From assembly GCA_002189035.1 (NCBI GenBank), contig NEEC01000008.1:1302001-1366000 (forward strand): DNA of 64,000 nucleotides. The letters run 5' to 3'. Origin of the DNA: Utricularia gibba. Lineage: Eukaryota; Streptophyta; Magnoliopsida; Lamiales; Lentibulariaceae. The translations under genes were made by a program, and so were the position numbers. The notes below the pieces were generated by a model. That model was not told the origin of the DNA. It was given only the letters and a program-made list of their open reading frames with translations, and made no database searches. Positions 1-64,000 of this stretch are shown in pieces. Numbering within the stretch: the first letter of the stretch is position 1; each line of letters begins with the position of its first letter.

Positions 1-2
1 GG

Positions 3-572
3 AAGAGGAAGAAATTCGCCTTCCTGTTCAAGCGGCGCGATTCGGGGATCTCTCCAGAGGATTCCTCCCGCGGAAAATGGACTACGTGCTCGGAGTCCAG
101 TTCTGTGGCGAAATCGAACTCATTCGTGGGAACGGAGGAGTATCTGGCACCGGAAATCATCCTCGGCGACGGCCACGATTTCGCCGTCGATTGGTGGTGC
201 CTAGGGGTCGTGCTCTACGAGATGCTCTACGGTACGACGCCGTTTCGAGGAGCTAACCGAAGGGACATCTTCAGTCGAATCCTCAAAAAAGCACCGGATT
301 TAACGGGGAACGCGACGCCGTTAAGGGACCTCATCGGTAAATTACTGGAGAAGGATCCCAGGAAAAGGATCGACGTTGGGGGAATCAAAAGGCACGAGTT
401 TTTCGAGGCGGTAGATTGGGGTTCAGTTACTGAAATGCCCAGGCCGCCGTTTATTCCCGAGCTAACAGACGTCGAGGTCATGATGGGAAATAAGGAAATA
501 AATGTGGAGACTTTCGTCCACGAGGTGTTCACCCTTGACAACATGACGGAATACCAACGACCTATGGGCTAG
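3..572 (+). CDS. AGC-family Ser/Thr protein kinase, OXI1/AGC2-like (3' part, cut by window edge)
   Basis: The frame is open from base 3 to a TAG at 570-572, about 189 codons, so only the C-terminal third of the kinase is present. It starts in the basic, Ser-rich insertion that plant AGC VIII kinases carry before the activation loop. It then shows SNSFVGTEEYLAPE (loop and P+1 region, with the Ser that PDK1 would phosphorylate), DFAVDWWCLGVVLYEMLYG (subdomain IX) and the subdomain XI Arg region with LLEKDPRKRI. The wording, including GTTPFRGANRRDIF and RPPFIP, is closest to OXI1 (AGC2-1), which relays oxidative-burst and PDK1 signals. The C-tail stops soon after VETFVHEVF, and I do not see the terminal hydrophobic PIF-type FxxF motif. 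The family is certain; the OXI1 assignment over UNICORN or another AGC VIII member is an inference from similarity. Confidence 0.88.
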   Translation, partial: KRKKFAFLFKRRDSGISPEDSSRGKWTTCSESSSVAKSNSFVGTEEYLAPEIILGDGHDFAVDWWCLGVVLYEMLYGTTPFRGANRRDIFSRILKKAPDLTGNATPLRDLIGKLLEKDPRKRIDVGGIKRHEFFEAVDWGSVTEMPRPPFIPELTDVEVMMGNKEINVETFVHEVFTLDNMTEYQRPMG

Positions 573-2038
573 CAGTGATAATTCAGCCCACCCAAGATAA
601 CAACGAGGGCCCTCTCCACAAAAAGGGGAAAAAATGATAAAAAAAAAGAGGAATATGCTTTTTTTTAGCATATGTTTGTAATTACTACTATTTTACTGTC
701 GTTGAACTTTTCCTTCATTCTAACTTCATGCATAGAAGAAGATTTCAGCTTATGCAGTTTCCGCAGTAATGCAACGCACGTGCTTTTAGTAATTAATGAA
801 GGGTATCTTTGATTTGAAATGATAATTGATTAAATAATAAAATATATTAAATAAGATATTCATACTTTAGCACACATATTTATCAATGTATATGTAAAAC
901 AATAATATATTTCATTAATTTATTTAAAATAAATATACCAAAACTTGTATAACTAAAAAAATTATATGAAATGATACAAATTTAAAGAATAAATTTACAG
1001 ATTTTTAAAAAATCCCAATTAAAGTGGTAAAAAAAATTACAAATGTGGCTATGGGAGGAGTGCGCATCTTGGGATTTTTGAACAATGTTGGGCATCTGGT
1101 GCAGATAAGTGACGGGAGGGGGGCCATTGAATGGAGAGCATCTATTTCTAGGTGGGCATTAAGTGAGCGCCCACGGGACAATTCCACCTCTGGACTCCCA
1201 TTCTTCAATGCGTCAACGACTCCTCTCTTTCCTCTTAATGTCATCACCTCTTCCTAATAAATGAATCCTGCTGCCACGTCTTTCCATGCACTTACCACTA
1301 ATCTCAAGTTCTAATTTTAATAGTATTTTTTTATATTGTAACGGCCAAGAATCGTCGTCTCCACACACCAAGGATGCGATCGGACTGATCTCCCGTTCCC
1401 TGACCATCTGATAGCATAAACAGAAAAACAGAATTAAAATATAATTGATTAGTAAAATTAATATGAAGAAATAGTTTTGAAATAGAGGATTGAATGAGTT
1501 ATGCAATAGAAATCATGAATATGTCTATGAAATAGGTATTGTTCTTTTTATTCTTTTTTTCTATTTTTTACATATAAATATACATATTTTTTTAAAAAAA
1601 ATGATATTAAAAATATTGTGGTATCTAAAGTTAGGCCCACCTGGCTGAGCCCAAACAAACCAGCGGCCTGGGCCCTAGGGCACACTTACGAATGAAGAGG
1701 AAGATCTTTTCGTGCTCCCGGGCTTTTCTATGGGGGTTGTTTCTCGTTGGATTTCTACTGTCCAGATACCTCTGATTCCTGGAATGGCGATAGCCATTGG
1801 TTTCTGCTCTTTCAAGGCTACTCGTCTGTTGCTTTGTCCAGTTAGCTTCGTCAATGCAAGAATTTTTTTGGTATGTTTTGGAGCAGCCGCTCGGTGATGT
1901 TGGTATATTGATACGATTAGCTTATTTTGGGTTGTTTTTGTAGATATGCCTGTTCATATTTGTAGCTGCTTGCTTTTGTTGCTTTGTAGAATATTTAAAA
2001 TGGTATCCTGTATGTGAGATGGTTCCTCGTGTTTGCAG
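573..2038. other. Intergenic, no gene recognised
   Basis: This is the AT-rich 3' flank of the kinase gene, followed from about 1640 by a more GC-balanced stretch. Short open frames at 1024-1257 and 1712-1897 show no recognisable family. The stretch just before 2039 ends in TTTGCAG, like an intron acceptor, so part of 1700-2038 may be the decayed first exon and intron of the DHDPS remnant that follows. I could not match it to a plastid transit peptide. Confidence 0.5.
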
Positions 2039-2375
2039 AGCAAATGCTGATGCGATAAAGGCCATTAGATTGATAACTGCGACCTAATCTCCGTATCTTC
2101 CAGATGGAAGATTTGACCTTGGGGCCTATGATACATTGTCGGGGGCACCACTGGCGAAGGCCAACTAATGAGCTGGGACGAGCATATTATGCTGATTGCT
2201 CACACAGTGAACTGTTTTGTTGGACATGTCAAAGTCATTGGCAACATCGGTAGCAACTCAACCAGAGAAGCTATTCATGCTACAGAACAAGGCTTTGCTG
2301 TTGGTATGCATCCAGCGGTGCACATCAACAATTATTATGGGAAAATCTCGACAGAGGGTATAGTTTCCCACTTTG
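2039..2375 (+). pseudogene. Dihydrodipicolinate synthase fragment (broken)
   Basis: Translating around an acceptor-like TTTGCAG at 2032-2038 gives DAIKAIRLITA, then an in-frame TAA, then PYLPDGRFDL and AYD. In a second frame it continues [51 protein letters not shown] and NNYYGKIST. These are the well-known N-terminal blocks of plant plastid DHDPS (dapA), the first committed enzyme of lysine synthesis. About 17 codons that normally lie between the AYD and VGGTTGEG blocks are missing, with a frame change at the joint. Homology stops at SHF near 2375, so the remaining two thirds of the enzyme, with the catalytic Tyr and the Schiff-base Lys, are absent. It is a dead fragment that ends about 160 bases before the next gene. 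Whether it arose by duplication or by loss of an ancestral locus cannot be told here. Confidence 0.85.
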
Positions 2376-2535
2376 CTGTTGGGATTCGACTTAAGATTTT
2401 TTTTTTTATTTTTATGGAAGAAAGTTATGAAAATAAGCGAAGGATAAGTTACTTCGTGTTCAGTAGCTTCACTGGCTTGTGTGTTTCAGGAAACGGGAAT
2501 TAGGGTTTGGAATCTTTCCCTTTTGGTCCTGCGTA

Positions 2536-4090
2536 ATGAGGACTGCCGGAATATTCGCCGGCATATTTCTCTTGCTGGCGCTTTACTGCGCCGTCGACCC
2601 ATTGAATCACTCCGTCATGTCGAGATTTCCTGGATTTGAGGTGCTTGAGGTGCAGATGCCACCATGGTCGGAAATCCCAGTTGCCAGTGACTCCGAAGAC
2701 GCTCTGCAGAAATCAGAAATCAAGTTCTTGAATCAAGTTCAGGGGCCCGAGAGTTTAGCCTTTGACCCAAGTGGCCGCGGACCGTACACCGGCGTTGCTG
2801 ACGGTAGGATTCTCTTCTGGGATGGACGGGAATGGATTGTGTTTGCGTATACTTCAGCTAATCGGTAAGATTTTTTCGCAAGATCCTCTGAATTGACATG
2901 GATAGCATTCACTTCTTTCCTTCATTGATCATTCCATTGGAGGGTGTAAGTTTGCTGTCTTTCTCGTATGGATGGATGCCTTGTTGTTTTTGGATTTCTG
3001 ATGAAGGTTATCAATTCCCTGGAACACCTTGGATTATCTCATGGAACTGGATTGTTTCTTGTACCCATTTCCTGGCAGCTCCGAGGGACTTTGCGACCCG
3101 AAATCAACAATCATCGAGTACGCCGAAAACGAGCACATCTGTGGCAGGCCTCTGGGTCTGAGATTTGACAAAAGAAATGGCGATTTGTATATAGCCGATG
3201 CATATTTCGGGCTTATGAAAGTCGGCCCTGAAGGCGGACTAGCCACTTCCCTGACTACTGAAGCAGAAGGTGTTCCCCTGGGATTTACGAACGACTTAGA
3301 CATTGATGAACAGGGGAACGTCTATTTTACCGATAGCAGCACCACCTACGGGAGGAGGTCGTGTTTATTCAAGAGATGCCCGGTGGAACCAACACCATTT
3401 GTTACTAACAAAACTTTGTTTGTTTCAGGAACTATTTACAAAAGTTTTTGACTGCAGAGGATGATGGAAGACTCCTCAAGTACAATCCCACAGCAAAAGA
3501 GACCTCTGTTCTGGTACGAAATCTTCAATTCCCAAACGGAGTGTCTCTCAGCAAGGACGGTTCTTTTCTTGTGTTCTGTGAGCTTTCTACTGCCAGGTAC
3601 ATCCTTATATAACGGAATCCAAATCTCGTGCTGACAATGACCTATCTCTCATGTACCTCTGTATCTAAACCGGATTAGGTTGATCAAATATTGGCTAAAG
3701 GGTGAGAAGACTGGAACTTCCGAAACCATAGCCGCGTTTCCTGGTTTCCCAGACAACATCCGGATGAACAAAAACGGTGACTTTTGGGTGGCAATGCATT
3801 GTCGTAGGAGGTGGTACACTCATCGCTTGTGGCAGAGCCCCATGCTCCGGAAGCTGTTGCTGAAGCTTCCCGTCCTGGGAAAGATCCATTATCTGATTCA
3901 TTTAGGAGGCCGGCATCACGGAATGGTTGTCAAGTACAGTGATGAAGGTAAGATGCTGAGGATTCTAGAAGATAAGGAAGGGAAAGTTGTGCGTGCAGTG
4001 AGCGAAGTGGAGGAGAGAGATGGCAGACTGTGGATGGGGAGTGTTTTGGAGCACTCCATTGCTGTGTATCACCTGGATTCCGATCCATAA
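2536..4090 (+). CDS. Strictosidine synthase-like protein (SSL copy 1)
   Basis: Four exons join in frame: 2536-2864, 3079-3357, 3429-3596 and 3679-4090 (TAA), all with GT-AG borders, giving 395 residues. The start ATG precedes a hydrophobic signal or anchor segment (IFAGIFLLLALYCAVDP). Family blocks follow: GPESLAFDPSGRGPYTGVADG, CGRPLGLRFDKRNGDLYIADAYFGLM, GFTNDLDIDEQGNVYFTDSS, FPNGVSLSKDG and FPGFPDNIRMN. This is the six-bladed beta-propeller of the strictosidine synthase/YLS2 family, probably in the secretory system. In true strictosidine synthase a Glu late in the propeller catalyses the Pictet-Spengler reaction. By my alignment by eye the matching place here (SEVEERDG) lacks a clear equivalent, so I do not predict alkaloid synthesis; most SSL proteins have no known substrate. 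The partner copy lies 3.5 kb downstream in opposite orientation. Confidence 0.92.
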
Positions 4091-4718
4091 AGACTACAAG
4101 ATTTCATCTTCTTCCCACTGCTGCTGCTGTAACATGATCTGCTTCCCTCTTCAACGTTGCAGATTGATTTGGCGAAGCGCTGCTGTAACATGGATTCGCT
4201 TGAACCTCTTTTCCTGAGAAACTTCGAAATTAACCAGAAACCCTAAAAAATTATAATTCCACCGAACATCACTATTTTTTTTATTATTTTTCTCTAGGAA
4301 TTATCCATCGTCCTTCAGAAAGCTCCGGTGCACATTCTTCAACTGAAACAACGAGAAAAAAGAAACACAGAAGCGAAAAGCGAGCACAACCACAACCACA
4401 ACCACATCAGTCTCCTGTCTTTGAACTTCAACGAAAATAAGAGCAGTTGCAGCAGGCGCCACGAAGCGCGCAAGGAAAAGCGTTGTTTCTTCCCTCAGAC
4501 ATGATCCAAGCTACCTAAAATGCGTATCAGAGCTCTCTCTCTCTCAACACTGTTGAGGGTAAACAACAAATGATTAGAAGCGGCATGTAGTCAGAATTTG
4601 GAGGTGTGTAAGAATCGTGGGATTATCAGCATAAACCTAGATATTCCTGTTTTCAATTTTGACACAGTATAAACGCAGCACCTAAAAACAGTGTCCAAAT
4701 ACCGGGACGATCACGTAC

Positions 4719-6010
4719 TTGGAATCCTTGGTGTTGAAGAGATGGGATGGAGCTCTCCATGTTGACAGAGAACAGCTTCGCGCAGTGCCCACATCTCACG
4801 GTTACAATCGTGAACATGCTCCCCCACGGAACACTCACCTGCTCCAGTCGAACCAATATAAAAACCCTAAACCCCAAAACACTGTTCCCAACTAAAAACC
4901 CGAAACCCCAAATAGTGAGTGTAAGTAAAACGCACACCACTTTATTAGTATTATGTGATTCATCTCCGAATCATCACCTAGTGGTTGTTGGTGGTTATTA
5001 CACACATATTATATACAAAAGCGTGCATTCATTATCATCACGTCTAGTGGTGTGCATGTGCATGACTTTTTCTGCTGGTCAAGACACCATTTCCGATGAT
5101 CACTTTATCTGAAGGTCTGTGTGAGGGAATGGATGATGATGATAAAACAAGGAGGGAATGAATAAATGCTGCAGATCTATCGAGCACAGATGTTTGCAGC
5201 ATCTCTAGGGTCTGAGAAATAGGAAGGAAATCTACATGAATGAATGATTTTATCAAGAGGAAGAGGAGGGAGAGAGAGAGAAGACAGTGACTGGACATCA
5301 AGAGGATCGATCAAGGGGCCATTGAGATGAAGAAAGAATCATCTATCAGCCTGCGCCATATCTGCATTTTTCGTTAAAGCTTACCCCTTTTTCAAACATG
5401 GGGTAAAGTGAAAAAAAAAAAAAACACAACATGGGATTTCACAGCGATTCAGCTCTGAAAGAAAAAAGAAACAGTTATTCTTGGTCAAGGAAAATGATTG
5501 AGGATCATGGATGTGCTTCAGAAACTACGTAGCACAGAATTTAACAAGATTCCCAGAGTGTTGAATTGAGAACTAATCACAAAAATGAATAGATATAATG
5601 CTAGTAATCTATTTGTTAAGTTTGAAATACGCAAAGCTTATCTAGTAAACTGCAACGGAATCATCAGATCTATCCGATCATGAACTCAAAAAAGAACAGA
5701 CTAAAAACCGCACGGTCACTCCTGGTTTCTAGGGTTTTTGGAACAACAGAAAACCATAGCTAACACAGATGGTTCAGATCTTTTTTGTTTTCTCCAGGGT
5801 GAGAAACATGAAACATCGCTCTGTTAACAAGAATGAATCGGATTCAAAAAGGACTATTTTTGTGTTCTCTCACAGGATTAATTCTCTGTGTTCTCTATCT
5901 CACGTGAAGCTTTAAAAAGTAATCGGAAGAAGAAGAATTACCGCGAGAACAGTGTTGCAGAAGCCGCAGTAAACATAGCAGACTCGTTCCGCGGTTATTT
6001 CCTTGGACAT
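4719..6010 (-). pseudogene. Truncated YABBY gene, exons 1 and 2 only (zinc-finger half)
   Basis: On the minus strand exon 1 (6010-5942, 23 codons) reads [23 protein letters not shown] and ends in a GT donor. Exon 2 (4838-4719, 40 codons) follows a CAG acceptor and reads [19 protein letters not shown], then AKLFSVNM. Together they make the C2C2 zinc finger of a YABBY2-type protein, very close to the full gene at 13.7 kb. Intron 1 of both copies even shares a TTTGGGGTTTAGGGTTTT stretch. No exon for the HMG-like YABBY domain can be found on the minus strand between 4090 and 4719, where the SSL gene ends. If intron 2 is not removed, exon 2 reads on to a stop at 4653-4655, giving an 84-residue zinc-finger-only product. 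It is either a partial-copy pseudogene or, less likely, a small regulatory protein. Confidence 0.85.
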
Positions 6011-6520
6011 TCTCAGCTCCGAGATCTCTCTAAACTTCCCACGTATGTTTTATGACCCAAAGAAACTGAAGCTTTTCGTTTAGAACCTTTCAAACTCTGA
6101 ATCAGACCCTTCAGAAGAGCAAGGCGAATTCTTTCAGCTCCGAGACAGATAAGAAATGGAGGAAAAGAAATATATATTTATATATAAAGCAAATGGATAC
6201 AAGTATGTGTCAAGCAAGTGTATGTATAGGTTTCAGAAGTTAGCATTTAGCGCACAAGTGGTCATTGTTGTGCCACACACTGATGCATTGTGTAGAGTTT
6301 GAGATCGATGAGGGATCAGCCCACATTTGGAGCACATCGGACCAGGAAAAAGGATCCATTCTCCAGCATTTTCTGTGGTAAATATCGCATACCATCCCAT
6401 CGCTTTGACCCTTTAAATCCCTTGAATTCGAAAAAAAAAAAAAATACAATTTTAGTACATCCGGTTGGAAACCCTCGTTTTTTTTTGTGGTGATAGGAAA
6501 TATTCCAATAATCATTACTA

Positions 6521-6927
6521 GATGTTGATAGTATATTTTAGAAGATTTGTGTTCAAGATTACATATAAATCATTGTTTAATTAACTAATATATATATATT
6601 AATCGTATACGGTTATACTATTCACATATTTATTTTTGACCATGTGAATAGTATAGTCTGATCATTTGGGCTGGGCTGCATAATCTGATCAATTTACAAA
6701 TTTATTACACTCATCACATGATTTCACAAGTGGAGGGGAAGGTGAGGGAAGGTTAATTGTATGTATACCATAATATGTTTTTTCATTTATACTCTATTGA
6801 TTATTATATATTATACTTATATTCTAATATATCAAATACATAATTTTTTATATAACTTATAATTAATTATATACATACCCAATTTCATTATATTTAAATA
6901 TACTAATACTCTATTATTAAACGATCT
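6521..6927. mobile_element. MITE-like element, copy A
   Basis: The left end (ATGTTGATAGTATATTTTAG...) and the right end (reverse complement AGATCGTTTAATAATAGAG...) form imperfect inverted repeats. Both ends and the inner segment around TTAACTAATATATATATATT resemble a second element at 20120-20400, including a shared ATATACATACCYAATT segment near the right end. Copy A is about 120 bases longer because of an inner stretch that includes a perfect hairpin. There is no coding capacity, so it would be non-autonomous. The superfamily is undecided. Confidence 0.5.
6614..6655. repeat. Perfect 14-bp inverted repeat (hairpin)
   Basis: TATACTATTCACAT at 6614-6627 is exactly complementary to ATGTGAATAGTATA at 6642-6655 with a 14-base loop. 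It lies inside MITE-like copy A and may be the trace of a smaller nested element. Confidence 0.8.
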
Positions 6928-7565
6928 ATTAATAGTCAAAAAAATAATTTATTTGAATTATTTCTATTTAAATAAATATATTATATATAGTTAAAATTGA
7001 AAGTATGTTTGTTTTCTAGGTCTATAAATGTAAAAGAAGAGTTTTCAAAAAAATATAATTGAAAGTAAGGCAATGTCCACACTATGAGGACTTAATCGCA
7101 TACAATTTGAGGTCTACGAACTTTTTACAAATGACATATGATTATACAACTAATTAACATACATAATTTTCAGACATGTATGTTTGGAAGCGTAAATCCA
7201 CCAATCAAACGTGACCTTGTTCAATTTGGGAGTATAGTACGATTTGTACCCAATGACTATAGGGTGGGAAGATTTAGGGTTTACCACTAAAAAAATAAAA
7301 TACTTATTTAAAAAATACATGAGGTAGAAGTGACAGTCAGCACCTTCATGTATGAAACGTCGTCGTATATCCGGGTTCCAGTCATGTGAACAAGGGTTGC
7401 AAGTTCATTTGGTGCAGAGGTTGGCAATTCTTGTGTTTTGAATTGTCTTTTATACACATGTTTCCTACTTCACCATCGTCAACAACATTTTATTCCGGTA
7501 ATAAACAGTGCAGAGTTCACCTGTTCACAAAGAAGACGATGTTCTGGAGATCTAGAAGGTTAGCT

Positions 7566-9088
7566 TCACTCTAACTGATAAACAGCAATGAACTGAGTTA
7601 ACACGCTCCCCATCCAGAGCTTCCCGTTCCTCTCTTCAACTTCACTTACAGCTCGAACCACTTTGCCTGGTTTGTCTTCTAAAATCCTAAGAATCTTTCC
7701 TTCCGGACTATACTTCACAACTACCGCGTGTACGGTGCCTCCAATGTGTATCAGATAATGGAGCTTCGGAGTGAGGGGGACCTTCAGCCATAGGTTCCGT
7801 ATGCTCGGGTGCTCGGCCAGGAAATGGGCAGACTTCGTCCTACGACAATGTACTGCAACCCAGAAGTCGCCATCTTCGTTTGTTCGAACGTTGTCAGGAA
7901 ACCCGGGTAGGATAGCCATGGCTTCCCTGGTTCCAGCCTTTTCGCCCTTCAACCAGTACTTGCTCAACCTTCAAGGGCAAAGTAAAAGAGAATGACTGAC
8001 CATTGCGGACATTGTTTGCCGATTGTGTGTACTATATATTACCTGCCACGAGAACCTTCACAGAATACAAGGAATGAGCCGTCCTTGCTGAGGGAAACGC
8101 CATTCGGAAACTGAAGATTTCGAACAAGAACTGTGGTTTCTTTAGTTGCAGGGTCGTACTTGAGGAGTCTCCCACTATCATCTGCAGTGAAAACCAGCTG
8201 CAGAAAGTTCCTGAAATGGTTTAGAATTTTCTCAGCTATCCATTCTCATGCATACTGTTGTCAAATGTATTCATCATTCAGGTCAACAAAAAGCAATGGT
8301 CAAATCAAACCTTCTTCTGTAAATGAAGCTGCTATCAGTAAAATAGATGTTCCCATGTTCATCAACGTCCAAGTCATTTGTAAATCCTAGAGGAACTCCC
8401 TCTGCTTCAGTGGTTAGTGGAGTCGCTAAGCCGCCTTCAGGCCCGACTTTCATAAGCCCGAAATACGCATCAGCTATATACAAATCACCATTCCTTTTGT
8501 CAAATCTCAGCCCCAAAGGCCTTCCACATATGTGCTCGTTTTTCACATAGTGAAAAATTGATGGTTTGTGATCACATAGCCCTTCAGAGCTGCATTTTAG
8601 GAACCATTTTTCAACAGCCAAGACAACAACAAGAAAACAGAAAGTGGTTTTCACACCCGGCATAATCTCATAGAGCATATAAGAAGTGTAATTGTGGCGC
8701 TTAAGCGGGCAATTGGAAGGATGCTTAGGGTTTCAGAAAGAGGATTGTTACCGATTAGCAGAAGTAAAAGCAAAATCAGACCACTTCTCCCCATCCCAGA
8801 AGATGACCCTGCCATCCGCGACGCCGGTATACGGACCACGGCCCATTGCGTCGAATGCTAAACTCTCCGGCCCCTGCACCTCATTCAAGAACTTAACTTC
8901 CGATTTCTGGAGAAGATTCTCAGAATCACTCTCAATCGGAACTTCCGACCAATCCGGCATTTCCGCTCTAAGCATTTTGTAATCTTGAAACCCCGACATC
9001 CCAGCATGGTTGAAGGATCCACCGCGCAGTAAACCGCTAAAAGGAGACATATTATCCCGGAAACAGCCCCCGCAGCAGCAGCTGACAT
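7566..9088 (-). CDS. Strictosidine synthase-like protein (SSL copy 2), frame broken by one base in exon 1
   Basis: Minus-strand exons are 9088-8752, 8589-8311, 8210-8043 and 7968-7566 (TGA). Exons 2 and 3 are 279 and 168 bases, exactly as in copy 1, and the protein blocks match closely (HICGRPLGLRFDKRNGDLY, FTNDLDVDEHGNIYFTDSS). The exons total 1187 bases, one short of a full frame. After MSAAAAGAVSGIICLLLAVY and CAVDP the frame slips at about 9009-9016 (CCTTCAACC on the coding strand), and the normal protein resumes one frame over at NHAGMSGFQDYKML. Restoring one base, most simply a T in the TT pair, makes the gene intact at 395 residues. Everything else (splice sites, propeller blocks) is sound, so a sequencing error is at least as likely as true decay. 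Function is as for copy 1; the two are recent duplicates arranged tail to tail. Confidence 0.85.
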
Positions 9089-12000
9089 CGCCGTTTCCAC
9101 CTAATCGTCAACTGGGGGGTTCTCTAGCTCACAAAAATCCCTAGAAATGGTGTACTGAATGAAGTAAACGGGGACGGGAGCTGCAACGCCGGTAAAACTA
9201 GCTTCCTTGCTCTCTCTCTGCCTCTCTTTATTTTTTTTTCTTTTTGTTTAGGTGGCAGAGCAGAACAGCCATACGGCGTGATCTAACTGCAGCGACCACT
9301 CCCAGCTACCCATCAACCTCCGTATGCCCCGAAGATCCATGGATGAGCTTGAGCCACATGACAGAAACGGACTTACCTCCATATCCAGTCACACTCACAG
9401 TGACTCTGTCACAAGATGGAAAGCCAAACCCAAATGTTTAACCAGACATTGGGCTACACTCATGGCCCAAAATATTCGAACTAATAATAGCCCAGCCCGA
9501 AACACTACATCAGCTCAAAATGCTCCTCCAAAAAACTATCCCATGCACGAAAAATGGCTTCTCCAAACAACATCAATCTCATTTCTTTCATTATTCTTTG
9601 GGATGCAATTTCCCTTAAAACTGCATTTTTCAGTTTAATTTAAAATATTTATATTTAAATAAGCGTATTGCATATACTCTATAAATACGTTTTTATAAAT
9701 ATATATTTAAAATTTATTATACTTAGTAGATGAGTTTATAATACATAGAAAAAAGAATTAAAACTTGTGTAATTAATAAAACTCACGTGACATTATTTTC
9801 GAAAAAAATATAATTGAAAAGATTTTACAATTATTTTCCAAACCACATTTATATTAAAAAAACAAGTATATCAAATAAACGTAATTCTCAATACACGTAT
9901 ACTTGGAAGCATAAACAAATATACTAATAAATATTATTTTTAAATATTCCTCAACACATTTTTCGGTCTATTAATGGTTTTGGATTGAATATTTTTATAC
10001 TGAATTAAATCAGATTGAATTCATTATTCAAATATTCCAAAAATACATTATTTAAATCGAACATTTCTAAATTCCAGAATGTTTAATTTTTTATAAAAAA
10101 TATTGAATTGTATCCAAAAAATCAAAAAATTAATTTTAGATTTTAAAACACTTCCAATAATTTTTCATATACATTCACAATCCTCCGTACGTTTTCACAG
10201 ATTGTACATAGTAATTCCGTATAGTGAAAAAAAATAAAATATGAAAAATATAACTGAATTAGCAGCATTTTTCTTTTATTGTGTGTGGTCGTTATCTTTA
10301 CAGATATTTAGTAATGTTGAATTCAATGTGCAAAATGGAAGCCGTTGGTTGAACCCCTTTTGTAATATGCTCATGTACGGACACTTGACCTGCTCTTTTA
10401 TTGTAAGAAATCGCTACTGTTGTAATAAACCTTTTTATGGTAATATCAGATATTTAATTAATTTTTTTATTTTTGAAATTCATAAAAGCATGTAATAAAT
10501 AGCGCGGTCGTTCTTTAAAAAAAGGAAAACGAGGTTAATGCACAAAATGGGAGAGAAAAGAAAGTCAAATTTTGAGGGGAGGGGGGGAGTAATAAATGTG
10601 TATGTGGCTGGAAATAATGTAAATAGGCGCATAGGGCTGCATAGTTGGTGGATGGAGTCTCCCCCACGTAATAATTGCCCAGAAAATTACATGTCAATGG
10701 AAATGGGAAAATGTCTATAAATAAATAATTTAAAATAAAAGGGGAACTTCTAACAACACGTCACGTGCGCGGGTGAATGTAATCGTCTGATGCTTCCTTA
10801 CCATATGCCTCACCAATCACGTCCTATTTCTCACACCTTTAAAATGACGATTCTATATAAATATATCTGATTATATAAAATAAATAAATTAATTTAAATT
10901 TAGAATATGATAAAAGTATTAAAACAAATAATTTCACATTGAAACTTAAAAATAAAATATTCAAATATATAAAAAATTTCAGATTAATAATAATCAATAA
11001 GATCTATTTTTTTTAATATGGTTTACGTTTTTTATATATTTAAACTTCACATATGTTCATTCTATCCATCCTTAATTTAAACAAAAATTTTTAATTTCAT
11101 ATAGATTATGATCTACAAAAAATAAATAAAATTAACCAAGAAATTATAGATACAGAATACGCCTTAATTGTGGTCTATTGGGGAGGAGCGTAGGATTTAA
11201 AGACCTCGGACACGAGCGTTGTACAGTTGGTCAAAGGAGATTGGCAATCAAGAGTTCGTTAAGCCAGAGGAGGACAAAAGGTAAAAAAAGACCAATGACC
11301 GCGGTGAATGGCGTCACTAGGGCATCTATGTCCTTGATTCTGTATTGATTAAAACCACATCAGACGGTAACTTTGTGTTGGCAGGGTAAATAAAACACAC
11401 ATTATTTTTACCCAGTCATTCAACCTACCTATCTCGAAATAGAGTCGAGTCTTAGATTGGTTAATAGGCTTAGATTGCAATAATATACACAGTTGACCAG
11501 CCTCATGGCATCTGGGGAGAAATAGAGCCGAACGAGGTTTCAGACATTTCGGTTTCGGTTCTTTCACTGGTTCTAACATTTAGAAAAGAGTACGCGAAAC
11601 CGGTTTGAAAATCAGAACCAAGAACCGGGCGATGTCGTTCACCGAGTTAGATTTCTAGCGGTTGATGTTTTGGGGTGTTGAGTTTAGGGTTTACTGCACA
11701 CACACTAATTCTTGCCCAATCAGACGACGGTCTGAAAACCTTCGTCCCACGCTTTTCTTCTTCATATGAGATCCTATCTTTAAAATTTCGATCAAAATAT
11801 AAGGTTGTTATTGAAATTAAGAATTCAAAGAGTCGGACGAACACTACATAAGAAATATGAATTATATTAATATTTTTCCAGATGTGAGATTAATTGTTCT
11901 AATAGTTTTTAGGACAACATTTACTAATGTTATAGATTTCTATCTTCAAAATAGATAACATTATTTTCTTCAATTCACCAAATTTCTCTGAAATTTTGGT

Positions 12001-13667
12001 TTTTTGGATCCAATCGGAAATTTTCCCAATTTATATCATTCGTTTTCAAAGCCTTTTCCCACCCGGTAGGGTGTGTTTTTTTTTTTTTTTTTTCTTTTTC
12101 AATGGGTTGCCTACGCATACATAGTCTACGAACACAACTTCTCACGCAGTGCTGAATAAAATAACATAAATGGATAGGTCCATTTGGGAAAACCAATCGT
12201 GTTTCTTAATTATTCCATAAACCCTATTCCGTACTAGGCGATCCACCAACAATCAAGCAAACGAGCCCACCTGAACATGGTGCAAAACACATTTGTTTAG
12301 AGAGCATGAATGTTCAGATCCAGTTTCTGATCTTTTCTAGAATTTACCTGAAGCATGGATTTGGGGGTTTCTGGTTGCTGGTTTGGGTATATGCATACAT
12401 CACATTTTATGAGAACTGCGACAAGTCGACAAGCCATGACGATGGATGATCAAAATCGATGCTAATGACAAGATTAGAGTTTCAAATCAAGATGGGATCA
12501 ACACAAAAAAGATTCCTGCTTTTTTTTTCTAGCATAAAAGTCCTTCTTGTCGTATTTGATAATTAAAAAACAAATTTTATAAAAATGATTACAAAAATTT
12601 TTTTAGTTATTATTTTTTTAAGAAAAAAGGTGCTTTTTAAAATATATTTTAAAAAATCAATTTTCGAGAAACAGGATCAAGTAAAACATAGCATAAGTTA
12701 ATTTGTTTTTCAAAAACTGAAAAAAAAAACACATTGAAACTTAATAAATAAGACGACTGCATTGATAGCCACCTAAATAGTGATAATAATTTTATTTTAA
12801 TTACACTTCAATGCAACCCATTTTTCTGCCAATCCTACACCGGGGGGTCACAATTGGAGTGATTTGGATTGGATTGAAAGCCCTACGAGTCAGTTAAAAA
12901 TAATAATAATAAAAAAATCACCCCCGGATATTACTCTTACAGTTTACCCCATTTTTACGGTTGTCTTTTAACCCCAAGACATTCCCAAGCCATCATCTTT
13001 TTTCGCCCCCCTCGCCCGCTGCAGCAAAAAGAGTAGCAGAAAATTAAATACACTTCTTCTTTTGTAAATGTAATCCTTTTCTTTCCTCACCCACTCATTC
13101 CATCATCATAGTGTTGAAATCGGTGGGCGACGGCCCCCTTCTCTGGCTCTTCTTTTACAACATATGATGTAAAATTCTTACAGACGAACATGTCGATTGT
13201 CTTGTAGGAGCATGGAGGTATTTTTCAATGCTAAAGAAAATAAGTGTTGAAGATACCACCCCAAAATTTCTACTCGCGACTGGGTGCACTGCACTACTCG
13301 CTTCTCAAGCTTTACCGACCAGACCAGTCCCATCTGCACATCTAATTACTATTCTCTCACCACAGAAAAGCTATAGGTACATCTATTTGTATCTACCATC
13401 TTCTGCCCCCACTTCTTCTTTTCCTCTCCAGGCTCTTCTTTGCCTTCTTCATTACAGGTCTTTCTTGATTTGAGTTTTCTTCGGATTCTCGAAAGAAAGA
13501 AAAAAAAAAGGCTTTGAGTGCAGAGGAAGAACAAGATCGATACTTAGTATTATTTTATATATAAAAAATAGAGGAGTGGAGAGTTGTTATGCTTCGTTTG
13601 TCTGTATACTGAGTGTACTGCGGGGTATGATCTGTTTCTTCTATTCTATTCTATTCCATCAGCTGAA
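9089..13667. other. Long intergenic region, mostly AT-rich
   Basis: This is the space between SSL copy 2 and the start of the YABBY2-type gene, which point away from each other, so it holds both promoters. From about 9640 to 11160 and 12530 to 12830 it is very AT-rich. Short open frames here (9324-9638, 10241-10495, 11975-12196) match nothing I recognise. A long pyrimidine-rich stretch at about 13390-13460 and 13800-13860 is probably the YABBY 5' leader. Confidence 0.6.
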
Positions 13668-16056
13668 ATGTCTTCAGAAATGACCACAGAGCGCGTTTGT
13701 TATGTTTACTGCGGCTTCTGCAACACCATTCTCGCGGTATTTTTTACTATTTTTTTAATTGAATTCTTCCTGCCTTTTGAGTGCTGTTGCGTCTGAATTT
13801 TTTCGTGTGTCTACATAAACTGGGATCTTCTCCTTCTCTACTTCTTCCTCCACCTTCGTTGCTGTTCCTTTGTAAATACTGATAAAGAAAAAGGTATGCG
13901 GTGAGGAAATCTATGGCGCTTGTTAATACACATTTATAGAATGCTTGAAAAAACCCTCTTTTTGGAAGTTGTGAATTTTCTGAGGAAATAGATCTATGGT
14001 TTCCGATTTGATATTCATGGAAAAAGAGAGATCCTTGTATTGGTGGGGTGGAAAGATGAAGAACCCTAGTTTTTTTTCATAATTGTAACTGTTAGGGGAC
14101 AAATGGGCAAAATAAAGCCCTAATATTCTCAAAAACGCTTTCCGTAATCAATTGATATCTGATGCAGCTGTGGTCTTCGTATTCAGTACAAGAATGTATG
14201 CCTCCCTTCGCCCAAAATATTGTTGTCTGAAAAAACTGGAACTCAAAAACGCACCTTCCACTTTGTGTTGGTTTGTGGAGAAAAAGCTTTGATCTGTGGG
14301 CACGCACTTACACTGTTTCTTTCTGGTTTCTGCTTCTGTGGGCTATTGAGTTCTGTGCTGTTTCAATAGCCCTAACTGTCAATTCCTTTTTTATCGTTTT
14401 TCACAACACCCAGCTTTTCCCTTCTCCAAGATCCTTCTGCGATGAATGCCTCTGTGTGTTTTACCGTCTGTAAAAAGTAACTTATCATGCAGATAGATAG
14501 ATTAGAATATGATACACCGTTGATTGGTCATTCTTACGATGAATTCTGCTCAAGTCAAGTCATTTTCTTGCTCTCTTTCCTCTCAATTCTCACGCTAAAA
14601 GAAAGAAAAAAAAAGGGAGTGGGAGAATTGATCAGTAGTGCTGTTGTCAGAACAGTAGAAAATAAGAGCCACTCGTGAATAAAGATCTTATCTATGTTGT
14701 AATTTGTTAAAAAAATTTGGGGTTTAGGGTTTTCTTCCCTTTTTTTTAACTTTATCACCAGTTTTCAATGTGGCTTAAGATGCTAATGTTGAGCAGGTTA
14801 GTGTTCCATGGGGAGCATGTTCACAATTGTGACTGTAAGATGTGGGCACTGCGCTAATCTCCTTTCTGTCAACATGGGCGCTTCTCTTCAGCCCCTTCAT
14901 CATCTCCAAGAATTCCAAGTATGTTTTCGCCATGGATCCATCTCTTGACCTTCCATTTTCACACACACTAAAGCAAGATTGTAAGTTGCAGCTTTGATTT
15001 TACCCAAAGCATTCCATCTTCCAAATTCCATGTTTCTCTTCATCTTCTTCCATGTATTAAGTTGCTAACACATGATTTGTCGTATCTCCAAGCTCCTAAA
15101 GCAGCAATCCATGATGGAAGCTGCTGTAAGAGAAGGTGCTTCCTCCTCCAAGTTCAACCGGTTCGGCTCCTTCCACCCGAATCCTCCGAAGATGATGCCG
15201 CCTCCTATCCGTCGTAAGTATCATCACAGTGCGTTTAACTCTTTCTGAATCACACCCTTGTCAAAGGGAAATCAAGTGTAACACAAATGGGGAGCACCAA
15301 CTCATTAATGTTAATCTTGTTGTTTTTATGGCCTGTTTTTGACTGTGACACTGCGGTGGATAACCTCTCAGCTGCGAACACTAGCTGCACAGCTCTAGTA
15401 CCTTCTGTGCTTCCCAATCTCCCTTTATTCACAAGCCTTTAAGACACCCCAACCCCCTCTCCCTCACACAGGCCTTGCCCGAACACCTAGATTCCTAACA
15501 TAGGATTAACCCTGGTTTGTATTGTGTCGCAGCTCCAGAGAAAAGGCAACGTGTTCCCTCGGCGTACAACCGTTTCATAAGGTATGTCGTCACCTGTTTC
15601 TCACGTGCTGATGCAGTTCTAACACGACAGGGATTCCTTATTGCACAGGGAGGAGATTCAGAGGATCAAGGCAAACAATCCAGAGATCAGCCACCGTGAA
15701 GCTTTTAGCACAGCTGCCAAGAACGTAAGTATTTTAAATTATAATAAATAAATAAATGCTCCCCCACTTGTAGCCATTCAGACATGATGATCCATTTATG
15801 GGTAACTTGTCCAGGTTTATTTATGTCGAAATAGTTATCTACATTAAATTGCAATTAATACGATTACGAAATATGATTTTTTTATTATTTAGGAAAAAAG
15901 GACACGATCAATTTTTTAAATAATCTTGAATTGCTTGTATGATTTCACATGCAGTGGGCCCACTTCCCCCATACTCACTTTGGAGATGGCAACAAACAAG
16001 GCAAGGACCACCTCCCAGTTGCAGGAGAACCAACCAGCAACGCCTTTGGTTGCTAG
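13668..16056 (+). CDS. YAB2: YABBY transcription factor, YABBY2 type
   Basis: Six exons: 13668-13736, 14797-14918, 15093-15213, 15533-15581, 15649-15724 and 15955-16056 (TAG). Exons 1 and 2 carry the C2C2 zinc finger ([13 protein letters not shown], then [15 protein letters not shown]). Exons 3 to 6 hold a Ser/Pro linker and the helix-loop-helix YABBY domain ([46 protein letters not shown]). YABBY proteins are nuclear DNA-binding factors that set abaxial fate and drive blade growth in leaves and floral organs. The ERVCYVYC start and linker fit YAB2 better than YAB5, FIL or CRC. Exon 2 is one base short: the run GGGG at 14810-14813 has five Gs in the truncated copy at 4.8 kb, and with five the frame is open through all exons (179 residues). 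As given, the frame breaks after VSVPW, so either the base is missing from the assembly or the copy is damaged. Confidence 0.9.
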
Positions 16057-16335
16057 AGAATTCAAAAACCCTATCGAAATCTAATGTTTTTTTTTCTTAA
16101 TTTAAATAAATAAAGCTATGTAGACATTGTATCATTTATCTTCTTCTTCTATATCGAGTTATTATGTAGCTATCAATGGTGGCGTAATAGGGTTTTCGCT
16201 CTAAGAACATTGAATGCTGAAACTGTGTTTTTGGAGGTTGAATGTCAGGCGGGATGGAAGACCCCCATTTGGCGCAATCATCTGATGTTAGAACGTGGAG
16301 TCCGTTCTGAGGCTGCAGTTTCTGGACTAGAACGC

Positions 16336-16353
16336 GATTACGATTACGATTAC
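16336..16353. repeat. (GATTAC)3 hexanucleotide repeat
   Basis: Three exact tandem copies of GATTAC lie just downstream of the YABBY2-type gene. Confidence 0.85.
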
Positions 16354-16553
16354 AACCCTTCATGGGGTTGTTGAATGAGAGAGGAAGCAGACGAGGAACT
16401 TGAATTCGAAGCTCTTTTGTTTGGTTTTTTTTCAACTGCAAGAATGGTGACACACGAACCCATACATGTGTGTGTGTGAGAGGGAGAGATATGGGAATCA
16501 GTGCCGAAGAGGGGATGAGCAGCAGTCCCCCACATCTTCATTCATTCATTCCA

Positions 16554-16577
16554 TTCTTCTTCTTCTTCTTCTTCTTC
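16554..16577. repeat. (TTC)8 microsatellite followed by (TGC)n
   Basis: Eight exact TTC units run directly into three TGC units. Trinucleotide tracts like this are often length-variable. Confidence 0.9.
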
Positions 16578-16666
16578 TGCTGCTGCTGATGCTGATTTGT
16601 GGACTATGAGATCTTTCTAATTTGGTATTCCAAATTTCAAACTTGGGAGGCAGGAAACCACGAGGT

Positions 16667-16691
16667 TTGTGTTGTGTTGTGTTGTGTTGTG
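16667..16691. repeat. (TTGTG)5 pentanucleotide repeat
   Basis: Five exact tandem TTGTG units. Confidence 0.9.
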
Positions 16692-18367
16692 TGTATGTGT
16701 CTGGGCGCTGCCACCCACCATGTGTTCCGTAGTAAATGAGATGAATGATTGGGCAATGATATGGTCCTTCCTCGAAACCAGAGTGGGGGTCTCACCACTA
16801 CTAGTAACTGAGCTGAAAGTGAGATGTCACACACTCACACTAATGCCATCTCCTCTTTCCAACCACACACCTTCTAAGATAATTACACACACAAACACCG
16901 CAGAGGTATGCATCCCATATCAGAATCAGGATATACAATTGACTCTCAGGATAGGCATCCAACTAGGCTCACTCACTTACTGATTTCCTTATGTTAGAAT
17001 ACAAAATCCAACATCAGTAAATAAAATTGAATTAATTAAATATATAAGAAATTATAAATTATTAATAATCGATTGTAACTAATCTTTTATAATATAATAC
17101 ATATTTATTATATACTTGAACTTCAAGTATAGTTACACCATACATCTAATTCTAAATTTCAACAATTTACTCCTTTTTATGGTCACACCCTAAATCCATA
17201 CACGCAAACGCGGCCACCCTAGTGGCAGAATAGCCCACCCCCTCAATAGATTTTAGCACAGAGATGGGCAGATGCTCAAGCATTCACATGGCTGCTTGTC
17301 TGCAGCTGCTGAAATTCCTATTATTTTTTGGAATAAAAAACTAGGGCGGCCTGTTGAAGGTGTGGTCCTTGAAAGAATATTTTTGGGTGGCGTAATTAGG
17401 ATTTTCATGCTCATATCAAATTAATAATAATAATAATAGTAGTAGTACTAATAATATGTCCGCATAATTGCCGATAAAAAATATGCATAACTTTTTTAAA
17501 AAAAATTATGTCCACTCAATTATTAGATCTCGGATGTTTTTTTTGGTCAGAAATAAGTGATATGATAAAAGTTTTATTAACAGCATTATTGATCACGTAT
17601 TTATTAAATAAATTAATATAGAATATTGTCAGAATGTTCATATTTACATATTTTTTAAAGAAATATACAAAGTTACATAAAATACTGTCAATATTTTTAT
17701 TATTGACAAAACTGATGATTAGAGGGATAGTATTATTTTTTTATATCATATGATTCGTTAAATCCATCTAAAACATTGGTTTGCATTTCATAATGAATAA
17801 TATCTTGATAATTAATCCATAACTTTTATATATTAATTATCACCAAATTAACGATTAATATATCTTATTTAACATAAATTGATCTTTGATGTGAGGAAGG
17901 ACTTTTACGCCAGTCCATTGATGGGGCAATTCGTCTGACTGGCTCGAATCGTGAGGCAATCTTAAAGTCATTGGGCCACGTTATAGAAATGTATTTGGGC
18001 CTTTAGATCCTAGACTATTGGGCTGCGCCAATTATTTTTCTTTTTACTTTATCTTGTTCTATTTAAGTATTTTAGAATTTTCTTTAATGTAAATATATTT
18101 CAAATGAACTATAAAAAATTAGTATTCTCAATTCTATTGATTTTTAAATTAGTTTAAATAACTTACAATGAAAGTGCATAAATAAACATAATAGTTCATT
18201 TAGGGTTCATAGAAGAGAATATACGGATTTATTTTTATTTGGAATACAAAAATCCTTGGTCAAATTATAAAAAAAATCCAATTCTTCTTTAAGGTTACTT
18301 TTATCCTTTGTTGCATGATTTCAATGAACTTTTTTTTTATTCACATATAATTTAATCAACCAATCAA

Positions 18368-18386
18368 ATATATATATATATATATA
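18368..18386. repeat. (AT)n microsatellite
   Basis: Uninterrupted alternating AT for 19 bases within AT-rich intergenic DNA. Confidence 0.9.
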
Positions 18387-19177
18387 ATATTTAATTTCTT
18401 TACCAAAACCCTCCATATCAATCCAGAAAAACAGGTTCTTAGTGGATATTGTTATTGTTTTGACGGCATGCGGTGTATCAAATGCCTATCCCATGTCGAG
18501 AGATTCTGGATGTAATGAGACGCGGGCTCACAGCTTCCATACGAACGCTGCATCCAATTCCATCTTATCCCCATCTCTTTGGTTCCATTTCTTCCACAGC
18601 CATATCTTACGTCTGAAAAGACAATGCGACCGGCGTTGTAATAATAAACTTTGTGACACGTGGAGTGTGATAACTTGGGTTGAACTATGAGATCCTCACA
18701 ACTAAACAAGTTGTCCGCAAGTACAAATCTTGCAATGGATAAGACTAGCAATTTAAAATGATTTTAAATTTCATTTAATTTTTTAAAATAAAAAGGGAGG
18801 GTGGGGTATGGAAGAACCAATGAGTTTAGGGTCTAGTATCAATAAGGTTCAAAAAAGCTCTTACAAGGAGGACTATGGTAATGAATCAAACTAGAAAGTG
18901 TCATTTATAACTGTGGTTGAGTTAGATCCTTCCAACATTCCATATATCGTGCTTGTAAAAAGCTTTAAAATGATATGTTGTGCATATTATATACCATGTC
19001 ATAATTAGTCGTTAAAATCACTACAATTTTGGTAATTAAAGAATGTGAACTCTTTCTTTTTACTGCTTGTGAATTTATGTATGTTTTTCTTTTAGATAAG
19101 TTAGAGAATCTAAGACGAATGAGGTTAGTGTGTTGATTGTAATGGAATATGTGTGCCATTCTGATTTAGAATAAGGG

Positions 19178-19366
19178 TGTGTTTAGTCGATTGGATTATG
19201 AGAGTTTAATAGGAGTATATGCTTGTTTAATGGGATTATAAGAACTTGACATACGGGTTGTAAATTACATCACGTTCGATTCCTATGTTTAAATAAATCT
19301 AAATCTGAATAAATTAAATCTTTAATATGTTAATATGTTAAACCAAGCATACGTAAGTGTAATGGG
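19178..19366. mobile_element. Possible MITE-like element with degenerate inverted ends
   Basis: The segment opens with GTGTGTTTAGTCGATTGGAT and closes with ATATGTTAAACCAAGCATAC, whose reverse complement GTATGCTTGGTTTAACATAT partly matches both the opening and an inner TATGCTTGTTTAATGGGATT. Ends of the GTGTTTGGTT kind are common in plant MITEs. It has no coding capacity, and the borders are approximate. Confidence 0.35.
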
Positions 19367-20119
19367 TTGATCTTGGAATCCTGAAATCGCCCAAGTGGAA
19401 TTTAAGATAAACGGAATAAACGATAATATCCTTGAGAATATATTGAATTGGTATCCATTTCAAGGGAGACCATGTGTTGTTACACGTGGCAGAAAACGGT
19501 AGAAGCTGAACTGTCCTACGTTCGTATTAGTAGACGCTGACGATGAGGAGACGCGTTCAACCCAAACGTTGACACGTGGAGCAACCTCAGGTATTGAGTG
19601 GCGTGGCTGTGATTCGGACGAAAGGTAATTGGTGTCCTTGGTACGTATGCAGATTCCGACAAGTGGGTAAAATAAAGTAGTGATCCTGGTACTTGATATA
19701 ATTAAGGTAATTAAAAATAATAATCAATATACCTTTTAAACATAGTTATATATACTATATTCATTTTGATAGGCCTATTTTTTTAATATACATGTGATTT
19801 ATAAAACATTTGTATAACATATCACTACTCCCTCTTGGTTGCTCCTCATGTAAGATTATTATCTAATTTATGTACGAGCAGTGGTGGAACATAATCCAGA
19901 AGAGAGGGTGGCCAATATGTTAATTTTCTCTTAATTATTTTTTTAAAAAATATATTAGTCATTAAAAAATTAAATTTCACATTCATGCATGGTGTCCAGT
20001 ACTTTCACATGCAAAATGAGACGGAGAAAGCTACCACCAGCGGGCACTAAACCTCGTCGCTCTTTTCTTATCCCCTATGCTCCACACAAGCCAAAAGTTC
20101 GACTTCAATACTATATAAG

Positions 20120-20400
20120 GATGTTTGATAATTGGGTATAGAAGTTTTATACTCAAGTTTACAAATATACCATTATTTGATTAACTATTATATGTATATT
20201 AATCTTATATGATCATATCATTTACATGTCCATTTTTTTAAACATATGAGTGATATACATAAATTGAGGAGATAATATTCATACTACTCACATACCCATA
20301 ATTTTATTTTCATATATCAAACGTTATATATAATTAAATATATACATACCTAATTATACTATACTTGAATATACTTATACCTTACTATTAAACAATATCT
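20120..20400. mobile_element. MITE-like element, copy B
   Basis: The left end GATGTTTGATAATTGGGTAT continues AGAAG; the reverse complement of the right end reads AGATATTGTTTAATAGTAAG and continues GTATAAG. These are imperfect inverted repeats of about 24 bases. The whole element resembles copy A at 6521-6927 at both ends and in the middle, so this is a dispersed family. It is about 280 bases and non-coding. Confidence 0.5.
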
Positions 20401-21999
20401 TGCATTGTTAAGAACATGTTCTAAAGTGTGTTCGGGGTAACATGCTTGAATTTATCAGTGAGAATCATGAGAAATTGGATGCCCGGATTTCGAATCCTCA
20501 ACGCAATTCGATCTCCTCCGATCCAAACTTGAACTTGCGAGGATGGGAGGGATATGGCAAGTTTCAAAGACCGTGTGATTGGGGTTGTCGGGTGTGGTTG
20601 ATATGTTGTGTCATTAGGTAAAGCAGAATAAAAGCATCAACGGGGAAAGGAGTGGAGTGGTATGGGTTTGGAGGGGGACAAGGAGCACCACACCATGGAG
20701 GCACAATCTCCACCCGTTCAATCCGAATATTACTTTCATTAATCGTCTTTCTTGTTGCTTTCCATTAGAATAACCCCAACAATAGTGGGTTACATTGTGA
20801 CATGCACTACTTGCCCCCTTTTGCTATACCGTTCCACCACCATATTGGAGGGTATGGTATGATATAATCGATTCTTATAATTTATAGTATGATCAAAAAA
20901 ATCATCTTTCATAAACAAAATTTTTTTTATAGTTTGTATGTGCTTGCGAGAAGGTTAAACACGATAATTTATCAAACCAAAGTGTTAACGAAACTGGTTG
21001 CAAAACTAACATGGAGTGCAATTGAGAGCCCCTTAATCCATAAGTCATATAGACAATGAAATTAATATAATAATTGCATATATTTTATTGTGAGAGGAAG
21101 AAAATGGGTTCCTATGTAGTACATTATTTCACCATCATGACCTTTATGGTGCCAGCTTGACTCCTTTGCCTAAACAAAAAGCTAAATGGTGGTGGTGGTC
21201 CAAAATCCTTTATTATATAGTAAGCTCATGAAATTATTTTTTAAAAATTATATTGAACTAATTACTAATGATGTTGATTGTTATTAATCAAGTTTATGTG
21301 GCCATGTTCATGTCTCAATTTGTAATCATAAATAAATTCGAGGACGAATTTTATCATACACATGAAATTGCGAAAGTATGGCTTAAGAAATTAGTCAAGT
21401 AATGAGAAATTTATACAAGTTCATGAGACAAGCTTGAGGGCCTACCCATTAGAAGTGTTGAATTAAGTAAAATATTTATGTATCTTTTTTTCAAAATAAA
21501 AACTATGAATTAAAATAATTAGATATTCAAAATAGATAATATTATATAAGTAAAATAAAAATCATAAAAACTTCACGTATCTTTTATATTTTATAAATCA
21601 AAAAATATGTCTACCAAATAGATTTAGCTTATGTTTTGAGGAACAAACAAAACTAACAAAGACGACGTTAGTGATAATGACGATGTGGTAAGCGTCACCA
21701 CTGGCTTCTTACTTAGCGTTTGTAAGAATAAGAGGAGGAAAAAGAAAGTTTGGAGATAATGGAATCACTGTCAGAAATTCGAAAAAATATACCGTAAAGA
21801 ATGTGAGAGTTGAAGGCGAAAAGGTTTGGTTCCATAGTGGCGTAAGCAGCGGTGTCCCCTTCTCTGCCTCCATAAATACTCCTCCGACTTACAATTTGGA
21901 GGCAACAAGCAGAGCACGAATCCCTCTTCTTCTGCTACCTTTCCCAAGTTTGCTGAGTTGAAAGTTTGGAGATCTTGATTTAGTTGTAGAGAAGCAGAG

Positions 22000-23234
22000 A
22001 TGTCAGCGGTGAAAGCCCTGATCTCTTTTCCTCCTTTGGAGGAGACGGAGATGAAGGAAAAGCAAGGATAGTTGCTATTCTGGGAGAAGAGAAGAGAAGA
22101 AATGGAGCTTCAATCAGAAGAACTCTGTCTGCTGATATGTCGTCCAAGAGTTGGCTTCAGGGGAATGGATTTTTTTCCCTGGTGAAAAGGAATCCAAACT
22201 CATATGCATCTGATTCTTCTTCATCTTCTGAAAGTGAGGAAGAATGGGAGAGAAGCCCATCTGTGGAAGATGTGTGGAAGAATATTGTTCGGGTGGGAAA
22301 GCCAGACAAAACAGAGAACTGTAGCTCTATGGTTCTGATCAAACAGAAGAGTGAGAGCTCTGTGCTTCCTCCGCCGTATGCTCATCCAATGGTTAGAAGG
22401 TCAGCGATGTACATGAGTGAGAAGAGTCTCCAAATGTGCACCGAGCCGCTAGGATCCGAAACCGGCGCCGACTGTTGCTTATCCTGCTACTCGTGTTCAC
22501 GAGTTTTCAACGGAGATGGAAGTGATAGGGAACGGGTCGCCGGAGGAAAACAGCGTTCACATTTTGTTAACAAGAAATCCCCTGTTCCGCCGCCGCTGAC
22601 CTCTGCTGCCGGCGCAGATGGGACTACTCTGTGCATCCAATCTCGACGGGAAAATGGCCGATTGGTGATGGAGGCTGTGTCACAAGCTCCCAGAAACCGT
22701 TTTATAACACAGCGTCGGGATGGGCGGTTGGTTCTCACCCTGGCACGTCCTGTTCCGACGGCTTCGGCGGTAGAAGAGGATGACTACCAAAGAGATGATG
22801 GCTCTGTGGAGGAGAAAAAAGGTGCAACTTTTGTGGTGAGCGGGAATCTCAACACACTACCAAGTGGGATTCACAAGTTGGTTGTCAAAAGGCTGGTGAC
22901 CATTGGAAACGAGAATCCCAAGTTGGTGACGGAAGCAGACCACAAGAATCTGCCATCCCCGACCCGCATGGCGCCGCTGCTGATCCCTCAGCCGCCGTCG
23001 AGGTCGCCTTCCTTCAATGCCTACGAGTACTTCTGGAGGAGCAAAAGCGCCGCCCCAACAACTCTCAAACGATCCTTCAACAACATCAGCGCCGGAAAAT
23101 GGAACCAGAATCGGGAATCCGTGGCGAATAAAGGAAATAGGGAAGACTGTTTTCTGCCATATATGAAGAAGGGGTGCAGGGAGACAAGAACAACAATACT
23201 CTTCTGGGAATCAGATTGCATACCAACTTGGTGA
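22000..23234 (+). CDS. FANTASTIC FOUR-like (FAF-like) protein, frame broken by one base near the N-terminus
   Basis: The main frame (ATG at 22137 to TGA 23232-23234) contains the FAF domain: PVPPPLTSAAG, then RRENGRLVMEAVS and RNRFITQRRDGRLVL, with EYFWRS near the C-terminus and acidic Ser-rich stretches. FAF proteins are plant-only regulators of shoot meristem size that act through the WUSCHEL/CLAVATA circuit; FAF-like members are less studied. An upstream ATG at 22000 reads MSAVKALISFPPLEE and TEMKEKQG, then hits TAG. One frame over, the sequence continues IVAILGEEKRRNGASIRRTL and SADMSSKSW straight into the main frame. A single missing G in the GG pair at 22066-22067 would join them into one intronless protein of 411 residues. 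I therefore take 22000 as the likely true start, with 22137 as the start if no base is missing. Confidence 0.85.
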
Positions 23235-26200
23235 AGGAATTGGCCCATGGATCCCCATTTGCAGTCTTCTGGTGTAATAATTCAGAAATAACATGAGTGT
23301 AGGGCATAAACCAAAAATTCTTGTTACAAAAATAGAATAAGCGGATCGTAACTTTTTTTTTTTAAATGCCGAATGGCGTGCAATCACCTATATTCGCTAT
23401 AGTGGGCTTTGAGTATTGGGCGCGGCCCACTCTGAACAATTCATGGATTCTGGTTGTTCCTGGGCCGTGTATTTCGTGCCGGGCCGGCTCAAGCCTACTT
23501 TTACATCTTGCAAACTTTTGCAAGAAAACGAATAAGTTACTAAATATCAACCATTCGAAATTTAAAAACATTGGGAATTAATTGTTTCATATTATTAAAA
23601 ATACTATAAGAGTAAAATCATAGGGATCATTTTTATAAATTTGATAAATATTAGAGATCATGAAGTACCCAATTTTCAAATTTTGAATATATTAAATTAA
23701 GTTCATCGTTTAATTTTGTCTTTGTTGATTATTTTTATGACTCCGTTTACAAAATGGTAACAATTTTGTATTTGATTTCTAATTATATCATTCTTTTGAA
23801 AATCAACTTTATGTAATTAATATTCGTACTACATACTTAAAATGTTTTATACTTTATTTTCTTTTAAAATTTATTGTAAAACAACATGCATCAATTTTTA
23901 GTATCATTACTAGGAAGATTATTATTCTTGCGTTTGATGTTTTGTGTATTATTATTTTTTTCTTCTTTTTTTCTTGACTTTCTTTTTCTTGTTTCTTTTT
24001 TTATGGAACCCAATCCATCAAAGTTTTGTCCGAGTCTAAGATCTTATCGAGAAGTTTTGATCCTGTGGACCAAGATATCCAGAAACCTTTCTTGTCAAAA
24101 AGTGGAAGCAACATATTTTATTTACTAATATATTGGGAGAAGTTTGGGCTGAACCTTGACTCGCATTTGAAAAAAAAAAATTTAAATTGAATTTTGCATT
24201 TTATTCAAAACCCTTGTTCCATCCTTGTACCGCCCCCTTAGAAGATGCTCCAAGCTTGGCCGCGGGTGCTGTAGGTCACTAGTTTTGCAAAAGGGTGTGT
24301 ACTGTGTAGGGTATGATTTGGTCCCTTGGCATGCTGTGTGTGATGCATGGCCTACCACCTCTCGGACCCCAACGCAAACACGACCATGTACTTGTGCTTG
24401 CCACATCAAAAATATTTACCTTCCCAGTTTTACAAGGTGGTTAAACAGAGATCTTTTTTTTTCTACCAGGGAGGGTGAAATGGGGCTTTTAAGAATGTGT
24501 TACATGTAAAACAAGAAGGGGCATCAGATTCTCATACTGGTTCAGTGTGAAAGGTGGTTTCTGAATGTCAATGGTGTTGATCGCAGTGTCCAGTTGTCGT
24601 CGCAGAAGACTCCAAGGATTCATGATTGAACTGGAAGCGTCCACAGGGATTCATGTTGAAGATCTCTTCTTTCTGTGTTTACTGTGCAATCTGAATTACA
24701 CCGCTTGCTCAGCTGTGTTTTCTTCTCCCAAGTTACGAGTTTTGAGTGTACTTTGTGTTGAATTGTGATGTGGGATAGTGATTTTGGACACAGAATGGGC
24801 ATCCCATACCCACATACCTGCACTGTTCCTGTGTTTGTGAGATTCAACATGGCAATCTCAGGTCTGTTTGTTTCAGGGAACACAACGGGACAAGTCAATA
24901 TTCTCAAGCTCTCTGGGGATCCACGGCTTGGATGTTTGCGGTGAGAGACAAGGCGCTATGTCTTTCGGTCGTATCTTTTGCTTTTTGCAATATTTGTTTG
25001 GTGTCCCACATTCTTTAATTAATGCTAATCATTAAATCCACTTACACATTTTAAACACTCCATGATTGTTTCTCACGAAATCACCCACAAACTTTTTCAC
25101 TTGCCTCTGGTAAAAGTAAAGGAGAGTTACCCTCATCCTTGTTCCAGTCCCCGGTTTTACCCTTAACTGAGTTGAGGACCCTAGAACTTGAACATCTTCT
25201 GCTGTCACCTACTTGAGAGGGGTGGATGTTGACTTTCAGAAAGGCAGTTCAACATCTTTCATTTAAAATAGACATATTCTCGACCAAACTTGTACGTGTA
25301 CATGAACTAGAACAGCCATATGACAGAAGTCAAAGCCTTCTTTTAAGTTTAGCATCCATAGAAACCTATGTGTAGTGTTGTTTAATAGTGTGAAGTGTTC
25401 ATTTGTGAATGCATTCAATACCAGATGTTCATTTAAATACAAAGAAAACCCAGAATAGCTTTTTGGCAGCTCCAAGCGCTGCTGTGCGCGGCTACTATTT
25501 TTCTGAAATTAGTTGGAAAGGACTACCGGAACAAAGCCGACAAGATGGTCGACCCCCACCATCAGAGGCACGCTTTGTAATTTAAGAGCCTTTTTTTCCA
25601 CTACTCATTCTTTCATTGGTTAATCATCGTCACCAGTGGGAGAGCGTTTCTAGCGAAGTGCTCCGTTTCATCTCCCCTCTCAGCTGTAACGAAACAGGGG
25701 TATTCAAAGAATCATTCTTCCACCATTTCTACCAACTCCAACACATTTATATTTGGTAACACATTTTCACCAGTGTTTTCTCCTAGAAGCCGCGTAAAGT
25801 TCCTGTCTTTGGTCCTGCCCTCGAGCCTTTATTTGTGGGGTGAATTGATTCTGTAATTAGAATGGAAAAAGGTCTTCTTCTGGTTAGCTGTGAGCTTAAA
25901 GCGTGTGGGATAGTGTAAAACTGTGAGTGAGCTTTATCCACTTGAGCCAGGATTTGAATTCTTCGTTGCCGGTTCTCTTCATTTCTCTTTCTTTTTTTCT
26001 CATCTGTCAATGACTTGGGAAACTGTGATAGCATGGAATTTGGATCCATTGAGGAAACGAAAAGGTGGCTTGAAAACAAAACAGGCTGGGCGTGGTTCTT
26101 GCAGAGGGAGTTAGGCTGATGTCTCTTGAACAAGCAAGAAGAAGAGGGGGAATGTTTCCTTTATTCCTCTGATTTCTGACCTCAGTTTTATTAGTGAAAA

Positions 26201-26248
26201 TTAGTTATCTTTTTAGTATCGCTGGAGAGTATTGCCATTTGATTTCAA
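23235..26248. other. Intergenic, leader of the LHW-like gene at the right end
   Basis: No coding region is supported. Short open frames at 24225-24509, 24565-24768 and 25923-26114 look like chance frames. The last kilobase is pyrimidine-rich and carries several short upstream ATGs, as expected for the promoter and 5' leader of the bHLH gene. Confidence 0.5.
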
Positions 26249-29200
26249 ATGGGGTATTTTTTGAAAGAGGCTTTGAAGACTCTTTGTGGAGTCAACCGAT
26301 GGTCTTATGCTGTTTTCTGGAAGATCGGCTTCCAAAATCCAAAGTGAGTTCGTTCAAAACTTTCTTGATGGCTGTCTATGTATCAAGTCTGTGTTTCTTT
26401 CCATTTTTTTGTTGTTTACTACTTTACTCTAAACAAGACGAAACATTGATTCTCCCATCCATTCTCTATCCCACGTCAGGAGCTTTGATGTGACCTTAGT
26501 AGATATCGAAGCTGGGTTATTGATTTGTTTTTGCAGGTTTACTGTTATGTTTTAAGAATTACTTGTTAGGATTATGTCTAAGATTGCTTAGTTTGTTGGT
26601 TATCATTTACACCATTCGGAATTTATTGTTGTCCCTTTTTTCCTATCTCTTCACTGGCCTTCACTTTCCATGCTTGGAGTTACCCGGTTGGTGAATCCAA
26701 TTTATCTCTGAGAATCTTCTTGCATTGAAGAAATAGTTTTTATGCGTTTTTTTAGGAAGATACGCCCTTCTGTCCTTTTCGTGGAGAATCTACTTATTAT
26801 TTCCCTTGTGAGGTTTACATTTTCTTGTTTTTGTTTTCGGGATGTTTCATGCGTTTCTTCTTAACATGTCAAATACGCCAACTCTGTTATTGAGTACACC
26901 TGGATATTTTCTAGGCTTCTAGTATGGGAAGACTGCTACCATGAGAGTTCATCAGACCCGAGATTTTCGGAGTTCCCTGGAAGTTCTACTCTTGAAAATA
27001 TCTGTCATGAATCTCAGGATAGGGGGAGTTTGCATTTGCTTGTAAACAAGATGATGTTTAACAACCAAGTTATTGTTGTTGGAGAAGGGTAAGGCACAAC
27101 CGATAGAATTCCTGTCTTTTCTTCTTTAGATAATGGAAATATTCTTAAACTGCACTCTGGTTTTCTCAGATTAGTTGGAAAAGCTGCATTTACAGGGATT
27201 ACCAGTGGATCCTGTCCGAGGATTTTTATCAACAAAATCATCATCACGAGGTAAATATGACATCAAAATCTGCTAGATAGGCTTCTGAGCTGCTTATCAT
27301 GGATGCCTTCGTGATTTATTTCACCTCATGTTTTTGTGGCCTTCCAGGTTCAGAACGAAGTATTTCAGCAATTCTTAGGTGGAATGCAGGTGTAGTTTCA
27401 TGATTATCTTCGTTTTCATCCAAACCATGATTTGTGTACTGCTGAAAATTTACTCTGCTCTGTCGGTTGCACAGACAGTTGCGGTCATTCCTGTTCTTCC
27501 ACATGGAGTCATTCAACTTGGATCATTCTTAACCGTATGTTTCTGCAACATATTTATATTCACATAAAAATTGAACGCTTCCTTAACCAAAAAATTGAAA
27601 TTTGTCGATGATATTCATGTGCTGAAATTTCTGATTGTGGTGGTTTATGATCTTGCATTTCATGCTTCTAGATCCCAGAAAATGTTGACTTTGTGAATGA
27701 TGTGGCTGCATTAATACTACACCTTGGATATTTATCTAGTGGCCTTCCTTCCGAGAATTCTGCAAGAAATGGATATCCTCCAAGGCTTAATTTTTCGGTT
27801 TCCCATGGAGACGCAACCATAACTGGCTTGTCTAAGGAGTCCAACGTTTTTGACGCCCATTGTTCATTCAACTCAATGGATTGTTTTCCATACTCTCAGC
27901 AAGCTTCCCTTCTGGATCCATCACTGTCCACTGGCATCCAAAATGAATTGCTGCTTAATGGTGCTCTCTTTTCGAGATACCAAGAGTATCCTAAAATTGT
28001 TCCAGAGGTTAAGCTGAAGTGTTCTTCCTCACCCCACATGAATGGTAGTTCAGAAGCTAGGATGGAACAGTCTAACTCATGTTATGTCTCAGGTTCAGCG
28101 CTAGATATATCTTCTGCAGAGGACAGTTTCAGAAAAATACCAGCTGACTTAAATGCTGTACTTGGACGTGGCCTGAGCAGATCGGCCGTAGCATCTTCGA
28201 ATTATATGATGAATGCTGATGGACATAGCTTTTGTAGCCATGCTGCAGCTCCTGTTGGGATCAAGCCTGCAATGCAGACTTGCCACTCATTGAACGTTGC
28301 ACGTCCCACAGTGAATTCATTTCTGTCTAATGGCTCTAGTGCCAAACTTGATCACAGGGAGGAAGCTCTTTCATCAAATGGATTAAATGCCTCCAAGGTA
28401 GAAATGCTGTTTGAAGAATCATTTGCTCGGCCCGGATGCAGTGATGATCTTTTCGATGCTTTGGGGGCGGATTTCAAGAATAAATTGCTCAGTGGCTGCT
28501 GGAATAGCTCCCTGGAAAATGAACCGGTTGCTAATATGGAAGCCTCTGAGTATCGCTCATCTATGAAACAGGCCATGGCTTCACTAGATGCTAATAATGC
28601 TCACACAGAGAGCTCTGAAAATGGGTGTTTTTCCATCCCATCAACGGTGTTGAAGGTTCAAGCCTCAATGACAAGCGCAGACCTCAGCAGCTCTTGCAAA
28701 ACAACATTGACAACTATGTGTTGCTCCTTCGCTCCCAATCCTTCCCCATCTTATTGTCAGTCAGCTTCGTTTTCACATGGAGCTAGTTCTGTTTGTGGAT
28801 CACAACTGACTTCTTTCTTAGAAAGCAATCAGAAAGCAACCCAGGGCAGCAGCGTGTCTACAGAGTTCTCGAAAAAACCTTGTGTTGCAGGCAAAGCAAC
28901 TCGCAAGAGGCTTAAACCTGGAGACAATCCTAGACCAAGACCAAAAGACCGTCAAATGATTCAAGATCGAGTTAAGGAACTAAGAGAAATAGTGCCAAAC
29001 GGGGGAAAGGTAGTAACCTGAATTGAACTTTCCATCATGCATGCAGTTCACGTTATGTTCCATACGAATGCCCTTTCTATTGCAGTGTAGCATTGACGCT
29101 CTACTGGAACGCACCATCAAACATATGCTCTTCCTACAAAGCGTAATGAAGCATGCTGACAAGCTAAAGCAATCTGGGGAGTCTAAGGTGTGAAATCATC

Positions 29201-29852
29201 AGCCATTTGCTGCACAGATAATTTTGAATCATTCACCACTCAAACAGATACTTAATTCTATTACTTTCTGGAATGCAGATTATAAGCAAGAATAGCAGCT
29301 TGGTTTCAAGAAACAACTTCGAAGGAGGAACTACATGGGCATATGAAGTGGGCTCACAATCTATGGTGCCCCCTATAGTTGTGGAGAATCTACATCAACC
29401 CGCCAACTGCGTGTCGAGGTAATGCACCTCATTTTCTGACCAGAATCATATAGCAGAACTACTACCTCCATTACTAACACATGCAGGCCTTCTTCTGTTA
29501 CAGATGCTTTGCGAAGAAAGCGGGTTGTTCTTAGAGATAGCCGATGTAATAAGGGGACTGGGGTTAACCATCCTCAAGGGTGTCATGGAGACACGGGGTG
29601 ACAAGATATGGGCTCGTTTTGTCGTCGAGGTAGTGCTTCGACTTCTCCTCAGAACCAGAACCTCCATCATTTGTGACTGATGTTGGGCTCAAACAGGCAC
29701 ACAGGGACATCACAAGGATGGAGGTCTTCATCTCATTAGTCCACCTTCTGGAACAAGGCGCTGAAGATGGAGCTACACAGCCACATGGCTTCAGCAGCAG
29801 CACCAAAAACACGAACCCTGAACAACTTCACACGGTTGCACCAGACCCTTGA
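26249..29852 (+). CDS. LONESOME HIGHWAY-like bHLH transcription factor
   Basis: Ten exons: 26249-26343, 26915-27088, 27170-27250, 27348-27389, 27475-27534, 27672-29009, 29086-29187, 29279-29418, 29504-29629 and 29697-29852 (TGA). The N-terminal MYC-N-like domain reads ALKTLCGVNRWSYAVFWKIG, LLVWEDCYHE, VIVVGEGLVGKAAFTG and AVIPVLPHGVIQLGS. A long Ser-rich middle exon leads to an atypical bHLH (RPRPKDRQMIQDRVKELREI, then CSIDALLERTIKHMLFLQSV). The C-terminus is a dimerisation region (MLCEESGLFLEIADVIRGLG). LHW-type factors pair with TMO5-type bHLH proteins to control vascular cell divisions. Two one-base deletions break the frame: in GGG at 27195-27197 and at the exon 8 end (GAGGTAA at 29416). 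Adding one base at each gives a continuous 771-residue protein. Which paralogue (LHW or an LHL) cannot be settled. Confidence 0.88.
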
Positions 29853-31514
29853 CACCGATCATGCGAAGCCGCCGGAGTCGGATCATCGATGTGTTGAGAG
29901 CGAGTGTCGATAAGTTCGCCGTGACGAACACATCTTCAAGGATTCCCCCCAGCCAAATAAGTGAAGGTCTCTGTTAGCTGTATCACATGCAATAGACAAC
30001 TATGCTTCTTTCCTCTGCTATCGCCATACGTCATAACACCTCAATTTTTTTTTATAATAGAAAGTAAGGGCCCCACATGGTCAACCGGCAGGTGGGTGCC
30101 GGGGAGAAATTGATTAAAAAGGTTTGAATAAATTAATAAAAGATTCCCACAACGTGGGCCTACGTGATATTGGGCCATGGACAATAATGATGATGGCCTC
30201 CTGACATCGAGCATCATCCTTAGCACATCAAGTGGCACCGCCCCTGCACAGTAACTTTCTTCCCGTTTCACTTCCTTCACGAAATATACATATTTTCGTT
30301 TCAATTTTTTCATTTTGAGTTTAGTTTGTGGACAATATTCCAAGTTACAATCAATATAAAAATTTTAACATTTAAATTTTAAAATTATGTTATAGGTTCT
30401 TTAATTTTTTTTATAAATAATTCAATACCAAATTTTTGAAATTATATTTAATCTCCTATATTATCAAAATTATTCGATTTTTATTTTTAAAATTTTTTTG
30501 AAAACTATTTGAATTTTTATTACATGGTTTGATAATTTAAAATATTTTTTTATAATTTTGAAACTTGAAATTTAAATTACTTATACTGACTTAAATTTGA
30601 AATTTTTTTATAATATTTTTCTCATTTTCTATATATATAAATTGTAAAATATTTATTTTATATACTTTTTGATAAATATAATGATATTTTAAATACATAA
30701 ATACATAATTAAAAGTGTCACCATACATCACAATCAAAAATATTTCATAAATCAAGGGGAATTATTAAAATATTTTAAATGGCAAAAACATTGTGAACTT
30801 TTTTTTATAAATAATTGATGATGTGAACCATTAAATCGCAATTCAAATTAATTAAACTGTTTATTTTAATTTTATATAATCTTTGAGTCGTTTTTTATTG
30901 GAAGTGATGTGAAGTTTTCAATAAAAATTATTAGTTATTTCCAAATGAACAATAATTACAAGTTTAAAAAAACAAATATCTATCACGTGCTTATCCACTT
31001 TTGTTTTTCAATAGACGTGCCAGCCTTGCTCTCTTTACAACCTTATGTTTCTAATCTCGGAAACATCAAATTCAACCACTTCCCAACTCCCAAGCTAACT
31101 GCCCGCATTTTCTCCTCCATTTTCCCAATATTTTAATTACAATTTACAATTTTTTCTATTCCTCCTGACCCATGGGCTTCCGGGTTCCTTTGAAGGATCC
31201 GACCCTAAATTTGGAAATAAAAAACCACTAGAAAACAAATATGCTGGAGCAGGTGTTTTGATTGCTGTTAGGCTCCAACTTGCGGAATTGTTTTCCAATG
31301 CATTAAATAACCGCTCCCAAACAGACCCATCCCAGGCGTGTCCATGTCCGAGTCCGTGTCCGGGTCCGCGTCCCAGCCCAGTGTCGTGAACTCTCAGGCA
31401 ATCTTTTTTTATAAATAATAAGGTTGAGATGAGGAAGACGGTGCCCCGCCCCTATCCACCACTGGACAACGGAGAAGGGAGAAAGAAGAAGGTAAGCGTA
31501 GGGTTACTTGTTCA
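29853..31514. other. Intergenic, AT-rich
   Basis: The 3' flank of the bHLH gene, a very AT-rich core at about 30350-30900, and the promoter of the glucosyltransferase gene. No coding region is supported. A phased GTCC repeat near the right end is listed separately. Confidence 0.6.
31338..31373. repeat. Phased (NNGTCC)6 repeat upstream of the UGT gene
   Basis: Six contiguous hexamers GTGTCC, ATGTCC, GAGTCC, GTGTCC, GGGTCC and GCGTCC keep GTCC in exact register while the first two bases vary. It ends about 140 bases before the UGT start codon. Confidence 0.85.
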
Positions 31515-32892
31515 ATGGAGCACCGCCACGTGGTCATCTACACTTTCCCTGCTCAAGGCCACCTCAACCCGGCTCTGCAGTTCGCCTACCGCCTCAACTC
31601 CGTGGGCGTCACGGTCACCTTCGTAACCAGCCTCTCCGCCCGCGCCAAGATCGACAAGGACGTCGTCGCCGGCGCGCAGGGGAAGTTATTGAGGTTCGCA
31701 TACTACTCCGATGGCTTCGACGGCGGATTTACCTTCCGTGACAACATGGATAAGCTGAAAACGGAGATGCGTAGGGAAAGCACCAAGACTCTGAGAGAGA
31801 CCCTCGCGGCTGCGGAGGAGGAGGGCCTGCCCGTGACGTACGTAGTTTACACTCTGCTTCTGCAATGGGCGGCAGCGGTGGCGCGTGAGTACCACGTTCC
31901 GGCTGCTCTGTTATGGATCCAGCCCGCGGCGGTATTGGCGATTTATTATTACTACTTCAATGGCTTGGAGGTGGAGATCTCCTCCAAATCCGACGACCCG
32001 GATTGGAAACTTCAGTTGCCGGGTATTCCTACTCGTTTTCCCAACGGGATATTCCTTCTTTCCTGCTTCCTTCCTCCCTTCCCTGTTTCAGTTCTCGGCG
32101 CTGCAGAGCTTCAAGGAGCAAATCGATTTCCTGCATTCGGAATCCAATCCGAATATTCTCGTAAACACGTTCGACGAATTGGAGACGGAGATCCTCCAAG
32201 GCCTGGGAAACTGGAAACTGATCGGGGTCGGCCCATTGGTCCCTTACTCCATCATCGACAAAAAAGATGGCGTATTCGGAGAACCAAAAGAAGACTACAT
32301 CGAATGGCTGAGTTCCAAGCCAAACCACTCTGTAGTATACGTCTCCTTCGGGAGCTTGCTGTCTCATCCGAAAGAGCAGATGGAGAAGATAGCGAAAGGA
32401 TTGCTCACCACAAAAAGACCATTCTTGTGGATCATTCGAGATGACAAGAAAGACGACGATGACCACAAGAAAAAGCTAACGGAAGAGGTTCAGGGCTTCG
32501 GAAAAATCGTTTCTTGGTGCAAGCAGCTGGAAGTCCTCACCCACCCCTCTCTGGGGTGCTTCATGTCGCACTGCGGATGGAATTCCACAATCGAGAGCTT
32601 GGCGTGCGGTGTCCCCATGGTGGCTTTCCCTCACTGGACTGATCAAGGAACGAACGCGAAGATGATAGAAGACGTGTGGAGAGTAGGAGTAAGAGTGAAA
32701 GCAGGCGATGGAGGGATAGTTGAGGATGAGGAGATCAGCAGATGCATTGAACTGGTTATGGATGGAGGGGAAAGCAGCAGAGAAATGAGGTACAATGCTC
32801 AGAAATGGAAGGCTTCTGCAAGAAAAGCTGCCCTTGAGGAAAATGGGAGCTCTAGAAAAAATCTCATGGAATTTGTAGGGCATTTGTCTTGA
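31515..32892 (+). CDS. UDP-glycosyltransferase, UGT75 type; frame broken by two single-base deletions
   Basis: This is an intronless family-1 glycosyltransferase. The N-terminal acceptor domain reads HVVIYTFPAQGHLNPALQFA, with the catalytic His of the GHLNP block. The C-terminal donor domain holds the 44-residue PSPG box beginning WCKQLEVLTHPSLGCFMSHC, with HCGWNSTIESLACGVPM and PHWTDQ. Its final Gln favours UDP-glucose. Overall wording (YYYFNGL, VNTFDELE, FGSLLSHPKEQMEKIAKGL) fits UGT75 enzymes, which act on auxin, ABA, anthocyanins or apocarotenoids, so the acceptor is unknown. The frame moves twice by one missing base: in the run TTTTCCC at 32036-32042 and near 32078-32086. The segment between them, QRDIPSFLLPSSLP, is the conserved family motif read in a third frame. 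With both bases restored the protein is about 459 residues; without them it is dead. Confidence 0.87.
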
Positions 32893-35823
32893 ATAATCAT
32901 TCTACTTTTACTTCCTTTTATTCACAATTCAAGAATTATATTTCATAACTTGTATGGAGTTTTAGTTATGTGATTTAAATTTTAGATACATTTGATAGAT
33001 AGATTTAAATAAAAAGTTAGTACAAAGTATTAGAAGTTTACTATAAAGCACTTTCATTTCTTTGTTTTCAATGATAAAAAGTTTAAATTTATCTAAAAAT
33101 AATTTTTAAATTAAAATATTAATTTAATTTAAAACTTATTAACAACCATCCATATTAAATAAAGCATCATTAATTTAAAAAGGTTGGTTTAAATATTCCT
33201 AACCTGAAGGTGCTAATTGACTTTAGTATGCTTGTAGACCTTGATAGGGTGTATGTAAAACATGTTTATATCACTCCAAACAAGTATATGCTCTATTTAA
33301 TAGATGTGATATGATTTTTTAAATAATTATTTTTTTAAAGTTATTGTCTAATGTAAGTTTTATTAATCAAAAAAATTATTGAAAGATGATCTTATGTTAG
33401 TCTTTAGAAGACATTTACTATGATTAAAACGATAGAAATATTGTGATATATTTCAAATCTTTATTATGCTGATATATTTATTTTAAATATATCTATAGCT
33501 GCAATAATAAGATTATAAACATATCTATGTAAATTTTATTTATCAAATTAACTATTAATTATTACATAAGTAGTGATTATTTAAATATAAATAATTAAAC
33601 TTTATATCAAATGTATTTGAAGTAAAATTCGATCTTCCGACGTGAACTGATTGGGCTGGGCTTTAGAAATGTGAGCCTACGGTAACTTACTGAAGCCCAA
33701 GAAAAAGATGGACAGGCTGCGATAATTAAGGCCCATAGTTCAAAAGACAAAGAGCTGAGATAAGGCCCCAGGCCCAAGCCGCTCAGACGGGTGGGGTTAT
33801 CTTCTTCTACCTTCAGCCGAAACAGCTCATCTTTGGCTTCGATTTTTTTCCCTGTTCCAGCTCCAGGTCGTAACAAAATCCCATGAGGGAATCTTCGAAA
33901 CACGTAAAACGAAAGGAACCTGACAAAACAGGCCCCGAATCGCCCAAAATGCCTTCGCAGGAGCTTCACAAGAGATTCCTTCTCTAGCAACTGTTTCTTT
34001 GAAGTGGCAGCGAGGATTTACTCATCTTCTTCGCTAAACCCAAAATCAGGAACTCAGCATGCGAGTTGCGAAGCGCGGAGGAAAAGGTTGTTTATTAAGT
34101 TTCTAAACAAGGGCATTTTGCACCCAATGCCCATTTCAGTCGAGAGTCACCGTTCTCAGTTTCCGGTGGACGCCGTCGTCTGCAATTTCCGGTCGCCCAA
34201 TCCACATCCACGAATTCTGGAATCCCCAAGTCAATGTTTTTGAAACATAGTTCATTATTTCGTTTCAGATCTGTGAGTAATTGAAAAAGAATGAATTTTT
34301 ACCGAGGCAGTAAAATCAACGACATATTTCAAAAGGGCTACAAGCTTACAGCAGCTATTTATTGGGTAGAATTAAAAAAAGGGGTGAATTTTAAAGGGAA
34401 GGGCAGAGAGAGATCTGCGAAAGTGAGGGGAGGTGGGCAGCGCAGGATGTGTCGCTTTCGCTCCCGTCTGTATATGCCGCGAAATCCGGACTCCAGCCTC
34501 AGCCCCCAGTCCCACCTCCCGTTGTAGTTACTGTAGAAAACGATGGGATAAGTGAAACCATGGGAAGCAAAGTCCGGCCCTTCAAACGGAAGGGAAACTG
34601 TCACGGAGGCAGAGGCAGTGTGAAAAAGGTTGGTGAAGCGTATTATTGTGAGCATTATTAGAGAAAGGGTTGTCTTATCTAAGCGGCATAATTGAATGGG
34701 CATCTTATCTTTCCATCCATCTCTAGGTAACTTTTGCAATTTTGACAGTGGAGAGTCAGTGAAATAATTTGTGGTTAGGGTGGTGTCATCTACTGCGACA
34801 TCCATTCTCCAGTTCACTGTGTTGTCGCTTGGTTTAGGTAACATACCGCTGGACGCATTGCACTTTCATTATTAGATGCTGTTGCATTCCATCGCAGCAC
34901 TCAACCTTCTGCACTTCTCAGAGAGCTGTAGTAGCAAGTGGTGTAGTCACTTCCAAAGGAGACAAAAGGAGCCCTCGACCAGACTCCTCAACAAGGACTA
35001 TTCGGCCTCAAACAGTTGATCAAGTGGTGAGTTTTATGAATTCAGATGGACTTGGAAACTTACATGATGATGGAAATACATGCTCATTATTGAGGGGGTG
35101 GGGGAGTGGAGTTTGCAGTATGTGGGGGAAATGGGAGGAGCATCTGGGTTGACCCTGTGCTGAGCGCTCCCAGCTCACGTCGTCTTGTTTTTCGTGATAA
35201 AAAAACAATCTTTTCTTGGGGTGATGTTGATCCGCCTTTATGCATAAAATATTGCTTTTATCTCAAGGGAGACCAATTTCGTTGAGACATGAGTGGGTGA
35301 TTCGGCGTCATCAAATTCCTTTTTCTACGTCACTACAAAACAATACGGAGAGATGGAAGATGGAGCTGAGCTGAGCTCAGAAGTGAGAACACAGCAGCAC
35401 TCCCCACATTTCCCTTCACTCCCCTTCCTTTAAATCCTCCATTTTTCTCAGATCTTTGCTTATGCTCTTCTCCACCCAAATGCAAGCTTCCCTTTCCTGC
35501 TCTCTGTGTTGATTCGAATCTGGGAAATGGGCTCTCCGGAGACCTCTTTTTCTTTTTGAGTATCACCATATGACCCATGTTTTGATTTCCTGGTTTCCAC
35601 TACAGGGAAGCTGTGAACTTCTCCCACACTTCGCTGAATCCCAAGTCTAAAAAAGCTCTAGTTGTTGTTGCTGCTGCTCCCGTGGTATTTTTAGTACTAG
35701 GGCTGGGGTTGTTCTAATCGCTGCTGAAACTGTACCCACTGCTCGCTTTCAGGGGCCAATGTTATGATCAGTTTGGGAGATTCGTGCAGAGTATGAGGAA
35801 ATCATGGAGATGGGAGGAGGGAA
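32893..35823. other. Intergenic, promoter and leader of AS1
   Basis: AT-rich from 32900 to 33600, then more balanced. Open frames at 33607-33990 and 34359-34844 (minus) and 34004-34243 (plus) show no known domain. The last few hundred bases are the 5' leader of AS1, with upstream ATGs at 35793 and 35804. Confidence 0.5.
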
Positions 35824-35827
35824 ATGA
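35804..35827 (+). promoter_or_regulatory. Upstream ORF whose stop overlaps the AS1 start codon
   Basis: ATG at 35804 opens a seven-codon frame (MEMGGGK) that stops at TGA 35825-35827. The AS1 start ATG is 35824-35826, so the two share ATGA. A second upstream ATG at 35793 opens a 19-codon frame that runs through the AS1 start to a TGA at 35850-35852. Both would limit AS1 translation if they lie in the mRNA. Confidence 0.6.
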
Positions 35828-36920
35828 AGGTAAGGCAAAGATGGCGCCCTGAAGAAGATGCATTGCTTCGTTCATATGTTAAGCAATACGGACCCAGAGA
35901 CTGGAATTTGGTATCTCAGCGTATGAATGTCACCCTCAACCGTGACGCCAAGTCTTGCTTAGAACGGTGGAAGAATTATCTGAAGCCTGGAATCAAGAAA
36001 GGGTCATTGAGTGAGGAAGAGCAGCGCCTTGTGATTCATCTGCAGGCTAAGCACGGTAACAAATGGAAGAAAATTGCGGCTGAGGTCCCCGGCCGGACGG
36101 CGAAGCGGCTGGGCAAGTGGTGGGAAGTGTTCAAGGAGAAGCAGCAGAGGGAATTGAAGGAGAGCAACAAGAGTGTTGAACCCATTGAGGAGAGAAAGTA
36201 CAATCGCATTCTCCAAAGTTTTGCTGAGAAGCTTGTGGAGCAGGGTAACCTATTGGCCGGAATTACAATGCCGATGCCTCTTACAAACGGCGGATTTATT
36301 CACTCCGATCAGCCGGTGCCTTCTCCTGTGCTTCCTCCGTGGCTTGCTAGCTCCAGCTCTAGTTCAATCACTGCTAATGTTAGACCCCCATCACCATCTG
36401 TAACTCTGAGTCTTTCACCCATAACTGTCCCACATGCACCTCCAATTCCTTGGCTGCAAGGAGATAAGGCAACGGAGAGTACCTCTCACAGTCTGATCAG
36501 CAACCTTCCTTCAACTGGGATGGTTAATCCCTTGGCTGTGCAGAATACCCCTCTCCTCTCGGAGATTGTTGAATGCTGCAGGGAACTGGAGGAAGGGCAT
36601 CAAGCATGGATGGCTCATCGCAAAGAAGCTGCGTGGAGACTGAAGCGTGTAGAGCTGCAGTTGGAGTCTGAGAAAGCAAGCAAAAGGAAGGAGAAAATGG
36701 AGGAAATAGAAGCTAAAATAAACGCCTTGAGGGAAGAGCAGAAAGCTACATTGGATTGGATCGAAGCTGAGTACAGGGAGCAGTTGATGGGCTGAGGAGG
36801 GAGGCGGAGGCTAAAGAACAGAAGCTCGCAGAGCAGTGGTCCGCAAAGCACCTTCGCCTAATGAAGTTTCTTGAGCAGATGGGGGGCGGAGGCATTGCTT
36901 CCGGAACAAGTGGAAGATGA
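35824..36920 (+). CDS. AS1: ASYMMETRIC LEAVES1 / PHANTASTICA R2R3-MYB protein; one base missing near the 3' end
   Basis: [20 protein letters not shown] opens the R2 repeat; R3 follows with [20 protein letters not shown] and [20 protein letters not shown]. The C-terminal half has the family blocks [29 protein letters not shown] and [19 protein letters not shown], a coiled coil. The family (AtMYB91, PHAN, ROUGH SHEATH2) represses KNOX genes with AS2 in leaf primordia and recruits Polycomb. The coding region is a single exon. As given the frame stops at TGA 36793-36795 after EYREQLMG. One base over, [16 protein letters not shown] and [11 protein letters not shown] run to a TGA at 36918-36920, exactly the family C-terminus. 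A single G lost from GGG at 36789-36791 accounts for this; the restored protein is 365 residues. It is tail to tail with the MYB3R gene. Confidence 0.95.
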
Positions 36921-37533
36921 AGCTCCATGCCAGACAACTGTTCTATTGAGCATAGAGATAATGTATGTCTATTTAGCAATTGGAACTAATGTACCAGCCT
37001 AAAGTTTCTATCTTTCTCGCAGGACTGGGCAATATTGCATTATGACTACGTACCTGTGTTACTGTACTCATCCAGTTGATACGCAGACACTGGTGTAACA
37101 TAAGGAAACATATTAGGAGAGTGATCTGCTATTTTACCAAGGATCTTTGTAGTTCCCGTGTCTGAGTACAACACATATCTGCCTCCAGAAGAGAGGATTT
37201 ATTTCATAGAACAGTTATCCTTGATGCATTTCCAAGTCATAATCTACTCGTATTCGAAATGCTCCTGTACATGTCTATCACAGCGTTTGAAAAGAATGAT
37301 GTATTAACAGATGGTGGGGGATACTAAACATGCTCCGCAACTTCTCCAGCACACAGGTAGATTCAGCCAGCAAATGACATAACTGACGGCTGAAGGGAAT
37401 GCACTTCTTTTTGAAATCTCTATAACTGACAAACAAAATTATAAAGTAAAAAAGCAAGCGGAGAAAATGAAATGGCTCCAAGTTTTCAACGACAAGCAAA
37501 TTCAGCGGGGTATATGCGTCAAGAAGAGTTACC

Positions 37534-40500
37534 TCAGCGCCTTTTTTGGCGTGAATATACATATTTCATTACAGGAGGAACTTGGTCCATTTTCCCAGAT
37601 TTTGGGTCATTATCAGAACAATCCTGCTCCAGGTCACTGGAAAAATTAAGCTGCTTCTCAACAGATTTGATAACTAAGGTTCTTTCAAAGTTCAATCTGT
37701 ATGAAGGGGACAAGTTGAATGACTTGCTGCTGCTCAACTCATCGTCCATTTTTCGGTCTGAAGATAAAGCATTTCTCTGCAACTCAGTATTCTCAGAACT
37801 GTTATTTTGCTGAAGCTCAGCAGTGTTCTTAGAACCGTCATTATGCCGAATGTCAGCATTACATGCGACATTTTCCTTGGGTAACTGCACAGACTTTCGC
37901 TTTCTAATGATGGAGGGGGTGTTTTGAAAGCTTTTTGCAGCCATCCGGAGAAGAGATTCAGGTGTTTGAGCAAATAAGCTTCTACCCTTTTCACTTGGTG
38001 GTGTAAAAAAAGCTTCAGAAGGCGCTTCAGTATCCATATCTGCTTCAGAGTGCATCATAGATGTACTTGGCAAATTTGATTGTTGGATGCTGCAACTGTC
38101 TGATGTAGGTGGCTCATAGTATAATGTCCTACACGGTGATGCACCATTATTATACAATGCTCTGGACGCAAGACTTTGATCAACTTCACCATATATACCA
38201 AGATTCTCAGATGAACATTCATTACTCATACGAGTATCCACTGAATTTAAAAGTAGCCTTCCATGTTCGGACGCATTGTGCAGCATGGCCGTACTTGAGT
38301 AATGAGACGTATAATCATGAGATCTGACCACGAGTTCAGGCTTATGGTTCTCATTCCCAACATTACAAGCATCAGCAATTTCACCTGATGCGTCTTCATT
38401 TAAACAAACAAGTGGTTCTCCAGACAATGTCCTGCTGAGGATATCCCCAAAACCATTTTGATGAATATTTTTAGATTCTTCAGGAAGGTGCCCTGTAGCA
38501 AGATAGAAATCCAGCTTCTTCTTGAGAGAACTGTTCCAATGATTCTTGATTGCATTGTCTGTCCTGTAAAAATGAAAATCCGGCCTCAACCTTCTGGCAA
38601 ATGCAAATTGAATACTTGTCTCAACAGCTTGATTATAGAACACTTAATCATAACCTAGAAAATATAGTTCTATAACAAAAATAAACCAAATAAAGCAGCA
38701 TAGTTCGCTTCATCCTGATGACCAGATTAAATAGTCAAAATCTTCATATCCACTTATACATCTGACTAAATATACCAGCATGGTTTTTAGTCTTGGTTTG
38801 AAGTTTCTCCAAAATCAAGAAAAACAAACATGTTCCGAACCTAGTGCAAAAGTTCAGGATCTATATGCAGTTCTCAATAGGACAACCTTAGTTCCAAGAG
38901 TGATGATAAGGTTCTTTATATTGCTCATATTGGTGCAACTCTTACGTTGCAAGTACTATACTGTTATTGGTAGAAAAGAGTACCTTCCAGGTAAAAGCTT
39001 TGCTAATTCAGCCCACCTATTACCATGAGTACGATGAGCACTAAGCAAGGTAAGCTCCTCATCCAAACTCCAAGCGTCCTTCTTGATATGAGGATTCAAG
39101 TGATTGTGCCACCTGAGAGATTCAGAAAAAACAATGTAACGCTTGTTTTCCATACAAAGCATGCGAAGCTGAACCAAAAAACCATTTTCATACATTTAAT
39201 AAAAAACGCTTCATTGCACAACGTTAGATAACAATAATCATACTTACTAGATCTTGATGGCATGCATTTATTTCAAAAGGGCTACAGTAATACTACCTTT
39301 CTCGGCACTGTTTCCCAATCCGACCAGGCAATGATTTTGCTATGACAGACCACTTTGTTGGTCCATGCTTAGTTACAAGTTCCCTTATTTTCTCATCCTC
39401 CTAGAAAAGCAATTAAAGTTCACATTCAACCAATGCGCTCATTCTGACAAATAATTTGGTAAATGAACTGAATCAACACCCGAATACCTCTTGAGTCCAA
39501 GGACCTTTAATAAGCTCTGGATTGAGAACCTTTTGCCATCGATGCAAACACTGCACTTCTGATCTATCAGGAAAAAACTCCGCTGCATGCTTATAGTCTG
39601 AGTATATGGAGCATAAATACGAAAAGAAGTGGATGAATCAAATGAAGTGATACCTATTTTCTTCCAACTCTTTCCACGAAATGCTTCAACTGCTTTTTTT
39701 AACGTATCATCCTAGAGACAAAGGAATACATCATATGAAATTTATGAATGTTCCCTTCAAAATTCATCAAATATCATCTCTCAAGCTATTCTTTTATTCA
39801 CTTTATTTAAACCTCTGCAAATTCATATGCTGCAACAAAGATAATTACCGAAAAGCCCTACCTCCTCGGGAGTCCATCCTCCTTTCGCTCTTCGAATTGG
39901 GCCTGTGGCTCTTCTGCAGAAATAAAGGAACAGCTGGGATCATAGGGCATCAAGATTTATCAGTGATTCATGTTTATCATAAAAAACTATTTCTGGTTAT
40001 CTATATGCCACATGAATTCCAAAATTAATGCAACTTTGCCATGAATTATGGAAATCACAGCTACAACCTGTCTTCATTGAGAAATACAGCACCACAATTG
40101 AAAGTGTATCAAGTTTCATTGAATGATATAACAATTTAAAACAATTCCATAAATGAAATAAGAGGACAACACCCAAAAAATTTGGAATCAAATCTAAACA
40201 CCTAGCGTTCAGATTCACTAAAATGAAACACGATTAAGCCACTGAATGCGACTAGCTGGAGTTAAATACCTAATACACTTGTGCGAACGTTAGTGACAAC
40301 AGGATTTGACATACTAAAAAATATCAAAATAAAATCAATAAACTGTATCCCACTTCAAATAAAATCTGAAAACACAAACAAGAATAGTAACGGTCCAGTC
40401 AGGCCTGCATGCTTGGTTAAGTGCGAAAATCAATACCTTCGTGAGGGAGAAGTACTTGTAGGACTACTAATCCCTGGTGATTTAAGCAGGCCACTGTTCT

Positions 40501-40576
40501 CTGAAACAGACGAGCTTAGGCTAACGGCCGGTTCCTTTCTCTCGAGGTAAAAATCATCAGACTTTACCTCAGCCAT
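37534..40576 (-). CDS. R1R2R3-MYB protein, MYB3R type
   Basis: Seven minus-strand exons join in frame: 40576-40437, 39913-39862, 39711-39654, 39582-39488, 39400-39297, 39112-38984 and 38563-37534, giving 535 residues. The three MYB repeats are: R1 with RRAKGGWTPEEDDTLKKAVE; R2 with KGPWTQEEDEKIRELVTKHG and SLPGRIGKQCRERW; R3 with HIKKDAWSLDEELTLLSAHR and [20 protein letters not shown]. MYB3R proteins bind MSA elements (AACGG core) in promoters of G2/M genes such as B-type cyclins. The length and C-terminal blocks (TPPSEKGRSLFAQTPESLLR, KRKSVQLPKENVA) fit the shorter MYB3R3/5 group, which represses mitotic genes outside M phase, but I assign that only tentatively. No frame breaks were found. 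About 610 bases separate its end from the AS1 end. Confidence 0.93.
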
Positions 40577-41724
40577 CAGCAGCTATTCATCAGCCTTCAG
40601 AGAACCCAAAATCCAAACTTTTCAATATTCATTCCAATAAAATCACTACAAGAAAACTGTAACTAGATGAAAAAAAAACTAAACCACGTATAGATCTAAA
40701 AAGGAAAAATGAAAATTAGCACAAAAAAGAAGCCGAATTTAAGAAACGCAACTGCAGAACCACGGAAACATCAATTAACATGAACGGAACTACAAAACAA
40801 ATCAGACCGTTGACGTAAACAAACACAGACTCCTCCAACAAAAAATACTCACAATAATTCAATACGCTTGAAATCCCCCAATTCAAGTATCAAGCGCCAC
40901 CAAAGCCTTTAAGCCTTGGAAGATAAAACTATCGCAGAATTCGGCGAGGGGGAACCGAAGCCTTACCGAGGCGATGAGTCTAACGAATATTTTGTTGGTA
41001 ATTAAAATTGTTTTTTCATTTTCTTTGTTTTTGAGGGTCTGTTACGGCACCGTTAAAAGTTGTTGGTTTTTCGTATGGGGAAAAACTGACGGTCCAGTAA
41101 CGCCGTGAGCATGACCGTTAGGGACATTAAGTTTGAACCTGAAACGGTACTGTTTTCAGCGGCCCAATTCGGCCAAATCTTCTCCGAACCAAGTAAAATG
41201 ACTATTGAACCCAAACGATGCGGTCCAGATGTTACCCGAATACTGGTAACCCTAAACCCAGACAGGGGTGTATACGTAAATTCCCGCCTCCTTCTTTCAT
41301 AGTCGTTAAGGAAAAAGAAGATTTGTTTGTTATCGTTTGTTTTTAGATTTAGATACTGTAAGATTCTTCTTTTTTTAGAATTGAGGATAATATATATTTT
41401 TAAATAATAAAAAATATTTTGAATAATAGGAAAGAGAGTATTGGGAAGAAGTGTTTGGAAATATTAGGTTAAATTTTCGGTTTTCGATTTGGACCCGAAT
41501 CCGGTTTTCTTGGTGTTGGGCTTGATCTTGGCCATAGCTCATAGCTCATAATGGGAAATGAATAAAAAAATGCAACATGAGTAATAGTAAAATATATTTT
41601 TCTTTTTTTTATTTAATTTCAACAATTATTAATTTCTACCACACATCTTTTATAATGATTAATACTACAATAATTCACAACAATCAAGAGGCGCTACTCA
41701 AGCCAAAATTCACTTGCCACGATA
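40577..41724. other. MYB3R promoter region and spacer
   Basis: No coding region is supported. The stretch holds the MYB3R upstream flank; the open frame at 41105-41302 has no known domain. Confidence 0.5.
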
Positions 41725-42075
41725 TTGTGCAGGCGTCTGCAGGATTACATCACAGCAACAGTACTCCACCATTCACAGGAAAAACTTGCAAGCACAAGGT
41801 TTCATGATTTGATGGGCAAGCAGCGAGATCTCAATTTTCTAGTACCTGGATTGAAAAAGCTAGAAGAAGAAGCGGAACAGGAGTCTGATTTCTGGTATCC
41901 TGCATTTTATGCTGAACGCTACACAACGTTGGTTGGCCTTCACCAGCTTTATGAATGTGCTATTCTTTTGTCACATACAACACAAAATTACTTGCAGAAA
42001 CAAATGGAACAAGCACTCAAACAAAGGAAGTGTTTTCAGCATCTGAATGAAGCATACGTAGAAGATGAATTCTAG
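41725..42075 (+). other. Unidentified 117-codon open frame, possible gene remnant
   Basis: The frame has the look of real coding sequence: helix-rich, charged, with balanced codon use (LNFLVPGLKKLEEEAEQESD, FWYPAFYAERYTTLVGLHQL, LQKQMEQALKQRKCFQHLNE). It sits in an otherwise AT-rich spacer and ends at TAG 42073-42075. The frame is open upstream of the first candidate start, back to about 41680, and I see no good ATG or promoter. I cannot place it in a family. It could be the last exon of a lost gene or part of a partial duplication; it points toward the histone H4 gene on the other strand. Confidence 0.4.
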
Positions 42076-42491
42076 TTCGAGGCAGCAAAACTACCCACAA
42101 ATCATAGATAAAAGCCAGGGAAGCCAGTGTCAAGGTACTAGATCCCAAATTTAAAAGGATCAGAGGCAGAGATACCAGCGATGCATTGGTACAACATTCT
42201 GCATCACTTCTTTGATGAAAGAAGCAGACGACATTGTGACTTGCGAATGGAAACCAGTTCCAATGAGCAATAGTCTAGAAAAGCAGAAGCTTGCATACAT
42301 AAAAAGAACGCAATAAAGTATCCAAAACATTTGGAAGCATTGGCAGACATAATAGAATACTTCGCATTTCCATAAAGTAATCTTGAAAGGCTACAGAACC
42401 AGGCGAAGTAATTCGGAGAGGAATTACACCAAAAGCTAACCCTATTACGAGAAGAACTAACCCAACCCTACACAATCAATGACAATTTCGC

Positions 42492-43016
<525 letters not shown>

Positions 43017-43672
43017 TTAGATCGACGGCTTTCGTTTCTTCCGGATCCCAGTGACGAAAAATTTCAAATTTTCACTTTCGTAGGTATTCAAATGTTTATT
43101 TCCACTTCGAACCCGCGGGCCCGCGAATTTTTCGCAAACCGGCCTGCGCGGCTCGATGATTTTACGCGTATTTTCGAATTTATTAGATATTTCGTAAAAT
43201 TAATAGTTAAAGATAGAAAAATGGTTGCTATTAAAAAAGTTATATTTTATTTTAGAATACTAAATCGTCATTCTTTGAATTACTAATGATTGGGATAACC
43301 ATTGTATATCAGATACATACAATTTTGCCTATCAGCTATAACTATATTTTAAATATTTTTATTATTTAGTATTTGAATTGAAGATAATTAATTTCTATTA
43401 TTAAACAAATTAAGTATGTTTAATTGAAAATTAATTTTGTAAATATTTTTAAACAATTGTTGTCAAAACTAAACCACTAAATAACACGTGCCCTTGAACA
43501 TGCAAACAAGCTCACCCACTTGCAATATTTTGAATGAGCGGGTGATTAAATATAAAAGAAAGAGGAACGCCATATACTAGACATGGCGAGGACCCAAGTC
43601 CAGAATTCCCATGGGAGGAAAGCGTTCATTTGAAGGGAAAAGGAAGGGATGAAGTAGGAAACAATGAGCAGT

Positions 43673-44738
43673 TCAGTTAGCGCGGCTCTTGATAACATCA
43701 AGGCCCATTTCTGTTGGATCAGTGGCTTGGAGTTCAACTTGAATGCCATCCAACTCCCTTTTGAATCGGTCCTTGGAGCTCGCGTATATCATTTTGTTCC
43801 TGATCCTTGATGCGTCGGGGGACCTTATAGGGAGGGAACACATAAAGGTGAGTATCATGGTCATGGGAATTATGGAAGGGGAGATGCAGAAACTACCAAG
43901 CAATGAAGAAGATTCTGCTTTTCTGGCAATTCTCTGTGGTGACGAAGTCGAAATCGAAGACAGCATAACGGCATTCATCGGTGGGGAGACTTGCAGCCAA
44001 GTCCTCGTAGCCATTGGCTGGCTCACCGACTTTTTCGACAACCACTTGCTTCTGTTTCTCCTCGATCTTGAAGATGATGAATCGGTGTGTCCTCTTTGCT
44101 TTCAATTCCAAGAACCTCAGCTTGCATTCATCGTTCACAGCTATCCCAGATGCTGCGTTCGCCTGTGATGAAAGAAATCGATGTCAAAAGCGCTTTTGCC
44201 GCTGATAGTGGTTAACATCTTAACAAGCATCCAACCATAGCAAAGTAGGAGATAGAAATGTTTGTAAAAATGGTAAGTTGCCATCTTGAAAACAAACGCT
44301 TGAGTTGCCCAGAGAGTCACAAAACATAAAAAATATAAATCTTCTAATGTGACTTCAGGATCAAAGAGAACCAAAAGAAACTCCAGAAGAACGAAAAGGT
44401 TGCACAGCGAAATACGGATCACAAAACATCCCCTGGACCGGAGTTTCACTCACTACTAACGGAATCATCAACAAAACCGCATCTCTCACTGCGTACGAGC
44501 GGCTAGCAACAACCAGATCTTCCAGTTCCCCAATAATCTCCAAAACATCAACTCCAGGCATCATTATAGGAGAATCAGGAAGAATATCGAATAAAAAACG
44601 CATACGCGGTACAGAACCAAAAGCAAACACCTCCTAAACACAAACTGAGCAGGACAACACAGACATATACCGGATTAAAACGCTGAAGAACAAGAACAAG
44701 AAAATGGACGATCGAAGGGTTTACAGGAAGCTTACCAT
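43673..44738 (-). CDS. Actin-depolymerising factor (ADF/cofilin)
   Basis: Three exons: 44738-44736 (the ATG alone), 44162-43897 and 43823-43673 (TGA), giving 139 residues, the usual plant ADF length. The protein starts [20 protein letters not shown], with Ser6 as the regulatory phosphorylation site. It continues [38 protein letters not shown] and [20 protein letters not shown], the actin-binding long helix. ADF severs and depolymerises F-actin in the cytosol. The intron directly after the start codon is a known hallmark of plant ADF genes, and its first-intron sequence often boosts expression. All borders are GT-AG and the frame is clean. Confidence 0.97.
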
Positions 44739-47559
44739 TGTCTCACGACTCAAGACGGAGAAGACGATGGACGACCAGGTGGGTGATGCGTATTTGCGAA
44801 CGACAAGAAAGGGAGGGAATTTATATAGAAGACGCGACGGTTCAACAAGCGACAGAATAATTAAAATAATTTTATTCTTTTACCATAGGTTAAGCCGGTA
44901 AGGGTAAAAGTTTGTTACCCTCAGTTACTGGCGAGCTGTTGGCTTGGGCTGGAGCCGCGCACGCTTCACCTATGACTTAGGCGCCGGCCCATTTAGATCT
45001 TAACCACGAATCAGCAGAGTCGAGTTACTATGCATATTTAAAATATAAGCACTATGCATATTCAAATCTATATTTATCATAATTTGTAAAGTAAAAGAAT
45101 GTCGCAACTCATACAATATATATTTACATTGAACAATGTCTATCATATACATATTAAAAAAATATGTACTGATTTGAATCAAATTCAAATAACAAATATT
45201 TAAATCACACAAGTTACTTGAGTTAACTGGTATTCGTGTACAGTGATAATTTAAGTATTATAATTTATGATTTACTTAAATCTTATACAAGATAATGATG
45301 ACTTTTGCATTTAAGTTATGAATATCGTTAAAATTTTATAACGAAAAATAACACAATGACATTATCACTTCGTGCATATTAATTGCATTAATTACACCAG
45401 TTGAATGTATTAACGTTTTGCGATACAATAAACACAGTCAAGGTGATGACATGCATGTTACTATTAAAGACTAATTAAGCCGGCCCCAGCCGAGCCGAGC
45501 CAAGCCATTACACGTTTTACTTGGATAAACACCTTGTAATGAATGGGGCCCACCGTAGAGATTCGTCCCGCGTCAACTCTACGCGACACCTTAAACTTTT
45601 AAAATATTCCTTTTCGCCTCAGCTGATTCTTTTTCAAGAATTTTGAATTTATAAGAACCCGCCCCCTTATTCTTTCGATATTTGGAATCCACCCCCGCAT
45701 TCACGTTAATTCAAATAGAGTCCATAACCAATCTTGAGTACTAAAAATACTCGATAAAGAAAATAATTAGAACCAATTACGTCATTTAGGATTAAATGTT
45801 GCATTTTGATCAAATATTAGGGATCAATTATGACACTTAGTTAAACATAAATCCCATAATCAAAATCATGTAAAAGATGTAAATGAGAGAGAATCAGATT
45901 TTGAGGGATAAGACAAAAAATCTCAAACATCAATTATTTTTTAAATATTTAAATAAGCTTATATAAACTCAAATAAATTAAACATAAAATACAACTCTAC
46001 ACCACAATCAAATAGATGAATTAAAAAAGTAATAATTCTACTTTTAAATAACCTTTCACGATTTCAAATCAAGAAACAGTCCCTTCAGTCAATGGGCTCA
46101 ACGTAGACAGTAAGTGGGCCTGCAATGGGCCCATCGATCTGTTTACCTCAATGGGCCGGCCTCTCATGGAAAAGAACGAATAAAATTCAATAATAATAAT
46201 AATAATAAAATATCCAGAAATGAAGATACGGTGGTAGATGTTGAATTTAAAGGTAAGGTAAGGTTGGTGGCGTGAAAATGCGTGGAGTAGCTGGAAAATC
46301 ATTGCGCACAAATAAATATTTCCGAGATATTTCAAAAGCGGCTGACCAAAAGGCACCTACCACCAACCCCATCTTTTTAATATTTGCCCCCCTTTTTCCC
46401 CATTCCAAATAGCCCTAATCATTGCTGGCTTTCCTTTGAATTGCAATCAGAATTGGGGATCCATACCATACCTGGATGCGAGTCGCGAGGGGAGACTCCG
46501 TCCGGGGCGATCGGCGCCCACGGGTGGGGGTGGGGCTGCGGCTGTGGGCGTCCCGTCCCGTCCCGTCGGCGGATTCATGTGATACTATTAAATGAAGGCG
46601 CGACAAGGGAGGTATGTGAGTGAGGATCCCAGCCCCCACAGCTACCTCTACCAATGAGCAGTTATGGCGCAAAGTAAACGTCTCCACTGTGCCCTCTCTC
46701 TTTCTCCATCTCTCCCTATTTTAAAAATTGATGTGAACCCATTAACCGGATCCTTCACAAAAACGATCTTATTTATATACATCAATAGTATGAATGATAA
46801 AATTTTCAACTTGATCAAAATAGTTATAAAGGTCATCTGGTATGCTACATTCTAAAATATTTAGAATCGAAAGAATAACAAACCCGTCAAACAAATTGGA
46901 GGTTAGAATTATTCGAAAAAGTACAATTTATGAACTGTATTAGGTTAATAGAGATTCTCCTAATCTTCAATGAAGATTAGTTGTATGTTTAAAGTGAATA
47001 ATATCGTAAAATAAAAAAGTTAATACCATCAGAATTAAATTCAAATAAGTCACAATGATAGAATAAAAAGGTACTCAATAAGTATATCGAGTGTCTAAAA
47101 AGATAAGAATGTAAGATTAAAAATCTTGTAACAGTATTTAACTTGATTATAATTGGAGAAGGGATGTGGTTAAATTGATGAATAATTAATCTATTACATG
47201 CTTGAGATAGGAGATTGGTTCGATTTTAAAATGTAGCTCGTATGCATTGAGCTTTTGATAAGGAAGTTACATCAGTTTTAGAAAAGTAGTGAACTATTGT
47301 TTTAGAAAGAAGGATAGATAGCACGTTTGGACTAATCGATTTATGGAAAAAGGAAGGGTTTAGGACAACATTATGGCACGTAGATGGATGCTACTAGACT
47401 AAGGTTTGGGTACCTGCCCCTACCACACTTATTATTAATGATAAATAAATGGAGAAAAAAGGACTAACAATTTAATAACCTAAAGTTTCTAGAAATACGT
47501 ACCCCAAACCCACTACCGTCTTCCAGTTTGCTCTGCCACAAGTGCGTCTCTTGCGCGCA
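44739..47559. other. Intergenic, AT-rich, with short simple repeats
   Basis: No gene is supported. It contains (AAT)6 at 46189-46206 and a local GC-rich patch at about 46470-46575 that ends in nearly four copies of CGTCC (46549-46567). The open frames over that patch on both strands are probably a by-product of its base composition. Confidence 0.55.
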
Positions 47560-48477
47560 ATGGGTTCTGAGAAGGTGATTTCTTTATCGTTTTTGACGCC
47601 TCGTCTTCTTGTTGTTTTCCTTCTGAGGCCTCTTTGAGGTGCGGTGCAGGTGACTCCGATGGTGGTCAAGGTTGATCTGCAATGCCCCACTTGCAAGAAG
47701 AAGATCAAGAAGACCCTCTGCAATGTGGCGGGTGAGTTTTTTTCTGTGAATGGGACTGTGTGTTTAGGGGGTATTTCTGTGTGTAATCGTCGGTGGGTGA
47801 CGGGGGTTTCATTATTCTCAGAGGTTCGGGATCAAATCTACGATGAGAAGAACAATCTCGTGAGAATTAGCGTGATCACTTGCTGTCCGGAGAGAGTGCG
47901 TGATAAATTGCGCTTGAAGGCCGGAAAAGTGATCAGGGACATCGAAATCGTGGAGCTCAAGAAACTGGAAAAGAAGGAATCGGCGCTGGTGGGTGAGGGA
48001 AAAAAGGCTGATAAGAAGGAATTGCCGCCAGAGAAACCCAAATTGGAGAAGAAGGAACCTGCGCAGGCGGATAAGGACTCCGCGCCGGAGAAAAAGGAAC
48101 CGGCGCCGGAGAAGCCGAAGCACAAGCCCAAGGAGGGTGAAAAGCCAGAGAAGGTAAAGGAGAAAGCGGAATCCGAGAAGCCCAGGGAATGGGTGAAGGC
48201 ATTGGAAGTAGCGGCGCCGGTGAGCGGAGTGCCGTCGGTGTTTCCCTACTCGGGGCCGACCTACGATGGCGGTTACGGCGGTTTTCACGGATACGGATAT
48301 CCGCAGCCGGTGTACGAAGGATATATCGGGCCGCAGATGGGTTACGGCCCGGGTCCAACTATGTATGGATATGGGGCCTTTTATAACGACTACGGGTACG
48401 GGTACGGGAACGGCCCAATGAACAGATCCGAACGCTACTTCAGTGAGGAAAATCCTACGGGTTGCTCCATCATGTAA
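47560..48477 (+). CDS. Heavy-metal-associated (HMA) domain protein with CaaX end, HIPP/Pi21-like
   Basis: Three exons: 47560-47574 (MGSEK), 47650-47731 and 47822-48477 (TAA), 250 residues. The HMA domain carries the metal-binding CPTC (VVKVDLQCPTCKKKIKKTLC) and ends near VRDKLRLKAGKVIRDIEI. A Lys/Glu/Pro-rich linker (KKEPAQADKDSAPEKKEPAP and similar) and a Gly/Tyr-rich tail (GYGGFHGYGYPQP) follow. The last four residues, CSIM, form a CaaX box for prenylation and membrane attachment. The rice Pi21 blast-resistance factor has this layout, but the family is large and roles range from metal handling to immunity. Intron 2 is exactly 90 bases with no in-frame stop, so retaining it would insert 30 residues into the HMA domain without breaking the frame. 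Confidence 0.9.
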
Positions 48478-48963
48478 AAGCATCATAGTTCCCTCGCATT
48501 TTTCTTATAAAAACATCAAATGGCCCTATGCTGTATTTGATTTAAAATACATAAGTTTAAGGTTTGGATTCGTGGACCTGCATTCAGTGAACCATCATTT
48601 GAGAAAAGAACTCGACAGGTCCGACCCGAACCCGTGCCTAGCTCTAACATGATTTCTAAGGAAAACTGATTGGAGTACCTACACCTGATCAAAAAAATCA
48701 TGAAATGTTTATATGAATGATTAACAACTTAATTCAACCACTATCATGAACAACTTGTGACTTACAATGATTTAACCATAGTTCAATCACGATTTTTCTA
48801 ACAATGTGCCTCATATCCAAGATCTATTGCAAGGACTTGTATACATTCATTAGAAGGGAATGCAAAACTTTGTATCCCAGCAGAGTGAGACAGAAGCATG
48901 AGCCAAATCAGCGGGGCTTATGCTCACTTTACCTTCGCTGTCAGCCAAGGGGTGCATATAAAA
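48478..48963. other. Short spacer between two convergent genes
   Basis: The 3' flanks of the HMA gene and of NAR1. No coding region is supported. Confidence 0.6.
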
Positions 48964-51317
48964 TCACCAGTCCTGCAGTTGAGAGGAAATGCTCTTCACT
49001 AAAGGGTGGTATTCTGTGTGTAGATATCTCTTTGCATCCTCCGAACCAGGCTCACCCAGCCACTCTTCGTATATACCTTTGATCTGTAAATTTTCGAATG
49101 GGCTGGGTGTCAAAACCTGGAAGTTCAGAATGTGTGTCATATAAATGTGGAGTTTGTAGGATCGTTATGATATGCAAGATTAAAAAGCTCGGTCTGCGAT
49201 GGCCTACGTTTTTGGAGTAGGCTGCTTCCAATGACTGGATCAGATCTTTAGGAGATTGGCCCGCCTTGGGTTTGATCTGACCTCCACCGTTCAAGCATCC
49301 TGCAAAGACAGGGGCAGGATGGTGTAAGCAGTGAAGGTTGAAGAGACTGGTTGGCAATGTATTTCGGCTGATTAATCCAAAAAATTATGAGAGTATAATA
49401 TTACCAGAAGGGCAGGCCATTACTTCCAGAAAGTGATAGTCACATTTTCCGGTTTTGATTTTCGTAGCTATGTTGCGCAGGTTCCTGAAACCATAACACA
49501 ACGCAAATCTCAACACAGTTTTACCATCCACCTGCAATGCGGAAATGAGAAGTATTATTCTCCCTGTGAATGTAACCAAACTACAAGTAAAAACATTCTG
49601 AATCGCTTGGCTCACCTCAAGGCTAACTTCACGAAAATCAGTGTTTTTCACAGTCTTGAAGTCGAGTGGCCCTTCAATTTCCCTTCCAAACAGGACTTTT
49701 GCCGCATGCCGAAATACACAATCTGCATATCCTCCGGAACTTCCACGAACGCCAAAGAGATGACCTTCTTCGTCAACATTTGATAAACTATCAAAGAAGG
49801 AAATATTTTAAGGAAACATTTTTAACTCCTGTGATATAACTTGAACTTTTCAGATTGAAAGAATGCATACAATCTTACATGTTATCTAACGGGGACTCCT
49901 CCAAGGAAGTGAAATCGACTGATAGTGACTGCATAAGCATTGAACATTAAATAGAATTTTAATACATCAGAAATGAAACTATATAGAAATAGCAAAACTT
50001 CACCTGAATCAGATCTAAAATCTCTCCTGTTGTCAAAACAGAATCTACTTCAGTCAATTTACCACCCCCAACATCGTCTTGAAATACGAAGTCCTCTCGA
50101 GAAGCCTCAAGCTTTTTGTCATAGCATGGCATGACAGTGACATGATAAATGTCTTCTTTCCTACAAGCAACCCACGAATAAGAAACCATACATATGTTTG
50201 TTTAATGCCATCGAAAAACATCCATTTTAATTTTATTCCAAGTCATTGTGATACGGTGCCAAAATTTCTACGTTGAAAGCAATCAACAGACTAAAAAGAA
50301 TGGGCAACCACCTGAGTTGCATCTTTTTCGATAAATGGTGTTTGATAACAGCTCCAATTGTTTGCTGTGGACTTTTCACAGAAGATATATATGGAAGAAT
50401 GTAAGATCCGAGTGTTTTTTCTGCATAGCATATCCAGCCTGCAAATACATATTGTGAAAGGTAAGATAAGCAACAACAAAACTTGCACATTTATCAAGTC
50501 TGATTCAGTTTCCACCCACTCCTATCAGACATACCTGGACATGCAGAAGAAATAATTGGAAGAGTTGGCGCTGGCCTCTCATAATCATATGAATTGCAAT
50601 TTTTATATCGTGCAACAAATTCATTACAACACTCAATAAGAGCTAAATCCCGGCTGCAGCTGATATCAAATATTGATTTTACGCCCAAGGATTTAAATAG
50701 TGTTGTGAGCTTTTTAAAGACCTGTGAGACATTAAACAAAAGGTTCATTTGGGAAAACGTCATGCAAACATTGAATCTCACTTACTTGAAGGGAAGAAAG
50801 GCCATGAAATACAGCTAGAGAAGCTCTAGACTGTGGTGACAGGGAGACAAAAACTGTTTTCCCTTTGCTGAGATTAGAGCAAAACTCATCTAAACTTTGT
50901 TTTTCAAGCAAAACTGTCTCTGCGGACGTCACACACCCACTGCATGGTATTAAAAATAAACGTTTAGCTTTAGCACTGTATATCTTATGTGCATAACACA
51001 TTCTGTGCCACGAAAAGTTGCGCCAAACTACGTAGTATAATCAGCTTTCAAAATCAAAGAGGTTACACACCTGCAGGCTAAGCAGTCCTTCAATGATATC
51101 TTCACAGGCTCATCTGTCACAGCCTTGGATGCAGTGTTCACTTTTACCGTTTTCTGAAAATATGCATATGAATTCCTAAATGATAAAGCACCAATCAATC
51201 CTAGCAGATTGCATATCACGAAAATTTTACCTCACTTTGGATAACACAACCTTGTGACGGCGATATATAATCATTCAGGTCCCCAATTCTCAGGGTGGCT
51301 GAGAATTTCTCCGACAT
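48964..51317 (-). CDS. NAR1: Cytosolic Fe-S cluster assembly factor NAR1 (NARFL/GOLLUM)
   Basis: Eleven minus-strand exons: 51317-51231, 51153-51071, 50939-50786, 50721-50535, 50438-50312, 50160-50004, 49928-49879, 49787-49616, 49531-49405, 49299-49208 and 49116-48964. They total 1389 bases (462 residues) with every phase matching. The N-terminus [20 protein letters not shown] leads to the first cluster ligands ([15 protein letters not shown]). Hydrogenase-like blocks follow: [56 protein letters not shown] and [17 protein letters not shown]. The C-terminus is [19 protein letters not shown]1 links the early scaffold to the CIA targeting complex that inserts Fe-S clusters into cytosolic and nuclear enzymes. 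The plant protein (GOLLUM) also affects growth under different oxygen levels. The gene looks fully intact. Confidence 0.95.
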
Positions 51318-52066
51318 AATCTGCCGCTTGTCTAATTTTATGTACAATTATCCTACGTATTGAACCTGGCATACGATCAGAATCAGTGTAGCTCCACAAG
51401 GAAACTCATCTCTCCCAACTCAAGAAACAGAAAAATCCAGTATTGTAAAAATAAACTAGTGAAAAATAAAATAAAACAGGGATTTCAAATAGCTAGTCAC
51501 TCAAAGGAGCAAGCGAGCCATCAACCCTACCAATTTCTCGAAATCCATTCACCCGAAGTTTCATGCCCTTGGAATTTCAAGCAATATTTCACGCGAAGGA
51601 TTGAAAAGCAGAATAATCGTGCTTCAGTAAGCATAACAAACCTACGAATATAAAACGCCGATCACAGCCTCTGCTCTTGACGGCAACCAGACGGTGCGAG
51701 ACAACCGGGAAATCTCTCAAAATGGGCGCTTTTGAAAGAATCGTGATTTCGGGCTATTTAAAAGACGAGTAAAGTTGATTTATGGGCTGTTTATACATTT
51801 AAAAAAAATCGAATATAATTTCCAAATATTTTACATTTTCCTACATAAAAATATGTGATTAAATTAACATTTTTAAATTAAAAGTGATAAATTTGCCTTT
51901 TGTCCTCCATAATGAATTAGGGGCATGGTTTTCTGCCGTGTGTTTATATTTTAATATTATTATATTTTATTATAAAAAAAGCCAATGGCACACACGAAAC
52001 ATAAAACACCATAAAACCACGCCATACACAGACACCATCGGAGTCTGTCTGTCGCAATGTCATCCA
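51318..52066. other. Intergenic, NAR1 promoter
   Basis: The NAR1 upstream flank, becoming AT-rich toward 51900. No coding region is supported. Confidence 0.6.
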
Positions 52067-52353
52067 TCACTCGGCTTTCTCAGCTGATTCGGCTCCGACG
52101 TCCGGCGTCGTCTCCGCCTCCTCCACTATTTCCGGTTCAGCTTTAACACCGGCTTCCTCCGGTTTAGCATCAGCAGCGACCTCCTCGGCTTTCTCCGATT
52201 CATCTCCGACCGGTGCCGCATCATCAATGACTTGCTTCTGAAGCTCTGCTTCAAGTGATTCAACCTGATGGAGGAGATCGGAGATTGCATTTGAAAACGA
52301 AAGTACACAACTCTAGAAGAGGAAAGTGCAGATAGTACCTCTGGGGTGGCCAT
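52067..52353 (-). CDS. Small acidic Glu/Ala-rich protein of unknown function (70 residues)
   Basis: Two exons: 52353-52339 (MATPE) and 52264-52067, joined by a 74-base GT-AG intron. The product continues VESLEAELQKQVIDDAAPVG and then VAADAKPEEAGVKAEPEIVE before ending SAEKAE. It is very acidic, rich in Glu and Ala, with no Cys or Trp and no signal peptide or membrane segment. It is probably disordered apart from a short helix (ESLEAELQKQ). I do not recognise a family. The short first exon, clean splice sites and coding-like bias make it a credible gene; a long frame across the intron (MATPEVLSALSS...) is the unspliced alternative. Confidence 0.6.
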
Positions 52354-53542
52354 TTTTCTTCCTTCCTGTGCGATGATGGAGATGAAGAGACAGACCGACA
52401 TCAAAGGGTATTTATCAGTGAGAAAAGCGGTCAAGGGATGACGGGGGAAGAACGAATCCTGGAAAAAGTTTCATTAATGTCTCCGAAAAAAGCAAGATAA
52501 AAACAACACCAGATTCAGTGGTCTAAAAGCTAACTGGAAACATGTAAAAAGTCTTCATTTGAACGTTGAAAATTTGTTAAAAATTATTTTTTGGGAAATT
52601 TGTTTTTGAAAATAGAATTTTTCAAATGAATAATTTTTTAAATAAAAAATCAATAATATTTGATAACAAATTACTTTTGAAGCATTGACTTAGAATTCAA
52701 AAGGTTTGATTAGTAAAATTAAATTTATAATAGAGTAATGAATTATAACGCGTTTTATTTATGATTTTAAATAAAATTTATTATTTTTATTAAAATCCTT
52801 TAGAGTTTATTTAAATCTAATTATCTAGAATCAAACATTTAATAAAAAAATAATTCTTTTATATTATTTTTAATTAAATAAAAATAAATTAAGCTTTTTA
52901 TCCTAATTCTCTCAATAAATTTTGGGCAACTCAATCCAATTTGCTTCTCAATGGTACTTCTTTTTTGCTTCAATTATATAATTGCATTTTAATGGGCTTC
53001 TTATGATTGATTGTTTTTTAATTTAATTTTTCAATTGGAGTAAAAAAAAGAAAAAAAATATGGATTGGAGAAAATATATTCTGATTTGAGTTTTTTGGAT
53101 AATATAGAAATCTAGTCATCTTAAAAAAAACAAATTAATCAATTCAATATTAATTTTTTTAATTTAATATGTGAAATAAAAATAAAATAAAATCACATTT
53201 ATAAATTACCCTAGGGTTTATATTCACCGGTCATTTTTCAGTTTTCACCACCATTTTCTTAACATTCTCTCAAGTTTCTGTTCGAGGCCTTTTCTCCAAT
53301 TCTGTTTGAACTGCGTGTCTTCGAGTTCGGAAGTTTGGAACTGTTTTGTCTGTGGATAGCTGTGGGTATGAATTTTATTGCAGTAAGCGATTGCTCTGTA
53401 CTTGAGTAGTTTCATGTTGTCGAATAAATTCTCGCCTGAGCCGTGAAGCATGATACAATAGGCGTTGGGGTCGTAGAGAAGGTATTTGGATGTTGATGTT
53501 GTATGAAAAGTTCGAGTCTTGGGAAGGGTTAAGGGAATTTTG
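52354..53542. other. Intergenic, extremely AT-rich
   Basis: Bases 52560 to 53210 are almost wholly A and T. No gene, repeat unit or element border could be made out. Confidence 0.6.
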
Positions 53543-55758
53543 ATGGGGAATTCCGGTGGTAGGAAGAAGAAGCGTGGCGTTAGTTCAAACCAGAATCAGA
53601 ACCAAGATGAAGTTGCAGTGGAGGCTAATATATCTTCAGCTCCTATTGCGAACGGCGGTCAGAACTTTTACACGTCTGCTATTCTGCAAAAAGTGCATGA
53701 TGAAGGAGGGTAGCAGGAGATTTCAACAGAAGGATTACGTGGGTGCCCTTCAGCAGTACGAGAATGGCCTTAAGATTGCTCTGAGAATGCATCCTGATCG
53801 AGCAATCTTCCATAGTAACAGAGCTGCCTGTTTGATGCAGATAAAGCCTATTGATTATGAAGCTGTGATATCCGAGTGTACATTATCTCTTCAGGTGCAG
53901 CCAAGCTATTCCCGTGCCCTTTTGCGGAGAGCTCGTGCATATGATGCAATTGGAAAGCATGAAATGGCGATGCAGGATGTGCAGCTTCTGTTGGCTGGAG
54001 ATCCGAATCCTCGGGATGCGTTGGAGATTGAGAATGGCGCTTGGCCCTCACCAAGATGGACAGCAGGACCTTCGAAGCCGCCCATCTCCAGCAGCCCTTG
54101 GTGCCTCTGCTGTTGGGGCACCTATTCCTGGCCTTGGTCCGTGCCTGCCAGTTCGCCCTCTGTCGTCTAAGAAGTCTTCTTCATCTTCAGCAAAGGGGCA
54201 GTCGGCACCATCTCCGAAGTCAGAAAAGCTGTATCCCGTCCCAACGCCTGAAAATGGCCCTCAATCAAAAACAGAGATCCGAAAGTGTTCTTGAAACCCT
54301 CGAGTGGTTCTTCAGTACCAATTGTTTGTTCTGCACAGGTGAAGTTGCAGTACAGGCCGTTGAAACTTGTATATGATCGTGACATCAGGCTAGCTCAGAT
54401 CCCGGTGAGTTGCAGTTTTAAGGTTCTGCGAGATGTTGTTAGTGCACGTTTTCCAATGTCAAAATCAGTGCTCATTAAGTACAAGGACAGTGATGGAGAC
54501 TTAGTTACCATTACATGTTCAAATGCACTCAGATATGCTGAGTCCACAGTCGACAAAAATACTCCTAAAGACCTTGATTCTGATAAAGAAGATGCCTTTT
54601 CAGTGTTGAAGTTGCATATTGTTGAAGTTAGTCCCGAGCAAGATCCTCAGGTTCCAGAAGAGGAGTATGTGACGCCTCTAGTGGTTCAGGAACCTAAGGG
54701 AGATTAGAATGTTTCAAATTCCTCAACAACAGATCCTTCTGTGGATTCCGATGCTGCAAAGGCTGAGAAAATTGTTCAAAAAGCAGGGGCACCAGATGAC
54801 CCTGTCTTCAAGGAGGTTGAGATGGATGACTGGTTATTTGAGTTTGCACAGCTCTTCCGCTCTCGCTTGGTATTGACCCTGATGCTCATATCGAACCTCA
54901 TGAAATTGGGATGGAGATGTGTTCTGAAGCACTTGAGGATACCATTCCTAGCGAAGAGGCTCAAGGCCTCTTTGATAAGGCTGCTCTGAATTTTCAAGAG
55001 GTTGCTGCTCTAGCCTTTTTTAACTGGGGAAATGTGCATAGTGTGCCGCAAGAAAAATTATACCCATAAATGAATCAGTTAGCAAGGATAGTATGGTGGA
55101 GCAGCTGAAAAGTGCTTATGAGTGGGTGAAAGAAAGGTACAATCTTGCAAGGAGGAAATACGAGCAGTCACTATCTATCAAGCCAGACTTCTATGAGGGA
55201 CTTTTGGCTCTGGGACAGCAGCAATTTGAAATGGCGAAACTCCATTGGTCACTTGTGTTGGCTAAGAAGGAGAATCTTTCAGAATGGGATCCGTCTGGGA
55301 CCTTTAATCTTTTTGACAATGCTGAAGTGAAGTTGAAGGCCGCGACTGAGATGTGGGAAAAGCTGGAGGAAAAAAGACTCGATGAGCTTAAAAGTTCAAG
55401 TCTTAACAAGAAAGATGAACTGTTACTGAAAAGAAAGAAAAAACAGGGTGATCTTAATGCACAATCTAATTCCTCTGTGATTCCAGGGGAGATGTCTGCA
55501 GAAGAAGCAGAAAAGCAAGCTGATACTATGAGATCACATATTCAACTTTTCTGGGGCAACATGCTTTGTGAAAGATCCCAAATTGAGTGCAAGCTTGGCT
55601 TCCCAGGTTGGAAGTAGAATCTTGATGTTGCGGTTGAGCAATTCAAACTCGCAGGTGCCTCCCAAGCCGACATCTCATCTGTTCTTAAAAACCATTGTTC
55701 TAATGAACAAGCTATGAATAGAAGTGACAAAAATGTTGAAGATCACCCTACTAATTAA
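53543..55758 (+). pseudogene. Phox/CLMP1-like TPR plus PB1 protein, pseudogene
   Basis: The family order is recognisable: a basic N-terminus (MGNSGGRKKKRG), TPR repeats (GALQQYENGLKIALRMHPDR, AIFHSNRAACLMQIKPIDYE), the PSPAALGASAV linker, and a PB1 domain (VKLQYRPLKLVYDRDIRLAQ, VLIKYKDSDGDLVTITCSN). Next comes EMDDWLFEFAQLFRS and then C-terminal TPRs (KYEQSLSIKPDFYEGLLALG, QQQFEMAKLHW). Relatives are HSP90-associated co-chaperones; Arabidopsis CLMP1 affects mitochondrial clustering. The copy is broken many times: frame changes near 53705, 54020, 54279, 54867 and 55035-55060, an in-frame TAG at 54705-54707 (KGD-stop) and another at 55615-55617 (GWK-stop). Beyond that stop the frame is open again to a TAA at 55756-55758. 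Nonsense substitutions plus a roughly 11-base loss near 54020 point to real decay. Confidence 0.85.
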
Positions 55759-56217
55759 AGTATCCCAAAAAGGGACGACCTAAAGATTTGTTTCCCTCTA
55801 ATAGCTGGAACATATTCGTGGGGTGAGCTTCTCCCTCAAGATGATGATATTCTTGCAAGTTGCACATCAAGTGGTTTTTTCTGATCATGCAAAAAATGCA
55901 TCTGAATCGTGGACAAGTGCTGACTGTGGCCTTTTGGATAGGCTCAGATGTTCTGCAAAATCCATGACAACTGGTTGCTGTCATTTGATCTGCTTGGGAT
56001 GCAACCATTTCATGATGGAATAAGAAACATGGAAGCCTCTCCTTTTCCTGCTTACTGTTCACTCCAGCCTATGTTAAATGCTCCCTCCAGTAAAGCCATG
56101 TGATACAAAAGACAGGGGCCGAAGCGGGTGAAGGTAGAAACTAGAAACGGAGGATGCTGCTACTATTACCATTTGATGGGATCAGGGAAAGCTGGTGAGT
56201 TCACGTGGTGGTGGTTT

Positions 56218-56237
56218 TGATGATGATGATGATGATG
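56218..56237. repeat. (TGA)n microsatellite
   Basis: Six and a half exact TGA units. Confidence 0.85.
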
Positions 56238-56938
56238 GGGTATGGGGTTTAAGTTTGGTTGAACCACAAAACCGCAAGGAACAAAGACAAAAATGCCTCT
56301 GCTGCTGCTCCTCCTTCTCCTGCATCCCTTGTACTCTTCTCCTTGGATTCCCTCTTGCGTCCACTCCTCAGCCTTCTTATCCCTTCACCTTCACCATTGG
56401 AAAGCCGACTGTTTCTGCTTTTTATCACCAGCAGCTCAAAACTAGCTGCTTGTCACACATTCTGAACAGATTGTTTGAATGGGAACAGGCACATAAGCAT
56501 TGAATGCTGACACCGTGACCTGCAAATTTGAGACCATTTTTAGGCACCGCCAATGTGTCAACATTTTCATGTGTAAATGAACAGTTATATCACTGCTTTT
56601 CAAGCAAAATGGCAAAGACAAAGGGAGGCGCAGCGCAGCACCTTTTTTCTTTTACTGTCCAAATCTCACCCCCACTTCAAACTTTCTCCTTGTAATAATT
56701 GATACCAATTATTTGAAAGCCTTTCAAATTTCATAAAAAAAAAATTAAAAAAATCATTCTTTAAAAATAATAAATATTTCTATAATTTTCATTTTTTAGT
56801 AACTTTTTTTTTAAAAATAAGTTAATCTATATTATTATTTTATTAATATTTATTTATATTTTGAATAATTTTATAAAATAAATTCATTTAAATTCAAATC
56901 GTCCAAGCCACCACCTTTGTGGTGATCGTACACTTGAA

Positions 56939-57058
56939 CCGGACACGGTGTCGCGTATGCGATGAATGATCCATGGAAGCGGACGCGGTGTCGCGTTTGG
57001 GATGAATGAAGTATAGAACCGGACACGGTCCAATTAAAAACCTAAACCGGACACTCCC
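56939..57058. repeat. Diverged 40-base tandem repeat
   Basis: GGACACGGTG at 56941, GGACGCGGTG at 56981 and GGACACGGTC at 57021 are exactly 40 bases apart. The first two copies share CGGTGTCGCGT and GATGAATGA in register. A fourth partial GGACACT occurs at 57049. The unit is GC-rich and stands out in AT-rich DNA. Confidence 0.8.
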
Positions 57059-58109
57059 CCTGCTTTATTTAGAATCTCCAAGAATAGGAGAGCCTCAAAC
57101 ATCTTCGATACTGGATCCGGTCTGGCAATAATAAAGACCTTTTCAGAAAATAATAATAATGTAATAATAATTAAAGCCATCCGGCACATGGCAGTTGCTG
57201 TCGGGCTTAGGACCGTTTTCCGGGGGGTTGGGGCCGTCATTAATTAAACAAGATACCACACTTCGCAATGCCCTTTTATTTTAAATATTTCCACACTATT
57301 TTTATTAAAAAAATACAGTTTTGGTAATTTTATATCTTTTTTTATTCAAAATCAGCAACTCCACATTTATTAGATCGGAATTCATGGTAAGTAAGGACAA
57401 TGGTGCTAGGCATAGCCTTTGACTGTACAGTCTAATTCTATTTTCGAATTATAGTGATTTTTTATGAATTGTTAGAAATCAGGAAAAAAAAAGGAAGTGT
57501 ACGGAAAGGGGATCTTTTTTTTATCATCTTTTTAATAATAAAAAAGGCAGAATGTTCTCCAAATGTGCATTTTTTTTAAAGAAAATGAGACATGAGTGAG
57601 GTGTGTGTCAACAAAATGGCACAGTACGGTGGGATCCAGGAAGCGTGTTGTCGTGTAAACAATGAATATTAGGGGGGAATTGTTTCCAAAAATAATTTTA
57701 TTATGAAATACGAATACTTAATTTTTTAAAATGAATAACAATTTAAAATTATGAAACATTTTTTCATATTAAAAATTGATTTGAAAAAATAAAATAATAA
57801 ACATTATAAAGTGAATAAAATATGGAGGAGTAGGGGTAGGATATGTAATAGAAGGGAGGGGAATATTATTGTACGAAAAAGTGAGCATTTATAGTATAAA
57901 TTTTTTAACTTAGTGTGTAATAGAGTGGTGTGCAATTTTCTAAATTTTAGTATTTTTGGATTATTTTTAATAAGTAAAAGAAAAAAAAATCTGGTTTGGT
58001 AATAAATAATTAGTTATTTTAAGAAGGAAAAAAAATGTTATCCTAAGCCCTTATTCACTCATGATTGATTTCAAGTCATCCCTTGACAGTTGACACACCA
58101 TACCATATA

Positions 58110-58143
58110 TCTCTCTTTCTTTCTTTCTCTCTCTCTCTCTCTC
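58110..58143 (+). promoter_or_regulatory. CT-rich leader tract (Y patch-like)
   Basis: An almost pure pyrimidine tract, TTTCTTTCTTTC then CT repeats, runs 125 to 158 bases before the next start codon. Such tracts are common in plant core promoters and 5' leaders. Confidence 0.5.
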
Positions 58144-58267
58144 CTCCTTTATTACTTCCTTCTCCTTCCAACCAAACAGAGACCTGCCCCAGTCCCCATT
58201 CCCCATCACTTTCCTCCTCCTTCGGCTTCTGCTTCTTCTATCTTCACGTCCGGGATTGCAGACCGCC

Positions 58268-59137
58268 ATGACAATGGAGCTTTCTCCGCAGACTTCTATG
58301 TCATCCAATTCGCCGGAGTTTGAGTTTAGTAAACTGTCCCACCCGCAGCCGAACCTTCTCTCGGCAGACCAGTTGTTTTCCGGTGGTTTTCTGCTCCCTC
58401 TACACAACCTCAATATCTCCAATGAAACGACTCCAGCGCCTGAGAAAGAGCCCTTGCCGGGGCCGGTGTTGTTTCAGGAGTCGCCGCGGCCGTCCTCCAC
58501 TTTCCCCTCTCCCGCTAGTTCTAAGAGATGGAGGCAGATATTTAGGAAGACCGGGAAGAAGAGTAGCCTGGATTTTGACAAGGATGTGGCAGGGGGGAAG
58601 GACAGGAAGAAGATTAACGCCGCCGTCGGGGTCAGCGTGGCGTCGGCGGAGCTTAATATCAATCTATGGCCTTTCTCTAGAAGTAGATCGGCGGGGACTG
58701 GCGGCGGCCGCCCTAGGACTGCGGCTGCGGCGGCGACTGTACGGAAAGTCAGCAGCGCCCCCTGTTCGAGGAGTAACTCAACAGGGGAGTCAAAATCGAG
58801 AAAGCCGCCGGCCAGTACGGTCACCGGCGTTCACTTGGGAAGAACCAGCCCCATCTTGAAATTCCGCCGGGGGGGCCGCCGGAGCACCCCCCAGAACGTA
58901 TCCTCCCCGAAAGCCGCCCCAGTTGGGACGAAAACGAAGGTATTAAATTTGAATGTCCCGATGTGCATCGGGTACCGGCAGAACTCGAGTTGCAGCCGGG
59001 AAGAAAACAGCCCGATCGACGCGGCCGTGGCTGCCGCAACGGATGCCGTGACGGAGGGCGCCGCCGTGGGAGGCGAAGAATTACGTAGAAGTAATTTATT
59101 GAGCATAAGGAACTTATTTACCAAAAACGTTTATTAA
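58268..59137 (+). CDS. Ser/Arg-rich plant-specific protein of unknown function
   Basis: A single exon of 289 codons from the ATG at 58268 to a TAA at 59135-59137. The N-terminus has an acidic-aromatic EFEFSKLS block and then LLSADQLFSGGFLLPLHNLN. Both are seen in families such as the membrane-associated kinase regulators and DUF1645-type proteins. The middle is basic and Ser-rich (KRWRQIFRKTGKKSSLDF, LWPFSRSRSAG, SSAPCSRSNSTGESKSRK), followed by GRTSPILKFRRGG and KVLNLNVPMCIGYRQN, a motif I have seen in uncharacterised plant proteins. There are no catalytic domains or membrane segments. A nuclear or membrane-peripheral regulatory role is possible but unproven. The sequence is locally very GC-rich and the frame is intact. 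Confidence 0.75.
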   Translation: MTMELSPQTSMSSNSPEFEFSKLSHPQPNLLSADQLFSGGFLLPLHNLNISNETTPAPEKEPLPGPVLFQESPRPSSTFPSPASSKRWRQIFRKTGKKSSLDFDKDVAGGKDRKKINAAVGVSVASAELNINLWPFSRSRSAGTGGGRPRTAAAAATVRKVSSAPCSRSNSTGESKSRKPPASTVTGVHLGRTSPILKFRRGGRRSTPQNVSSPKAAPVGTKTKVLNLNVPMCIGYRQNSSCSREENSPIDAAVAAATDAVTEGAAVGGEELRRSNLLSIRNLFTKNVY

Positions 59138-60880
59138 TTAAGTTTGGACCATGGACAGTTGTCTGCTGTCCTTTTTCTTCTTGTTTTTCCCGATATTTAT
59201 ATATTGTACACATAAGTTAATGTTAATTCCAAGTCGACCCCTCCAGTTCCGAGGTATGTTTTCAAAACCCCGGTCCCGAGCTCCCAACTCTGCGTGGATC
59301 CGGTTCAACACGTTTGCGGGGAAGGGGACCAACCACAATGACTCGAGGAGAGGAACTCCAGACCGCACCAATTGAACCGCCACCAAACCCGGTCCAAACC
59401 CGCTATACACAAAACCAAAGTAGTGTTCAGGAATATTTCTCCATATTATTTCTATTTTTAAAATAATAAAAATAATTTGTACACGGAACATAATTAATTT
59501 CTATTTTTAGTTATAGTAAAAATATTTTTAAAATCAAGTTATATAAACAGTAAAAATTAAAAATAACAAGATACCTATTTCTATAAATTATTTTTACTTC
59601 TACTTTAAATTTTTCGAAAATTAGAAATATTCAAGAACACTACCCAAGTCACACCTAATAAAACGTAGCACTAGTTATTATCATTCAAGTTGAATTTTGA
59701 TTCTTGGGGTGTATCCGTAGTAGCTCTTGTCAATGTATGATGCCCTACCGGCGTTGAAAATTGGGAGGATGGAGTGCCGTCCCATCGGAGATGAGACGAC
59801 CAGAACGTGGTGGTGGGAGACACCCACCATATGCACAAATTGGCTGCTTGTGTTGTTGACCGGCGGACCGGCTCGAGTTGTTCCCCATCTCTCCATTACC
59901 TTCTTCATTATGGTTTTGGAAAGTAATTTTAGGATCTGTTAAAAATTACATTATATTATATATTACATGACCATAGTTGATTAACGAAAACATAGTGATG
60001 TAGGGAGTTGTCATGTTGTAAGTTATGACAAATATTGATTGGAACACATGTTGTGATTGTAATTTAAATATTTAATCCGAGCCAATTTGCAGTACAAATC
60101 GAACTCAAATGTCCAACTAGTGGACAAATTATATTTTTTATACTGACTCATCTAATTTGACTCGATGAATATCGATTCATGTCCAAGTCGATTTTCAATC
60201 ATATCCAAATAAACCCATAAAGTATTTACCTATTCATGGTCACTCAAAATGTATTCTTCAAACACATAAAGTGGTATGATAGCTCAAAAAATATAAAATC
60301 ATAATTATTTAATGTGTAAAACCTCTTTTTTTTAAAAAAAATGAAAATATCAAAACGAATAATATTATATAAAAAAGGGGGGGGATTCTAAGGTTTAGTC
60401 GGGTAGATGGGGGGGAACTGGAGGAAAGAATCTTTTTATAGTATGAGGATGGGAAGAATCTGATAATAGAGATTGGGTGATTAGTGTGCGAGGGGGGCGG
60501 GGGGTGGAGATGGAATACGACATCGTACTGGGTGTGGAAGGAGGGGTTTCAGAGTAAAAGAGGGTTTGGTGTTGGGAATAAATTGACAAATCCAACACCT
60601 CACGGCGTGCCCCACCCCCACCTCCCTCCCCAATTATTCTCCATTATTTACAATACAATCAATTTTCACTGTTTTCAAAGATATAATACAAAATTAGTAA
60701 TATATTTTATTAATCAATATCTTATTCAATAAATAAAGAAATTTAATTCAAAAAAGCGAATTTATTTTTTTTAAAAAAATACTGTAATCATCCGTCATAA
60801 ACTGAAGGAAGAAAGAACCATCCATGACGGCCCAGTTGTTTATTTGGTACTTGCCCACTGGGTTCTGGATTGGTGCGGCG
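59138..60880. other. Intergenic between two convergent genes
   Basis: AT-rich DNA with a few balanced patches (59230-59400, 59700-59900). No coding region is supported. Confidence 0.6.
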
Positions 60881-62287
60881 CTATTTCTTGGGGTACTCTC
60901 TTGCTCCAAAAATTGTAGACCCGATTCGAACATTCGTGCTGCCCATTTCGATCTGCAAAACAGTGGAGAATTTCGCTATGAAAAGATGATGACATTGTGA
61001 GAATCTGAAATGAGAAGCTAGGGAGGGGGATCATACAGCCAACTCAAAGTCACTAGACATGCCCATGGATAGCTCGCATTGCTCTTCTGGTATCTCCAGG
61101 GTCTTGCAGATCCCAGTTCTACACTCTGTGAGAGTCTGAAGCATCCCACAAGTTAGTGACCAACCAACGAACGCAATTCAAGCAGACAAGTTTGTGTGAC
61201 AATGAACAAGCTTGAGAAAGCGAGGATAAGGAGTGGCATGAACCTTGAAATTTTCAGGCGTAGAAGTGTAATCTGGCATTCCGATGGTCATCAAGCCACA
61301 GAATTCAAGGTTTGGACAGTTTGTCCTAACATGCTGGACAAGTTCCAAGCAACTTGCGGGTTCAACACCAGATTTCGCTGTTATTGTAAAGGGCAAAAGC
61401 ATTCTTATATTTTGGCTATATGCATAGACAACCCGCTACGATGCTCACAAAAAGGAAAGAAAGTTATGTGAAAAAAGGTTCCCTGAAAGTAAGGCATACG
61501 CAAGTTACTCACATTCTTCACCACTAGTGTTAACTTGGATCATCACTTTGAGGGGTTTTCGTCCAATGCTCCCGACTCCTCGGTTTAGATGATTTGCAAT
61601 CTGCGAAAAGAAGCAATAGTTAAAAGAATCAGGCCATTAGATGCATCTCATCCAACTTGGTAGTAGTCATAAAACGAAATGACAAGCCTTTTTACCTTCT
61701 CATCGTCCACGGTCTCAACCATGGCTAGATTTGGAACACCTGCAGAACACAGATGCGGAGCATCGTAATCATCTCATTCCAGAATTTCAACTAACATAAA
61801 AAATCACTCCAAAATCGAGTCATCCGTAGTAGTATCCGTGACACCTAAAAGACATTCGTATAGTAAAATGGCCAAGTGAATACTTAACAGGGCCTTCACT
61901 TTGTTGCTCTGCAAATTGCCGATAAAATGCCATTCTATGTCCTCCTCCAACTGCAGCCCACAACATGAAGTTGCGGAAAACGCGAGAGCGAGTAAGAAAG
62001 AAAGAGTTGTGACAGTGCAAAAATTGCTCTTCAATCGTTTACAAGGAAGCAGAGCAGCGAACCTGCGGAGCTTTTTCGACAAGTTCTTGCACGTAATTTT
62101 CGCCGAAATATCGGTGCCCCGCATCGTATACTTGGCGAATGAGTGAGATCGGTTTCGTTTTGCTCACAGCCACCACACGAACTTGATCCGTAGAACGGCT
62201 ACTCTTCTCGGCTGCCCGTTTAACCCGCTGCAATATTGATCGCAGCGCCGCCGCGGCGAGTCCATCGGCGGAGGAAACCGCGGCCAT
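60881..62287 (-). CDS. Pyridoxal phosphate homeostasis protein (YggS/PROSC/PLPBP family)
   Basis: Seven exons: 62287-62063, 61950-61884, 61739-61696, 61600-61513, 61377-61244, 61135-61037 and 60952-60881 (TAG), all in phase, 242 residues. Family blocks run in order: [11 protein letters not shown] with the PLP-binding Lys, [65 protein letters not shown] and [14 protein letters not shown]. The fold is the alanine-racemase-type TIM barrel without known enzymatic turnover; it keeps free PLP levels safe in cytosol or mitochondria. I chose 62287 because its context (GTCATGG) is strong. An in-frame ATG at 62332, preceded directly by TGA, would add 15 residues in a weak context and may cause leaky scanning. 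The gene is intact. Confidence 0.94.
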
Positions 62288-62534
62288 GACTGAACCTTCC
62301 GCAGATGGTTGATGGATTTCCACAATTCTCATTCAGTTCAAGATCGTTCATTTTCCATGAGTTATAGAAATCCCCAACCCTAGAATTTGTGTAATAATTT
62401 TAAGGATTTAAAAAATGTTAACAACGGTTATTTCGAGTTTATTATATTTATTAATTAATATATTGCGCTTAAAATTACAATAATAGTCTAATAGTAAAAT
62501 AAAAGGAATCAATAAAATAAAAGAATTCAATCCA

Positions 62535-63218
62535 TCAGCTGAAATACTGCGGGCATCTTCGGCTCCTATACTCCGGCAACATCGATCCATCAGCGCCAAC
62601 TCCGACGTCGCAATTTGCATGCATAATATGCCTTCTACTATCCCACGTCGAAATCTGAAACTTAATCTCCGATCTAATCTCAACTCTGAAAACAACTCTG
62701 CCATCTCCTATATCGGACAACAACCGGTGCCAAGTATCGCCGGATATACTCACGGCCGGGCCTCCGAGCTGCCCCGATATGAGTGTCGTGTTTTTGGGTC
62801 TCTGTAAAAAGGGAAACAGCACCGGCGAAGTGCCTAGTGTTTGGTCATTGTAGAATACAGTCACCTGAATTGAATCGTAGTGGATGGCGATGTTTTGGTT
62901 GGAGTTCCGGTCGGTGATGTTGTAGTAGATGACGGCGGTCTCCGGACCTGCGGCAGAGGATTGCGCGATTGCGGGGATAGAGAACTGGTCGACGTAGAAG
63001 CGAGGGCGGTGTGGGCGGAGGCTGAGCCAGATAATGAAGAAGATGAGGCCGATGACGAAAAGAACTACTAAGAAGATGGAGCATATTAGTTTGGAGATTC
63101 TAGTTGTGAGGCTTTCTCTCACGCGGTGGGCGTAGTGTTTGGCTTTCTGAAAGCTGCCGGTCTTCTGAGGTGGCGGTGGTGTCGAAGCGAGGACGGGTAC
63201 TCGGTTTTCCGACCACAT
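62535..63218 (-). CDS. NDR1/HIN1-like (NHL) protein, LEA_2 domain
   Basis: A single exon of 227 residues. A basic N-terminal tail is followed by one membrane span (ICSIFLVVLFVIGLIFFIIW, about residues 46-65). The extracellular LEA_2 domain then begins RPRFYVDQFSIPAI and includes the NPN-like motif variant NSNQNIAIHYD and VFYNDQTLGTSPV. NHL proteins sit in the plasma membrane, and some take part in disease resistance. The ORF stop lies about 200 bases upstream of the PLPBP leader, so the two genes run in series on the minus strand. No frame breaks were found. Confidence 0.9.
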   Translation of the reverse strand: MWSENRVPVLASTPPPPQKTGSFQKAKHYAHRVRESLTTRISKLICSIFLVVLFVIGLIFFIIWLSLRPHRPRFYVDQFSIPAIAQSSAAGPETAVIYYNITDRNSNQNIAIHYDSIQVTVFYNDQTLGTSPVLFPFLQRPKNTTLISGQLGGPAVSISGDTWHRLLSDIGDGRVVFRVEIRSEIKFQISTWDSRRHIMHANCDVGVGADGSMLPEYRSRRCPQYFS

Positions 63219-63593
63219 TTTTCAGATGGAATGGAGCAGAATAGCGGCCGTGTAAGGTGCTTACCAATATGCTTAAATGAAAATGAAGATGAAGAATCTT
63301 CACTTTGAGTGTATGGTATGATTAGGGAAAGGCATCTTTCCAAAATCAGGTCAGAAGCAATGTTGCACCATGGAGGAAATGCGAATAAGCAGAATGGACA
63401 TACCATTAGAAGCCTCAAAGCACCAATCACAATGATACAGATATAATAAAGACGATAGGTGGTAAACGGAAATCACTCAGAAGAACTCATGGTGGTGGAA
63501 AGACATATCTTCATAATCTCCAGAAAGGTATTATGAACAGAAACACAATGGCAAGATGCCCAGGCAGAAGAAATTATTCACAATTACTGGGAT
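63219..63593. other. Spacer with the NHL promoter and the 3' flank of the PPDK regulator gene
   Basis: About 375 bases without a supported coding region. Confidence 0.5.
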
Positions 63594-64000
63594 TTAGTAT
63601 CGTCTAGAGATCCGGGGCATCGAGCATTTGTTTTTTCTATCATGGAAAAGTCTGAGAATGATTGCAGCTGTTTCCTCAATGGCTCTTCCGGTAACCTCTG
63701 TAACCAAGAAGATCATACAAGGTGAGCAGGGAATGCCCAGGTAAGGAATTCAAGAGCAATGTTTGGAGGCTAACCGATAACAGGCCACTTGGGATTCCGC
63801 TGAAAAATCTTGGTAGCAAAATCCAGCTCCCGTCTAACATGATCCATGTCAGAGTAGGTGCTTCGCATTTCATCATTGAAGGATAAGCTCTTTGCCCTCG
63901 CCCTTCGGATTGTGTGCAGGACTACTGGGTTTATGGTCAGTGCAAAAACCTTCTCATTGTTCTCCTCAAAGAGGCTATCCGGCAAGTCAGCATTCATGAC
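63594..64000 (-). CDS. Pyruvate, phosphate dikinase regulatory protein (3' part, cut by window edge)
   Basis: The last exon is 63697-63594 (TAA 63596-63594) and the exon before it runs from 63775 past the window edge. Read together they give [60 protein letters not shown] and [12 protein letters not shown]. This is the C-terminal part of the DUF299 bifunctional ADP-dependent kinase and Pi-dependent phosphorylase. It switches PPDK on and off in chloroplasts (RP1) or cytosol (RP2) in response to light. The N-terminal half, with the P-loop and any transit peptide, lies beyond the window, so the RP1/RP2 type is open. The joint ATC G | AG GTT has standard splice signals. Confidence 0.88.

Follow-up and report, generated by a model that had tools for sequence, protein, structure and literature searches.

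Eight reading-frame breaks in a 64,000-nucleotide window of the Utricularia gibba genome (C414:1302001-1366000), each the loss of a single base, are in all likelihood residual consensus errors of a long-read assembly, judging from the assembled sequence. The consensus would call one base too few, in most cases within a short run of G or C, thereby depriving otherwise intact genes of their reading frame. The U. gibba genome was PacBio sequenced, with Unitig_0 as the largest complete chromosome (PMC8333044), and the assembly analysed here (100.09 Mb in 516 contigs) is probably a PacBio assembly incompletely polished with short reads. This is a known kind of error, an ordinary fault of long-read consensus and not biology.

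A search of the genome with AS1 recovered a copy on C3 that is 86% identical at the DNA level, and the syntenic duplicate there (80 kb, C3:1730001-1810000) served as the yardstick for reading frames. This block is colinear with the window from 1.8 to 45.6 kb, in reverse orientation, and contains SSL2, YABBY2, FAF-like, LHW-like, UGT and AS1 among other genes; the two regions are a homeologous pair from whole-genome duplication. A frame-aware codon alignment of the window against the duplicate covered approximately 10.2 kb of coding sequence and resolved the positions of missing bases only to about one codon. At all eight sites the window is one base shorter than the duplicate, whose frame is open there, which bears out the eight single-base frame breaks proposed in the earlier note (Table 1). 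Five of the sites lie where they had been placed, while three are shifted by approximately 5 to 20 bases: the second LHW site (from about 29418 to 29398-29402), the first UGT site (from 32036-32042 to 32019-32024) and the second UGT site (from about 32082 to about 32075-32081). The loss falls slightly before the visible change of frame.

Table 1. Broken genes and sites of single-base loss in the window (window coordinates; identities are to the C3 copy)
Feature	Position	Strand	Details
SSL2-type strictosidine synthase-like gene, 4 exons, one break	7572..9100	-	Amino acid identity 0.70-0.84 per exon; Pfam SSL_N, exon 1
SSL2 exon 1 single-base loss	9011..9016	-	GGATCC-TTC vs duplicate GGATCCATT; CC run before TTC
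YABBY2 gene, 6 exons, exon 2 broken once	13662..16062	+	Exon amino acid identity 0.88-1.00
YABBY2 exon 2 single-base loss, GGGG run	14810..14814	+	TGGGG-AGC vs duplicate TGGGGAAGC
FAF-like (Fantastic Four) gene, single exon, one break	22000..23234	+	Pfam FAF PF11250, E 8.8e-13
FAF-like single-base loss, GG run	22066..22069	+	GG-ATAG vs duplicate GGAATAG
LHW-like bHLH gene, several exons, two breaks	26910..29770	+	Pfam bHLH_LHW, E 2.8e-12, long exon
LHW site 1 single-base loss, GGG run	27193..27198	+	ACAGGG-ATTAC vs duplicate ACTGGGGACTAC
LHW site 2 single-base loss, CCC run	29398..29402	+	Duplicate CCCC
UDP-glycosyltransferase (UGT) gene, single exon, two breaks	31509..32895	+	Pfam UDPGT, E 1.5e-23, 3' part
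UGT site 1 single-base loss	32019..32024	+	CC-GGG vs duplicate CCAGGG
UGT site 2 single-base loss, CCC run	~32075..32081	+	TCC-CTT vs duplicate ACTGCTT
AS1-type MYB gene, intronless coding region, break near 3' end	35797..36920	+	Pfam Myb_DNA-binding, E 2.2e-24
AS1 single-base loss, GGG run	36789..36793	+	GATGGG-CTG vs duplicate GATGGGTCTG, third copy on C328 GATGGGGCTG

The sites share a sequence context. All eight touch a G/C run of at least two bases and six touch one of at least three, compared to 27% and 9%, respectively, expected for a random one-base deletion in coding sequence. An A/T run is required at none of the eight, though A/T runs of at least three bases outnumber G/C runs in this coding sequence; the bias is specific to G/C runs. 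At the SSL2 site (window position 9013) the window has two bases where the duplicate has three, and in AS1 the window has GGG where the third copy, on C328, has GGGG. The codon alignment placed the loss at the first LHW site in the duplicate; direct translation found the duplicate open through AAFTGDYQWIL (LVGRAAFTGDYQWIL in one frame) and the window broken, with AAFTG followed by DYQWILSEDF one frame over. That the second LHW site might be a mere intron was considered and rejected, the loss lying approximately 18 bases upstream of the intron. Homopolymer length spectra gave no clear G/C deficit.

The window contains two strictosidine synthase-like genes (2506-4075 and 7572-9082), which lie in opposite orientation and flank a second YABBY2-like gene (4716-6029, minus strand). 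The C3 block has one match for both strictosidine synthase-like genes, which may reflect the loss of a copy on C3. The second YABBY2-like gene and its C3 duplicate (approximately C3:1801398-1802670) consist of zinc-finger exons only, two in number, with open frames and 93% amino acid identity between copies in exon 2; YABBY/HMG-like domain exons were undetected nearby in either homeolog. The gene may encode a short YABBY protein limited to the zinc finger and retained in both homeologs.

The same signature is found elsewhere in the genome. Neighbouring fragments of one gene were compared for frame in the GRAS, KCS, BAHD and GT47 families, which are largely intron-poor, and across many contigs these four families yielded 23 clear -1 breaks and five breaks of the type "+1 or -2"; the chance of five or fewer of the latter among 28 is approximately 5e-4 (hand calculation). 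The "+1 or -2" case on C244, read directly, consists of two separate -1 losses, and the case at C414:3443952 has several bases fewer than a near-identical copy on C422 that forms one open frame. Comparison of five broken GRAS loci with intact paralogs identified six losses, each adjacent to G/C-rich codons, and not one gain, with the reservation that paralogs broken at the same codon might share an inherited loss and are therefore not fully independent. GRAS genes on C244, C375, C142 and C2 are split by single-base losses at or near G/C-rich GGPP codons, and several of the genes split in these codons we take to be DELLA-like, a label read from the motif. UDPGT Pfam fragments gave too little gene coverage for frame calls. 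The type of break is independent of gene and location.

One locus is present on two contigs: C422 (15001-39000) copies the end of C414 (3422357-3446356) with >99.9% identity over 16 kb. The alignment breaks at approximately C414 3438576-3442652, and the contigs look redundant or partly misassembled. Over 16,133 bases, C414 and C422 show a single substitution and four indels of one base each (GGG/GGGG, CCCC/CCCCC, CCCC/CCC and GGGG/GGG), all four in G/C runs. Indels are denser as C414 approaches its end, where they again outnumber substitutions; the higher density would fit falling coverage. Between alleles, substitutions usually outnumber indels, and the C414/C422 differences are therefore best read as consensus errors. 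A GRAS gene that is split on C414 is a single open frame on C422; some discordances fall outside genes, and in noncoding-looking sequence an ORF check is uninformative on the correct version. Because the same fault recurs genome-wide and between duplicate contigs, the breaks in the window are almost certainly assembly mistakes.

There are several potential alternatives to consensus error at all eight sites. It is conceivable, at rather long odds, that the sites are mixed, with one or two real frameshift alleles of recent origin among a majority of consensus errors, an explanation that overlaps with the preferred one. The window rate (eight in approximately 10 kb) is higher than the C414/C422 discordance rate of approximately 1 per 8 kb per contig, a figure to which systematic errors shared by the two contigs are invisible; this difference in rate also weighs against the preferred explanation. 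However, the window was chosen for its many breaks, which inflates its rate, and all eight sites are alike in length, direction and G/C context.

It is very improbable that biased fractionation following whole-genome duplication has turned the window copies into real pseudogenes through one-base losses and left the C3 copies functional. Each broken gene does have a C3 homeolog, and the C3 block has fewer breaks than the window (two compared to eight). However, the mixed lesions of pseudogenes (nonsense codons, insertions and larger deletions) are absent: in the approximately 10.2 kb of coding sequence in the codon alignment, the window copies have neither extra bases nor internal nonsense codons, as the earlier note had claimed in reporting no extra base and no other damage, and the alignment revealed no larger frame-breaking indels in them. 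The stops that it lists are common to the duplicate and lie at exon edges, at gene ends or outside coding sequence. In addition, UGT and FAF are broken in both copies at different sites, the two single-base losses of the duplicate block falling in FAF and the 5' part of UGT, at positions undamaged in the window; if the losses were real in both blocks, both copies of these genes would be dead through different one-base losses. The duplicate also appeared to have a third loss, in MYB exon 2, but its position is beyond the end of the exon and it does not enter the count. Window and duplicate together have 10 losses and no gains (P = 1/1024, one-sided, hand calculation), a one-sidedness that exceeds chance. 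In the DNA alignment of window and duplicate, single-base gaps numbered 12 versus 10, without an excess on the window side, a comparison that was uninformative and, like the smaller number of losses in the duplicate block, does not favour consensus error.

Selection on the broken genes also argues against pseudogenes. Pairwise estimates are dS 0.63, dN 0.141 and dN/dS 0.23 for the broken genes, compared to dS 0.46, dN 0.096 and dN/dS 0.21 for the intact genes. The ratio is low both before and after the breaks, and segments 3' of the last break range from 0.00 to 0.36, below 0.4 in every gene. The broken genes are still under purifying selection, as strong as that on intact genes, although pairwise ratios are blind to very recent loss; relaxed selection was not found by pairwise dN/dS, which recent relaxation would escape. 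Pseudogenes also fit poorly with the same signature appearing between two assembly copies of one locus and in many unrelated genes. The homopolymer-type consensus bias suspected in the earlier note is thus supported by the -1 signature, seen both genome-wide and in the duplicate block, the G/C-run differences between C414 and C422, and purifying selection.

Slimmer still is the prospect that this plant lineage has a real, genome-wide tendency to fix losses of one base in G/C runs, while homeologs or RNA-level rescue preserve gene function. A search for programmed frameshifting found no conserved slippery shift site, the homeologs being open at the window sites and broken elsewhere. Least probable of all are real but tolerated deletions with the frame restored at the RNA level, by shifted splice sites or otherwise, for which a second acceptor five bases downstream in YABBY2 (GTTAG/TGTTCC, the slash marking the cut) would restore the frame minus two codons, but the AS1 and UGT breaks lie deep within single exons where no such acceptor was seen, and no slippery motif or break position is common to window and duplicate.

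If the breaks are consensus errors, work that relies on this assembly, whether it counts genes, claims gene loss or examines fractionation, will report many sound genes as truncated or lost. DELLA-type GRAS genes (by motif) are among those split, and automated annotation would probably call the GRAS genes split at the GGPP codons broken. Published gene losses from this genome first need to be checked against reads or cDNA. Four DCL genes have been reported in U. gibba, including a truncated DCL3 with RNA-seq and RACE support (PMC8333044); a domain search for Dicer_dimer gave three matches genome-wide compared to these four genes, and leaves the truncation of DCL3 undecided.

PacBio consensus has been reported to lose single bases in homopolymers, with 561 such losses in one E. 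faecium genome (PMC4888979). The breaks described here resemble that case in that one base is lost, in short homopolymers, genome-wide and in frames that are otherwise intact; they differ in that, as far as seen, only G/C runs are affected, down to lengths of two to three, and in that they are recognized from assembly sequence alone. Indels in long-read assemblies also create false pseudogenes (PMC12007338), and here too conserved genes appear truncated or split through indels; whereas reference genes or reads were used there, homeologs and duplicate contigs act as stand-ins here. Finally, as in post-duplication fractionation in plants, the affected genes lie within a syntenic duplicated block, but, unlike in fractionation, they show neither mixed lesions nor relaxed selection.
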